From Liolophura sinensis (taxonomy: Eukaryota > Mollusca > Polyplacophora > Chitonida > Chitonidae), in NCBI RefSeq assembly GCF_032854445.1, contig NC_088300.1:22735608-22799607 (forward strand): a DNA stretch of 64,000 nt, written 5' to 3'. Shown one piece after another: positions 1 through 64,000 of the stretch. The notes under the pieces are model-generated. The model saw only the letters and a program-made list of their open reading frames with translations, was not told where the DNA came from and ran no database searches. Made by a program: the position numbers and the translations under genes. Numbering within the stretch: the stretch's first letter is position 1; the number at the start of each line of letters is the position of its first letter.

Positions 1-93
1 GTGTCCTATTGTCATGCGCAAGCCTTATTTAACTGGTTCAAATGGAGTGGTCTCTGATATCCCATGTGAGTTAGGATGCAGGTCTGAAGATGT

Positions 94-290
94 TTAATCC
101 CCATTAACATGTGTATTTACTAAGACTGTGGTAAGAACACAAAGCTTTGAGAGCTGACCCTTCTGAATCTTTCTATCAAATACATACTGGATGCCTCGGC
201 GTTTCCTCTTCATATAGACAACAACAGCCAGAACGATGAAGAAGAAAACAACCACACAAGTCACCACCACAGCCACTGTTATTTTAGGGT
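94..290 (-). CDS. Exon 17 of LTD-mucin gene: transmembrane helix and cytoplasmic tail
   Basis: Phase 1 in after TTTCTTGCAG; stop TAA at 94-96. Encodes a hydrophobic helix (ITVAVVVTCVVVFFFIVLA…) followed by KRKRR, the stop-transfer signal of a type I protein, and a tail of about 37 residues. Weak donors inside the tail (AAGG|GTCAGC, CTTA|GTAAAT) leave room for a further exon outside the window. No polyadenylation signal is seen in 1-93. Confidence 0.78.
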
Positions 291-3200
291 CTGCAAGAAA
301 ACGGTAATTAAAGGACATTAGGTTTGTAAGGGAACAGCAAGTGAGAGACATTAGGGTCTGCAAGGGAACAGCAAGTGGAAGATATTTGGGTCTGCAAAGG
401 AACAGCAAGTGAATGACATTAGGGTCTGCAAGGAACAGCAAGTGGAAGACAAGATACTAAGCAAAAACATTTGTAACTAGTATAAATGAGCAAAGGCTGT
501 TTTGAGAAAAGCAAACTTGACAAAATGCCAAGGTCTACATAATACTGTTTACATCAAGAATTTGCCCAGACAGAGATTAATGATTGCCTTATGTAGTCTG
601 AATTAACATTAGTACTGCCCCAATTCAGTATTAGGTCATTGTGCAGTCCTGAGTGCTAACCACCTCTGCCATGAAGGCCCCCAAAGTCAACATTAAACCT
701 TATTAACACATCAACGCAATAAACTTGAACTTACTATTACCCCCTGATGGAGAAACAGGACTGCAAAAGCTGAAGCAGCTGCTATTCACTGTGTAACTGT
801 GGTTGGCAAAGGTGACAGTCTTGGAAGACTTCACAAACGCCTTGTAATGTTGCCAGATGTTTTCTCTCTGCGAGTCGCTTGTTGCATAAATATTGGCTTC
901 CATCAGCACACTCCCACAGCTGAACGTCACATCTGTGAACAAAAGTAAAAAAAAAAAAATCTCTCTCCTACATTTTGATAATGTTTTCGACTACTGTTTA
1001 AAAGGAGAATCATTGCTGATTTTGTCAATGTTTTCCTCATTACATTTAAAGGGATACCAAACAGTCGCTGAAGTTCTTAATGCTTTCATTTACTTTTTAT
1101 GGGGTACAGAATCACCGCTTATTCTGTTTTCTGCATTTAAAAGGGTACAGAATTAGTGCTGATTTTGATGATGCTTTCATCTTGCTGACTGACTGACTGA
1201 CGTAAGAGACAGACAAACCTTCCAGCCTAAACGTATGCCTTATTTAAGCTGAATTTTCCGTACATTACTTTGGCATGGCCAAGGCTGAAAGCCTCAATTC
1301 AGGAAATCCTAGATCTATGTCAGTTTTGATTCTGTATCGTTTCAAGCTTGGAAGGGTAATTCCACGGTAATAAGACAGAATCAATACATAATATTCATAT
1401 TTAATGTACAATGAAGTTAATAAATATGATGCATCATCCACACAAATATAAAACCCCACGTTTGTCAAACCCGACAAATTACAACACATGTGCCTATTTA
1501 CAAGAACAAACTGACTGAGTTGTAAACAAGTAATGTGAAGGTAATCAATAAGCAATCAGTAATAGGTATGATCTATGATGATCTTCCTCTAGAAAAAAAC
1601 AACAGTACTGTACCACATTTCCAGCACTTACTCTTTAAGTTGGCCTCAGAAAAGCCACACTGGCATCGGCTGTTCACATTCACAATGATGTAGGAGGTCA
1701 CCATCACAGAATAATTTGGAATCTTAAAAAACTCTTTACAGTCAGTCTCCAGCTTGAACGCGATTCTTCTCTGATACTTATCAGATGGGCAATTGTTTGC
1801 TTGTCCCGGTGATGTAAGAGCTATAATGAACTGCGTGGAATTTCGAGCATACTGGTCACTGCATCTGCTGATTGATTCATTAGATTTATACACTCTGAAA
1901 CAGGAACAACATCAGGGCAGATTAATTTTCACATGCTAAAACGTTCTGATTCTCTGTTTTCCACTTATTTACATGTGCTGAAAATGACCTAAAATACTTA
2001 TTTACATGTGCTGAAAATGACCTAAAATACTTATTTACATGTGCTGAAAATGACCTAAAATTGCATCCATGGCTACACTGCATGTTTTGAATGATTCTGC
2101 GATTTTTTGTGACGCAACAAACAGGTGCCTTAAGGTTTGTTTGAGGTAAGCTGATGTCCTCCTGGGAAGATGTTTCATCAAGGATATTAATATTTCGTTA
2201 CATTTATTTGCTTGAAAATAAACCATATTTTCCAATGTTTTATGTCATGTCATTTATTTTTATATTCATTTATTTATCTGAATGGGGCTTAATGTTGCAC
2301 CTTAGAATATTTTTTTTTTTATTTTTTTATTTGACACCGTACTTTTGGTGTTTTACACTGTACTTAAGCTTCTTATGCACGAAGTCAGGACAAAATTAGA
2401 TGAAACAAAATCAAAATGAAGGTGAAAACAACAACACATGCAATTTCCTGGATACGCTTTCTGTGTGTCCTTGAACCAACCAATCAAATGTCCCTGGACC
2501 CACCAATCAAATGTCCCTGGACCCATCAATCAAATGTAGAACTGCGCAATTTGAAATACATGTACATGTACAATAAGTAATTTTTGAAGTTACCTATCAT
2601 GAGGCTTTATTCAGGGAATATAATGGCAATGTAGAAGTTTGGGGTCACTGTCTCAACTAAAACTATCAGAAGATGATTCACCATAATTCCTCAACACTTT
2701 TCACACAGGAAAAGAGCAATTTTCAGTGCAATTTATGTAATAAAAATAAAACTGAAATTTCACCTTTTTTGTCTTATACTTTGCCAGTAATTAAATGATT
2801 TCCTGCTTTTATTTTCATACCTTCTGACAACAATGAAAAGGATTTCATCTTCTTGTAAAACAACAATCAAACTTGACTTGGAAAATAATCCAGGCAATAG
2901 GTCCCGATGAAAAGCTTCATGGAAATGGATTTATTTATTATCTGATTGGTGTTTTATGCCGTACTCAAGAATATTTCACTTATACTACGGCGGCCAGCAT
3001 AATGGTGGAAGGAAACCAGGCAGAGCCCGGGGGAAACCCACGACCATCTGCAGGTTGCTGACAGACCTTCCCACTTATCATGAAAATGGAGCTGGTCTCT
3101 ATATTGACAAGTTACTCAATTATGACCAGGGCTGATGACTTCAACACAGGAAATCTACTGTTAGTTTCTATATGTATATATCCTACCCTGCTGCCTCAAT

Positions 3201-6200
3201 CACACCCACCCCACCCCTTCCATCAATAAGACTCTATCCTGTTCTTGGTTTCCCAACTTACACACGATCCTTGGTGATAAGCTTCTTGTCCACAGGGAGA
3301 TTGTTCAGAATAGCTTGGACAAATGGCGTGGTCATGTTGGATAAGGTTGAGTACACAACAGCATCTACCACACGGCTGGGTGTCATCTCACTGGGCGCAG
3401 AGCACTGCCACTGACGTCCATCGTAAAGGGCTACAGCACCCAACTCTGCATACTGGAAGAAAGAAATGCACAGAAAATCTTTCACAGGTGTGTGTGTAAT
3501 ACATTTGGGTCATTCCGTGTCATTTCAGCCAGCTGTTGTGGTGACCCTCTTGGATTTTGCTGAAAACATTCTTACAAATGCCTTGACATGAGAAAGATTT
3601 CCCAAGTTACAGCCCCAAATTCCAAGTGGTTTTTGAGATATGACCATCTAAAAACACCCTGTAAAGTTCATTTTCAACAGTCGCAAATAGAATATGTGTA
3701 CTGAAGGCATTTTTGGATGACCATAACTTCCAATTCAATGGGCCCAGAAGTCTGAAAAACTACCTACAGGGTATTTTCTACCCTGGCTCTCCAAATATAG
3801 AATCAAAAAATAAATATCTTCAATACTTTTTTTAGATATATGCCCCTAAATATTGTGTTTCGTTCAATGCATATGCTATATTCTGCAATATATATGACAA
3901 TTTGCAGAAGAAAGTCTGACCAGTCTGAGGTATTATTATTTATGTAGTTGGTGTCTGAACTTTGCTCCAGGACAAAAAAGCAGACATTTTACCTCATTTT
4001 TGTCTTAACTGATCCCCATGTTGACAGTTGAACAACTCTTTGAAATTTTTTCCACATCTTTTCACATACAAGACATTTATCAGTCTTATGGGTGAAGTAA
4101 ACCAGACTGCCCAGGTAAACCACCAGCCTTGGGCAAGCTGCTCACAAGCTTTCCCTCATGAGTGTACAGATACTGACACAGTGTACAGACACTGACACAG
4201 TGTACAGACACTGACACAGTGTACAGATACTGACACAGAGTACAGATACTGACACAGAGTACAGATACTGACACAGTGTACAGATACTGACACAGTGTAA
4301 AGATACTGACACAGAGTACAGTGTACAGATACTGACACAGTGTACAGATACTGACACAGTGTACAGATACAGATACTGACACAGTGTACAGATACTGACA
4401 CAGTGTACAGACACTGACACAGTGTACAGATACTGACACAGTGTACAGTTACTGACACAGTGTACAGATACTGACACTGTGTACAGATACTGACACAGTG
4501 TACAGATACTGACACAGTGTACAGATACTGACACAGAGTACAGATACAGATACTGACACAGTGTACAGACACTGACACAGTGTACAGATACTGACACAGT
4601 GTACAGATACTGACACAGTGTACAGATACTGACACAGTGTAAAGATACTGACACAGTGTACAGATACTGACACAGTGTACAGATACTGACACAGTGTACA
4701 GATACTGACACAGTGTACAGATACTGACACAGTGTAAAGATACTGACACAGTGTACAGATACTGACACAGTGTAAAGATACTGACACAGAGTACAGATAC
4801 AGATACTGACACAGTGTACAGATACTGACACAGTGTACAGATACTGACACAGTGTACAGATACTGACACAGTGTACAGATACTGACACAGTGTAAAGATA
4901 CTGACACAGAGTACAGATACAGATACTGACACAGTGTACAGATACTGACACAGTGTACAGATACTGACACAGTGTACAGACACTGACACAGTGTACAGAT
5001 ACTGACACAGTGTACAGATACTGACACAGTGTACAGATACTGACACAGTGTACAGATACTGACGCAGTGTAAAGATACTGACACAGTGTACAGATACTGA
5101 CACAGTGTACAGATACTGACACAGTGTAAAGATACTGACACAGAGTACAGATACAGATACTGACACAGTGTACAGATACTGACACAGTGTACAGATACAG
5201 ATACTGACACAGTGTACAGATACTGACACAGTGTACAGACACTGACACAGTGTACAGATACTGACACAGTGTACAGTTACTGACACAGTGTACAGATACT
5301 GACACTGTGTACAGATACTGACACAGTGTACAGATACTGACACAGTGTACAGATACTGACACAGTGTACAGATACTGACACAGTGTAAAGATACTGACAC
5401 AGAGTACAGATACAGATACTGACACAGTGTACAGATACTGACACAGTGTACAGATACTGACACAGTGTACAGACACTGACACAGTGTACAGATACTGACA
5501 CAGTGTACAGATACTGACACAGTGTACAGATACTGACACAGTGTACAGATACTGACACAGTGTAAAGATACTGACACAGAGTACAGATACAGATACTGAC
5601 ACAGTGTACAGACACTGACACAGTGTACAGACACTGACACTGTGTACAGATACTGACAAAGTGTACAGACACTGACACAGTGTACAGATACTGACACAGT
5701 GTACAGATACTGACACAGTGTAAGACACTGACACAGTGTACAGACACTGACACAGTGTACAGATACTGACACAGTGTACAGATACTGACACAGTGTACAG
5801 ACACTGACACAGTGTACAGATACTGACACAGTGTACAGATACTGATACTGTCTTAAATGCGTATATAGGCTTCACAAACCCCATGTGGCTTGTTTCTTTT
5901 TCTTTTCTTCTGATTGGTGTTTTATGCCGTACTCAAGACTATTTAGCTTATATGACGGCGGCCAACATTATGGTAGGAGGAAACCGGGCAGAGCCCGGGG
6001 GAAACCCACGACCATCCGCAGGTTGCTGGTAGACCTCCCCACGTAACGCCGGAGAGGAAGCCAGCATGAGCTGGACTTGAACTCACAGCGACCACATTGG
6101 TGAGAGGTTCCTGGGTAATTAGGCTGCGCTAGTGCGCTAAGCAGGTAAGCCACCGAGGGCCACACCATGTGGCTTGAGTTAGCTCTATGGTGTGTTTACA

Positions 6201-9200
6201 GGTCAGCCCATAGTGTGGATATGACAAGCTGGTTCTTCATTACAAGACTTTTCCAGGCCCAAATACAAAAATGCCTGATTTTCAAATAAGTTACTTTTAC
6301 AAGGCCTTGCGTTTTATGGCCGTGTATGAACCCAGAGCTATAAGTACATATAGTTATAGCTATAACATATAACATTTTTCCAGGTCCAATTACAAAATGC
6401 CCGTTGCTAATGGTTGTGGGTTTAGCATGGTTTTTTCTCCCACCATGATGCCGGCCACTGTCATATAAGTGAGATGTTCTTGAGTGCAGCATAAAACACC
6501 AATGAATAAATACATAAATAACTAAATACCTCATTTCATGACTTTTCGTGAACTAGAAAATGAGTTTCAAATTCCAGGCTTTTCAATGTTTTCAAGGTTC
6601 AATGAACCTGGAAACTGCAAGTGGTAAGATGTTTCCACGTCCAACTACAAAAACTCCAGGCTTCTCTACGCCAAACAAGTAATATTTAATTTCCAGGCTT
6701 AACTTTCAAGTTTTCAAATCCCTGCACAAACCCTGAGTGTTCATACCGGTTGAGAGAAGACTACATTTGGTTTCTGGTCTTCCGATCCTCCCAGGAGGAA
6801 GTAACCATTCTCATCTGTCTTAAAATTCTCCAGAGACTGGTTGTAGTAAGACTTCCCATCAGTGGCATTGTAAAGCACCAAGACAAATCCCTGCAGATAT
6901 GTTGATTTGAGACCTGCAAGTAAAATCCTCTTATTAAGTGTTGCAGGCAAATAACAAAACAGCTAACAAAACAGCTAACAAAACTCATTTCTTTGTAGTG
7001 AGGTTTCTATAGCCCATGTGTGTTATATATGTTCCAAGAGAATACATATAGAGAGAAATAGCAATTTATCATTTATTTATTTATTTGAACCCGGGGGAAA
7101 CCCATGACCATCCCCACGTTGCTGTCAGACCTTCCCATGTACGCAGAGGAAGCCAATATAAGCTGGACTTGAACTCACAGCGATCGCACTGGTGATAGGC
7201 TCCTGGGTCTTTGCACCTCGGTGGCGTGCTAACCCCCTCAGCCACGGAGGTGCCTTTATTTATTTACATGAATTTATAAATCTGCTTGATGTTAAATGCC
7301 ATACTCATTTATTTTTCACCTATAGGATGGTAGCCACATTTATGGATGGAGGAAATTGAGGCACTTGGCGTAAACCATCCGCTGTTGACAAGTTACTAAA
7401 TGTGTAATTTGCCATACGTGACGTACAGACTTGCATGCACAAATGGTCCAATAAACCTTGATGATTGCTTCAGTAGGCAATTTATGAATTAGGTGTCCAC
7501 AAACAGCCTATGATGTCCAATTTCAAGTAACCCTAAGAAATGTAAATGACCTGTACAATGTATTACTCAGTATGGTATAAAGCTTAAATAGCTTTCCATA
7601 CTTTTCCTAAATGTATGTGTCAAATATATGTCAGAGGCCGCTTACACAAAGGAATCGCTAGCTAAGTTGATTGTTAAAAGCATAAGTTGCCAAGGTAGTT
7701 ACAGTCAACTTAGGCTACGATCGCTTTGTGCAAGAGGCCTCTGGTCAGCTAAACTTAACATTAGCTAAATACAGTGTCCAGGAAAGCCGGGCAACCTGCA
7801 GATGGTCGTGAATTCCCCCCCCCCCACCCCCACCCACCGCTTTGCCCGATTTCCTCCTGCCATAATGATGGCCACTGTCGTATAAGGGAAATAATCTTGA
7901 GTACGGCGTAAAACACCAATCAAATAAATAAATAAATAAATAAATAACGAAAGCCCGGTTATGAGTGATACCTTTCAATTCCACAAACCCAAGCTCCATC
8001 TTGCTTGGTGGATCAACATTGACCTCATTAATAAGTACTTTAGGAAGTGCAGGTAACGAGTTGAAGTAGTTCTTAGGACAGGTGTTGCTCTTTCCAGGTG
8101 TGGGCTGGGATAGCGAGAAGACTAAACCTTTCCTGGTGAAATTGCAGTAGAGGCACCGAGATACACTCCAAGCCTTCTGGTACAAGAGAACAGGTACACA
8201 AATATAAGTCTGGGCATGGGTCTTTTTTTCCTGCTACCTGGCAATACTGATATTTACCAAGGAGATGTTCTGGTACAGGAGAACAGGTACACAAATACAA
8301 GTCTGAGCATGGATGCTTTTTTCCCGATACCTAGTAATACTGATATTTACCATTCAAGTCTTCTCGTACAAGAGAACAAGCACACAAATACAAGCTCTGT
8401 CTCAATGTATGAACAGATCAAGAATTTTTTTTTTCTGTCAACACTTGTACACCTCTGGAGAACAAAACTTACAGTTTGAGCATTAGCTATTTCCCACTAC
8501 ATTGTACTACACTCTGATATACCCTGTGTGATCTGACATAGGTGAATAAATGCAGGTGCACAAAACTTACAGCTTGAACATTTGCTATTTCTCATCACAT
8601 TGTACTACACCCTGATATACCCTGTGTGATCTGATATAGGTGAACAAATGCAGGTGCACAAATACAAGCACAAAACCTCCTACAGGCTACACCAGTATCC
8701 ATGGATGACCAGCTATTGTCGTTAGATATGCATCTAAAATGTAGAAGTTAACTTAGTAGCCTATTTGTTTGGCAGAAAAGGTCTGCAAGATTCATTTTAA
8801 GGTGACACTTCAGCAGTATTCATTCTGTGATGGTGATCCACATCTTTTGGGAGCCGGAAATCCTTTTCACTTACCTCAGAAGGCTTTGATATATTCACAA
8901 AACTTCCAGCAGGTGTGAGAGAAGAGATCAATGCCTTCACTTGGCTCTCCAAACGTCCAAACACTACAGCATCGATCACATCACTTAATCTCGCATTTGA
9001 CAGCCATTCTGTTTTATCCAATTTTTTTGGAGGGGTCTGGAAGTGAGAAATGTAAACAATAATAAACTTTGAACAGATAACACCATTATTACAACAACTT
9101 CAATATTTACCAAATTTTAAAAAATACTGACATTTTACTGACAGGGATCAGTATTAAAAGCTAACATAAAATTTAATGTTTATCGATATCATTTCTGCAA

Positions 9201-12200
9201 ATGTTTCTTGAAAAAACAACATATCTCTCAAATATATATATATATGTACATGTATGTATGCAGACCTTTTTGTCATTTTTAGAAACTTCACTGCTGTTAC
9301 AGTAGTATCATTGTTAACTGATGGCATTAGAATCTGTTTTATACCAAAAAAGTACTTGTAAAAGCGTGCCATGCAAATAACAACAATTCTGTTAGATTAA
9401 GTAACACCTGATTACAATGCAACATTTTTAATTTTTCCAGTCCTTGCTGTTCTATTTATATTTTTGTGATTGCATCTATATCGTAAAAGGACACCAGATT
9501 ACCTTGTACAGGGCAATAGCCCCAGGCTTCAATGCCCAAAATGAACTGTTTGCTGTCAGATTCTTATTAGGTGTGAAGCTGCCTCCCTTAGGTCCCAGAA
9601 GAAAATAGCCACTGCTATTTGTCTTTTGATTCCAAAGATCAACCGGTGTGGGAGAGGACGGGGAGGTTCCGTTGAAGGACACAAGCACAAAGGGATTGAG
9701 AGATGTGTTTCCCGCTCCTAAATCGTACAGTTCCACAAACACCGATCCGTTCATACTGACTTCATTAATCACAACCTTTGGAACCTGACATTTGTTGGTC
9801 ACATCTGTAACAAAATAAATCAAGGCCAAGTTCATGAAAAAAAAAACGATTAGTGAAGAAAGTAATACAGTCACAAGTTGTAGCTGACACACCACAACCA
9901 CCTCCTAAACCAAGTTGTTCAAAAGCTTAAAAGTTACATTAAATAAACAACAATGTATCTCAAATGAAAGATAACAGCAAAGTGTGTCCAGAAAAACTCC
10001 ACATTATATTTTTTACACTTTACACTGTGATTCTTCAATCTATTTGCATGTTCTCAGGGCATTATTCTGCGTAGACTGTTAAAATACTTATAGTGAAGCA
10101 CGGAAGTTGACCAATCCAATCAAAGGCAAATTAAAAATACGCATAAATTGCACTGAAAGTTGCTCTTTCCTAAAGGTACCAAGAAAATTAGAAATTACCC
10201 AGAAATTCCACAATAAATCAATTATATTCTACATACCTTTCTTGTGACCATACTTTCCACATAGACCTTAGCTTAGACATAAGTCAAATTTGATATACCC
10301 TAATTCCTCAATCTTTGTGCACTGATTGGTTGGATTGACCAATTTCAGGGCTTCGAAAAAAAAAGTATAATTTTAACAGTCTGCACAAAATAATACTTTC
10401 AGAGTATGCTGGAAAAAACGTCTTGCAAACAAGCGAACAGGTTTACAAATTACAGTATATTAGGATGAGAAAGTGCTAACATCTGACGTAACTATTAGCA
10501 CATATTTGAACAGTTGGCAAAAGAAGTCTGACGTAATCATAATGTACTACGTCTGACCTTCATGGATGTAGTAACACAAAACAGCTTTCAATAGAATTCA
10601 CGGCGTAGGAGCCAACAAACTTCCACGCCTCAGATCAGGCATACAAGTCTGATACACATCCACAAAGCAATGTTTGACACAAGTCTTTTACATTCACATT
10701 ATTGAAATCAAAGTTTTGAACACACCATTAATTAAACTGGCATATGATGACATATCACTAAACACTCTGAACTCTGAACGTATCACTTGGGAGTTCCAAA
10801 GTTTTCTTCCAATGAGGAATTAAACTGATTGTTCGATTCCAGATGGTCAGTGTTCAGCTTTACGGGGAGATGCAGAGGCTGTAACCAATCTTCCCAGTTA
10901 AATATGCCGGGTTAAAGGATACATAATATATTTGATATACATTTCTATCTTACGGCGTGACCTAAAGGTACAAAAAAAGCTTCTCCGCTATCTTTTTAGG
11001 GAGTAAAAATGGTTTTAAACTACAGTCTTCCTGAACATCCCAGCATGTTAATCAACGACGTCATTTCCAAATATTCCTGACCGCTGACAGAAAATATGCA
11101 TAAAATAAAAGAAGGGTTATTCACAGATATAAATAATGCCTCAAAAATGAATTTTCTTTTGTCGCTCTGTTTAGCATATCTTTCTTCATAATTTTTTCAA
11201 ACCATACTCTTCAGTTTTGTAGTACCTTTTCACACATCCTTTAAGTAAGTGAAATAGTATTCAGTAGGATATCAAACAGCAATGAAGTTAAAACAAATTC
11301 TACTATAAAAAAAAATTGATTTGCGGACTCCGCTACTGTTGCAGTATCATCTGAACCCTGCAAATCTCTGTGACTTGACTCTGTACTTTACCATTACCCA
11401 CAGAGATACTGCTTACATTAACTCCAATCCAGCATATGCTTTACACCCTTAATCTCTAGCATTCCATTATCAAGACTTGGGTGTGGGATTCATCACGGTT
11501 AGAGGTGGGAGGAAACTGCTGGACTTTGAGTGCGAAAAAATGGGCCTGATCTGATTTCCCAGAGCACCGTCACATTAGCAGTGGCTAATGGTGAAGTACA
11601 GAGTCAGGGCATTTATTTGATGGGTGTTTTATGCCGTACTCAAGAGTCTTTACTTCTATGACAGCGGCCAGCTTTGTGTTGGGAAGAAACCAGGCAGAGC
11701 TTCTTGGAAACCCACAACCTTCTGCAGGTTGCTGAAAGACCTTCCCACGTAAGTCCGGAAAGGAACCTAGCATGAGCTGGACTTGAACTCACAGCGACCA
11801 CATTGGTAGGAGGCTCCTAGGTCATTGCACCATGCTGGTGTGCCAAACCTTTCAGCCACGGAGGCCCCTGCCTGATCTGAGTTAACCCAAGAAAGTCTGT
11901 GCCGCTAATAGTGGAGTAGAGAGCCAAACCAAAGAGACATGCAGGGAACAGTTTTATCACTTCTTTTTTTTACATGTAAAGCTGACATACTTTTCGTTGC
12001 TGGCATCAGCCAGAAGGCTCTCATCATCTTCAAGACACTGGGCACACATCTAGATATTGCAGTCTCATTATTAGGTTTCATCTGTATGCCTGTCTGTTTG
12101 CTAGCAGCACCGTCCAGAGCCTTCATCAAAGCACTAGGTGAGTCTGATGCAGTGGCGCTGTACACCACGAAGTCCAGGGCCATGGCATTATGTTGGAGCT

Positions 12201-15200
12201 GTTCAAAATCAGGGATGTTCGCATCTGCATGAGCCAGCCTGTAGAGAACCACGGCACTGCTGACCTCAGGGTCACGATTCAGCTTCAGACTCTTCTGACC
12301 AGCACCATCAGGGGTAGCTTCAACTAAGTACAGAGGTGAGGTCCTGCAGAGACAAAAACACAATTTTACAGGTGAAGTTCAAGTCTCAAAGTTGTCTTTT
12401 ATTTTGATATAGCAGCAAAGGTAGTAATATATTATTTATTAACAATGAAGAATGGTTGTATTTACCTAAGATGCATTGTATTCTTTGATTTAACTGCCAA
12501 TAGTGGCAGATTTAGTGACTACTGGAACCTTGTGGTGTCCCAGTCTCTTGGAAGTTGTGTTAAACCGAGCTATGATGTAAATTAAAACACATGCAACCTA
12601 CTCCACCGACGCCAGACTTGGTGGCAGAAGTCGTGTACTGGTCAATGGCACCACTTGTCAATGGCACCACATGTCAGTGGCCACTATCTCCTCCAGTGGT
12701 CATAGGGCAACAAATGGAGCACACCCTTCAAGAAACCTTAACTGAACCTCTCTGAGTAAAAGTCTCTAAAAATCTTGGTGGTTATGAGAAGAAGGACATG
12801 GGCAATTTGATGGGACAATTTTATTATTCTTACATTTTTCCCTCTAGTTTGTAGACTGTTGTAATGTTGATTGGGTTCCCTGTAAGGCTGACCAGTAACA
12901 AGCCATCAAGAGCCAGATTATCTGCTCCCTTTAGTTCCACATAATCTTCAGTCGCTGACTTCCCCAGGTACACTTCGTTGATTACAAGGCTAACACCTGC
13001 TGCAAACGGAGGATTGAAATACATTCAGACAGCACCCCGTTAAGTCACATACATATGCATCCAATATACAGTACCTCTAGTATACAAGACAATGTGACTA
13101 CTGTGTTTTCTGAATATTTATTTATTGATTGAGCCATACTCAATATTTTTTTCACGTATACAATGGTAATCAGTTTTATGGGCGGAGGAAGCTAGAGAGC
13201 TCAGAATAATAAAACCACCAACCTTTGTCGAGTTAATGACAGTCTCTACCATGTGCTGATATGCACACCACATTAGTGGCAGAAAAGTAGTCTTCAGCAA
13301 ACAACAAAATACACACAAATGTGTTTTCTGAATATTTTCTAAATATTTATTGATTGATTGCTGTTAAACACCATAATCAATAATTTTTAACTTATATGAT
13401 GACCTGTTTTATGGGTGGAGGAAGAGCCTGTAGTTAACCACAAACCTTTGGCAAGTTACTGACAAACTTTATCATGTCCACATATGTACATCATACTAAT
13501 GTTATAAAGTGGTCTTCATCAAACAATGAACTGATACGTAAGCATCATTGAGGAGCACACCCAGGATCTGAATTTAGTGAAGACTGGGTAAAGCCACCAT
13601 GGTTCAACACCAGTTAGGTACACATACCTGGGGGCAATGATGTAGACGGTGTTGTGGGGGCTGATGATGTTGTGGGGGCTGGTGACGTTGTTTGGGCTGG
13701 TGACGTTGTTTGGGCTGGTGATGTTGTTTGGGCTGGTGATGTTTGGGTTGGTAATGTTGTTTGGGCTGTTGACTTTGTTTGGGCTGGTGACGTTTGGGCT
13801 GGTGATGTTGTTTGGGCTGGTGATGTTTGGGTTGGTAATGTTGTTTGGGCTGGTGATGTTGTTTGGGCTGGTGACGTTGTTTGGGCTGGTGATGTTGTTT
13901 GGGCTGATGTTTTGGATGGTAACGTTGTCTGGGATGGCGACCGAGTAGTGGCAGATCCTGGGCATGGATTCTCCTTCCCGGGGCTGGGCGTCATGGACAC
14001 AAACATCTCCGGTTGTTGGGGACAGTAGCTCATAGACAGGTCACGTTCCAAGGACATCTGAGGCAAGTTCACCTGCCATCAATGACACATGAGGAGGAGT
14101 ATATTTTCTATATTTTGAAAGTCACATCTTCAAAATGGTACATTTAAATCTCCAAACATATCACCAACTCTGTACAGTAGTCAGCTAATTTTGATCATGC
14201 TTGAACTTTCTCCAAAGCACAGAATTTCTTATCTTAACAGCAAATGACAGCACTTATTCTTCTGACTACTGTGTATGGCCTTCAGTTTAAATTGGGGACA
14301 AACAGCACTATGGAATACAGAATCCAACCCCACATTTAAAGTCCACATCATATCTCTATGCTGTGAAATATGTCAATTATCCAGTGTATACAAAGCAACC
14401 ATATTTAAATTAAATAACCCACCAAATACGTAAAATTTTCTTCAACATTTTGAAACACTACTTTTGTGCCGGGTTGGGGGGGGGGGGGGGGGGGGGGAAG
14501 CAGTGAACTTCACACAAATATACTACTAGTATATCTTATACTGGACACCAGACATGACACTCCACCCAGTCACTATATACTGATACTGGGACAACCAGTC
14601 ATGTTTCCTTGTGCTAGCGTCTCAGTTCTGAGCGCCAAGCGAGGCAACAACAAGTACCATTTTAAAATTCTTTGGTATGACCTGACCCATGATAGGTAGC
14701 AAGGTCACCGACTTCGGGGAGGACACTCTAACCATTAGGTTGCCGAAGCACTCCAATGTAGATATATACAACAAAATATTAACATGATGTCACTTAACAC
14801 ATATACAAACCTGGGTCTTGTTGACAGCCGTTAAAAATGACTGGCTAGCATTGCTCCCAAGGTTCCCATAGACCACAATGTCCAACAAATTTTTTGTCGT
14901 GAGGATGAATGGAGTGCTCGCAGTTCCATCAGGAATCCAGTAAAGAGCAATGGCTCCAGATCTCGTCTACAAAACATCAAACATCGTTCCACCGTACATT
15001 TCAACACATACACCATGTACGTGCAAAAACAACTGGTTAAGATTTTGTTTTGATTCTCTTTGTGCATGGACCTTCTAATTTCACCAGGGGCCTCCGTGGC
15101 TCAGTCGGTTAAAGCGCTAGCGCAGCGTAATGACCCAGGAGTCTCTCACCAATGCAGTCGCTGTGAGTTCAAGTCCAGCTCATGCTGGCGGCCGTACGTG

Positions 15201-18200
15201 AGAAGGTCTGTCAGCAACCTGCGGATGGTCGTGGGTTTCCCCCGGGTTTCCACCCACCATAATGCTGGCTGCCGTTGTGTAAGTGAAATATTCTTGAGTA
15301 CGGCGTAAAACACCAATCAAAAAAAAAAAAAAAAAAATCTAATTTCACCACAAGTGATACGAGTCACTTTGTGCTCTTTGCGAAGCGACACAACAACGTT
15401 CAAAAAGCTTACAGAGTGAGACACAAGTACTTTTGTGGTCAACTTTCTTGGTATGTATGTATGTATGGGTGAGGTTTTACATCGCACTTTTCAGTCATAC
15501 GGCGATGAGGAATCATTAGATGTGCGTATGTATATCCTATGCCTTCTTGTGGCAGAGCAAGTCCACTGAAGCATCACAGTGAAGATACCAGACCTGACAT
15601 CCTACCCAGTCACGTTATACTAACACTTGTTTCTTTGCTCTAACCTCTCATTGCCAAATTAAGCAAGGAAGTAATGAGTACCGTTCTGAAAGTAGTTGGA
15701 ACGACCCAACTGAAGTTTGATCCCAGGCTTCCTTATTTCGAGGTAGATACTCTAACCACTAGGCCACTGAAGCAGGCTAAACTTTCTTGGTAAAAACACT
15801 AGAACAAACCATGGAATGTGTCTACCGAAAGACTGCAATAGTAAAAAGATTTCACTTATGCAATCAAAATATTTTCGAACAATATCAGCTTTCCTTGCTT
15901 AGCACAACTACTTTCATATTAATCAAAAAATCTAGATGCTTGCGACACATAACAGGTTAATGACAGAAAGACTTCTGAATGGGGTACACAAATCCACACC
16001 AATGACCTTCTTAATGCATTCAGCTATACTTCCTTGCTTTAACTGTCTTCCAACATTCACAACAACAACAAAAAAAAAAGAGTCTATACACATAGACTTT
16101 TGAGTGATACTCAAAAATAGTTTAGATTTATATTACTCCACATACTGGTATTCAATAATGGTCATAGCAGTATGTATTTCATTTACTACTATTACTGTCT
16201 TTTTTTTCTCCAAGAGCCATGGTAAAGTTTTTCAATGTTTTCCCACATTGGCAACTTACCCCATTTAGCTTACTGAGAAGGTCAGTGATGTTGTCTGTGG
16301 ATGCCTCCATCGCCTTGGTAACAGTGTACAAGCCAGTGCTGCTATTTGTTCTACCATGCAGCTGTGCGGTGCCTACTGTCTTGTTTGTCTCTCCATCAAA
16401 AGTAACCAGCCTGATTTGATCCAGAGGAAAATCTGGCGTTCCTGAACTGTAAATTTCTATGAATTTCTCTGTCATGTTGGAGAAGAGCTTAAACTCATTA
16501 ATGAGGAGGCCCTTTGGAGCGACACAGCCAATGGGTGTTGACTCAGGTTCCATAGCGATGGCAGCAAATGCAGCTAGATCCATGGCTTCCTTGGAGTAGC
16601 AGCGCCTTATATCCGTATCTTGATTGAAACAAAGATAAAAACAAAATGAGTTACAATACAAAACTTTTAAGTATCCATGGTCTGCCCCCATTCCCATCAA
16701 ACTCTGCTTTGACAAGTAGACAGCATATCAGTCATGTATTGGGGTACTCAAGTATGTTCAAAAGGTAACATTCAAAATTTTAAATACTGAGTAGGTCAAA
16801 AGATATGAACCAACCTAGAGTAACTAACATACCCAGCGTACATGTGACATAATAAAAAAATTGACCCACAACAGCCATAAATATGCCCCTCCTCTAATCA
16901 AGATGGAGGGCATTGCAAGGTAATTTCCGAGATATTACAATGGACATTAAAATACAACTTAACATGAATGGGTCAAGCTGGGTTCTCAAACTTCATATTG
17001 AAGGTCTAGACATTGAATCTGCAAAAGAGTGTTCTGACAAATTATTGAGCAGTTTTTGCACATAAACCAACGACCAATCGGAAAGATATTGATAAATATG
17101 CAAAACTTATGTACAGATCCAAATGGTCTTTGACCATGTATGCTTGATCTAATGTATACTTGAAATAAACTTGGAGCACAAATTTGATCAAACTCAGACA
17201 ACATTTAGAGAAGTTATGACCCTGAATGCAACCACCTACCAGAATAATGGGGATTGTTAAACATGCAAAAAATCCAGCACACTGGTTTGGGAACTTAATC
17301 AGAGGTTCCACAAAGTACAATTACACACAATATTTTAAAATCAGACAGTGTTTGGGGCAGTTTTTGCACACGAACAAGAATTACAAGAAATCAATAAAGA
17401 TGCAAAACCTAAGCATGGGCCCAGCTGGTTTTCAAACTTAATCTGAGGTTTAATACACAAAATGAACCAGCAAAAAATTTTTAGAAAAAAAAAGACCATA
17501 TTTAGAGTAGTTTCTTGCAAAGAAATCAACAACCAATGAAAATCAAAGAATTCATTAAATATGCAAAACTTACCCTAATTCTTGTAAAGTTTGGGACAGA
17601 TATTAGTAGAGAAGAATGTAGAATATTACATCAGCCTTTGGAAAATTAAAGAGATGAGTATGCTGTTCATCAGATGGTCCAACCATTTTAGGAAAAAAAA
17701 ACTCAATATATTCCTGCTAGAATTACATATATAATGGCTAAAATGAGCGCACCAGGTGTCCCAAATTTTAGTAGAAATAGCATATGTATGAACTGGGTTG
17801 ATTCTCGACAATGATCTGAAATAACCTTTATACCCGCACCTAATCAGAATCCAGGTAAATCATTAAATATGCAAGTCTTATGGATGGATCCAGCTGTTTT
17901 TTGTTCATGAAGTCTTGGAAATACCAGGGCTACTACAGGTTGGTATTCACAGATAAAATGGTGACATGCCATTTGAACTTATTTCTCCCCAAGTTAGCAT
18001 GTTAGTGAACTTACTTTTTGGTGTGAGTAGAATCGCAGCGGTCACCCCAGGAAATAAATCCTGCAACAATGCAGATGGAGGCGTTTGGGAGAATGTGAAG
18101 ACAACTGCATCAACAGGCCGATTATTCTGGAAGACAAAAATCATGGATCTCAGCATTTGTTTGTAATGTGCACAGTGAGTATCTTTACATAAAAATTTTC

Positions 18201-21200
18201 CAACAGATTCAACACTCTTGAATCATGTGGTCCCTCATAACACTTGACAAAAATAAAAATGACCAAAATAGCAATGTTGTTTTATTATTTCATCATGGAT
18301 ACTCTTGTTGGCTAGTTAATATATCTGCATTAATAAAATTTATTTATTCATTGATTGGATTTATGTTTAAAGCAATCCTAAAGAATACAAAGGCAGTCAA
18401 CTTTACGTAATGGGTGGAAGAGACCTGAGTGCTGAGGGCAAATCACTAACAAACTCCCCCTCGTGACAGAGAGACAAACACACTACATAAATGGTGGAAC
18501 ACATGGGGTATTCCACAAGTGTTAGACTGCTTAAACTGCCACACAAGCATTGCCAATCATTCACCAAGGTCCCTACCAACAGTGACAGTGAGAGAATGTC
18601 CAAGGCCAGGTTTGAACTTCCACCTTATGTGACCTATCATTTATTTATTTATTTATTTGATTGGTGTTTTACGCCGTACTCAAGAATATTTCACTTATAC
18701 GATGGCGGCCAGCTGGCAGACCTTCCCACGTACGTAGAGGAAGCCAGCATGCACTGGACTTGAACTCACAGCGACTGCATTGGTGAGAGACATCTGGGTC
18801 ATTATGTTGCACGAGCGCGCTAACCAACTGAGCCACGGAGGCCCCTGTGACCTATTAGATAAAAGCACCAACATCATGGACAGACAGAAAGATAGATGGA
18901 CAGATCCCACAAATAACCATCACTTTTTGATAAAGCTTGCAAAATGAACACGATGCCGATCTCCGAATTACAGTGAAACTTACCGAGGGTGATGTTAACT
19001 TGTCATAGAGAGCAACAGCAAAGGTCAAATTATCAGTGACAGTCAGGTTTACAGCTGTACCTAGACTGATGACTGGGTAGCCAAGACTGTCTGTCAGTTC
19101 ATCTGCCAAAGGAATCTGTTTAATTCTGAAAGGTATAATAAAAAATTCACTCGTACAAAATAAAAATATATATGTATGCTTGTGGTCAAAGCCCAAGAGA
19201 ATATCTAACCAAATCTATACAGCACACTTGGATATACAATGTGATCCCAGAATATCTAACCAAATCTATACAGCACACTTGGATATACAATGTGATCCCA
19301 GAATATCTAACCAAATCTATACAGCACACTTGGATATACAATGTGATCCCAGAATATCTAACGAAATCTATACAGCACACTTGGATATACAATGTGATCC
19401 CAGAATATCTAACCAAATCTATACAGCACACTTGGATATACAATGTGATCCCAGAATATCTAACCAAATCTATACAGCACACTTGGATATACAATGTGAT
19501 CCCAGAATATCTAACCAAATCTATACAGCACACTTGGATATACAATGTGATCCCAGAATATCTAACCAAATCTATACAGCACATTTGGATATACAATGTG
19601 ATCCCAGAATATCTAACCAAATCTATACAGCACACTTGGATATACAATGGGATCCCAGAATATCTAACCAAATCTATACAGCACACTTGGATATACAATG
19701 TGATCCCAGAATATCTAACCAAATCTATACAGCACACTTGGATATACAATGTGATCCCAGAATATCTAACCAAATCTATACAGCACACTTGGATATACAA
19801 TGTGATCCCAGATCTATATGTTGTAAATCTTCAACCTTTTAAATGACTAGCACTTTTTTTTCAGTAGAATGTGTGCATACAAATTATTATGAAAACTATG
19901 CTAAAAATAATTTGTTTATGTCAATAAGGATGCAAGCTTCATAAAACGGTGCAAATTATTTCTCTACACTCATAGTTCTCACAATGTTTCAAAATATTGG
20001 TCACAGAGGCGGCTGGAAAGGCTGGAGAATTATGATAGGTACATGAGTATATGTTCAACCAAAACATTTGTTTCTGGGGTAAATTATAACAGCTACTAAA
20101 TATGTAACTGATCATACTTCTCAGGGCCTCACATAAAAGATAATGGAAGATTAAGAAATAAACCTTGCACACTCGAGCTCAAACTCAGCTATGACTATAT
20201 ATATTTCACTATAATTACATTAATTCATTTTTGTTCACATTAATTCTTATCACTTTTATCACTGATTTCCAACTTTCAGCCAAACTGTATCACACAGTGC
20301 CTTCTCAAACGTCTGACAGAATATCTGAATTTGTGGCTGGTTAACATTGTGAACTCAGCTTCTTTTGCTTATTTATTTATTTACTAATTTAACTGTTGAT
20401 TCATATCATATTCAAGAATTCATGGACATTACTTTCCATCCACAATATAAATCTGATTAATGAAAGGTAAAATTCCCAGAGATTTCTGAAACTGTGTTTT
20501 ACATCTTGACAACAGATCACTGCACTTCTGTCTCTTACATGTCCTGGCTTGTAGCATTAGACCTCCAGACTTCAACTGTCAAGTTCTCCATGCTTGCATT
20601 TTTTTTCTTATGAACGTCTTGAATACGTACAGAGACCAATCCAGTATTACCACCCGTAGAGTTGATATGAACATTACTAATGATAATCTGAAAGGTAATA
20701 CAAAAAGTGGTAATTACGTTTTGACCATGATTTGAAATACTTTACTGGAATAACTGCTTGAAATTACAAAGCTTTACAACACACAGAATAAAATCACCAT
20801 GCTTGGAAAACGGCCAACTTGGAAAAAACTATTCAAACAATATGCACGAACTGTAATTCTTTAACCTTTTCTCATGTTTGCAAGGTGCTTTTTAAAGCAT
20901 ATTTCGAAGGTATTATTTAGTTTAGACTGACAAAATTAAACTTTTTGCTAAGCCCTGAATATGGTCAACCCAACAAATGTAGTTTTGTCTCCAAACTCTG
21001 CATAAATTGCACTGTAAGTAGTTCTTTCATACGCGAAAGGGCGAGGAATTAGGGCAAGTGCACATTACATGAATGCAAGATGTATGTCCAGAGGTAAATA
21101 CATACATGTACATAACTGTAGAACAAAAGTCACCAGGGCCAGATGTTTAAAAGTGTATTAGCTAATACTTGCATTATGTTATATTTTATATTTACATTTT

Positions 21201-22162
21201 TAGCCTCAGCAGCCAATGCAGTTCTCCAAAGTCAGCAGCAGTTTTACTTCATATTTCATATACTGTTTCACAATTTTCATTTGGATAAGTGCAAAATTTA
21301 AGACTTGGCTTAAAGTTAAAACTGGTATTAAAGTCTTAAACCAGTTTTGAACAACTGGCCCCTGGCTTTCAACATGGTCAGCAAAGCCCATCTTACAGTG
21401 AATACTTACAACTATTCACAAATATATTTAGTTATTCATTTCATTAAGGATGCAAGAATTTTTCACTTGTGTGATGTAGTCAGTTTTAAGGCTGGTGTTA
21501 ACTGGAATTTCTGCTGTAACACCTTAAGAAAATTACTCACAAACTTTCCACGTATGACTTCATACTGATATACATAGTATAACTGTGGAAAGCAAATGGC
21601 CTTTAGCAAATGCGAACGGTCACACAAGCGTCAACTCACAGATCCATTATCCCATTATTAATGTAACGGTAATGTACAGCTGGTTGCAACCTCCACCCCT
21701 ATCCCCTCAGTGGCTGAACTTGATGAAGTGTTTTCTCCCCCTTACCTTTCTCCCTGCTGGACTGGGAGTAGACAAAGTTCCTGGAGCCCTTGTTGTTGAA
21801 GATGGAGAGATGGTTGTGGGAGTCACATGTGTTGAAGTTGATTTGGCTGTCGTAACCTGTGACTGTGAGGCCTGTGTTTTACTTTGTGCTGTTGTTGGCA
21901 ATGGTGTTGTTGTTGTTGACTTGATTGATGTCGTTGAACTGTTTGTTGTTGTTCTACTGTTTGTCGTCGTTGAACTGTTTGGTGTTGCTGAACCGTTTGA
22001 TGTTGTCGATGATGTCGTCGCCATAGTTACTGACGTCGACACTGTAGACACTGATCCTGCTGTTGTGCCTGTGGACGTAGTATCTTTCCCAGACACCCAG
22101 GTGCTATGATCTCCAACCAGAAGAATGACAACAACCAGATACACTGACAATGAACTGGCCAT
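94..22162 (-). CDS. Mucin-like type I membrane protein with lamin-tail-domain-like repeats (17 coding exons)
   Basis: Spliced gene read on the minus strand. Exons: 22162-21746, 20687-20539, 19125-18984, 18126-18015, 16618-16260, 14966-14811, 14057-13628, 12996-12834, 12343-11991, 9804-9503, 9036-8875, 8176-7972, 6913-6747, 3452-3262, 1894-1632, 932-735, 290-94. All junctions are GT-AG with matching phases; total 3966 nt, 1321 aa. Architecture: signal peptide (1-25), Thr/Ser-rich stalk (26-139), about five LTD-like repeats (about 140-1110) joined by Cys-containing linkers, a Ser-Pro-Ala-Gln-Thr-Thr mucin block (about 483-588), a Cys-rich juxtamembrane part, a transmembrane helix (about 1261-1283) and a basic tail (KRKRR). 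Repeats share INEV, FVEL, GAIALY and VVDAVVY-type strands, as in LTDs. Many N-glycosylation sequons support an extracellular location. Function unknown; likely a cell-surface or adhesion glycoprotein. The LTD call is from strand patterns, not a search. The last exon could splice onward beyond the left edge. Confidence 0.8.
285..445. repeat. Short tandem repeat carrying copies of the exon 17 splice acceptor
   Basis: About four imperfect copies (roughly 30-37 bp) of a unit reading, on the minus strand, CACTTGCTGTTCC-TTGCAG-ACCCTAAT. Each unit repeats the acceptor context of exon 17. The copy at 425/426 is exactly 135 bp from the exon 17 acceptor. Confidence 0.75.
735..932 (-). CDS. Exon 16 of LTD-mucin gene: extracellular membrane-proximal part
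   Basis: Phase 1 in after TTCACAG, phase 1 out at AATA|GTAAGT. Encodes NVTFSCGSVLMEANIY, FVKSSKTVTFANHSYTVNSS and CFSFCSP: three Cys and two sequons. Resembles a small disulfide-bonded module; family not recognised. An alternative donor (GGGG|GTAATA) lies 8 bp upstream. Confidence 0.78.
1632..1894 (-). CDS. Exon 15 of LTD-mucin gene: Cys-rich juxtamembrane part
   Basis: Phase 2 in after TTTCAG, phase 1 out at TAAAGA|GTAAGT. Starts with the last copy of the linker (ESISRCSDQYARNSTQ, SPGQANNCPSD) and continues into a segment with Cys pairs (NSRCQCGFSE) that lacks LTD motifs. Fold not recognised. Confidence 0.82.
1945..2060. repeat. 33-bp tandem repeat, 3 copies
   Basis: TTTACATGTGCTGAAAATGACC followed by TAAAATACT is repeated nearly perfectly three times in the intron between exons 14 and 15. 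Confidence 0.8.
2470..2540. repeat. 24-bp tandem repeat, 3 copies
   Basis: Unit ACCCACCAATCAAATGTCCCTGG repeats three times with few changes. Intronic; no function evident. Confidence 0.7.
2929..3078 (-). mobile_element. tRNA-derived SINE, 5'-truncated
   Basis: TTATTTATTATCTGATTGGTGTTTTATGCCGTACTCAAGAATATTTC… matches the 3' half of the window's main SINE family in reverse orientation. The tRNA head is missing. Confidence 0.85.
3262..3452 (-). CDS. Exon 14 of LTD-mucin gene: repeat 5, C-terminal half
   Basis: Phase 0 in after TTTCTTCCAG, phase 2 out at CGTGT|GTAAGT. Encodes LGAVALYDGRQWQC and SRVVDAVVYSTLSNMTTP, the canonical GAIALY and VVDAVVY strands. The 3.3-kb intron before it holds the 19-bp satellite and SINE copies. 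Confidence 0.85.
3453..4157. other. Intron sequence without recognisable features
   Basis: Between exon 14 and the 19-bp satellite. No exon-like frame, tandem repeat or known element seen; AT-rich with scattered oligo-A/T. Confidence 0.5.
4158..5850. repeat. 19-bp minisatellite array, about 1.7 kb
   Basis: Close to 90 units of ACTGACACAGTGTACAGAT with point variants (GAGTACAG, GTAAAG, ACAGACACT) and 25-bp units that carry an extra ACAGAT. Because 19 is not a multiple of three and the unit has no stop in any minus frame, very long spurious frames rich in Val, Ser, Cys, Thr and Tyr appear. The array lies in the intron between exons 13 and 14 and no splice signals join it to the gene. Confidence 0.95.
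5911..6164 (-). mobile_element. tRNA-derived SINE, full length
   Basis: Complete element in reverse orientation, from the GATTGGTGTTTTATGCCGTACTCAAG tail to the tRNA-like head (box B region GAGTTCAAGTCC; box A region altered). Flanked by a 12-bp target-site duplication, CCATGTGGCTTG, at 5881-5892 and 6165-6176. Confidence 0.92.
6408..6528 (+). mobile_element. SINE 3' fragment
   Basis: ATGGTTGTGGGTTTAGCATGG…CATATAAGTGAGATGTTCTTGAGTGCAGCATAAAACACC and an (AATA)n-like tail match the 3' part of the main SINE family, diverged. Confidence 0.8.
6747..6913 (-). CDS. Exon 13 of LTD-mucin gene: repeat 5, middle
   Basis: Phase 1 in after TTACTTGCAG, phase 0 out at CAACCG|GTATGA. Encodes YLQGFVLVLYNATDG, ENGYFLLGGSED and PNVVFSQP, matching the FVLVSFNG…SGYFLLGPKGG strands of repeat 4. 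Confidence 0.82.
7071..7254 (-). mobile_element. tRNA-derived SINE with internal deletion
   Basis: Tail (TTATTTATTTGA) joins directly to CCCGGGGGAAACCCATGACC and the tRNA head ending AGCCACGGAGG; the conserved TGTTTTACGCCGTACTC block is missing. Confidence 0.85.
7255..7402 (-). mobile_element. Older diverged SINE-like element
   Basis: Poly-ATTT start, TGATGTTAAATGCCATACTCA, TATAGGATGGTAGCCAC and GGATGGAGGAAAT follow the order of blocks in the main SINE but with heavy divergence, as in similar copies at about 13.1, 13.4, 18.3, 21.4 and 28.6 kb. Confidence 0.45.
7790..7948 (+). mobile_element. SINE 3' part next to exon 12 donor
   Basis: GCAACCTGCAGATGGTCGTG… to GAGTACGGCGTAAAACACCAATCAAATAAATAAA, 5'-truncated, with a C-rich expansion in the middle. 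Ends about 24 bp from the exon 12 donor at 7971. Confidence 0.88.
7972..8176 (-). CDS. Exon 12 of LTD-mucin gene: Cys linker and repeat 5 start
   Basis: Phase 0 in after TTGTACCAG, phase 1 out at GAAAG|GTATCA. Encodes the linker SVSRCLYCNFTRKG and PTPGKSNTCP, then KVLINEVNVDPP and LGFVELKG. The acceptor sits at the edge of a 93-bp tandem repeat, and a SINE tail ends about 24 bp past the donor. Confidence 0.85.
8176..8400. repeat. 93-bp tandem repeat spanning the exon 12 acceptor
   Basis: Three copies (starting near 8176, 8269, 8362) of TCTGGTACAAGAGAACAGGTACACAAAT…. On the minus strand each copy ends with the GTACCAG or GTACGAG of the exon 12 acceptor. Confidence 0.8.
8464..8668. repeat. About 100-bp tandem duplication
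   Basis: Two neighbouring copies of CAAAACTTACAG…CTATTTC…CATTGTACTACAC…TGATATACCCTGTGTGATCTGA…GGTGAA…AAATGCAGGTGCACAAA, about 90% alike by eye. Intronic. Confidence 0.8.
8875..9036 (-). CDS. Exon 11 of LTD-mucin gene: repeat 4, C-terminal half
   Basis: 54 codons, phase 0 at both ends (CACTTCCAG acceptor, TCTGAG|GTAAGT donor). Encodes LSDVIDAVVFGRLESQVKAL and SLTPAGSFVNISKPSE, completing repeat 4. Confidence 0.85.
9503..9804 (-). CDS. Exon 10 of LTD-mucin gene: repeat 4, N-terminal half
   Basis: Phase 1 in after TTGTTACAG, phase 0 out at TACAAG|GTAATC. Encodes CQVPKVVINEVSMNGSVFVEL, SLNPFVLVSFNGT, SSGYFLLGPKGG and LKPGAIALYK, all LTD-type strands in order. Best single exon for a profile test of the domain call. 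Confidence 0.88.
10018..10168 (-). mobile_element. MITE-like dispersed repeat, copy 1
   Basis: TGATTCTTCAATC…GCATGTTCTCAGGGCATTATTCTGCGTAGACTGTTAAAAT… to CGCATAAATTGCACTGAAAGTTGCTCTTTCC. The same block order occurs in copies at 10.3, 20.9, 50.7, 57.0 and 57.8 kb. Confidence 0.6.
10305..10460 (+). mobile_element. MITE-like dispersed repeat, copy 2 (inverted relative to copy 1)
   Basis: AATTCCTCAATCTTTGTGCACTG then GGTTGGATTGACCAATTTCAGGGCTTCG, AAAGTATAATTTTAACAGTC and AGAGTATGCTGG…CTTGCAAAC, with an internal deletion. Lies head to head with copy 1. Confidence 0.6.
11611..11868 (-). mobile_element. tRNA-derived SINE, full length but diverged
   Basis: ATTTATTTGATGGGTGTTTTATGCCGTACTCAAGAG… to TTCAGCCACGGAGGCCCC, reverse orientation, all blocks present. 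Ends about 120 bp from exon 9. Confidence 0.9.
11991..12343 (-). CDS. Exon 9 of LTD-mucin gene: repeat 3, C-terminal half plus linker
   Basis: Phase 2 in after CTCTGCAG, phase 1 out at GAAAA|GTATGT. Encodes VSSAVVLYRL (GAIALY equivalent), MALDFVVYSATASDSP (VVDAVVY equivalent) and the start of the next linker (AISRCVPSVLKMM). Two other frames over this exon are also fairly open but break the gene's phase. Confidence 0.8.
12834..12996 (-). CDS. Exon 8 of LTD-mucin gene: repeat 3, N-terminal half
   Basis: Phase 1 in, phase 2 out (AAAAAT|GTAAGA). Encodes GVSLVINEVYLG, EDYVELKGADNL and GLLLVSLTGNP, the clearest INEV…YVELKG pattern. Tandem acceptors (CAGCAG) allow a start at 12999 with one extra Ala and no frame change. 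Confidence 0.85.
13110..13490 (-). mobile_element. Two older diverged SINE-like copies
   Basis: Near 13110-13260 and 13340-13490: ATTTATTGATTGA(TT)GC…CATACTCAATA, CACGTATACAATGGTAATCAGTTTTATGGGCGGAGGAAG, then AACCTTTGTCGAGTTAATGACAG. They resemble each other and loosely the main SINE. Confidence 0.5.
13628..14057 (-). CDS. Exon 7 of LTD-mucin gene: Cys linker and mucin minisatellite
   Basis: Phase 0 in after TTGCCTCAG, phase 1 out at CCCCAG|GTATGT. After a linker (YCPQQPEMFVSMTPSPGKEN-PCPG) the exon becomes a coding minisatellite of 18-bp units giving Ser-Pro-Ala-Gln-Thr-Thr, with shorter variants. This is an O-glycosylated mucin block placed between repeats 2 and 3. The array also stays open on the other strand; that frame is only a shadow. 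Confidence 0.85.
14476..14497 (+). repeat. Run of 22 G
   Basis: Uninterrupted poly-G in the intron between exons 6 and 7 (poly-C in the transcript). The exact length may be affected by assembly. Confidence 0.9.
14511..14757 (-). mobile_element. Second tRNA-derived SINE family, copy 1
   Basis: ACACCAGACATGACACTCCACCCAGTCAC…ACTGATACTGGG…TCAGTTCTGAGCGCCAAGCGAGG…GACACTCTAACCATTAGGTTGCCGAAGCA. On the minus strand the right end reads like a tRNA (GGCAACCTAATGGTTAGAGTG). Same block order as the copy at 15454-15779. Confidence 0.75.
14811..14966 (-). CDS. Exon 6 of LTD-mucin gene: repeat 2, C-terminal half
   Basis: 52 codons, phase 0 at both ends (TTTGTAG acceptor, CCCAG|GTTTGT donor). Encodes SGAIALYWIPDG and NLLDIVVYGNLGSNASQ, the GAIALY and VVDAVVY strands of repeat 2. 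Confidence 0.8.
15087..15337 (+). mobile_element. tRNA-derived SINE, full length, forward
   Basis: Starts GGGGCCTCCGTGGCTCAGTCGG (tRNA box A), then GAGTTCAAGTCCAGCTC (box B region), GGTCGTGGGTTTCCCCCGGG, and the conserved 3' block GTGAAATATTCTTGAGTACGGCG before poly-A. Flanked by a 13-bp duplication, TCTAATTTCACCA (15074-15086 and 15338-15350), so it is a fairly recent insertion. Confidence 0.95.
15454..15779 (-). mobile_element. Second tRNA-derived SINE family, full-length copy
   Basis: On the minus strand begins CCTGCTTCAGTGGCCTAGTGG with TTAGAG (tRNA-like box A), followed by TGGGATCAAAC, and ends with a body containing CGCCGTATGACTGAAAAGTGCG and a (CATA)n tail. Flanked by a 13-bp duplication, AACTTTCTTGGTA, at 15441-15453 and 15780-15792. 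Confidence 0.85.
16260..16618 (-). CDS. Exon 5 of LTD-mucin gene: Cys linker plus repeat 2
   Basis: Phase 1 in, phase 0 out (AATGGG|GTAAGT). Begins with a linker (DIRRCYSKEAMDL…PIGCVAP, two Cys) that recurs between repeats, then GLLINEFKLF, EKFIEIYSSG, IRLVTFDGET, the first strands of an LTD-like unit. Several sequons (NMT, NKT, NSS, NIT). Confidence 0.85.
16990..17900. repeat. Ancient degenerate tandem repeat in intron 4
   Basis: Blocks like GCAGTTTTTGCAC(A)…AACCAACGACCAATC…ATTCATTAAATATGCAAAACTTA recur at about 17048, 17355, 17507 and 17835 with 150-330 bp spacing. Too diverged to give one period. Confidence 0.5.
18015..18126 (-). CDS. Exon 4 of LTD-mucin gene: repeat 1, C-terminal strand
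   Basis: Phase 0 in after TCTTCCAG, phase 1 out at AAAAA|GTAAGT. Encodes NNRPVDAVVFTFSQTPPSAL, the VVDAVVY-type strand that closes each LTD-like repeat, then DLFPGVTAAILLTPK. Confidence 0.75.
18642..18845 (-). mobile_element. tRNA-derived SINE with internal deletion and target duplication
   Basis: (TTTA)n tail, GATTGGTGTTTTACGCCGTAC…GCGGCCAGC joined directly to TGGCAGACCTTCCCACG, ending AGCCACGGAGGCCCC. A 10-bp duplication TGTGACCTAT (18628-18637 and 18846-18855) flanks it, so the deletion was already in the source copy or arose later. Confidence 0.92.
18984..19125 (-). CDS. Exon 3 of LTD-mucin gene: repeat 1, middle
   Basis: Phase 2 in, phase 0 out (CCCTCG|GTAAGT). Encodes a GYPVISLGTAV stretch and NLTFAVALYDKL, equivalent to the GAIALY strand of other repeats. 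Contains two NLT sequons. The preceding intron carries the 51-bp tandem array. Confidence 0.75.
19199..19812. repeat. 51-bp tandem array, 12 nearly identical copies
   Basis: Unit GAATATCTAACCAAATCTATACAGC…TTGGATATACAATGTGATCCCA. Only a handful of single-base differences across 12 copies, so the array is young or homogenised. As 51 is a multiple of three, it is open in several frames on both strands. It lies 74 bp upstream of exon 3 (in transcript order), in the intron between exons 2 and 3. Confidence 0.95.
19850..20045. repeat. Dispersed repeat, copy A (pair with 62985-63185)
   Basis: Shares AATTATTATGAAAA…AATGATTTGTTT(G/A)TGTCA…GGATGCAAGCTTCATAAAAC…CAAATTATTTCTCTACAC…GTTTCAAAATATTG with the second copy 43 kb away. 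Confidence 0.75.
20539..20687 (-). CDS. Exon 2 of LTD-mucin gene: repeat 1, N-terminal strands
   Basis: Enters in phase 0 after TTTCAG and leaves in phase 2 at AT|GTAAGA. Encodes IIISNVHINSTGG… and NLTVEVWRSN, a degenerate version of the INEV…FVEL half seen in later repeats. It was found from its splice sites and frame; it contains no long open frame. Confidence 0.65.
20865..21062 (-). mobile_element. MITE-like dispersed repeat, copy 3
   Basis: GTAATTCTTTAACCTTTTCTCATGTTTGCAAGGTG…GACAAAATTAAAC…GGTCAACCCAACAAATGTAGTTTTGTC…GCATAAATTGCACTGTAAG…GGGCGAGGAATTAGGG. Confidence 0.7.
21746..22162 (-). CDS. Exon 1 of LTD-mucin gene: signal peptide and Thr/Ser stalk
   Basis: 139 codons ending in phase 0 at donor AAAG|GTAAGG. 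ATG at 22162 is chosen because it starts a clean signal peptide (MASSLSVYLVVVILLVG, then polar residues). The rest is almost only Thr, Ser and Asn, a typical O-glycosylated stalk. A strong 3' splice site (TTCTTGTTTGCAG) lies just upstream at 22199-22200, so the exon probably starts at 22198 and a 5'UTR exon lies further upstream. In-frame ATGs at 22198 and 22195 are alternative starts but would bury the signal peptide behind polar residues. Confidence 0.8.
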
Positions 22163-22425
22163 CTTGCTATTACCCACGTCACATTTCCAACCCATCATCT
22201 GCAAACAAGAACAGTGAGGGTATCTCCTGACAATTTCATAAATGGTAGTTTTCATGGACATTTAAGGCCTGCATTAATATTCCCAGATAGAAAATGTAGT
22301 CCAGACAATGTGAGATCATTATAAGGGATTTTCTAACCTTTGCCTGGAATATTAAAAACCAAAAAAAGGTCCATGTATTGATTGACTTGGAGCATAGCCC
22401 ACAAAAACACACGTCTTGCATAGTT

Positions 22426-22657
22426 ATTTATTTATTTGATTGGTGTTTACGTCGTACTCAAGAATATTTTACTTATATGACGGCGACCAGCATTATGACC
22501 CACGACCATCCACAGGTTGCTGGCAGACCTTCCCACATAAGGCCGGGAGAGAAAGCCAGCATGAGCTGGACTTGAACTCACAGTAACTGCATTGGTGAGA
22601 GACTCCCGTTTCATTACGCTGCGCTAGCGCGCTAACCAACTGAGCCACGGAGGCCCA
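22426..22657 (-). mobile_element. tRNA-derived SINE inserted at the edge of the 42-bp array
   Basis: Reverse orientation, full head and tail, a short gap in the middle. Flanked by a 12-bp duplication TCTTGCATAGTT (22414-22425 and 22658-22669). The right copy is the start of the minisatellite unit GCATAGTT. Confidence 0.93.
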
Positions 22658-23420
22658 TCTTGCATAGTTCAAGAGCCCTCTATAAAATACATGTATTCTA
22701 TCAGCATAGTTTTATGAGCCCTCTATAAAATACATGTGTTGTATCAGCATAGTTTATGAGCCCTCTATAAAATACATGTATTGTATCAGCATAGTTCATT
22801 AGCCCTCTGTAAAATACAAGTATTGTATCAGCATAGTTCATGAGCCCTCTATAAAATACATGTATTGTATCAGCATAGTTCATGAGCCCCTCTATAAAAT
22901 ACATGTATTGTATCAGCATAGTTCATTAGCCCTCTGTAAAATACAAGTATTGTATCAGCATAGTTCAAGAGCCCTCTATAAAATACATGTATTGTATCAG
23001 CATAGTTCAAGAGCCCTCTATAAAATACATGTATTGTATCAGCATAGTTCATGAGCCCTCTATAAAATACATGTATTGTATCAGCATAGTTTATGAGCCT
23101 TCTATAAAATACACATGTTGTATCAGCATAGTTCATGAGCCCTCTATAAAATACATGTGTGGTATCAGCATAGTTCATGAGCCCTCTATAAAATACATGT
23201 ATTGTATCAGCATAGTTCATGAGCCCTCTATAAAATACATGTATTGTATCAGCACAGTTTATGAGCCCTCTATAAAATACATGTGTTGTATCAGCATAGT
23301 TCATGAGCCCACTAAATACATGTATCAGCATAGAGTTCCAGAGCCCACAACAATATCTGTCTTATACCAGCCTAGTTCAAGACCCCTCTTTAAAAAAATG
23401 CCTGTATTGTATCAGTAAGT
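22658..23420. repeat. 42-bp minisatellite array, about 17 copies
   Basis: Unit AGCATAGTTCATGAGCCCTC then TATAAAATACATGTATTGTATC; the right end decays into partial units up to about 23.6 kb. It lies within 0.5 kb upstream of exon 1 of the LTD-mucin gene, in its first intron or 5' flank. Confidence 0.93.
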
Positions 23421-23775
23421 AGTTCTAGAGACGACTATAAAATATACAGGTTTTGTATCAGAGTGGCATTGCAGATCTCACTACATGTAGCTCCGGAAGT
23501 GTGTGGTAGGGTTTGACGTCATGCAGCTAACTGTCTCATCTTAGCACCTTCTGAAAAGGTTGCGGAAATACGTTCAATATACATCATGTATCAGCATGGA
23601 ATTCCACTTTCCTTCGATACACTTAATGTATCAGTTCAGCACTGGAAAGCCAAATGCCCTAAATGACCTAATATTCAGCCCACCTTTTTTTAGAGGCAAT
23701 TTAATGTCATAATATTTCCAAAAATCAACAGAACACCCAAAATCAGCAAAAATAAGCAAGTTAATAGTCAAATTT

Positions 23776-23909
23776 TATTTATTTATTTGATTGGTGTTTT
23801 ATGCCATACTTAACAATATTTCATTTATATGACTTATATACTATTATTATACGAGCTGCAACAAGCCCGGGGGAACCCACGACCATCCTCAGGTTGCTGG
23901 CGGTCAAGT
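23776..23909 (-). mobile_element. SINE fragment
   Basis: TTTATTTATTTGATTGGTGTTTTATGCCATAC… and GCCCGGGGGAACCCACGACCATCC, with the middle replaced by AT-rich sequence; tRNA head absent. Confidence 0.8.
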
Positions 23910-24166
23910 GACATTTTAGCGTTAAACACATGTTGACTGTCCACCAAAGTCCACTGAAGGGAGTGCAATGTATCAGAATGATTACCAGAACCCATGTTTA
24001 CTTCCATGTGTTATATCGACATAGAATTCCCAGAAACTTTCACGACACCTTGACAATAGGTACATTTACTGTATTTGATAGAAACTTTCTCTCGTTACTA
24101 AGTTACTCATTTTGTCTGATTTTGGGAGTTTTATTGATCTTACATAGGTGTTTTGCAGTTTTGCAT

Positions 24167-24255
24167 TTATTTACTTATTTGATTGTGTTTTATGCAGTAC
24201 TCAAGAACATTTCCCTTACACAACGGGGGCCTGCATTATGGTGGAGGGCGATAAC
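24167..24255 (-). mobile_element. SINE 3' fragment
   Basis: TTATTTGATTGTGTTTTATGCAGTACTCAAGAACATTTCCC…GCATTATGGTGGAGGG; only the 3' end of the family. Confidence 0.75.
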
Positions 24256-24475
24256 CTACAGGAAAAAATGTAAGTTTCACCACTGAACAGCACGTGATAG
24301 TTTGTGATCTTTACCTGCCACATGCAGTATTTATTATTATTTTGGAAATCCCTCCTACTTTCATTCTTTATACACTTTATTCGTTCGTTGCTGGTTTGAG
24401 TTGAATGTTATTTTGGGGAATGGAATGTCACAGATTCACAGAAGTCAAAATCTTTACAACCGAAAATTCAAAATT

Positions 24476-24476
<1 letters not shown>

Positions 24477-24521
<45 letters not shown>
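24477..24521. repeat. (GA)n microsatellite
   Basis: About 21 uninterrupted GA units. Confidence 0.95.
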
Positions 24522-24524
<3 letters not shown>

Positions 24525-25734
24525 AATTTCATGTTAGGTTCATTTCTGATCATGATTTTATTGTTGGTACAGACATATACTTGTACAAATATATTATCTT
24601 GATCAGAGATAGAACATTGCGTAAGAAGACAGATATAAACCAGGGTGATACATGTTCAGTTGTTGGGTGTTATATTAAAGGAAAGAAAGGAACTAACAAA
24701 CATTATATCAAAAGTAAACATATGCAAAATACAGAGATGAGGCTTATCCTGCCCAGATTAGAGGCACAAAATGAAACAATTACAAACCCTGTATATATCA
24801 TCAAAAATAACAAAATATGCTAATAGAAAGACCGGCTAATCCTGATGAGAGATACATGTATGATTATAATGAACCAGTTATAAACCATCCATGTTCAGTT
24901 GTCGATGTTATATTAAACAAAGAAGGTCTAAAATTGACGCGTATGAATCCCAAGAACGTCTGTTTTGATTGATGGCTGGTATATATGAATGTGTGTTTTG
25001 ACCAATTTATATGTAATTTAGACTAATGTCTGTCTGACATGACTGTATCGTAAGTCATAAGATGAACCATAACTTCAAATTATAACACTAAGAGGGTAGG
25101 AGGTACCGTAACCCAAATCAGAAAACGTGCTAAAAACTTGAACTGGCTTACCTGCAATTTAATGAAAAACCAAATGCTCCCTCAGTTTTGGCTGTTCAAA
25201 AACATGATGGACACTTCAAAAATATATCTGAGTGACCAAGTAGAAATGGTTTGAAGTACACCTTCTTGACTTCCAATAGGCTGTATAAAAAATTAACAAT
25301 TAGCTATGTGTTCTCAAATATCAAGATGTGTGTAAAGCCAAGGCCTCATCAGACATTTAGATTCTCTGTTCTCCGTCTCTTGCTAGGGTAATGGGTTATT
25401 GCTATACATATATCTTGTCTTTTCATGACTCATCATCCACACAGTCCTATCCTATCTTGCCGAAGCCTGCTTCCTCAACTAACAAGAATGTTGATTCCAC
25501 TTTATATTCAGAAACATCTGAAGTAGGTCATTACATTGCTGCCTAAACTTAAATTTCCGTAAGGCAAAATTTGAACTTCTGATAGCCTGTATATTTAAAT
25601 ACAAACCTCTGTTCAACAACAGCACATTTTCACCAGTCTCTCAAGATACCTTCATTAATATGGCACTTGATGGTTCACAAAAGTCCACTCATCTCAAAAT
25701 TATTTGTTTTACATAATACTAGAGCAGTTGGCGT
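24522..25734. other. Intergenic stretch without recognised gene
   Basis: AT-rich. Two loose copies of CATGTTCAGTTGT…GTTATATTAAA (about 24650 and 24890) suggest an old duplication. No exon-like frame with splice sites was convincing. Confidence 0.4.
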
Positions 25735-26575
25735 ATGAATGGAGAAAAAGCATTGAAATCACGTACTGTGCCTCGACTTGGAGCCGACAAACCTCTTACA
25801 GACCATTGTGAAACCTTGACTTGTAAAATACTAAAAGTATGGTGTATATATATGGATGGAGGAAACCAACTGAAATCACGTTACTGTACCTTGTCTTGTA
25901 GCCGACAAACCTCTTACACACTACTGTGAAACTTTGACTTGTAAAATACTAAAAGTATGGTGTATATATATGGATGGATGAAACCAAACGAAATCACGTA
26001 CTGTACCTTGTCTTGTAGCCGACAAACCTCTTACAAACTATTGTGAAACCTTGACTTGTAAAATACTAAAAGTTTGGATGGAGAAAACCAAAGAGGCAAT
26101 GAGGTTGTAATTGTACTATGTCCAGCAGCCGAGAAACCTCACACAAACTATTATCACACCTTTAGTCATAACATACTGCATTAGTCTCGTGTATAGATTT
26201 ATTTATTTATTTCATTGGTGTTTCATGTCGTACTCAAAAATATTTCACTTATAAGAGGGTGGCCAGCATTATGGTGAGTGAAAACTAGGCAGAGCCCAGG
26301 GGAAACCCACGACCATCCGCAGGTTGCTGAAAGACCTTCCCATGTACGACCAGAGAGGAAGCTAGTATGAGCTGGACTTGAACCCACAGCAACTCCATTG
26401 GTGAGAGACTTCTGGGTCATCATGCTGCTCTAGTGCGCTAACCAACTGAGCCACGGATGTAGGAATGTAGATGTAGGAAACCAATGTGCATGGTGATGAA
26501 ATTACTGTACCGTGTCATGCAGCTGAGAAGCCTTTAACAAACTATTATGAAACCTTCGCTTATAAAAATTAAAAA
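25735..26575. repeat. About 117-bp tandem repeat interrupted by a SINE
   Basis: Four to five units with GAAATCACGTACTGTACCTTG and TAGCCGACAAACCTCTTACA…ATTGTGAAACCTTGACTTGT. Starts of units near 25755, 25872, 25990 and 26100. A further diverged unit follows the SINE at 26198-26457. Confidence 0.85.
26198..26457 (-). mobile_element. tRNA-derived SINE inside the 117-bp repeat
   Basis: Nearly complete, reverse orientation, from TTTATTTATTTCATTGGTG to ACCAACTGAGCCACGG. Confidence 0.9.
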
Positions 26576-28782
26576 TACTGCCTGGCGAAAACAGTTTACA
26601 TGAATCCGTGAAAGAAAATCTACACGAGTAATGAATAAGCTTAAGGAAGTTTCATCTACTCAGCTCACAATAAAAATTTCTATTCGTGCATTAGTGGTTA
26701 TCACACTTCTTTCAAAAATAGGCCACAAGGATGTCAGCTGGCTTTTGGACACTGCTGTGCAACACAAGGAAGTCTAATGTACATTTCTGCACGCACCTAA
26801 ACAATTCATAGAGGCATTTATAAGTACAAACTCTGCCTTTCAAATAAATCAGGTTTGAATCAGAAGTTGTTTAGCTATTATTAGTAGCTGGGAGTAGTAA
26901 CTAGGAACAGGAACAGGAAATTAGATTCTGTCCAGCTGAACTGTTCATGGTTTGAGTTAGATAAAATCCCTACATGTACTGGTAAATGTATTATAATAGC
27001 AGCTTATTTATGGCCTGGGTAAGCTAAAGTTCTGCTTAAACAACTTACCTGTTTAAAGGTTGTTTAAAATTCATGCATGTACATGTTTATCACTCTACAT
27101 ATTCTGAAGTTAACGAAATTTTCTGAGCCAACACGGTATATGCACAGCTACTTCTTAAGGCTTAGTCACTGATCACACTTGTAGACCTATGGAGGCCAAC
27201 TCATGTATATTCTGTAGACTTTCAAGCCAACGGGATATATGTACAGCAATATGTAATGTGTTGCTATGAAATAATCTGATAAGCATCGCGAAGTACAGAA
27301 CTGCTGCCTTAAAACAGGGCTAAGGGTTGTGGGTTCATTTATTTCCTGCACTGGCATAAGGATTTCTGAAAATTCCCTTTGACTCACATTCCACATAATA
27401 TGACAATACCTGCTGCTAAAAAGTTCAAATTTAACTCACACCGATTCAAGAATGTTTATTATTACAGCTACAGTGATTTAATTTCAACTGTGCATGAGAA
27501 TTAATACCACGGTCTGCTCATAAATGTATATGCCAATCAATTCTATGCACATGTGACAAACGTTCATTTTCTTATCCCCCTGAAGCCTGAGAGGTCCGTG
27601 TTCATATTAGCTTAAATGAACATGTAGATAGACTCAGTTTTTTCACCATTCTGTAATACAGCTCCATGGGTCTCTGGCCTCAAGTGATGAACAAGACTTC
27701 TAGACAGACCCAGTACTGACAAATAACCTATGCAAAACCAACGAGGCCACAAATCAGCCTGTCGTCAGGATATGACTGAAATACTACTACAGTTGTGTGA
27801 AGCAATAATCATGATTCCTTCATTGAAATCAGCCTCATCCTTTTGTCCTCTCATCACAATGACCGCTATCACCCAAATAAAACTTCAAGACTGGATGTTA
27901 TCTCTGAATCTTACCAAGAAATACTAAACCACAAGTTACGATTTCAAAAGAAGTCAGTTTGTGTTACCTATAAAGCTTGCTCCCAAAACTGCAAGTCTGC
28001 ATCTTGAATGTATTTAAACATTCAACATTAAGTCTACCCTAACATAATTTGAATGATGACGCCTACCTGTTGGGTAACTCAGAGTATTCCTACAGCCAGA
28101 ATTTGCAGGGGGTTAATCATCTGGCGTAGACTGGCAGAATATACAATATCACATATATATATCTGAATGATGATTTAAGACAACTGACAAGGCTAACTAT
28201 TACGTGCTCCGGTATTTTTATGAGAGATATGTTGGATGCTGTTATCTATTCTTATAACTCAGTGATCATTTGATGGCTCAGCCTATTTCATGTCTTAATA
28301 AAGAGCATACATATATCCATCCAGGCAGAACAATAATCTTAAAATTACAATTCATAAAAATATAAATATAAACCTATACGTCCAATATGTTGCATGGAGT
28401 ATTTTGTATGTTATGAGGGTATGTTTTTATCCTCTTGTCGAACAACTGGCCTCTGTCTATTCACTCAAGTGTGTCATCTGTATGCTGGTTAAAACTATAT
28501 GCAGCTCTGTAAGTAGTTAGTAGACCTACTTTATATGAAGCAATCAGCTAAGACTGAACCAGGTTTTATTTAGCAAACCATATAGTTATTTATCTCATTA
28601 TGGTTGAACACCATACTCCAGAGATTTTAAACCAATCTCAGTTAAATTTTCCATCCGTTACACGGCAAATGCTGGGATAATATATGAAAGCTCAAACCTG
28701 TTGCACATGGAATGCATAAATAATGCCAGGCAACCATCACATACTGGCACTGTGATGTTAATATTGCTGAACTATAGATATT
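26576..28782. other. Intergenic stretch without recognised gene
   Basis: No supported coding exon. One diverged SINE-like copy begins near 28585 (ATTTATCTCATTATGGTTGAACACCATAC). Confidence 0.4.
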
Positions 28783-29043
28783 CATTTATTTAATTGATTG
28801 GTGTTTTATGCCCTGGTCAAGAATACTTCACTTATACGACGGCAGCCAGCATTATGGTGGGAGGAAACCGGGCAGAGCACGGGGGAAACCCACAACCATA
28901 CGCCGGTTGCTGAACGACCTTCCCATATATGGCCGGAGAGGAAGCCAGCATAAGCTGGATTTACTCACAGTGACCGCATTGGTGAGAGGCTCCTAGGTCA
29001 TTGCACCGTGCTGGCATGCTAAACCCTTGCCTACAGAGGCCCC
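28783..29043 (-). mobile_element. tRNA-derived SINE, full length
   Basis: TTCATTTATTTAATTGATTGGTGTTTTATGCCC… to GCCTACAGAGGCCCC, reverse orientation, all blocks present, moderately diverged. Confidence 0.9.
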
Positions 29044-29069
29044 ACTAAACTATTCAGCCCATAAGACAT

Positions 29070-29224
29070 ACGAGTTCTTGGGAATTCCGTGCGAGGGCGC
29101 TTGCGTATATACTGGACTTGGGGTTAGAACCCTTTGTGCATGAGCGTTGGGCGAATGGATAATTTTCTAACCCCAACTTCCAGTATGTACGCAAGCACCC
29201 CCACGCGGAACTCCAGAGATCTCA
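29070..29224. repeat. Imperfect hairpin with 60-bp arms
   Basis: Left arm 29070-29129 (…GCGCTTGCGTATATACTGGACTTGGGGTTAGAA) pairs with right arm 29165-29224 (…TTCTAACCCCAACTTCCAGTATGTACGC…) at roughly 85% identity, around a 35-bp loop. Confidence 0.8.
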
Positions 29225-31130
29225 TATCTCTATATACATGTAGGCCATATAGATAAAAATTAGACATAATATATTATGGTTATGCATAAATTATGTTATG
29301 ATAAACATAAAGCTATGACTCTATTCACACCTTTCTGAAGTAAGGCTAAGGAATAAAGGTGAAGGCCACAGAAAGTGTAGTGCACATATTTGGATAGGCC
29401 CTGTACTTTTGCAGGTGACACAAGACAAGCGCCAGAGGTGCAAGGCATCATAACTCTGATACTACTCCAAGAAAACTAAATTTAAGTGCGTATATGTCTG
29501 TTAGCAAAGGTAGAGCTATGTAGAGCTTGTCCGCAAGGTAGGCCTACATGTATATACGATGTTATAATACCGGTAACATATATGTTCAATTCATGAGGTA
29601 ACCATGATCTAATTTAACATTATTCATTATGATTTCTTAATGTCACTTAGATATTTGTGTTATTCTAACAATTATATACATATGCAAACAGACGTACAAC
29701 AGTGACAACACCTACTTTCATTTTCCATGTTAACAATTATTAGAACCCGTTTTCTTGCTTAAATGCCTGGTGTTGTTGTTGCAATCGACTACGTTGAAAC
29801 TTTCCAGACTCGAAGACATGCATTCATTTTAACACCGAGCAATTCTTGAACGACACACCAACATTCAACCTTCGAATGAGAATTCTACTCACACATAAAA
29901 GTGTAGACGACGCAAGGAATCGGAACTTCCTCAAGTGTGATGTACTTTACAAGCTGACGCTAGCAACTCCCCCATACAGGGTGGACATCTTCCAGTCTCT
30001 GAGGTCAAGGTAAGACATCACGTGGTTTCTATTTCACAACACATCCACGTAGTGCATCATGTACCCTAAATATCCAAATACGACGTAATAACAAACAGTA
30101 CCTGTTATAAATGTGTCAAATATATACTTGCTGATCCTTTTAAGCAAATATATGCTACCGGTAGGCCTACTTCAAACTTTGATGAAAGATATATCCCAAA
30201 TCAAAGACTTCCAAGTTAATACTGACACGGTACATGCCTATATAACTGTGATAATTCAGGCTTACTGTTTAAATATATGGCTTCGATCAGAGGTGAACAG
30301 ATTAACCCAGTTGCATTTATTATCTAACAATTATTATCTCACGAATGTCACATTCATTAACTTATTTTACTGAAAGGCAGCATGGATTAATATGGTGTAC
30401 TAAGATGTGTGATTTATGTTCAGCTTTGTAGCCTACTAGGCCCTATAGTCTATTTCTCTCTTTTTTTGTGTGTTAAGTTGATAGACATTTACGTAAAGTA
30501 TTGAACTCCGCCCAATATCCAGCATGCCACTGTTTTTTTTTTAAAATAATTATGACGTCACCCGAGGCAATGTGTTCTTGCAGTCCAAACTGAGCTTATG
30601 CAGTTTAACATCATGATTTAGAAAAAAAGTGGTTTCATTTTCTTTGCAAGAATATGAACTTCCAATATATCCATTTTAAGAGCTTGTGTTACGGGTTATT
30701 GACTATAGGTAATTTTAGTAGCGAGTGTGACTGACTTTACAAACAGCCGAATATAGGCGATTTACTACAAGAAAGACTATTGTATGCCTGCCACTATATA
30801 TTAATTCATCAAGGTAGGCCAGGTTACCGAAGTGGCCGAAGAGCAAGTTAATCAAGTTCAATGTTTATTTCGACATAAGACGTGCAATATATAACAGATA
30901 TTAATCCCAATTCACACATCCCCCATTACAGCGGATTTGCCGCTCTCTGCCCTCGTTTTCTAAACTTTATAAAACACCAGTAGAGTATTTTATCTGCATG
31001 GTTCAATAAATATACGAACGTCGTTTACATTAAAACAGAATAGGCCGATATTAACTGGGGTAAACGATTTAAATGTCGTCAGATATATTTGTCTAGGCTT
31101 ACATTTTTTCTCAATTAGGACTTTAGACGC
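29225..31130. other. Intergenic stretch; splice-site-like signals only
   Basis: No protein-coding exon. Donor-like motifs exist on both strands near 29.9-30.0 kb (minus TTTATGT|GTGAGTAG; plus GTCAAG|GTAAGA) in a less AT-rich patch that might be an untranslated first exon. Confidence 0.35.

Positions 31131-31190
<60 letters not shown>
31131..31190. repeat. (TA)n microsatellite
   Basis: Nearly pure alternating TA of about 60 bp. Confidence 0.95.
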
Positions 31191-31513
31191 TCAATAAATG
31201 CCGGTACCGGTAATGTGTACATACAAGTTAGCTTAATATAAATAACCGGTAAAATTTTATTTGCTTTGATACGAGTGGACTGAATTTTTGTGTTCCGAAA
31301 GTTATAATTTAGCTTCTAGAAATGTTTGGTTAAGATTTGTGACCTTAATGTTTAAGTCTACTGAACCTTGATCCACAAAACAGAGACGAGGTTAAGTTGA
31401 TTGTTGCTACCATCGTAGCATGCATTCGTGTGAAAGACTTGTGAGTTTGCCTTTAGACAGAATTGGTAGGACCTGTATGTCGTACACAGGCACACAATTA
31501 CACAGGTCCATTA

Positions 31514-31997
31514 GTGTCACGGTGAAAAAAAAGGGGAAGTTTCGACTTCAGTATCTCGAAATTTCGATTTTCCTATGTCTAAATTTCGACTTTCTTATGT
31601 TATACTGCTGGTATCCCGATTAGAAGCAAACCATTCACGCATAGGCCTAGCTTGCGTATATACTGTATATAGTGTCTCCGTGTGTCATAAGAGTATGTGT
31701 TTGACTGAACACAAAAAAAGTCTAAATTTCGAGAAATAGTAGAAATTTCGGCTTTCTTATATTATTGTGCTGGTATTGCGATAAAGAACAAATTATGCAC
31801 ATATACACCATGCGTATTACTGCATACGATGTCTCCGTGTGTAATCAGAGTGTCATTGACAGGATGTCAAATTTGGATTAAAAAGTGGAAATTTCAAGAA
31901 AAGAAGGTCGAAATTTCCAGAAAAAAAGTGGAAATTTTGACATACGAACGTCGAAATTTCGACTTTTTTACTTCCAAATTTGTTTTCACCGTGACAC
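31514..31997. mobile_element. Non-autonomous TIR element (MITE) with TA duplication
   Basis: Perfect 15-bp terminal inverted repeats, GTGTCACGGTGAAAA at the left and its reverse complement at 31983-31997, flanked by TA on both sides (31512-31513, 31998-31999). The 484-bp interior has no transposase; it holds two diverged direct copies of about 150 bp (…GTCTCCGTGTGT…) and several GAAATTTCGAC palindrome-like units. Confidence 0.85.
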
Positions 31998-32285
31998 TAT
32001 GGGCTTCCGTACACAGTAGTTTCTCAACATCTATTTATGATCAAACGAAAGATGAAGTATGTAGGGTAGGTATAAGTACAGCACGTTATCTTTGTACTCA
32101 TTTGATGGGAGGTGTTTGCTCTCGCCCGATTTATAACCTTGTAGAGACAAAATGAAAGTCCTGGCTAACTATAGATGTAAACAGACTTAAAGCGATTCAA
32201 GTTGAAATTTCGATATAGGCCTCTAGCAAAAGCTTTCATTTCGTGCAGCATTTTCCAAGCATCGAACCATTTCATCTTCTGATGG

Positions 32286-32478
32286 CTACATATACACAGG
32301 TCCTTCCAGATTCTCGGATAGATTCTCGCGTTGCTTGGCCAGCTGTTTAACTGTTGCTTTGTCTACGTTGAGATTTGACTCGGCGTTTAGTTGCTTGCTT
32401 GATTTATTGACCTGGGTGGAGACAGTTCTAATACCAGGAACCTTATTATGGCTTTCGACGCCATGCATGGACTGAAGA
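32286..32478 (-). other. Possible orphan coding exon
   Basis: After an acceptor-like CATCTTCAG the frame reads SMHGVESHNKVPGIRTVSTQ, then a Lys/Asn/Glu/Leu-rich polar stretch (VKQLAKQRENLSENLEG) to a stop at 32286. Composition is protein-like, but there is no partner exon, no family match and only weak splice support. Confidence 0.2.
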
Positions 32479-32561
32479 TGATGACGAAAGATATTTAAAC
32501 CTACCCCGCTTCCCCACCCCCCTCCCTCTCTTCCCAATCGATGAATTTTCACCTCCATCAA

Positions 32562-35500
32562 AACGTTTCAAACTGAGCAAAACGTTTTCTCCAAAGTAAA
32601 ACTTTTTCATCCAGGTTAGAACTGTTTTCGCCCAGGTGAGAACTGTTTTCAACCAATAAAAAATCTTAGTTTATAACTGGTTTCACACAGGTGGAAAGCA
32701 GAGAAAAAAAGTTACAAACTTAAACATGGATTAAAACATTTCTCACGCGGATTCGACTAGGTGAAATCTTACGAACAAGAAGCCTCGATCGTTCTGCACC
32801 TTTAAAGCTATGGACTGAAGATGGTCAGGAAAGGCAGCCACATGTATTTTAAACAGGGACAATACGGCAATTTACTGTTACGTTGAACCACATGTTTTAC
32901 GGGTATATACTGTACATGGCTTTTCAAATGCAGTATTTTACCATGCCTTTTCATTCATTTCTCATTTAGAATTGCCATTTATCGTTTAGATGTGAGGTAT
33001 TTTAAAACTGTATTTGTATTTCACGTCAATAAAAATAATAATTAAAATGTAAAAAAAAGACAGCTCGAGCATGTGGATAAGTACTTCTGTACTTCACGAC
33101 TGAAATATTCGAGTATACCGTAGGTGACTTTCATTATCCCTTTACAATGGCTGTGAAGTGACACTGAAAATATTCTCTTAATGATTTGATGAATGAATGA
33201 ATGAATGATTCAGACTGAACTCTACAGCTGAATTCATGTGGTCATACTGTGGTGCCCTGTGTTAAAATATCCTAATAATAAGTAAAACGCCCAGCGTTAA
33301 AATGGTTTAACCGTTTTAGACCCTTGAAGAGGCTATAGTATAGACGTATTCATATGAATCCATGGCAGAGAATCACAGTATCCACATTAGTCTCTTCAAG
33401 CCACACCACGGACCACTGGCCATCCATTAAATAATTTTTCCGATACCGGGGACACCATTTTACTTGCATTGTCATTCAAAGGTTAAGAATATATTTTATA
33501 AGAAAAGATAACCCTACTGCATATTAATATATGCATGGATGGAAAGACCATACCAAGTTTACTTGAAAGTTGCGTTTAACATTTCTTCTTGAACCTTGAA
33601 TCCAGTTTATACACATCAACAAGTGCAATCTGATACTGTTAAACGGAAGTAGAAAGATACTAGTAGCATTTTGTTGTAGGAAACCACATGTACACACTGC
33701 ATCAGATACAGGGATATTTAAGGTTGTTAAATTACAGCTACAGTCTACAAAAGCACAAGTTTTGGGAAATATTGCCTGAAAAATTTGACTTGAATGTTAA
33801 TACCTGTATTCATGTGCACTGACAGTACAACGATTCATAAGTAATTTTGACCGTAACATTTGATAATGATATATTTATGACATTAAGTTCGGGTGTCCTA
33901 ATATCTGAAAATATTTTAGTTACTACTATTTCAGGTTACTTACAGGGTGGCCAATCTAAAAACCTGTATTTCACAATGACAGAACTAAAAGATAGTGTAT
34001 GGCCCAATCGAAGTCTGCAAGAGACCATATCAGCGACAGAACCTTAGACAAATCAGTTCCTTTGTTTTGTTTTCTTAGATTTTGATACCGTCTTGTTACT
34101 CCAAAGCACCTGAAAATAAAAAGACGAAATAAAAGGAAACATGTATATTTACGCCTAAACAGACTGGCATTGATTCCATTTATGTAACACCTGCATATTA
34201 TGTAAACAATGCTTTAAAGTATAAACTGTTACTCAAGTATTGTGGCACTACCAGTTATACACAATATGGTGTGAAATACTATATCTACATCCACTAATTT
34301 ATTAAATTATGTACAACCGGCAGTTAATTTACTGCTAAGCATGCAGTTATACAGCTCCCACTATAACCTGAATCTATTCAAACTCTTCCTTTCCTTGTTT
34401 TTGCCACGATTAAAGAATTGTACATGAATACTTATATAACCCTCCTGGAAACCAAGTGATTGTCACCTGGAATTGCAAATTTACTATCTATAGATCAAGG
34501 GGTAGCTGCACAAAAAACAGCATTAAGATATCAAATAAATTTGAAATTAAACTCAGATATCTAAAGACAAAGGCAAGATAATATTTTTTTTTAGCATTCA
34601 ATTATAAACTTCCATAACTTTGACATAACTTACTGTATCCGTAACTAAGATCAAAGAATAGGTACTCACCAGAAACCACAAGAAATGGGTGGCTCGAAGA
34701 AATGTAACCTGAACTTCTTCAGTTGTTGCACGTTCCGGAACACAGGCGTAACTGTTACATAACATTTGTTCTTGAAGATTCTTGATTTTATGTATGGTAT
34801 TCTTGTCATTATTTTAAAGCCACAGTTTACAACTGTAGGACTACTCGTCCATAGTGAAGTAATCCAGCGAAGTTCTTCGGGTTAACCTACAAATCAAATT
34901 TGTTGCCCATTACCTGAAAGGAGAGCACAAGTTTGGTTGTTGTTGTTGTTGTCATGCAGTTAGCAGCGTAGATAAATGAAGGTACTCGTCCGCGATGAGA
35001 ATTTACTGGTAAAGGAAACAAAACTCTCGATTTAATAGTAACATGTATGACAATCCAGTGGCCAAATTGACTTTTTACGTCCTGAAATATTTCTTGGCGT
35101 TGTTAAAGTAAACTTTCTGAAGAGATGTATGACTCACCTTCTTTTCACAAATTGGCGCCACGTAAACTCCAGTGACTCAACATTTGACGACAAGGGTAGA
35201 GAACCCAGCACGTCTTGTGTACACAAGCAACGTTAAACCCTCCCTGATCTATTTTCCACGCCAAAAACTTAATAGTTTTTGATACATCAAAATAAATATG
35301 TACCTTTAAGGTATTTGATTTAAATAGAACATACGGGACATTTACAAACCACGAGTTTATCTGTGGTTACATGCAGGCTATAGGGGGCCTACCCACAGCA
35401 GTGGGCCTATAGCCTATATCTTTGGAATGATTTTTAATTTATTGGGAAGATCAGTACATAGCTCTATGCCTACGTAATATTTCATGTTACGTACTCGTTT

Positions 35501-37355
35501 CTTTTGTTTACTCCATCATCAATTAATTTGATACTTGGGAGGGGACATTTTTGCTTCGATTTGTTATCTGCCTTGTTTAATTCGACTAACGACGTGAACG
35601 GTAAACGGTCGGAAGCCTATGTTACGGACTTGGTAGGGTAGATAACCTTATTTTGACGACGGCTCATCACCCTAAAATTTAAGATAAAATATCGTATAAT
35701 TTACGGTATAAGCTAACAGTGTGAGTCAGCTGATCTAATGATGCACTGGCATACCGACCAATACTGAACCAACTGACTAGTAATAATAAACCGTAGGTCC
35801 AACGGATCTTTGGCTATCGGTTGCAAAAGATTAAGTTTGCCATTGTTAGATTTTTAGGACCTACATTCATGGTTTGAAGATGATAGAATGAATTTTCTTC
35901 TGACTCCGGTGAAAGCAAACCTGTAATGCTGAACCTTATGTCGGTAAATCGGGGCAGTGCAGAGGTTTGTGTTCGGCTATGTTTGTCTCTCGGAGAAAGA
36001 GATTCTCACATTTCCGAAAAAAATTGAATTGGCCCGAGTTTAGCGAATCTGTTACATTGCCCGCAACACTCACTTTTTCAAGTCTTGGTCTGGGCGAATG
36101 ACTGGAAATGCGACCATTTTGTATCATGCATATAAAGAGTGCGAAGAAGAAAAACTAAAATTTTATTGTAAAAAACATAATTTGACTGATATTTTATGAA
36201 ATAAGTATTGTGCTTCACAATAAATAGAAGAAAACCTGACGGAGTTCTCAATTTTTTTTGTCTTCTTTTACAATGATGTTCGGTGTCAGAAGTGGAAAGG
36301 TGATATATTTTTAGCAGTGACGTTTAATTGTTTCGGTTTAATTTCGGTACATTTCAGTTTTAATGGCCTACTGAAAACTGTGAATTCCTTTTTGTGGGTA
36401 TTGTTTTTTTTTTTGTTTTTTTTTTTTTTGTTTTTTTTTTTTTTGTAAATTGCTGCTGTTATGAAATCTGACGGCAAAATTCTTGCGAATATTTGTTTTT
36501 CTAGGTCACTTAGTTTTGCAACATTATTGGATTTAGAGCAAAATCTTTAAACATCAATGCCAATGGAGGGATTCTTTTTAAATTGATATGCGTGTAGACC
36601 AATATTAGTTGCATAAAGTTTGAAAGAGACATTAAATTCCGTTGAAAAACTTTAGAATTTCGCCACTGGTCGAATATATGACGCCATAAAATGTTTTGAA
36701 TTTTGATATATTACGATATATATATCGGGCCGGTGATTCCAAATCTGCTTTTGTAATTTGTCCTTATGTTTGTATCGCTTTGATATATGTCAGCAAACTA
36801 ATGGTTTTAAAGTAATTTCTTCCTCAATTGTAATTTCAATAGCATGTAAATCGAAAACTATCAGAGCTTGACAGACTATAATTTGCAACAAATTATGGCA
36901 CTTTCCGTGGCATCTGTACAACGAGTATTTAGGCTGTTTTGTGTAGTTTTCTAGCTGAAAGTGTGTAAATGTCCTCACTCTGTTTCAGAAATAGAAATGT
37001 AAGTCCATTCATTTCACGTAGACTTAGAGGGCCACTGGACAATTACATGCTCTTGAGCTGACTCTAGTCATGAAACGGGAACTGTGTATTTTAATATACC
37101 AACGTTGATGTGTTCTTAAAGGACTGTTACAAACACTACCATGTCGCAAAATGCTCTGTACTGAAGCAGAAATTGAAACCCATTCGTGCAGGCTGCATGA
37201 AAGCTACGGAATTGCAAGCAGTTGTATAGTGTTTGATTATTGTTTAACTCTATATATTCTAGAAGTCTTCACTTAGACCTGCACAATGACGGCCATCATA
37301 TTTTGGGTGTACAAAACTTAATTGCACGGAATAAACCACTGGTCATTGGCAAGAT
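32562..37355. other. Intergenic stretch without recognised gene
   Basis: No coding exon supported. Contains a short repeated motif (AGAACTGTTTTC…CAGGT) at 32.55-32.75 kb, an oligo-T block at 36.4 kb, and donor-like sites on the minus strand at about 34.67 kb (TTTCTG|GTGAGTACC) and 35.14 kb (AAGAAG|GTGAGTC). Confidence 0.4.
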
Positions 37356-37371
37356 ATGCCGACGGACTTTT

Positions 37372-37534
37372 TTTTTTTTTTGATTGGTGTTTTACGCCGT
37401 ACTCAAGAATATTTCACTTATACGACGGCGGCCAGCATTATGGTGGGTGGAAACCGGGCAGAGCCCGGGGGAAACCCACGACCATCCGCTGTTGCTGGTA
37501 GACCTTCCCACGTACGGCCGAAGAGGAAGGCAGC
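37372..37534 (-). mobile_element. 5'-truncated SINE with 16-bp target duplication
   Basis: Poly-T, TGATTGGTGTTTTACGCCGTAC… to GTACGGCCGAAGAGGAAGGC. Flanked by ATGCCGACGGACTTTT at 37356-37371 and 37535-37550. Close to family consensus, so young. Confidence 0.95.
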
Positions 37535-37550
37535 ATGCCGACGGACTTTT

Positions 37551-38559
37551 CCATGCATGTGTAGCAAGCCAAATGGGGTAAATTACTGGAATGAATGCAG
37601 CGGCGTCATGTAAGACTACACCAGAAGTTCGCTCATAAAGCGTTGTAAGCTTTTGCGGTGTCCGTAGGCCTATAGGCCTGTACTCATTGCTTGGGGTAAG
37701 AAGGACCGCACGGTGGACCGCTTAGTCACCAACGTCTATGGAACAATACTCCATCAGATATTGACAGTAGATGCAGTGTTCCTTCACTATATCCGGTATA
37801 GTATAGGGAAAACGCTTTATCTGAGAATGGTGTTGATTATACGTTTCTTGTGATCTAGCGATTGAATGGCGAAACACTCGGTCACGTTGATAGACCAAAT
37901 AACAACAAGGTGAAACTTTCACTGATGACAATGAATCGGTTTATTCACAGGGCGCTTTCATTGCAGGTGCTGAGTAAAGAGATAACTCAAATTTTCAAAG
38001 AAAATGTTTTTCGATGCTGGTCGACTTGGAGCGTATATCAATAGATACCCCAAAATACAGTTTTATTGGCCTATACCAACGCTCAGTGAGAATGAATCTT
38101 TCCAAATACCTTCACTTACTAGGACCATAATGCTGCCAATCTCTTTTGTGGCCTGTTAGACATAACGTTAAAACACCTTGGGTATAGATATTGTCATCCA
38201 GATAATGTCTTGGCGTTCGGGATTCGGTGTCGTCTGGTGTTCCTTCGATGTAAACAAACTTTTAATAAGTTCTTTCGTGTCTTCACCTTTTTTCAGATGG
38301 CGAAAATTGTGTTGATCCTACGCTATAGGCTTCGTAGTTCTTGGACACGAAGAATTTTCCTGAATGAAGATACTACGCGTTGTACATGTACATGTAGGTG
38401 TGAAGATGTACATGTTGCCATTCAGCATATATCACATATACAAATGTTGATTTCTTTTTCGTGTCTTTATGAAGCTGGAATGCTGGTCTCTGCCGTAACT
38501 GATAAGTGGATGTAGCATGTGATTAATTTGGTATGCTGTCTGAGGTTATTTAGTATCCG
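37551..38559. other. Intergenic stretch left of the retroelement
   Basis: No supported exon or repeat. If the 5' LTR was once longer, its lost part would have ended here. Confidence 0.4.
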
Positions 38560-38797
38560 TGACATGGCTGCCGCCTCGCCAAACGCGGTCGGTATGAGAT
38601 AAACTGTCGCTTATTTGCTTGTGATCGCGCTATGCTTGTACCTGTTATCCTTCCAGGGTTGCATTCGACTGTCACACAAACGAATGAGCCCAGTCCAAAT
38701 GTAAAATCAAAGGAAAGACATCAAGATCATAGTCACAAGCAAGCCAGTTGTTCCCTCTGTGAAACTAAAAGGACCGGTAAACCCCACTCCGGTTACA
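38560..38797 (+). repeat. 5' LTR (truncated copy)
   Basis: TGACATGGCTGCCGCCTCGCC… to …CCACTCCGGTTACA. Matches 41829-42068 along its length. Homology stops at about 38550 although the 3' copy seems to extend further left, so the outer part of this LTR is probably lost. Confidence 0.85.
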
Positions 38798-38799
38798 GA

Positions 38800-38817
38800 T
38801 GGCGCCCGAAATGGGAC
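38800..38817 (+). other. Primer-binding site, tRNA-Lys-like
   Basis: TGGCGCCCGAAATGGGAC begins two bases after the LTR end. It is complementary to a tRNA 3' end and differs at two positions from the primer site known for tRNA-Lys(UUU) priming. Confidence 0.8.
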
Positions 38818-39432
38818 TGGGTTTCTGGGCAGTCTGAAGATCACTCTGAGGATTACAGATTGATTCGGAGAGTTCGATACCAGACCAGGGTGAACAGTTG
38901 TGCTTAGAGTTTCGGTTTAGTCGGCTAACCCAGTAAGCAAGGAAAATCTGGAAAATGACTGTCTACAAAGCTTTTGGACTACTGTGGTACCTTGTTATTA
39001 CTCTCGGGCCAAGAGTTACATCGTATTCACAGGGATTTAACTGTTTTGGCGGGGGGGGGGGGGGGGACTAAAACAAGTTAGTTGATAGTAACTTATATGT
39101 GCTTGTAAAAATTGTTTAAAATGCTGATAGTTTGTGACACAAACATGTAAGTTTACTTGTTTGGATTTTGATAAATAATTTTGACTGGTGTACGTGAAAT
39201 ATTTGTCATTGAGTAAGTGACACATGTTTTGTTATTGTTGCTACAAGTGTCACCTGGCTGATAATTCAGTAATCGAGAAAGTATTGGAAAATATCTTTTA
39301 GAGATTATTATTGCTGAATGTTAAGATTGTTACATTTGTTCAAGAAGGGTAACTGTGTGGTAATTTTGTTGTAATTAACTACTGAAGGAGGCTACAGTTG
39401 AATTCTTTGATTAACTTCTGGGGTTTATGTAA

Positions 39433-39954
39433 ATGTACCTTGTGTACTTACTGCATATACTTGTACTCAGTATTATCGCCTGGAGTTTAGATACTTTTGA
39501 GGTTGATACTGGGGGCCTGGGGGTATGGGTGTGTGGATTGAAAGTTCCTGTTGATGGTGAGGACTTGGCTGGATTTTGCAGTAGAGATGTGAAGATTAAA
39601 GAGGGGATTATTCCTGATCAAAACAAAGGTGAGTATTTTTTATCGTTCTCTAACTCAGAGCAAGTGGAGAGAACACTGACCGTTAACGGTGAGTGCTACC
39701 ATGGTAGAGAAATTACTGTTCACAAACCAACACTAGAGGAGTACCAGGTAGTTGATGTACTTAAACGACCACGTCCGCCTGTGCAGGTCAGCGATATAAT
39801 AGAAGCGATGAAGAACCTCACTCAACAGGGAAGAAGCGAAATAATTTCTCTGTTTGGCCATGAGAGATCCCAGGAACATCAGTCATGTGACACAAACCCT
39901 ATGGTGGCATTTCTTCAGAGTGCAGAGTATCATTTTCCTCAGGCGATGATGTGA
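39433..39954 (+). pseudogene. Retrotransposon Gag N-terminal part with RRM-like fold
   Basis: 173-codon open frame. Residues about 28-98 read like an RRM: a first strand GLGVWVCGLKVPVD, a GEYFLSFSNSEQVERTL strand-helix, and a closing GREITVHKP strand. A helical segment (SDIIEAMKNLTQQGRSEIIS) follows. This order is that of PNMA-type Gags (RRM-like domain before capsid). The first 25 residues are hydrophobic and probably not the native start. The frame ends before the capsid. Confidence 0.65.
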
Positions 39955-40018
39955 AAGGTAATGTCGCTTAACGGCAATGACGGCATGAAGTAACTAGATT
40001 GATGTGGTGATGCCCGCC

Positions 40019-40174
40019 ATTAGACGAGCACTGCGGGGAACAGCTAGTGAGGTTATGTCAAATCTCGGTACATGCATTACAGTCCGTACGCTCTTTCTGA
40101 AATTTGATACCATATTTGGTAATGTTTTAACTGCAGAGACTCTTCTGGAAGATGTTTATAGTGCAAAGCAGAAA
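40019..40174 (+). pseudogene. Gag capsid remnant
   Basis: Frame IRRALRGTASEVMSNLG, then LFLKFDTIFGNVLTAETLL and DVYSAKQK before a stop. The pattern (IRR-LRG, K-D-IFG-V, LL—-YSA-Q) is that of Ty3/gypsy and PNMA capsids. Separate frame from 39433-39954. Confidence 0.7.
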
Positions 40175-40477
40175 TAGACGGAGAATATAGTGGTGTGGAG
40201 ATGTAAGTTAGAAGGATTGTTAAGAATGGCAGAGCAGAAAGGGAAAGGGACGATCAGGATATGCTTAAGGTTTGGAGTGGTTTGTTTGATCATGAAGTTA
40301 GATCTGCCACACGTCACAGATTTGACGCAGGTGAGCCGTTTAACAATTTGCCTCGAGCAGCACGTGCCGCTGAACTCCCGATTCAGCAATCACCACACAT
40401 GAAGATAAAATGTCACAAAGTCACTGAGTTAGTTAGCTGATAAAGTAGCAAAACTGGAAGCCAGGTGAATCCCCGTA

Positions 40478-40519
40478 TGTTAGTTTTGTAAGAAGGAAGG
40501 ACATGTTAGGAGAAACTGT
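40478..40519 (+). pseudogene. CCHC zinc knuckle with an internal stop
   Basis: C-x2-C-x4-H-x4-C spacing (C-stop-F-C-KKEG-H-VRRN-C), followed by PKRAEQPRN. A TAG replaces the residue after the first Cys. Confidence 0.75.
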
Positions 40520-40641
40520 CCAAAACGAGCAGAGCAGCCGAGAAACTAGAAACCTACTGGATTGGATGGCAGATGCCAGGCGAGACTTATTCTTGCCCTG
40601 TTATGGAGGAGAAAATATGGAGTAAACTAATCGGTAATAAA

Positions 40642-40698
40642 ACCTTAGCTGCAATAAAAGTCAATGGCGTTGAAACACCTGCATATTTAGATACGGGT
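40642..40698 (+). pseudogene. Aspartic protease active-site remnant
   Basis: TLAAIKVNGVETPAYLDTG then a stop. The LDTG motif with the preceding strand pattern is the retropepsin active site; the stop falls where Ser or Ala is normal. Confidence 0.7.
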
Positions 40699-40786
40699 TA
40701 GCTGAAAAACATGGATACTGTACAAGACTAGTGGATTTATATGGCAAGCGAAAACTTTACTATGATGATAACTGCGTGGATCAACC

Positions 40787-41014
40787 TTGGCAATTGGTGA
40801 AAAACTCGTGGTGCGGAAAGTAGGTATCAGAGAGCGACAAAAGTTGACGGACAAGTGGGAGAGAACTGTGTATGAGGTGATAGGCCAGCCTCACAGAGAA
40901 GTAGCGGTCTACCCGGTCAGATCCCTTGACAGTGTAGGAAATCGCAAGAAAACCCTTCACAGAAATATGCTGTTGCCTCTGCCGCATATCTGGAGGCCAA
41001 ATTCTAGGATATGA
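40787..41014 (+). pseudogene. Integrase C-terminal remnant
   Basis: GEKLVVRKVGIRERQKLTDK, WERTVYEVIG, HREVAVYPVR, KTLHRNMLLP. This order (GD-V-R…KL-DRW…Y-V…V-…LHRN-LLP) is that of the C-terminus of Ty3/gypsy Pol. A tail with SVTESKSEGSDE and YDLVYRYARI continues in a shifted frame (41011-41364). Confidence 0.8.
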
Positions 41015-41544
41015 CAAAGGTTAAGCCTAAGCCAAGGAAACCTACAGCTACGTCTGTCACGGAATCAAAATCTGAGGGTTCTGATGAACTAGATCAAGAT
41101 TACGATCTGGTTTACCGTTATGCACGTATACAGGTAGACGAACCTAAACAAACTCTCGAGAATTCAGAAGAGAACCGAGAGGATCCAGTTTTCCGCTCTT
41201 CTAATGATACACCTGCTGACGTACCTACGGGAAGATTTGGAGTCATCAGTGGAAATAGATCTAACAGATGTTGGTGCTTGTCGTCCCAAGCGACAGCGAC
41301 GTCCACCTGCTTGGTTAAACCCGGATGTTGTGGAGATCAATCAGTGATGCTCTCAGGTAGGTAACAAGGAGTCTGTTGTATTAAAGTGCATCCTGAGTTG
41401 TGTACTCTTGTGTGTCTCACTAATGAAGTAAGGTAAGTGTCAGTGCGAATGAGCGATCTGGTATGTTCTGGATGAATCTGTGGGTGGTAACAGACCCCTC
41501 TTTATAATGTCAATGGTGGTGGTGGTGATGGTGGGGTGGGGGGT

Positions 41545-41554
41545 GGGGGAGGGA
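41545..41554 (+). promoter_or_regulatory. Candidate polypurine tract
   Basis: GGGGGAGGGA, preceded by more G-rich sequence, lies just left of TGTGACAGGG, where the full 3' LTR probably begins (41558). Position and composition fit the plus-strand primer. Confidence 0.5.
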
Positions 41555-41557
41555 TAA

Positions 41558-42068
41558 TGTGACAGGGTAAGGCGTCACCAAGTTAGTTAGCACAAATTGC
41601 ATGGTCCTTTATAGACAGTATTGGAGCCTTTTCATATTGATGATATACAAGTGCTCACAAGTGTTATGTATTTGTGTTAGATGTGTAATACTATTTTGTT
41701 ATTTTATGTTTCTTGTGTACACTATTGTGACTATGATACTTCCATTGATAGAACCATCTGAACACTGTTGTTATGAGAGAAGGGAAGGTTTAACTACATT
41801 TGTATGTACAAGGCCCGGTTTATATCCATGACATGGCTGCCGCCTCGCCAAACGCGGTCGGTTTGAGTTAAGCTGTCGCTTATTTGCCTGTCATCGCGCT
41901 ATGCTTGTATCTGTTATCCTTCCAGGGTTGCATATGACTGTCATACATACGAATGAGCCCAGTCCAAATGTAAAATCAGAGGAAAGAAATAAAGATCATA
42001 GTCACAAGCAAGCCAGCGTTGTTCCCTATGTGAAACTGAAAGGGCCGATAAACCCCACTCCCGTTACA
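41558..42068 (+). repeat. 3' LTR
   Basis: The right 240 bp (41829-42068) match the 5' LTR. The extension left to the polypurine tract, starting TGTGACAGGG and ending …CCCGTTACA, gives about 511 bp with TG…CA ends. The left half rests on inference. Confidence 0.65.
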
Positions 42069-42232
42069 TTTGTCCTACGACAAAATGTCAGCCGTTCTTA
42101 TTTATGTTCCTCTGATGACGTCGTTTTCGTTGACGCTTGTCATTGTGGGATATCATGCACGTCGGACATTGCCGTGGAGAAACGTCGTTTGTGACGTCAC
42201 AGACATACTACCATCTTCCTCAATCAACAGTG
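42069..42232 (+). promoter_or_regulatory. Presumed promoter/5'UTR of the kinase gene with CRE palindrome
   Basis: Only this segment separates the LTR from the kinase start codon. It is richer in CG dinucleotides than its surroundings and holds a perfect TGACGTCA (42192-42199), the CREB/ATF site, plus a half-like TGACGTCG near 42115. No TATA box is obvious. Confidence 0.45.
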
Positions 42233-42388
42233 ATGGCGTCATACACATCATATGGATTTTCTGTGGTAACTGACGCAAACTATGGAATGCAAGACGAGAT
42301 TGAATTCACCACCGACACCAATAATTCTCTTACCTATCGTGAAAACCAGTGTAGTCGTATTTTGACAAAGTGGAAAAGACACTGTCAG
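42233..42388 (+). CDS. Kinase gene exon 1
   Basis: 52 codons: MASYTSYGFSVVTDANYGMQ … TKWKRHCQ, donor CAG|GTAAAC. The frame is open further upstream to an ATG at 42137, but that would put 32 unlike residues before this start. Confidence 0.75.
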
Positions 42389-44594
42389 GTAAACCATAAA
42401 TTTCGTTTTGAAAAGGTGTACAGAAGAAACTGTAACAGTACTAGGTACTAGTACTCTGGACAGTTTTTTTGTCTTCTCTTTCACATGCTAACCATCCTAT
42501 TTTCTAGGCTTTTATTCATTTGTTAACCTTTTCCTTTTGGAGGTTTTTAGTGATGACTGATCTGGTAATGGGTTTGAATTATTGACTCATTTGTACAGCT
42601 GCTTAATGTACAAAAGTCGGCGCAGGTAGGTTTATTAATAGAATCGTATTTTCTTGTTCTGCAATTACGTGTGGATTTTGTACAAAAATGTAGACAAAGT
42701 TTGTGTTTATTGATTTAAAATGATAGTGTATTAAATCAATAATCATTAAAAATGAAAGCTGAATTCACATGTTTTTATATTTAAGAAGTCCGGAGACGAA
42801 AAGGAAAGAAGAACAGGCTCCTCGACGCCAGAACGGTATCCCACAAACTCAAAGACATGGCTAGGTGTCAGTCGGCGTGATCCTCGGCTACAGCTGGCCA
42901 AGTATCGGGAGTACCTAATCAGCAAGACACAGGTATGACCCATCAATAGCAAATAAACTTTGAAAAAAATTGTCTTGTTTTTATTTTATCAATATATTTT
43001 GGGGCATAAGGACTACACAAACATTGTTATCACATTTGTCTTACAATGTATAAAAGACTTAAAGTAAGGAGAGTAAAACCAGAGCAGCGACTGCATGCAG
43101 TGCAGATGCATGCCAAATGGTTATATGTAGTCGGTGAAGTACAGCCTCCTGTCAGTTTACTTCAGTTATGGTCTTAGTCAAACTGTTCATGTAAATGCTT
43201 AAATAGAAGCAAATTACACGCCCCTAGCACCATGGCTGAAACATATTTGTGTAAAGAAAGATTCAGTGAAGATAATTGAAATTAGACATCACTGGCCTAG
43301 AATTTCAAAAAATGCTGTGTTTTCATCACATTTAAGGCATTCCAACCGAACATGGAATTTCGTTGTCACCCATGCAGTGTAAATGGACAATATTCTTTCA
43401 AAAAGACAAGCATCATTATAAGTGTTCTTTCAGAGGAGCTTTTCAGTGAAGCTTTCACCAATAATAAGCTTAGAATGAATTGCTTTTACACAGGCTTCTG
43501 GTGACAGCATCCAGTGGACTGGCAACCCCAGAACGACACCAACCAGCAGTACAAATGTCGCGTCTGCCAAAGCCCGACAAAGGGCACCTGGCCACGAAAA
43601 GTGCAGCATGTCACTGAAGCGTAGAGACTGGTCTCATGTCAAGCCTTCCAAGAAACGAGCAAGATCAGAATTGGGAGATATCCGAGATCTTAAGGGCGAA
43701 ACATTATCTCCGTTTGTTGAAAGATGTGAATTTCCAAAAATTTTGTTTCGAAACAATAGTGAATTAAAGTTATACGACACCGAATCTCGAACGCACGGGC
43801 ATTATTTGGCGTCTTCCGTGGATGACACGTCTCTACCGACAGTGTCTTCACATGATATCAAACTGGCCACAAACGAGAATGGTAGCATTACAGTTCTAGG
43901 TAAAGGTGTGTACGGGTTTGTCATAAGGGGGCAGCTCAAAGAAGGCAACAAACTGCACGACATTGTTGCCAAGTTCTTCAGAGCGGACAAGAATTCACTA
44001 GAGGCTGTTCTGAACGAAGCACGCATTCTCCACTTTCTCGGTGCTACAGGAGCTGTACCTCGGGTCTATGGTATTCTTCAATCAGACCAACTAAGCCCAC
44101 GCCCAATTCTAATCCAAGAATGCTTCGCCAACGGACAAGACTTGTACAAGTTCCTGGAATCTGCGCCGCCAAAAAGCGCCTGGATAACAGCGTGTATAGC
44201 AGCCACTGAAGGTCTGCTGAAGATTCACGCCAAAGGAGTTCTGCTAAACGACATAAAACCTGACAACATTCTGATTGACGAAGCAAGCAATGTCAGGTAC
44301 ATTGACATGGGGATGGCGACTTTGAACGAAAGTTTCCTCTACCCTACTGGGCCATTGCTGGAGAAATGCCACCACCTTGCTCCAGAGATCGTGAGGGGTG
44401 AGCCCACAACCAAAATGTCGGACATCTTTAGTCTTGGAATCGTGCTCCAGATGATTGGTGAAAATGGAGACGTGCCAGATTTGTTGTCAATAAGCCAACT
44501 GATGACCTGCCCAGACCCTTTCCTCAGGTGCTCCCTATCAAATGTGATCACATTGCTCCAATCTTTAGACTGTGACGATACTTTGCTTCAGTAA
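42233..44594 (+). CDS. Divergent protein kinase, 3 exons, 467 aa
   Basis: Exons 42233-42388, 42786-42932, 43494-44594, all introns phase 0 (donors CAG|GTAAAC, CAG|GTATGA; acceptors TTTAAG, ACACAG); 1404 nt. The ATG at 42233 has a purine at -3 and G at +4. N-terminus (1-150) is polar, with RRD and KRR basic patches, not recognised. The kinase domain spans about 230-450: glycine loop GKGVYGFVIRG (237), Lys261 in VAKFF, Glu276 in LNEARIL, catalytic loop LLNDIKPDNIL (Asp354, Lys356, Asn359), DMG (372), APE (397-399), SDIFSLGIVL. HRD is LND and DFG is DMG, but all catalytic side chains are present, so activity is likely. The activation segment is short. Subfamily not recognised; similar kinases with NDIK-type loops occur as expanded sets in aquatic invertebrates (recalled, not searched). 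An ATTAAA at 44820 may be its poly(A) signal. Confidence 0.85.
42786..42932 (+). CDS. Kinase gene exon 2
   Basis: 49 codons, KSGDEKERRTGSSTPERYPT … LGVSRRDPRLQLAKYREYL, acceptor TATTTAAG, donor CAG|GTATGA. Basic and Ser-rich. Too short and without an ATG, so found only by splice sites and codon-level look. Confidence 0.75.
43494..44594 (+). CDS. Kinase gene exon 3 (kinase domain)
   Basis: Acceptor TTTTACACAG; 366 codons then TAA. The whole catalytic domain lies in this one exon. The in-frame Met at 43608 would give a 328-aa product if transcription began inside the gene. Confidence 0.88.
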   Translation, partial: ASGDSIQWTGNPRTTPTSSTNVASAKARQRAPGHEKCSMSLKRRDWSHVKPSKKRARSELGDIRDLKGETLSPFVERCEFPKILFRNNSELKLYDTESRTHGHYLASSVDDTSLPTVSSHDIKLATNENGSITVLGKGVYGFVIRGQLKEGNKLHDIVAKFFRADKNSLEAVLNEARILHFLGATGAVPRVYGILQSDQLSPRPILIQECFANGQDLYKFLESAPPKSAWITACIAATEGLLKIHAKGVLLNDIKPDNILIDEASNVRYIDMGMATLNESFLYPTGPLLEKCHHLAPEIVRGEPTTKMSDIFSLGIVLQMIGENGDVPDLLSISQLMTCPDPFLRCSLSNVITLLQSLDCDDTLLQ

Positions 44595-44819
44595 CACGTG
44601 TACTCGAGTTGTATCTTCATGCAACTGAATTCTCTTGTACATTTATTCCTTTTTAATACGGAAATATACTTTTAGTATATAATTTACCTCTGTATCTCGG
44701 AACCTCCCGAAAAGGTTGCTGGATTTTATCAACATGAATATGTACTTATGAATGAGTACTTATAGAAAAGTTTGTTGTACTGCTTGTGTTAAGAAATATG
44801 AAAAAATGTATACAAGTCT

Positions 44820-44825
44820 ATTAAA
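44820..44825 (+). terminator. Candidate poly(A) signal of the kinase gene
   Basis: ATTAAA about 225 bp past the stop, followed about 20 bp later by a GT-rich stretch (GTGTTGTTGTAC). Confidence 0.45.
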
Positions 44826-44829
44826 AACG

Positions 44830-45611
44830 CATTTATACTTTAAAACGTGTTGTTGTACTCTTCATAATTCTTCCTGTTGTATCCACCACGCAAACTTTGG
44901 AAAGCCTGACATGGCCATATTACAAGGTGTAATGGTTGTGTAAGATTATGTTCGGTTTCCTGGTCTCTGGAATAAGTGGCCATTTTTTTTTAAAGCAGCG
45001 TAAATCTCGGCATGCACGAGAGTGTAAAGCCTGGCGTACTGATAGTGGTTGTAGGCCTACTTTGGTAAGCAGAGCGTGTGTTGCAGAGTATATAGCATGG
45101 AAACGTGCCAGTAGGGGTCCTAGTCTGGTGCAAGTCTGTTCACGCCGTAAATACTTGTACGTATTGCCTACGCTATTCAGAAACATTAATGAAAATGCGA
45201 ATTGAAAACATAAAGACAACTAATAGATATCTGTTTTTCAACAAAAACGGCCAAGTAGTTATAGTGAAATGGACGAAACAGCTCAAAGGGCAATTTTGGT
45301 TCATAAATTGTCTAGGTGAGGCCTTGTAACAAGTTTAAATTTGAAATAACAACAGAACCGTCAAAACGGTTTAAGCTGCTCCTTTACCACGGTGAAGCTA
45401 TGTACAAAGTTTGGCTACAGTACAATGAATGTCGGGAATTAATAATTACATGTGTACTTGATACAGACGTGATAGGGTGGTGTAGTCATGGCAAGCACTT
45501 AGTCACTAGGGTTCAAGGACTAAGGAACGATGCATGGTCAGGTCCTGCTGATGATCTTTCTTCAGGCATATCATCACTATCCGGGTAACCACACTCTAGA
45601 CTTAAACTGCA
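44830..45611. other. Intergenic stretch without recognised gene
   Basis: Several short open frames overlap on both strands but none has splice support or a recognisable pattern. Confidence 0.4.
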
Positions 45612-45722
45612 AGGGGTGGTCGTGGGTTTCCTTCCACCATAATGCTGGCCACCATCTTTTAAGTGAAATATTCTTGAGTACGGCGTAAAACACCAATCAA
45701 ATAAATAAAATAAATAAATAAA
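45612..45722 (+). mobile_element. SINE 3' fragment, forward
   Basis: GGTCGTGGGTTTCCTTCCACCATAATG…CTTGAGTACGGCGTAAAACACC and an (AATA)n tail. Flanked by a likely 9-bp duplication TAAACTGCA (45603-45611, 45723-45731), so the 5' truncation was at insertion. Confidence 0.9.
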
Positions 45723-45731
45723 TAAACTGCA

Positions 45732-47640
45732 TGGGAAACAAGGCAAAGCCTATGTGGTAACAAAAGGCGGCTGTTTTTCCGCCAAGAACATACCCGATTC
45801 TATGCTGTGCTTTAACGCCTTCACTACCGCTGATTCATGACTGGAAGAGATCATACATCAACCAAAAGGTTATGGGAGCATCTTTTGGTAACATTTTTGA
45901 CCTAGACTGCCATTTTTTCAGGTTAAACCCAAAATGATTCATCTTTGGTCCACTTTATAGGTGGCTTGAACAGGGCTCGTACAGGTATATGAAAATGAAA
46001 TTCAAAGAGTTAAACAAGGCTAGTTTAAACATACCATGATGCAAATTATAGACAATATTTTAAGTCTGAATTATAGATGCTTTAATTTGCATGCATGTAT
46101 ATTGAATAGTATGCTTGCTTTTGCAAGAAATATCTGCCCTTCACCTCTGTAATATGACACATTCTTTGACCCGGCCTTGGCTCGGTAAAAAAAAAAATGA
46201 AAGCCATATATCATTATGCAGGGCTTACTCTGGGTCAGTATTTTATTTAGCCAGTCACTTTAGCCACTCATCAGATTTTGTAGTAAATACTATTTTTCTT
46301 TAGCCATACTTCCTCAGCAGCCTTGACTCTTGTAGGTCTCCTTCTGTAATTCGTTTTTATCTGCCTTGGTGTAGCTGCTAGAATCAGTTTGGTCTCTTCC
46401 GGCTATATCTGGAGTTCATCAAACATTACATTTAGAACAATTGCTCTCAAAATAATGGACAACTGCTTGGCAGCATGTTTTTGTTTTTGAGAAAAAAAAA
46501 TCAATCCTTTTTTCAACCTTTCTGTAGGATCCTAGTAAAATGTAATTTCCTCTATCAGAAAAATTTGTTACGAAATTAATTTGTGCACTCAGTTTATTTA
46601 AATGCAACATTATGATCAGTACATTGGAGCAGCACAGTCGACAGTAGAAAACCAGACGGTGTACACATTTATGTAAGGGCACATATTCTGAAACATTTAA
46701 TTTACTTCGGATCCAAGAAAATAGTTTATTAAGTGGAAAAGTTTAAATTTTTCATGGGAAGTAACTTCATTTACAGGTGTAACTCTACCTTGATTTATTT
46801 CCCTTCATAATTTTTTTTCCCAATTGGCGATGAAAGGTATACCCCAAAATGCCATGATTCTCTTTCGTTATTTAGCAAAAATGATTTCACGCGTTATTTA
46901 ATGTAAGTCAACTTGCAACAACGCTGAACCTCCTTCGCAGATTTCTGTCAAGTAATCGTCATATAACTGTGTTGTTGTTATTTCAAAAAATTATGGCCTT
47001 TTCAAAAAATTGTTCTAAATTTGAGACAATGGCGAGTGCCAGCAGAAGCCCTGATTGTGGGAGGATTATCACCGAGCACCCGATATACACACTCGGTGGT
47101 CAGCAGACAATATTTAAGTTCGGGACAAACTAAGATTTTCAAGGAGTTTCCAGGGGTATATGTCTTTTTTAAGGACTTCCAAGTACTTGAAAATGAAATT
47201 GTATTTTTCAAGGAGTTCAAGGACTGTGCGCACATTGGGTTTTAACCTCTGTTTTCAGCCATTTTGGGGGCAGAAATCAACCACCGCAAGTGTCATCACA
47301 TTAGGTTAATGTCAGGTGTAGAGAATGAAGGCCCCCCTACAACATGCTTTTCACAGTTAACACTACGACTTCAAAATAACACGACGCCTGATGCATAAAG
47401 TTCAAGTCGTGTGATACAGTCAGATATTTAAAAAAAAAAAAAAAAAAGAAGAAGTAGAAGTGGAGTGATTGAAGCTGTCATACACAGACATACTAATTAT
47501 ATAGTGCTATGATCTTGCCATTAAATTGCCAAAAAGAAAGACCAACACTGTTATTCTGTCACAACTATGACTGTTTATGGTATGCGTAAGGGTTGCAGAG
47601 ACTTCGTATGATAAATCATTGTGGTGGGGAGCCAGCCCAC
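45732..47640. other. Intergenic stretch without recognised gene
   Basis: AT-rich, no supported exon. An 18-A run lies at 47.43 kb. Confidence 0.4.
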
Positions 47641-47820
47641 AGCTTTACCACAGAGGACTTTGATATGCAAATTGCCGAACTTGTTTGGCAATCCATATAC
47701 TACGGGTGACACTGTGAATAGTTAAGCTATGAGGGAAAAGACTTGATATGCAAATGGCTACCGATGATTGGCTATCCGTGTACTATGGGTGGCCACTGCA
47801 ACCCTATGATTGGCCAAAAA
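47641..47820. repeat. Duplicated block with octamer motifs
   Basis: Two copies, 83 bp apart, of (A)CTTTGATATGCAAAT…TTGGC(A/T)ATCC…TACTA(C/T)GGGTG. Each has ATGCAAAT (47665-47672, 47748-47755) and a nearby ATTGG/TTTGG box. Confidence 0.7.
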
Positions 47821-47829
47821 CCTGTAACC

Positions 47830-49742
47830 AAACTTTCCATCAACACTTCGTAACGTGAGCAATTAAATAAAAATCATGTTTAACCAAGGTTGGTTTGAAA
47901 TATGCAATAGAAAACATACTAAACACAAGGCGAATTTCTTTTGAATTATATTGTTCAACTTTCACTTTAAAACAATTCATATATACAACTTTGTTTCAGA
48001 CATGTTTTAAATAAGTGGAGTTTATGTACATTAATTCATGAAACAATCTTAATGACTATGATGACAGGAAGCCATGGAAGCAATACACAAAATACAAGCA
48101 CATAACCTAAGTCATGGGTAAAACAGTGGTGTATTTGTTGTCCAACAGAACTGCTGCAAGACATTTCCTGGAGTGAGGTCTTTCAATGGGGTGAGTTTCA
48201 GCTGTACACTTTGGGCAATTTTGACATGAATTATACATGACTAGTGAAATTAAACTGACAGCAGTGCAGTGAGACCGAACATGTCGGACTATAAGGAAAA
48301 AAGATGATGCTTTCAAATAACACTGAACATTGCGACTTACATGTACAATAGAAAAAAAAAAATATCTACTTATGATAGAAAAACACTGAGGCATTCAAAA
48401 ACGCCTTGTTGAAGAATCACTTGGTATTTTCGACAACCTATTAGCCTGATAACATCCAAAACATGAGTGATCCGAGTTTTCTTGCAAGCAATAACATATG
48501 ATTACAAATCACTTTATGCAATATTTGGGGTATTGTGGTTATGGGATCTCAGCAATAAAACATTACTGGAAAAATTACTCTAATGGTACTATAAACGTGA
48601 TGAAAGTCTATTAAATTGAAAAGCAGTGGTTTCTACCACTCAGTACTTATTTACAATTTATGGCGCCATATAAACATCTGTCAACCATGCAATAGTATGC
48701 ACACACATACACACACATATCACAACTTTGTATGTACAGGGAAGTACATGAAATGAGACTTCGTTTGAGGCTCAAAGTTTGTACAGAGTGTAAACAAATG
48801 TTTAATTCTTGTTTTATAAATGACAACTTCTTATAATGTAACTACATGTATAGAAAATGCAAACAGCCAGGATAATGAAACTCAATCTTCTCGTTTTGGG
48901 AAAACCACGTAAACTTACACAGACTGATCAAAATTTGTACAAGTTATTTTGTGACCTGATTGATTAAAAAAATGGTTGAAACAAAAATCTGCTGATACAA
49001 TGCTCTCTAAGAATAAATCATTATTCTTTTAACAAAAACGAGAGAATAGAGTCTGATCCTTATACAAATAAAATGCTTGATAAAACGAAAGATTGTTTAG
49101 TTTTTGTGTAACAGGTGCAAAAACATGCGAGAGCAATACTCAATGTATGAACAGAAAAATGTTCTTAAACAGAAATTAACATCAGGTAATAAAGATAACG
49201 AAAACAGAAACCATTCTAATGTAAAGTAATGAGATGATGTGGAATATATCCATTGAACAGGATGGTAACGAAAGGCATAAAAAGTTTATTGCATATGTGT
49301 ATATGGTAACTGAAAGCTGCAAGATCACTTAACACACTCTATGTTAAAATGTCTCCATAACAAAACGTCATTATGCCAATTTTTAGATGACTGATTTTCG
49401 GTTTTAAACAGGCTTACATAATCCCTGAATTCTGAATGACACGAAATCCCACACATGAATGTACCTACAAAATTCTAAATGTGCTATAAAATAACTTAAA
49501 ATGGAGATTTTACACACATAGAAACAGACTGAATTTTAAAGGTAAAAAAAAATATATATATATTCTTCTGTTTCTGGCAATATATATCAAAGATGTTTGT
49601 ACATCTGCCAAAATGCCATTGCTTTGTGGATTCACTGGTCAGGTTGGTACTTTTTCCATTAAATCACCACATGGACAAATTAATGTCTTGTTGAAAGAAA
49701 AATGTTTTACTTCACACACAAGCACAATTCATTTTCTCTCAA
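47830..49742. other. Stretch downstream of SIPA1L without recognised gene
   Basis: AT-rich and free of SINEs. May include the distal 3'UTR of the SIPA1L gene if the proximal poly(A) signals are skipped. Confidence 0.4.
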
Positions 49743-50237
49743 TTTATTCACTTACAGCAGCAGCAATATGAAAGGACTTTAGCCCCAAAGCACTTTTACC
49801 TGGCCTCATTGAAATAAATGTACGGTAAACAAGATTGGTCTTACAGTTTTATCTAGCAGTATTCTAGTACTTGGTAAACAACTAGGCCAAGGTCACAAAA
49901 TTGATGATATCAGACCACAACCAGTAAAAGTAGAAATTCCTCCAATTCCAAATTGGGATGAGGTCACACCAGATCAACCAGAATTAACTAGATTAAACCT
50001 GTTTCGTTTGTTCACCTGACCTAAACAGCATTTAGAAGCTGTCTGGCTTCTGGTAATAATGTATTGGAATTCTCAAATGCAGTAAATGACAATGATGCTA
50101 AGACCTTCCCGTTTGTTCTTCTAACTTCATGATTATTCATTAACAGGTAAATGCAAATCCTGTCTTGATTTGAATAACAGCACAGGTATGACCAATACTG
50201 TTAGTATTGAACAACTATTTGTTCGAGGCTAGTCGCT
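49743..50237 (-). other. Likely 3'UTR of SIPA1L with poly(A) signal
   Basis: First AATAAA on the minus strand after the stop is at 49748-49743; another is at 49290-49285. No frame continues past the stop. Confidence 0.5.
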
Positions 50238-50381
50238 TCACTGGCGGTCTATGGTGTTGAAGAACCACTCTGTGAACTTGCGAAGCTGAGCTGCGGCCAC
50301 TTGAGATTCGTCTTGAAGGCGCAGATTGTCCTTCCTCAATTCCTGAACCTCCGACTCCATCTCCTGATTCTCCCTACGCTC
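50238..50381 (-). CDS. SIPA1L: SIPA1L last exon (coiled coil end and C-terminus)
   Basis: Phase 0 in after ACTATACAG; stop TGA at 50240-50238. Encodes [18 protein letters not shown] and [17 protein letters not shown], the invariant family C-terminus. Confidence 0.95.
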
Positions 50382-53300
50382 CTGTATAGTAGAGAAACAG
50401 TACACAATGTTACATACTTCCTCTGGAGGTTTAAATATTTTTCTTAAGCTGCATGGTTATATTTTTACTTTTTTTATCTTGCTATGTCCATAAAAGTAGC
50501 TCGAGTGTAATTTTGACTTTGCAGATGCATATATGGGGAATTTCTCTCACACTAAAGGCACTGAAAACATTGTACTTACACAATTTTTATTCTCTTTTGA
50601 TAGTGTCCACATTAACAGGTACCCTAACTCCTCAATTATTTCGCATATGAAAGAGCAACTTTCATGGCAATTTATGCACAATGTTAATCTGATTTGGCCG
50701 ATAAAATTACATCGCATGGATTGGTCAGTTTCAGGGTTTCACAAAAAGTACAGTTTTATCAGTCATCACAGAATACTGCCTTCAGAATATGCTTGAATAA
50801 TCACCTTGCAAACATGTAAAAAGGATGAAGAATTACAGTACTTTACCATAATCGATTATAACAATGTTGGCATTTCTCTGTACTACTGTTCATCAAACTT
50901 GCTCACCTCAACATTAAAATTACTATATTTACTATAATCTCCCCAGGTAATATAAGTTCTAGAAATCACTTCATTTTCTGCAAACTATGGAAGGTAAATG
51001 TTTTTTTTGTTTGTTTTGATTTAGTACTTTCATGCTTAATAATACAACATCTGCAACTGCAGATGACCAGTACATTGCTACAATACCTAAGATTAGCCCC
51101 CCTACCTGTTCTAACTGTTGCTCTAGCTGGTATACTCTCTGCTCTAATTCCTCTATCCTTTGCTGAGGATTTGTAGCCACAGAGCGCCAGCTTGTTCTGG
51201 AAAAGGACGTTGGAGTCATTTAACACAGATGCCTTTCAAGCACAATTTTTTCACATTAAAAAACATTTTATTCAGCCAAAGAAAAACAAAATTTGGGAAC
51301 CTCAAGATACAGTTGTTGAATAAATTTTTTTTTCTGATAGCTTTACTTGAAGTTTTAGATGTAGACTAAAATCAAATGATGTAAAAAAAACAAACAAAAC
51401 AATACATCGCAAAAAACAACATAAAATACATGTAATCTATATTGTCGGGATATAGTCTCAATAGGTTTCTGGGCCACAAGTAGATACATTAGTTCTGCAT
51501 ATATAGCGTTAACACTGAAAGTTCTGAACGGACTTTACCATACAATGATAGTCACCCACCATTAATGACAAGCTTACAAAAATCTAAAAAAAAAAACCTT
51601 GAAGAACCAACTAAAACCAGTTATTATGCTATCACGTCATTTTTATGTTTTCTTTCAAACATATGTTGTTTGTACTTGTACTTCCTCTCTTACCGCGAAG
51701 TGGCTCTATCAGCACTGATGTCCCTGACAACTGGCCCCGCCTCCAAGGTCGTGAACTCTCTTGGGTTACGGACAGCTTTCTCTGCGGTGGAACTAGAATC
51801 ACCACCTCCTGAAGAAGAAAAAAATAGCACTGCCTTATTTATGATAAATTCATAAATTTATCTCAGCTTGTTACAGAGAGAAAGATATCGATATGAGACC
51901 TTCTTTCAAACAAACTCAATGGTCAAAGGGTGATTGGCAGCAACAATTTCAAGAGCACCTTCAGTGAACCAAAACTGTTCATATCTGTTATCAGTCTCAT
52001 AATACTAAAATGTTCTGCTTAAAAAGCAATACCTTTGTCATGCTCAATTTATGTAGCTTTTTTAAGAAACATTAAATGTAGGACTTAAAAGTTAAGAATA
52101 CTGACTCCAGCAATTTACTGAATTTAGTTTATTTATTTATTTGAATAGTGTGTGTGTGGGGGGATGGGGGACCCATGATCATCCGCAGGTCGCTGACGGA
52201 CCTTCCCACGTACAACCAGAGAGGAAGTCAGCATGAGCTGAACTTGAACTCACAGCCACCGCACTGGTGAGAGGGTCATGGGTCAATTTGCCATGTACTG
52301 AATTTAAGAATATTAATAAAAACCAGGACCTGTCCTAAGTTGTTCATTGATTTATTTATTACACTGTACTCATCAAGAATATTTCCCTTATACAAGATTG
52401 GCCAGCATTTTATAGCAGAGCCTGGGGGAAACCCACAACCATCTGCAGGTTACTGCCTGACCTTCCAATGTGCGACTGGAGAGGAAGCCAGCCTGTCCTA
52501 AAGGAAAACCCTAAAACAAAGGTTGAGTTACTGTCACCGAACTTTACCTTCAATTGCTTTTGTGGCAACATCCACCAGACTGGACCATTCTATCCCTGAG
52601 GCCGTGTCAGGTAGTGGGAAGCTTGGACTGTCAGTAGAGCGGGCACTTCCTGGGCGGCGCATTAGCTCGGCTATCACCCGCGGGGACAACCTTACAACAA
52701 CACAAGCAGCATCCATTATATATATCGTTATTTTCATGGTCAAGTTTTCTAGTTTTTCGAAATGATTAAATTATCTACTGGTCTTTCAGAAAAGATCATT
52801 TCATAAATGAGAACTTTCACAGAGAATTCTCACAAATTATTTCAAAGACTAGCCTGTTTTGATAAGTATAAATACCTTTGTTGAGCGATCAATTCCTGTA
52901 ACTTGTGGGGAGGTAACTGTGACAGGTAATTTTGGAGGGCTGAAGTAAAGATGACATCTGTACCGCCGATTGTTTCCAAGTTTAAATTTGATGATGCAGT
53001 TTTGAAACTGTGCAGTGATTCTTCAGACAGTGCCCTCTGGAGACGCCCAGGGCGAGGCTGTAACAAGGGAAGTAATTCAAGATTGAAGATATTTATCTCT
53101 GCTTAACAAACTATTGTTTAAATCCAAGGAATAATGCACGAGTTTCTGTAAGTGTGCACTCAAAAGAAACCTTAAAAATGACATAAAATAAATTGGAAAA
53201 TAAGTTCCACATAATAATCATGACCTATCTGCATTTATACTGTCAGTGTAGAACTTACTGGGGAGGCATAGTGCGTGATCTCCACTTCTGACACATCTGG

Positions 53301-56030
53301 GTTGATCAGCCGCTTCAGGTCCTCCTGTACACTGCTGGTCGCTCCTGCAAAAGGTTTGCCCTGGGGGGTGGGGGCTGGGGCAGGCCGTGAGTTGGTGGTT
53401 ACCCCAGGGCGAAGTCGTGTTGTCAGAGACTCTTCTGAGGACATCCCTGACAAATTCCTGTATACCAACAGACAAACGTATGTAACACCTTGGCCAGAGT
53501 ACTCATTGAAATGCAATTTACCTCCTGTAAAAGTGTAATTGTGTCTAATGTCAAGAGCATGTCAGAAGTTCAATTAACTATAAATACCCAAAATGTTTTC
53601 ACCTGATGTTTATTTTTACTTTCTGTGTTGATTCACTGACATAACTTACCTCCTCTAAAGTGCCATGGTGTCTAATGTATAGAAGATGTAAGAAGTCCAA
53701 TTAATTTACCAAAAATGTTTTAACATAACTTCTCTTAATTTTCACCTTTCAGCATTATTTCACAATGTGGTGCATCATGATACTTTTGGGAAACAATCAT
53801 CTGCCAAAGTTTTTGACAGCTAAGAATGAAAGAATGGAGTAAAATGCCTCTGTGCTTTGTCCATCTTGACCCACCTGTTTGATGACCTTGGACTGCTGCT
53901 ATTACTGCTGATTGGAGAGATGTCAAGGTGAGAGCGCTTGTAGTTAGCCCCAGGTCGACCTTTCGAATTAGACATGTGGAATTCAGGGCGCTTTTTGAAA
54001 GCAGAAAATTCATCTGCAAGAAAATATAGCATACTTCCACTGAAATATAAACTGAAAATCAAAATCTTCTGTAGGCAATTGATGTACTTCGGTCAGAACT
54101 CCTGTAAGAAAAGTATTGTGTACAGCCTAAAGATCTCCATGAAATGCATATGCAATGCTCAAATACTTGGCAGAAAGCTATTTTCAAAGAATCAGGTAAT
54201 TTTTGTAAATTTCTTGGTTGCATTTGCAGCACTGCATCCAGGTATCTTTCATTTCATTTTTCAGAATTTCTCAACTGATATATGAAAAAATTAGTTTTCT
54301 ATTAGAGCAAATAGGTCAAATAGGCTTGGAAATTTGTTCACATAACCATCACCAGTTGAGTCTTTAAAGATTAATCAGTTTGAAAGTGCAATACCCTCAA
54401 AATGATTTACCAAAATGTAGAACTTCATTGATTTTTTCAAAATTGTGGGCCATTTGAGTTCTTCTGAACCAAAGAGATGAGATCTTGTATCCAACCCTGA
54501 TCCGATAGGGTGGAGAGGCGACACCATGCAGGGATCCAAAGCAGAACAAAAAATGGATGAAACACAATGTTTGACCCACCTTTATCTTGGTATCGCTGTT
54601 GGTCCATGAAAAATCGCTCCTTGTTTGAATTTGGTCCATTCCTAACAGATGGTCCCGCTGATAAAATGTGAGAGGATCCACTGGAATTTGATGTCAGCTG
54701 GTCAGAGGAAACAGGAAAATCGGTCACTATCCCCTGTGGTGATTGCTTCCCCTGGCTGAGCAAAAACTTAGTGTTCTGTGACTGTTTCATAAGCTCTTGA
54801 TTAATATTGCCAGTAGAGGGCGCTCCAGGTCTGTCACCATAGTGATCTCCTGAGACCCTACCTGACCTCCCAGACATCAATGCTCCTCCGCCTCCTTGAG
54901 ACATGGTGATGTAGTTACTGTCTGAGTTACTGAAATAGCCCGAAGTCCCATGAGAGCTGCCTTCTGATTGGTTTTCCAAGTACCAATTGTTCTTATTGGA
55001 TGAAGCCTGACAACCATGAAAAATATAGAAAAACTATTGTTTTTTCAAGAACAATAATGATGCCTACAAACAAGTATGACAGCTATAAATGTTTACCTAA
55101 AAAAAAAAAAAAAAAAAAAAAAAGCAACATATGGTAATTCAATAATCCCAGTATCACTGCGCATCAAAGAGAAATGTACTAATCCCAAAGGCTGCGTAAC
55201 TGTTTTTATCACATGACTGAGACATGGATGGAGCCTCGCTTGTAATGTGTGCGACATTTATAAAAGGGTGCAGCATTAATCATCATTTCCCTGGTCTAGG
55301 AGTCTCATGTGCTGTCAGTCCTTGTCTGAAAAGAGCAGACAGGAAGAGGAACCAAGAAAGGTTGGACAGTGGATAACGACCACAGTTGATGAAGGTGTTT
55401 ATCCAGCATGAAATACCTGTGTTCATAACCTGTAATTTCTATTTGGGGTTCTGTTGCTCAAAAACTATGATCTGTAGAGATTATGTGGCATGCCTTGATA
55501 ACTATTATGTGTTACACTATATTTATCAATTTGTTCTCACAGCTCTGATTGAAATCTATTAATACTTAGGTCAGGTAACACAGGTCATTTTCTTTTCAAT
55601 TTTCATGTATACTGAATGACACAGATCACAAACCACTCAAGTTCAAACTAAAAACACTGCACAAAGACAGATAATCATTACTAGATTCATATAAATGAAT
55701 AAACTGCAAAGTACACACATCATAAAAAGAGAAAAGAAAATAAAGCTTACCTGCAGGCCTGTTCTACCAACCCATTGTCTACTGGCTGCAAAAAAAAAAT
55801 AAACAGGAGGGCTGTTAATAATACACCTGCCTCATATAAACATGTATTAATGTTCAAGTTTTGACCAGGTTCTTCCCTGAACGTGAGATCTAGAGGGTTA
55901 ATACTGAAGCACCTGAAACTTCTAAGACTGACACGGCCACAAATTCAAGGATTTCTTCAGTTCCACACACCGATATTCATATGTTCAGTTGAAGTCCCTT
56001 TGTAATTCCTTTGGAAACATACTGTTACAA

Positions 56031-56097
<67 letters not shown>

Positions 56098-59000
56098 TGT
56101 AGCTGATCCTGCACTGAAATTATTAAAAAATGAAGAACATAGAGTCTTGTTCTAGGCATACATTGTACAAATACATACCCTAAATTACCTAAAAGTTCAC
56201 CCACAAAAGTGCATTTTTAGAGGCCAACACATGTCACAAAATATTACTTTTGCTGCTGAAAGTTATAATTTTCCAGTACAATATCATCCCATGTTCCAAA
56301 CAAACCTCAAAATACCTTACTAAAATCAATAGAACTCTCAGAATCAGGAAAAATGTGCAAATTAGTCATAGGCGAATTTTATGGTCATTTAAGGTATTCC
56401 CTCCAGCACACAAAAATACAATATGCTGTGGTGTCTAGTGAGCCACAAATGATTAGAGAAATGCTCCAGCTGGTCTACCTGTGTATACCATCTACAGGTA
56501 ACAGGTGACTTAGTTACCTTTCAAGCCGCCAATTAATGATTAAACCATGTGAATTCTTACCCACAAATATATCCGGAGAAAACTCCCTAAAGTACATCAT
56601 GTATATACGGTAGCTTATACATCCATTTGTACCTGGCTGTAAAATTACCACAGGCACACAGGAAAATGCTCTCGGTTGGATAGGCCTATGTATATAGCCT
56701 ACTTAATAATTTATTGGCAGGTGCCAAACACAAACTGTCTTTAAAGTCGCTAGCAACAATGAAATGTGACAACAATGTACAAATCATGGAGATAAGACAT
56801 TTAGAGAACACAATGATATTGAAATCCCATTGTGGATAAGGTCATGTAATATAGTTGTCAATGCTTTACGCAGTTTGTACTGGCTTTGTATATACATGTA
56901 CATATATATAACAACCTTGGTGTTTATTCAGGCTTATTGTGAAGGTATTTCTCTTTGGTGATTGATAAAATTATACTTCTTGTGAAGCCCTGACACCAAT
57001 CCAACAAATGTGGTTTTGTCCCAAAAATGAAATTAAAACTGTGCATAAATTGCACTGAAAGTTGATCTTTCATATGCGAAAAGATTGAGGAATTAGAGTG
57101 TCTTTCATTAGCCAGACTACCACTGACGTATGCATGCACTTGGGTTATGTACACTTTATGCCCTGTAACAGCTACAAACACCTAAGTGCACTGCGGTGTA
57201 CAACACTTGAATAATGCTAAAAAAACTGTCAAATCTGTTTCAAACCACAAAACCAATTAAGACATACCTTGCTAACTGCCATGTAACTGTTCAGTACAGG
57301 TAAAATAGGTCACACCAGGTAAGTAAATGAGCATGGAGTTAAATGTCTAGGCACACTGCCCGGGGGTTCCTAGTGAATGCACCTGATGCGTACAGCTACA
57401 GGTAAGGTCACGTGCTCTCTTTAATAATGCACCGTTCAAAAAATGACAACAAATGATAAAATGTACCCTGACATGGCACACTTTGAAAAGATCGCCATGT
57501 ACTGTTGTTTGATATATCGGGCCTAGCCACAGATGTTTGCTGTTAGAGAAAATAGGGCTGTGTTTTCAGGCTGACTGGAGTTGAATGAAAGCAGCACAAA
57601 GACAGGTGTTGGAATACATGTACGTGTGTGTCAGCACAACCCTCAGTACTATAACAACACGCTCTGTACAGGTAGACTGAGCTGCCGACATGAAACATAC
57701 ATAAAGCCTTATGTAAGAGCTGCTCACAATCTGAAAACTGTACACCTACCCTACTTTCTGAGCCTTTCTGCATATGAAAGAGTAACTTTCAGTGCAATTT
57801 ATGCACATTTTGATTTTGGAGACAAAACTACATTAGTTGGGTTGACCAGGCTTCCCAAAAAGTATAATTTTATCAGCCAACACAGAAAAATGCCTTCAGA
57901 ATATGCTTAAACAAACACCTTGCAAACATGCAGAAAGGTTGAAGAATCATAGTATCAAAACTAAGGAAATGGTAAGCCTTATGTAGGAGGTGCTATCACT
58001 CAGAAAACTGTACACCTCTTGAGCAATGAGATGGTAACCCTCATGTAGGAGCTGCTATGCAGGAAAAACTGTACACCTATTGAGCAATGAGATGGTAACC
58101 CTCATGTAGGAGCTGCTATGCAGGAAAAACTGTACACCTATTGAGCAATGAGATGGTAACACTCATGTAGGGGCTGCTATGCAGGAAAAACTGTACACCT
58201 ATTAAGCAATGAGATGGTAACCCTCATGTAGGAGCTGCTATGTAGGAAAAACTGTACACCTATTGAGCAATGAGATGGTAACACTCATGTAGGAGCTCCT
58301 ATGTAGGAAAAACTGTACACCTATTGAGCAATGAGATGGTAACCCTCATGTAGGAGCTGCTATGTAGGAAAAACTGTACACCTATTGAGCAATGAGATGG
58401 TAACACTCATGTAGGGGCTGCTATGTAGGAAAAACTGTACACCTATTGAGCAATGAGATAGTAACCCTCATGTAGGAGCTGCTATGTAGGAAAAACTGTA
58501 CACCTATTAAGCAATGAGATGGTAACACTCATGTAGGGGCTGCTATGCAGGAAAAACTGTACACTGAGGCAATGCACTGGTAATAATTAATTTTATTTAT
58601 TTCCTTGGAGTTTAACACAAGGACATTTAACATATAAGATGGAGGCCAAGATTACGAAGGGTAGGAAACCAATAGTGTGACTACACACAGTCACACTATT
58701 ATTAGTGAACACAAATTTCAGTAAAACTTGCCTTGTTAATGCATATACCTGAGAAGGATGTACAGAGACTTTCGAGCGTTGATCTTTTCATAAAAACCTA
58801 CCACGTAACCCTACTGAAAATACATGCAATTAAGACTATTCGCAAAGTAATTCCTTACGTTAAAAGTCCAGGTACTGTAGCTCTTTAAATGTCATAGCCT
58901 TAAGCCAACTGTGAATTCTAATCATCTTATTTCTTATCTAATTTTGTTCAAGTGTTGTTGTGCAGTGATGTGGAACAATGTACACATATGGCAGGAAAAC

Positions 59001-62000
59001 ATGTTCAAACCAATGAAAGATGTAAACAGTAATGTCATACTTCATATCATCATAATCATGTACATCATAACACACCTACATTCATCCATCACTGTATGAC
59101 AACTGGTAATAACCAGTAGGCTTGCACTGTTACCTGGTATAGAGTACAGAACCTGTTCAACCCATCCTTAACTGCTGTAACACTGTAGAAGTTAACTGGT
59201 ATGAATTTCTGTCTAAAATTTTACAGATTTTAAACTATGTCAACCAGCTCTGTAAATGGCTCTATATGCCGGATTTTTGCATTCTTTATCTTTTAACATA
59301 AGCCATTTACGTTATAATAACAAAGGGTCTCAGTGCCAGACGGCATTGACTCTTAGATGTATGTCACTTCACCATTTGTTTGGACGCCATAAAACTGCTT
59401 ATTGACAATATAGGACAAAAAGATTTCAAATCTTTACTGCAAGTTTTTCAGATGTACCATAGAGAAAAAATGCTTCCTACAATACACTCTACAATCTATG
59501 CATATTCATTTACACACTAAACATGTGGAAACGTGATAGACTGCTGTCATTAATGAGACAAAATATTTCACAGGTAAGAAAGGCGTAATTTAAGAATATT
59601 TCTAGGAATAATTTCCATTTTTTAGCAAACTTTCAGACAAAAATTTCAGAGATCTGCACATGTTTTCCAGATGGTCAAATTGTGAAGATGATCAATGTCT
59701 CATTATGCAACGTCAACTTTTAATGTTCTGCCATCTCCAGACTGCAGCTGATAATCTGGAGAATACTGGCCACCTATTTTGTGCATATCTCAGAACCTGC
59801 CATGAAGACCCCCACTTTTATCCTAGTTTGTTTGCTAACAGCGCCATTCCGTACTGCATGGAGTAAAAACAAGGTACCATGTATATTTATTTATTTGATT
59901 GGTGTTTTACGGCGTACTCAAGAATATTTCACTTATACAACGGCGGCCAGCATTATGGTGGGTGGAAAGGTACCATGTATAACTGGTTGATAGTATTAAC
60001 ACTGACAGACACTGCTAGCAAAAGGTAAGCACCTCATTCCAAAGACACCAGGCACAATCCCCAAACCAGTCACATTATACTGACACTGGTTTCACAAGTA
60101 CTTGGTCTACTCCTATTACAGCAAACGTACATGTAATGGGTACACCAGAATTTCGCGACACTCGCCAGCGCTATAATGCTACGAATACAAAAGATCCCAG
60201 CCCTTCACCAATGAGCTTACCTGTGGGTGGTCCATCTCCGCTGTCATGGGAGTTGTTACGAGAATGACGCTCCTCCCCCGAGCTTGAGAAACTGTCAGAC
60301 AGCCCCTGTCGTGTGGAGTAGCTCTCTGAGGAATCATGGGAGTTCTGAGTTTCGTCTGACCGACGATTGGATGACAAGACTAAATCTGACTGAGGATAAT
60401 AAGAGCTCTGCGTCATCAGTGTATTTTTGGACAATGGGGGTTTCTTGCTGACCCTGAAAACAACATACATCATTATATTAAGAAACATATTGCCAAACCA
60501 TCACAATAGATAAGTAATCATATCAAAAACAAGATATCAACATCACCACAACTTCACAAATGTCATAAAATCACCAGTCTGGAATACAGAGATTTTATTT
60601 GCTGTTTGATTTGTTTCATATCTGACAATTTAACAAATCTAAAGGACCAGGGTGTCCTTTTTCATTCTAAGAATATTCACTGTTCTTAGAATCTTATTTG
60701 TTCTCAAACCTTTAAAACATAAATCCACTTATACAGACATTTAGCTCTGATAAAAACTAATTTACAAAACTATGTCTCAACAACTACTTGCTTACTTTAC
60801 TTATTTGACCATTTTTTAAAATCAGCTGTGCTTAATACAACAGCTGGAATACATACACGTATGAGCTACCAAAACAAAGTTGGTACCACCTCATATTAAT
60901 ATACAAATGTGTTTGTAAATTAAGTGAGGTGTTAAGTTATAAAATCTGATAGCAACAAAAGCATGCTAAACTCGAAAAGAAGAATTCTATTCAAGATTAA
61001 ATTTTTGTGAACAAGCGGGAACAAACAGGGAACTATATACTGTCAGGGTTTGCTACCTTAGTGATATGTAAGAAACATAACCGAACATGCAAGAATGTAA
61101 AAATGAAGAAGAAAACAACAAAAATAAACCAGGTGATAAACAGCACCCCAGATGTGAAAATCAAGCAAAGTGGAAATGGATGCATGGTGAAACAACTTGG
61201 GTGGAAAATAGCAGGAGAAAGTAAACTGATGACTTTAACTCATGTTGATCTCCTTAAGGTGTAAAGGAATGGTCGGCAATCAGATCCATAAACAACATGA
61301 AGGACAGAATACAGAAAGGCAGGAACCATCAAATATGCAAAAACCACAACAGGAACCAAAATGTTTACAATCAGGAAGAAAAAGTAAAATGCAGGATTGA
61401 TCAAATTCAATGGATTGAGGGACCTCCATGCAGAAAGTGTATTCTGCCTGAGCAGAAGGACCAAGTGCCAATATAGGCTGTACCTGGGGCCATAGCGTGA
61501 TTTAACAGGAAGTGTGAGTGAACTGTGGCTAGAGGACATGGACGTGAGACTGCTCGACCAGGACCGCTCAGAACTGAGCGTGCCCGACAGCGACGAGTTG
61601 GGCGAGTACAAATTGCTCACGGAACCTCTGCAGCAAAGAGAAATATGGAAGGTCTGGATGAAAATGGTGGTCACAAAGTTTGACACCCATAATCCTCCAT
61701 TTTATCACACACAAACTACACATTTACTTTCTTTTAGTTTCTCTTGAATTAATTTGCAATATAACTTTCCCACTGTCTTCCATTAAAGAATGCCTTCTGT
61801 GACTGACATATGCCTTCATACACAGCACTGTGGATATCAATGATTGTATCATCAAGTGGATCATGAGATTTTTTGTAATGTGTCAACAACCTTTTGCAAA
61901 ACAGAAGAGATCCATTAAACAATGACTATTTTCCCTACACAGATGACTTACCTTGGTGTTCCATCATCATTAGGTGGAATGACAACAACTTTCACAATGG

Positions 62001-63802
62001 CAGATGTCCTCAACAAATCCACCATTTGTTCATGGGTTAACGTTGCCACGGCAATCTTACAGATTTCCACCAACTGGGCGCTCTGTCTCAAACCAGCCTG
62101 CCAGGCAAAGCTGTATGGTTCAACGTCTGTGATTAGGCCATCTGGATGGACGTGGAAACCTAACTGTCCCAAACCATTCCTTTTAAGGTTGATTTCAAAT
62201 GTCTGTCAAGTATAAAAAGGAAGAAAGATACAAGAAGTTAGCATCATTTTGTTTCATTTTATTATCAAAAGTAGCACTTTGTTTTGCGCAGTCAGGAACA
62301 CGTGATATGGACCAAAGAAAATGTACTTGATTCCTAGGAAACCATTTCCTTTCAATGTGATGAATACAACATAAAGCTGAACATGTAAAAAGGGATACTG
62401 TGAGCCACATGACTGAGCATTTATAACAAAAAATCCACAAGCACAGGGGCATTTGGAATACGATACTAACTTCTGAACCCGTTGTTACTGCTGCCAGTCT
62501 GCTGACAATCTCGTTGATTTCTTCCATGTCATTAGCCTTCGACTTCAACATTATGCACTCCCCATGGTCATAGTACAGCCTCAAGCTGCAATGTAACACC
62601 AACAGATAATCAGTTTTTCCCTCTATGCATCTAAATTATATATATGTAGAAAATCTTAATCTATAAGATGTGTACACACAATTCCATTGTAATATCAACC
62701 AAAAAAAACATGTTCTATTTCAGATGATGCTACAGACTGAAACTCACTGATAGTTTCATTTCGCTGAATTTTGCATGTCAGTTTCACAAAAGTAGTATGT
62801 AAATTGAGCTTTACCAGTCTGCTTATTCTTAATTTCTTGAGACTAATATATTACAAGTAGAGTCTGGAAAATAGAAACGCATAAAAATTTAATTAACTTA
62901 ACGCATAAAAGATACCACTACTAGATCTACTACAGGTACTACAGTGAGAGTTAAATGGATACATGAATGACTGTAAACCTTTTCAACCACTAAAACACTT
63001 TTCTCAGAGGAATTTATGCATAAAATTATTATGAAAATGACACCAAAAATGATTTGTTTGTGTCACTAAAGATGCAAGCTTCATAAAACAAATTATTTCT
63101 CTACACCATATAGGTCTCTCAGAGTGTTTCAAAATATTGATCGCAGTGGTGGTTGTAAACGTTGAAGAATTAGACCACATGAGCTTTGTACAATGTACTC
63201 TAAGATCTGTCAGATTTCTATGTTACTAGTAACAGTGTCCATACTTGACAACTGATTGGCTTTGAGTGATTTTAACAAATGTAAATAGCAAAAAAGTACT
63301 TTACAGTGACCCACCTTGCCCCTTGTTGAGTCCACCCAAGGACCCGATCACATGGTACTGTAAACACCACGTCTTTTGACAACTCCTCCACAATGGCTAT
63401 AGTTTCCATGGCAATACCAAGCTGGCAGTCAATCTGTGTCGACCAACCAAAATCTTCAACCTAGAAAAGAAAGCATGGAACCACGCACTCATTTGTTTGA
63501 TAGGCCTTGCACTCAAAGACATAACTTTAAGAAGATGACATACCCACATCGCCTGGCTTAAATAGAAAATTTGACTCATAACATATTAATGTTGCAATTT
63601 AAAAAAAACGTCAGCTCTGAGGGTATATGACAAGTTTCACTTCATCACCTGTAATCATGCAGTAGACTGAACAACTTTTCTGCAGACATTTTATGAGACT
63701 ATACCTGTACTGGCCATGTGACAGCTCCACGTGCAAACAGATCAGGCGTCACCTTCTGCTTTGTGCGCTCTTTCTTGCGACCACTTCCCAGACCAAATTT
63801 AC
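50238..63802 (-). CDS. SIPA1L: SIPA1-like (SPAR) Rap-GAP scaffold protein, 3' 15 exons, partial
   Basis: Minus-strand exons: 63802-63705, 63460-63315, 62585-62471, 62202-61952, 61627-61484, 60453-60221, 55785-55751, 55006-54580, 54013-53875, 53457-53259, 53057-52876, 52690-52548, 51808-51694, 51196-51106, 50381-50238. Phases agree throughout; 2462 nt, 819 aa to the stop. The PDZ domain ([52 protein letters not shown]) is nearly that of vertebrate SIPA1L proteins. Upstream comes [20 protein letters not shown], which follows the Rap-GAP domain in this family. Then a long Ser-rich region, a SPAR_C-type part ([17 protein letters not shown]), a C-terminal coiled coil and the family ending [14 protein letters not shown]. 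Family members inactivate Rap at the membrane and bind actin and synaptic proteins. The GAP domain and start lie beyond the right edge. Confidence 0.93.
50620..50840 (+). mobile_element. MITE-like dispersed repeat, copy 4
   Basis: CCTAACTCCTCAATTATTTCGCATATGAAAGAGCAAC … CAGAATATGCTTG…CCTTGCAAACATG…GGATGAAGAATTACAG. Complete copy; the ends are imperfect inverted repeats of each other. Confidence 0.75.
51106..51196 (-). CDS. SIPA1L: SIPA1L exon (coiled coil, part 1)
   Basis: Phase 2 in after TTTTCCAG, phase 0 out at GAACAG|GTAGGG. Encodes [20 protein letters not shown], a clear Leu heptad. Confidence 0.88.
51694..51808 (-). CDS. SIPA1L: SIPA1L exon
   Basis: Phase 1 in after TCTTCTTCAG, phase 2 out at TCGCG|GTAAGA. 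Encodes [20 protein letters not shown] and [16 protein letters not shown]. Confidence 0.82.
52127..52292 (-). mobile_element. SINE with internal deletion
   Basis: TTATTTATTTGAATAGTG, a GT-rich junction, then CCATGATCATCCGCAGGTC…GCATGAGCTGAACTTGAAC. Confidence 0.85.
52345..52494 (-). mobile_element. SINE, 5'-truncated and diverged
   Basis: GATTTATTTATTACACTGTACTCATCAAGAATATTTCCC … GAGCCTGGGGGAAACCCACAACC … GAGAGGAAGCCAGC. Confidence 0.85.
52548..52690 (-). CDS. SIPA1L: SIPA1L exon (start of SPAR_C-type region)
   Basis: Phase 2 in after TTGTAAG, phase 1 out at GAAG|GTAAAG. Encodes [20 protein letters not shown] and [20 protein letters not shown], a family hallmark. Confidence 0.88.
52876..53057 (-). 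CDS. SIPA1L: SIPA1L exon
   Basis: Phase 0 in after GTTACAG, phase 2 out at CAAAG|GTATTT. Encodes [20 protein letters not shown] and [20 protein letters not shown]; the ALSEESL block resembles the TLSDES motif of the family. Confidence 0.87.
53259..53457 (-). CDS. SIPA1L: SIPA1L exon
   Basis: Phase 2 in after GTATACAG, phase 0 out at CCCCA|GTAAGT. Encodes [20 protein letters not shown], a Pro-rich stretch, and [19 protein letters not shown]. Confidence 0.87.
53875..54013 (-). CDS. SIPA1L: SIPA1L exon
   Basis: Phase 1 in after TTCTTGCAG, phase 2 out at AACAG|GTGGGT. Encodes [20 protein letters not shown] and [16 protein letters not shown]. Confidence 0.85.
54580..55006 (-). CDS. SIPA1L: SIPA1L exon (long Gly/Ser-rich)
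   Basis: Phase 0 in after GGTTGTCAG, phase 1 out at TAAAG|GTGGGT. Encodes [20 protein letters not shown], then [16 protein letters not shown] and [13 protein letters not shown]. Confidence 0.88.
55751..55785 (-). CDS. SIPA1L: SIPA1L 35-bp microexon
   Basis: Phase 1 in after TTTTTTTGCAG, phase 0 out at CTGCAG|GTAAGC. Encodes [12 protein letters not shown]. Needed to join the phases of its neighbours, which supports it. The flanking introns are about 4.4 and 0.7 kb. Confidence 0.7.
56035..56086. repeat. (AT)n microsatellite
   Basis: About 26 alternating AT units in a SIPA1L intron. Confidence 0.95.
56930..57105 (-). mobile_element. MITE-like dispersed repeat, copy 5
   Basis: TGATTGATAAAATTATACTTCTTGTGAAGCCCTGAC … AACAAATGTGGTTTTGTC … GCATAAATTGCACTGAAAGTTGATCTTTCATATGC … GAGGAATTAGAG. 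Confidence 0.72.
57765..57955 (+). mobile_element. MITE-like dispersed repeat, copy 6
   Basis: TTTCTGCATATGAAAGAGTAACTTTCAGTGCAATTTATGC … AAAAGTATAATTTTATCAGCC … CTTGCAAACATGCAGAAAGGTTGAAGAATCATAG; inverted relative to copy 5. Confidence 0.75.
57962..58566. repeat. 61-bp minisatellite, about 10 copies
   Basis: Unit GAGCAATGAGATGGTAACCC then TCATGTAGGAGCTGCTATG and CAGGAAAAACTGTACACC…. Alternating CCCTC/CACTC and GCAG/GTAG variants suggest duplication of paired units. In a SIPA1L intron. Confidence 0.95.
59886..59966 (-). mobile_element. Severely 5'-truncated SINE with 15-bp duplication
   Basis: TTTATTTATTTGATTGGTG…CATTATGGTGGGTGG, only 81 bp. Flanked by AAGGTACCATGTATA at 59871-59885 and 59967-59981. 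Confidence 0.95.
60221..60453 (-). CDS. SIPA1L: SIPA1L exon (Ser-rich, HSRNNSHDS block)
   Basis: Phase 2 in, phase 1 out at CCACAG|GTAAGC. Encodes [20 protein letters not shown] … [19 protein letters not shown]. Confidence 0.88.
61484..61627 (-). CDS. SIPA1L: SIPA1L exon (Ser-rich)
   Basis: Phase 2 in after GCTGCAG, phase 2 out at CCCCAG|GTACAG. Encodes [20 protein letters not shown] and [18 protein letters not shown]; phosphorylation-type linker. Confidence 0.85.
61952..62202 (-). CDS. SIPA1L: SIPA1L exon with the PDZ domain
   Basis: Phase 0 in after CTTGACAG, phase 2 out at CCAAG|GTAAGT. Holds the whole PDZ core from [18 protein letters not shown] to [15 protein letters not shown] in one exon. 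Confidence 0.96.
62471..62585 (-). CDS. SIPA1L: SIPA1L exon (conserved pre-PDZ block, part 2)
   Basis: Phase 2 in after CATTGCAG, phase 0 out at TCAGAA|GTTAGT (a slightly unusual donor). Encodes [16 protein letters not shown] and [18 protein letters not shown]. Confidence 0.85.
62985..63185. repeat. Dispersed repeat, copy B (pair with 19850-20045)
   Basis: TATTATGAAAATGACACC…GATTTGTTTGTGTCACTAAAGATGCAAGC…GTTTCAAAATATTGATCGCAG…GTTGAAGAATTAGACC. Lies in the SIPA1L intron between 62586 and 63314. Confidence 0.75.
63315..63460 (-). CDS. SIPA1L: SIPA1L exon (conserved pre-PDZ block, part 1)
   Basis: Phase 0 in after TTTTCTAG, phase 2 out at GCAAG|GTGGGT. Encodes [40 protein letters not shown]. 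Confidence 0.9.
63705..63802 (-). CDS. SIPA1L: SIPA1L exon (post Rap-GAP linker)
   Basis: Phase 1 in, phase 0 out (GTACAG|GTATAG). Encodes [20 protein letters not shown] then [12 protein letters not shown]. First exon of the gene visible in the window. Confidence 0.85.
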
Positions 63803-64000
63803 CTGAACAAAAAAAAAAAGAATAGAGGTTACAACATTTCCAGATTACAAGTAATTAGACTTGTAAACATGTAAGTCATTATGGTAAATTTTCAGAAATT
63901 TTGAAACTCTACAAAAACTACAACCATAAAATTGGACGCAAGCAGGGCATATTTTTTCCTGCAAAGAAAAATATTGTTATCGTAACCTGACTGGTGTACT

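Follow-up and report, generated by a model that had tools for sequence, protein, structure and literature searches.

A chiton gene predicted to encode a transmembrane, mucin-like protein with five diverged lamin tail domain modules

Lamin tail domains (LTDs) are familiar chiefly as parts of the nuclear lamina. What, then, are five consecutive LTD-like units doing in a gene of the chiton Liolophura sinensis whose product looks destined for the cell surface? The window analyzed here, a stretch of 64,000 nucleotides on contig NC_088300.1 (C6 below, positions 22735608-22799607), was originally predicted to encode a membrane mucin in which such units are chained together. The question divides into what the gene encodes, whether the repeats are LTDs at all, and to which kind of LTD they belong. 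The genome itself was published as that of Liolophura japonica (PMC11068029), and a correction renames the species L. sinensis (PMC12441733).

The repeats fall within a single minus-strand gene model that runs from 22201 to 94 of the window in 17 exons, at the place first proposed. Each of the 16 introns has GT-AG borders and a compatible phase, and once the exons are joined the frame stays open up to its sole stop at the end; the model is predicted from genomic DNA, exon borders having been picked from candidate sites so that phases agree. The protein measures 1,339 residues from a first methionine (MMGWK, Met at 22198) or 1,327 from a second (MASSL, Met at 22162), which by hydropathy begins a hydrophobic, signal-like segment; the 1,321 residues of the original prediction are replaced by these figures. 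From the N terminus, the order is a signal-like start, a mucin block, units U1-U2, a mucin block, units U3-U5, a Cys-rich juxtamembrane region, a transmembrane helix, and a basic tail. Exon 1 (21746..22201, minus strand, like every feature of the gene) holds, by gene model and composition, the start methionine, the signal-peptide-like segment and the first Thr/Ser mucin block (about 21758-22081; 108 aa, S+T 60%). Module U1 (16524..20687, residues about 150-317) occupies exons 20539-20687, 18984-19125 and 18015-18126 and the first part of 16260-16618, while U2 (13959..16520, about 319-495) takes up the rest of that exon, exon 14811-14966 and the start of exon 7 (13628-14072). The remainder of exon 7 (13628..13958) is the second mucin block, 110 aa with S+T 50% and repeats around TTSPAQ; a tandem repeat lies within it at 13650-13941. 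Beyond it come U3 (9788..12999, about 606-784; exons 12834-12999 and 11991-12343 and the first codons of 9503-9804), U4 (8075..9787, about 785-967; exon 10, at 9503-9804, exon 8875-9036 and the start of 7972-8176) and U5 (1786..8074, about 968-1157; the rest of 7972-8176, exons 6747-6913 and 3262-3452 and the start of 1632-1894). The Cys-rich juxtamembrane region (735..1785, about 1158-1274) is made up of the rest of exon 1632-1894 and exon 735-932, and exon 17 (94..290) encodes the transmembrane helix (about 211-282, ITVAVVVTCVVVFFFIVLAVVVYM), a 38-aa basic cytoplasmic tail and the stop.

Whether this is one gene or two turns on the junction of exons 7 and 8. Exon 7 terminates inside a mucin block and the exon joins are predicted from genomic DNA; on those grounds exons 1-7 might form a gene of their own, for a secreted N-terminal mucin with U1-U2, leaving exons 8-17 to encode a membrane protein with U3-U5. 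Such a division strikes us as improbable: the exon 7/8 junction is GT-AG with phase 1 on both sides, the frame stays open over all 16 junctions, and the units on the two sides are homologous. The single gene of 17 exons is retained in what follows.

Several tandem arrays lie in or beside the gene. A 34-bp repeat in five copies (284-451) extends into the exon 17 acceptor and seems to duplicate acceptor-like sequence in the last intron, where splicing to a different copy would change the reading frame. The intron between exons 13 and 14 holds a 19-bp minisatellite of about 86 copies (4161-5845), that between exons 2 and 3 a 51-bp array of 12 copies with 98% matches (19198-19812), and a 42-bp array of 16 copies sits upstream of the gene (22662-23325). 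Elsewhere in the window, a 371-aa open frame on the plus strand (43479-44594) contains a protein kinase domain (Pfam Pkinase, E 1.2e-20). Rfam and tRNA scans found nothing.

Transmembrane mucins of the MUC1 type combine a signal peptide, Ser/Thr-rich blocks, one transmembrane helix, and a short tail. By hydropathy and composition, the chiton protein likewise has a signal-like start, Ser/Thr/Pro-rich blocks, a single strong transmembrane segment (residues 1274-1305, the strongest hydrophobic segment), and a short tail; it differs in carrying LTD modules in its ectodomain. The non-mucin ectodomain, 1,020 aa in all, contains 33 N-glycosylation sequons against 12.5 +/- 3.0 in shuffles, with none of 2,000 shuffles holding as many. 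The basic cytoplasmic tail contains none, which at 38 aa is too short a stretch for this to mean much. Hydropathy, composition and sequon count thus bear out the signal peptide, mucin blocks, sequons and helix that had been claimed, and together with the gene model they support the proposed membrane-mucin architecture. The product looks like a type I transmembrane, mucin-like glycoprotein of one gene, with surface location and glycosylation predicted from sequence. The juxtamembrane motif FSCGSVLM (735-932 with 1632-1785) resembles the SEA cleavage motif of MUC1. No Pfam SEA match was found in this region, and a genome-wide SEA search gave no match anywhere, its controls being likewise silent. 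When the juxtamembrane region was used as a query, three weak matches outside its own gene were returned (E 0.05-0.27), two of them with stops.

The five units are homologous to one another. Their alignment spans 181 profile positions, identity to U4 being 25-37%, and their borders are set such that U1/U2 and U3/U4 overlap by six residues. A profile built from the other four units scores the one left out at 75.4 bits for U4, 73.0 for U5, 54.7 for U3, 47.6 for U2, and 20.9 for U1; among 999 shuffles per unit (791-906 scored), the best reached 13.0 bits and none attained the real score. The strand motifs named in the original prediction survive in part. A..LY and D.VV are present in all five units, while INEV is exact in U3-U5, becoming INEF in U2, and FVEL is exact only in U4 and U5, with YVEL in U3, FIEI in U2 and none in U1. 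In the degenerate U1, ISNV replaces INEV.

Are these repeats LTDs? General sequence searches give little purchase. Pfam finds no family in the whole protein at E <= 10, and none of the five units reaches the gathering cut-off for LTD (PF00932, 34.3 bits); U2 alone matches that family, at 14.6 bits (E 0.044), and U1 weakly matches Lectin_like (E 0.084, 13.5 bits vs a cut-off of 27). A five-unit profile searched against PDB sequences found no lamin at E <= 10. Because the Pfam and PDB sequence searches fail by themselves, LTD identity is decided here by relatives, in the chiton genome and in bacteria.

Within the chiton genome (609,464,459 bases, 632 contigs), a Pfam LTD search finds five places, three of them over the cut-off: two in lamin-type filament frames on contig C1, two on contig C7 and one elsewhere on contig C6. 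The C1 pair belongs to a tandem of lamin-type filament genes at 65004000-65013000 (L001:198-1961, 4808-6571, 3662-4369), in which a truncated third copy lies between two uninterrupted frames of 587 aa that are nearly identical and each carry a lamin tail. The two C7 places, modeled with exons joined to their neighbors, give secreted-looking proteins of one module each, scoring 34.7 and 36.6 bits, both over the Pfam LTD cut-off. A profile made from the window alone and searched against 38 kb of C7 picks out four ORFs covering both module halves (E 1.6e-9 to 1.3e-5). In whole-genome searches, the only matches of U4-U5 outside their own gene at E <= 1 are two C7 exons (E 0.079 and 0.19), and the only match of the C7 query outside C7 is window exon 10 (E 0.054); these reciprocal matches are weak, at E 0.05 to 0.19.

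The C7 region (2016672-2045854, L005-L008) appears to hold a cluster of single-LTD genes, at least three in number, each with a signal-peptide-like start. One of them, near 2016672-2017744, may be a degenerate copy: its motifs are altered, and one match to it contains a stop. The C7 genes have in common with the window gene the module, the signal-peptide-like start and, in both models, the two tail cysteines discussed below; they differ in having one module each as modeled, and the exons identified include neither a mucin block nor a transmembrane segment. An intron lies near ALYK in both, in phase 1 in the C7 genes and phase 0 in U4 of the window, and on that difference we reject an intron common to the two by descent.

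The same module is found in bacteria. A relative of the C7 pair is encoded at 12 loci in a collection of 84,980 species genomes from bacteria and archaea. Six of the 12 (L010-L013, L017, L018) form the alignment used in profile tests, here called A4; the other six (L014-L016, L019-L021) were excluded as, by eye, less clearly aligned or incomplete, L015 and L021 being rows in a further alignment, A6. Every A4 row matches Pfam LTD at E <= 0.1, the best at 6.8e-7 and 30.1 bits, which is under the cut-off of 34.3. A plasmid search gave one bacterial relative, at E 5e-4 over 32% of the query, and no relative of the L010 module was found among viral contigs. Among the closest parallels are secreted bacterial LTD proteins such as that of L010, a 285-aa frame in a Flavobacteriales metagenome-assembled genome. 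The L010 protein has the whole module in common with the chiton protein, from INEV, FVEL, ALY and D-VVY to SLSR...PTPGASN, and begins with a signal-like segment. Unlike the chiton protein, its frame has no mucin block or transmembrane helix that we noticed.

Set against these relatives, the chiton repeats find their match. The five-unit window profile aligns with the A4 profile at 98.7% (E 3.8e-16) over 163 columns, whereas 100 column shuffles reach at most 1.8% and the reversed profile 0.34%; against the C7 profile the value is again 98.7%. Taken singly, U5, U4, U2 and U3 match A4 at 96%, 95%, 79% and 76%, each beating the best of 40 shuffles by score, and U1 alone stands at 0.36%, under its best shuffle. 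Against the C7 pair, U5 gives 97%, U4 92%, U2 90%, U1 13% and U3 6.5%. In the converse search, an HMM built from bacterial sequences only was applied to the six-frame ORFs of the window plus 10 kb of adjoining sequence; it gives five matches at E <= 0.5 (9.5e-5, 0.0061, 0.064, 0.26 and 0.49), all of them exons of this gene. Checking the repeats against LTD profiles returns a divided answer, in which no unit passes the Pfam cut-off and the five units together show profile homology to LTD-bearing modules.

The predicted fold points the same way. Exon 10 read in one frame (100 aa, without the last strand, which sits in exon 11) was modeled with AlphaFold2 from an alignment of 10 rows, four window exons and six bacterial LTDs, at a pLDDT of 79.6. 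Compared with the PDB by Foldseek, the model returns lamin tail domains at all of ranks 1-16 (E 1.4e-3 to 7.1e-2, none at E <= 0.001), with TM 0.49-0.63 by query length and probability 0.87-1.00, before a drop to noise at rank 17 (probability 0.30). The bacterial L010 module, modeled at pLDDT 66.2 with a low-confidence tail region (residues 131-175), likewise finds lamin LTDs at ranks 1-8 (best E 2.0e-3). These fold results are not fully independent of the profile results, because the alignments included bacterial LTDs. U4 (exon 10) is accordingly best described as having a predicted lamin-type, LTD-like immunoglobulin fold.

Profile and fold together bear on the simplest deflationary explanation, namely that the repeats have a generic Ig- or FN3-like fold and resemble LTDs only through a coincidence of strand pattern. 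That no unit reaches the Pfam LTD cut-off is what such an explanation would predict. Nevertheless, the profile match spans 163 columns and takes in the tail beyond the sandwich, and the lamin LTDs at Foldseek ranks 1-16 are followed by a non-lamin structure of far lower probability; we reject the generic fold, to which we give almost no credence. The claim that the repeats are LTDs thus gains support from sequence profiles and from the predicted fold of exon 10.

That tail deserves attention in its own right. The recurring Cys motif (S-SRC…PTPGK-N-CP in the window) was originally read as a linker between units, a reading we reject: the general form, S-SRC...F...PTPG-N-C, is the end of each LTD module, and the corresponding tail belongs to the module in bacterial relatives as well. 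The L010 module, for example, ends SLSR...F...APTPGASN, which aligns with the window tail; U2 ends SMSYC...SPGKENPCP. An R...PG..N tail, allowing PD or a lost N, is recognizable in five of the 12 bacterial loci (L010, L011, L018, L020, L021). Each of the five chiton units has one pair of cysteines (292/317, 474/494, 760/784, 941/966 and 1132/1156), which would allow one disulfide per module between the two tail cysteines. The pair is absent from all six A4 rows and occurs in one of the 12 bacterial loci, L020, where Microbacterium psychrotolerans has a Cys-bearing LTD tail at about 2800-2870 (RC...PTPGAANVC). We discarded the notion that the cysteines are an animal addition; because L020, which lies outside A4, carries the same pair, they are not peculiar to animals.

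The repeats are, on this sequence evidence, diverged LTD modules of a secreted, bacterial-like kind; we assign them to that kind because both the module tail and the profile are common to bacterial and C7 relatives. An origin in the nuclear lamina has nevertheless to be weighed, since nuclear lamins and lamin-type filaments (PF00932) have the Ig-like LTD fold in common with the chiton modules and lamin-type genes are present in the genome, such that a lamin or lamin-type filament gene could have supplied the repeats via exon shuffling. The chiton protein differs from nuclear lamins in having no Pfam filament match and no CaaX end (its C terminus is NTHVNGD), and it is predicted to be extracellular. 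CaaX-less lamins are reported in Lophotrochozoa (PMC10125929). Against exon shuffling from lamins stand the module tail common to bacterial proteins and the window profile, which scores 0.15% against lamin-type LTDs and 98.7% against C7 or bacterial ones. The lamin figure comes from a three-row chiton profile and is a test of little power, because that profile also fails with the Pfam-positive C7 pair (0.62%) and with A4 (0.09%). The tail would therefore seem a better argument for the secreted kind than the lamin-profile comparison. In a tree of 13 rows, the window units all fall to one side of a branch supported at 83/89; the tree is given little weight because it is small and three of the five units have long branches. 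All told, derivation of the repeats from lamins is unlikely, and we would be very surprised by it. A bolder proposal is that animals hold a separate extracellular LTD lineage, related to bacterial secreted modules rather than descended from lamins, and that chitons expanded it into a membrane-bound array recognizing microbial or extracellular polymers; this whole chain of events we regard as doubtful.

What might such an array do? Our preferred reading, to which we assign a probability of about 0.72, is that the chiton has here a single gene for a type I transmembrane, mucin-like glycoprotein whose ectodomain combines two mucin spacers with five diverged LTD modules of secreted, bacterial-like kind and acts as a spacer and adhesive array of the glycocalyx. 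Each module would comprise an Ig-like beta sandwich and a tail whose two cysteines are taken as bonded. The mucin blocks would keep the LTD modules at a distance from the epithelium, and together these modules could form a stiff, N-glycosylated spacer and adhesive part of the glycocalyx. The modules may bind one another homotypically or engage mucus or matrix, with the helix and basic tail anchoring the molecule.

The main rival accepts the same protein and makes the LTD array a receptor that would bind DNA or polysaccharide, of microbial or extracellular origin, at the surface of the epithelium as a pattern-recognition or capture molecule. Bacterial precedent lends this some appeal. According to PMC6085458, bacterial LTDs occur in secreted nucleases and alongside oligosaccharide-binding domains, and the nuclease ExeM works more slowly in vitro once its LTD is removed; a DNA-binding role of LTDs is discussed in PMC4486849. 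Yet PMC6085458 also reports that the ExeM LTD is dispensable for extracellular DNA degradation in vivo. Moreover, a binding site in the chiton modules is hypothetical only, and the modules are sequon-rich, such that glycans, if the sites are used, would mask much of their surface. A receptor role is possible, though we hold it to be unlikely.

LTDs outside lamins have precedents. Koreny and Field 2016 (PMC5630835) report LTD-like domains in enzymes of bacteria as well as in several non-lamin proteins of eukaryotes, which like the chiton protein carry the LTD outside lamins, and raise a prokaryotic origin. Secreted bacterial LTD proteins and tandem LTDs within one protein are attributed to Mans et al. 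2004 and to Dittmer and Misteli 2011, as cited in PMC6085458, which describes the role of bacterial secreted LTDs as not worked out. The CotH protein of the ichthyosporean Creolimax is another eukaryotic LTD protein outside lamins, but its domain is single and N-terminal (PMC4739763). Two studies report octopus skin mucus proteomes rich in LTD annotations, with nine beside nine filament rods in one (PMC11431876) and seven in the other (PMC10138644); filament proteins may explain these. Flatworm LTD matches are filament proteins (PMC9229212 and PMC6745481). Among the matches listed in a search of open-licence literature, no description of a mucin with LTD modules was found. The original suggestion of an unusual, undescribed architecture holds for the combination among the matches listed, and must be tempered by the non-lamin eukaryotic and tandem bacterial LTDs already known (PMC5630835 and PMC6085458).

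The chiton array bears on the suggestion (PMC5630835) that the lamin LTD came from prokaryotes. With a chain of five LTDs on an apparent animal cell-surface protein and simple secreted relatives in one and the same genome, this chiton offers an animal system in which the role of extracellular LTDs could be tested.
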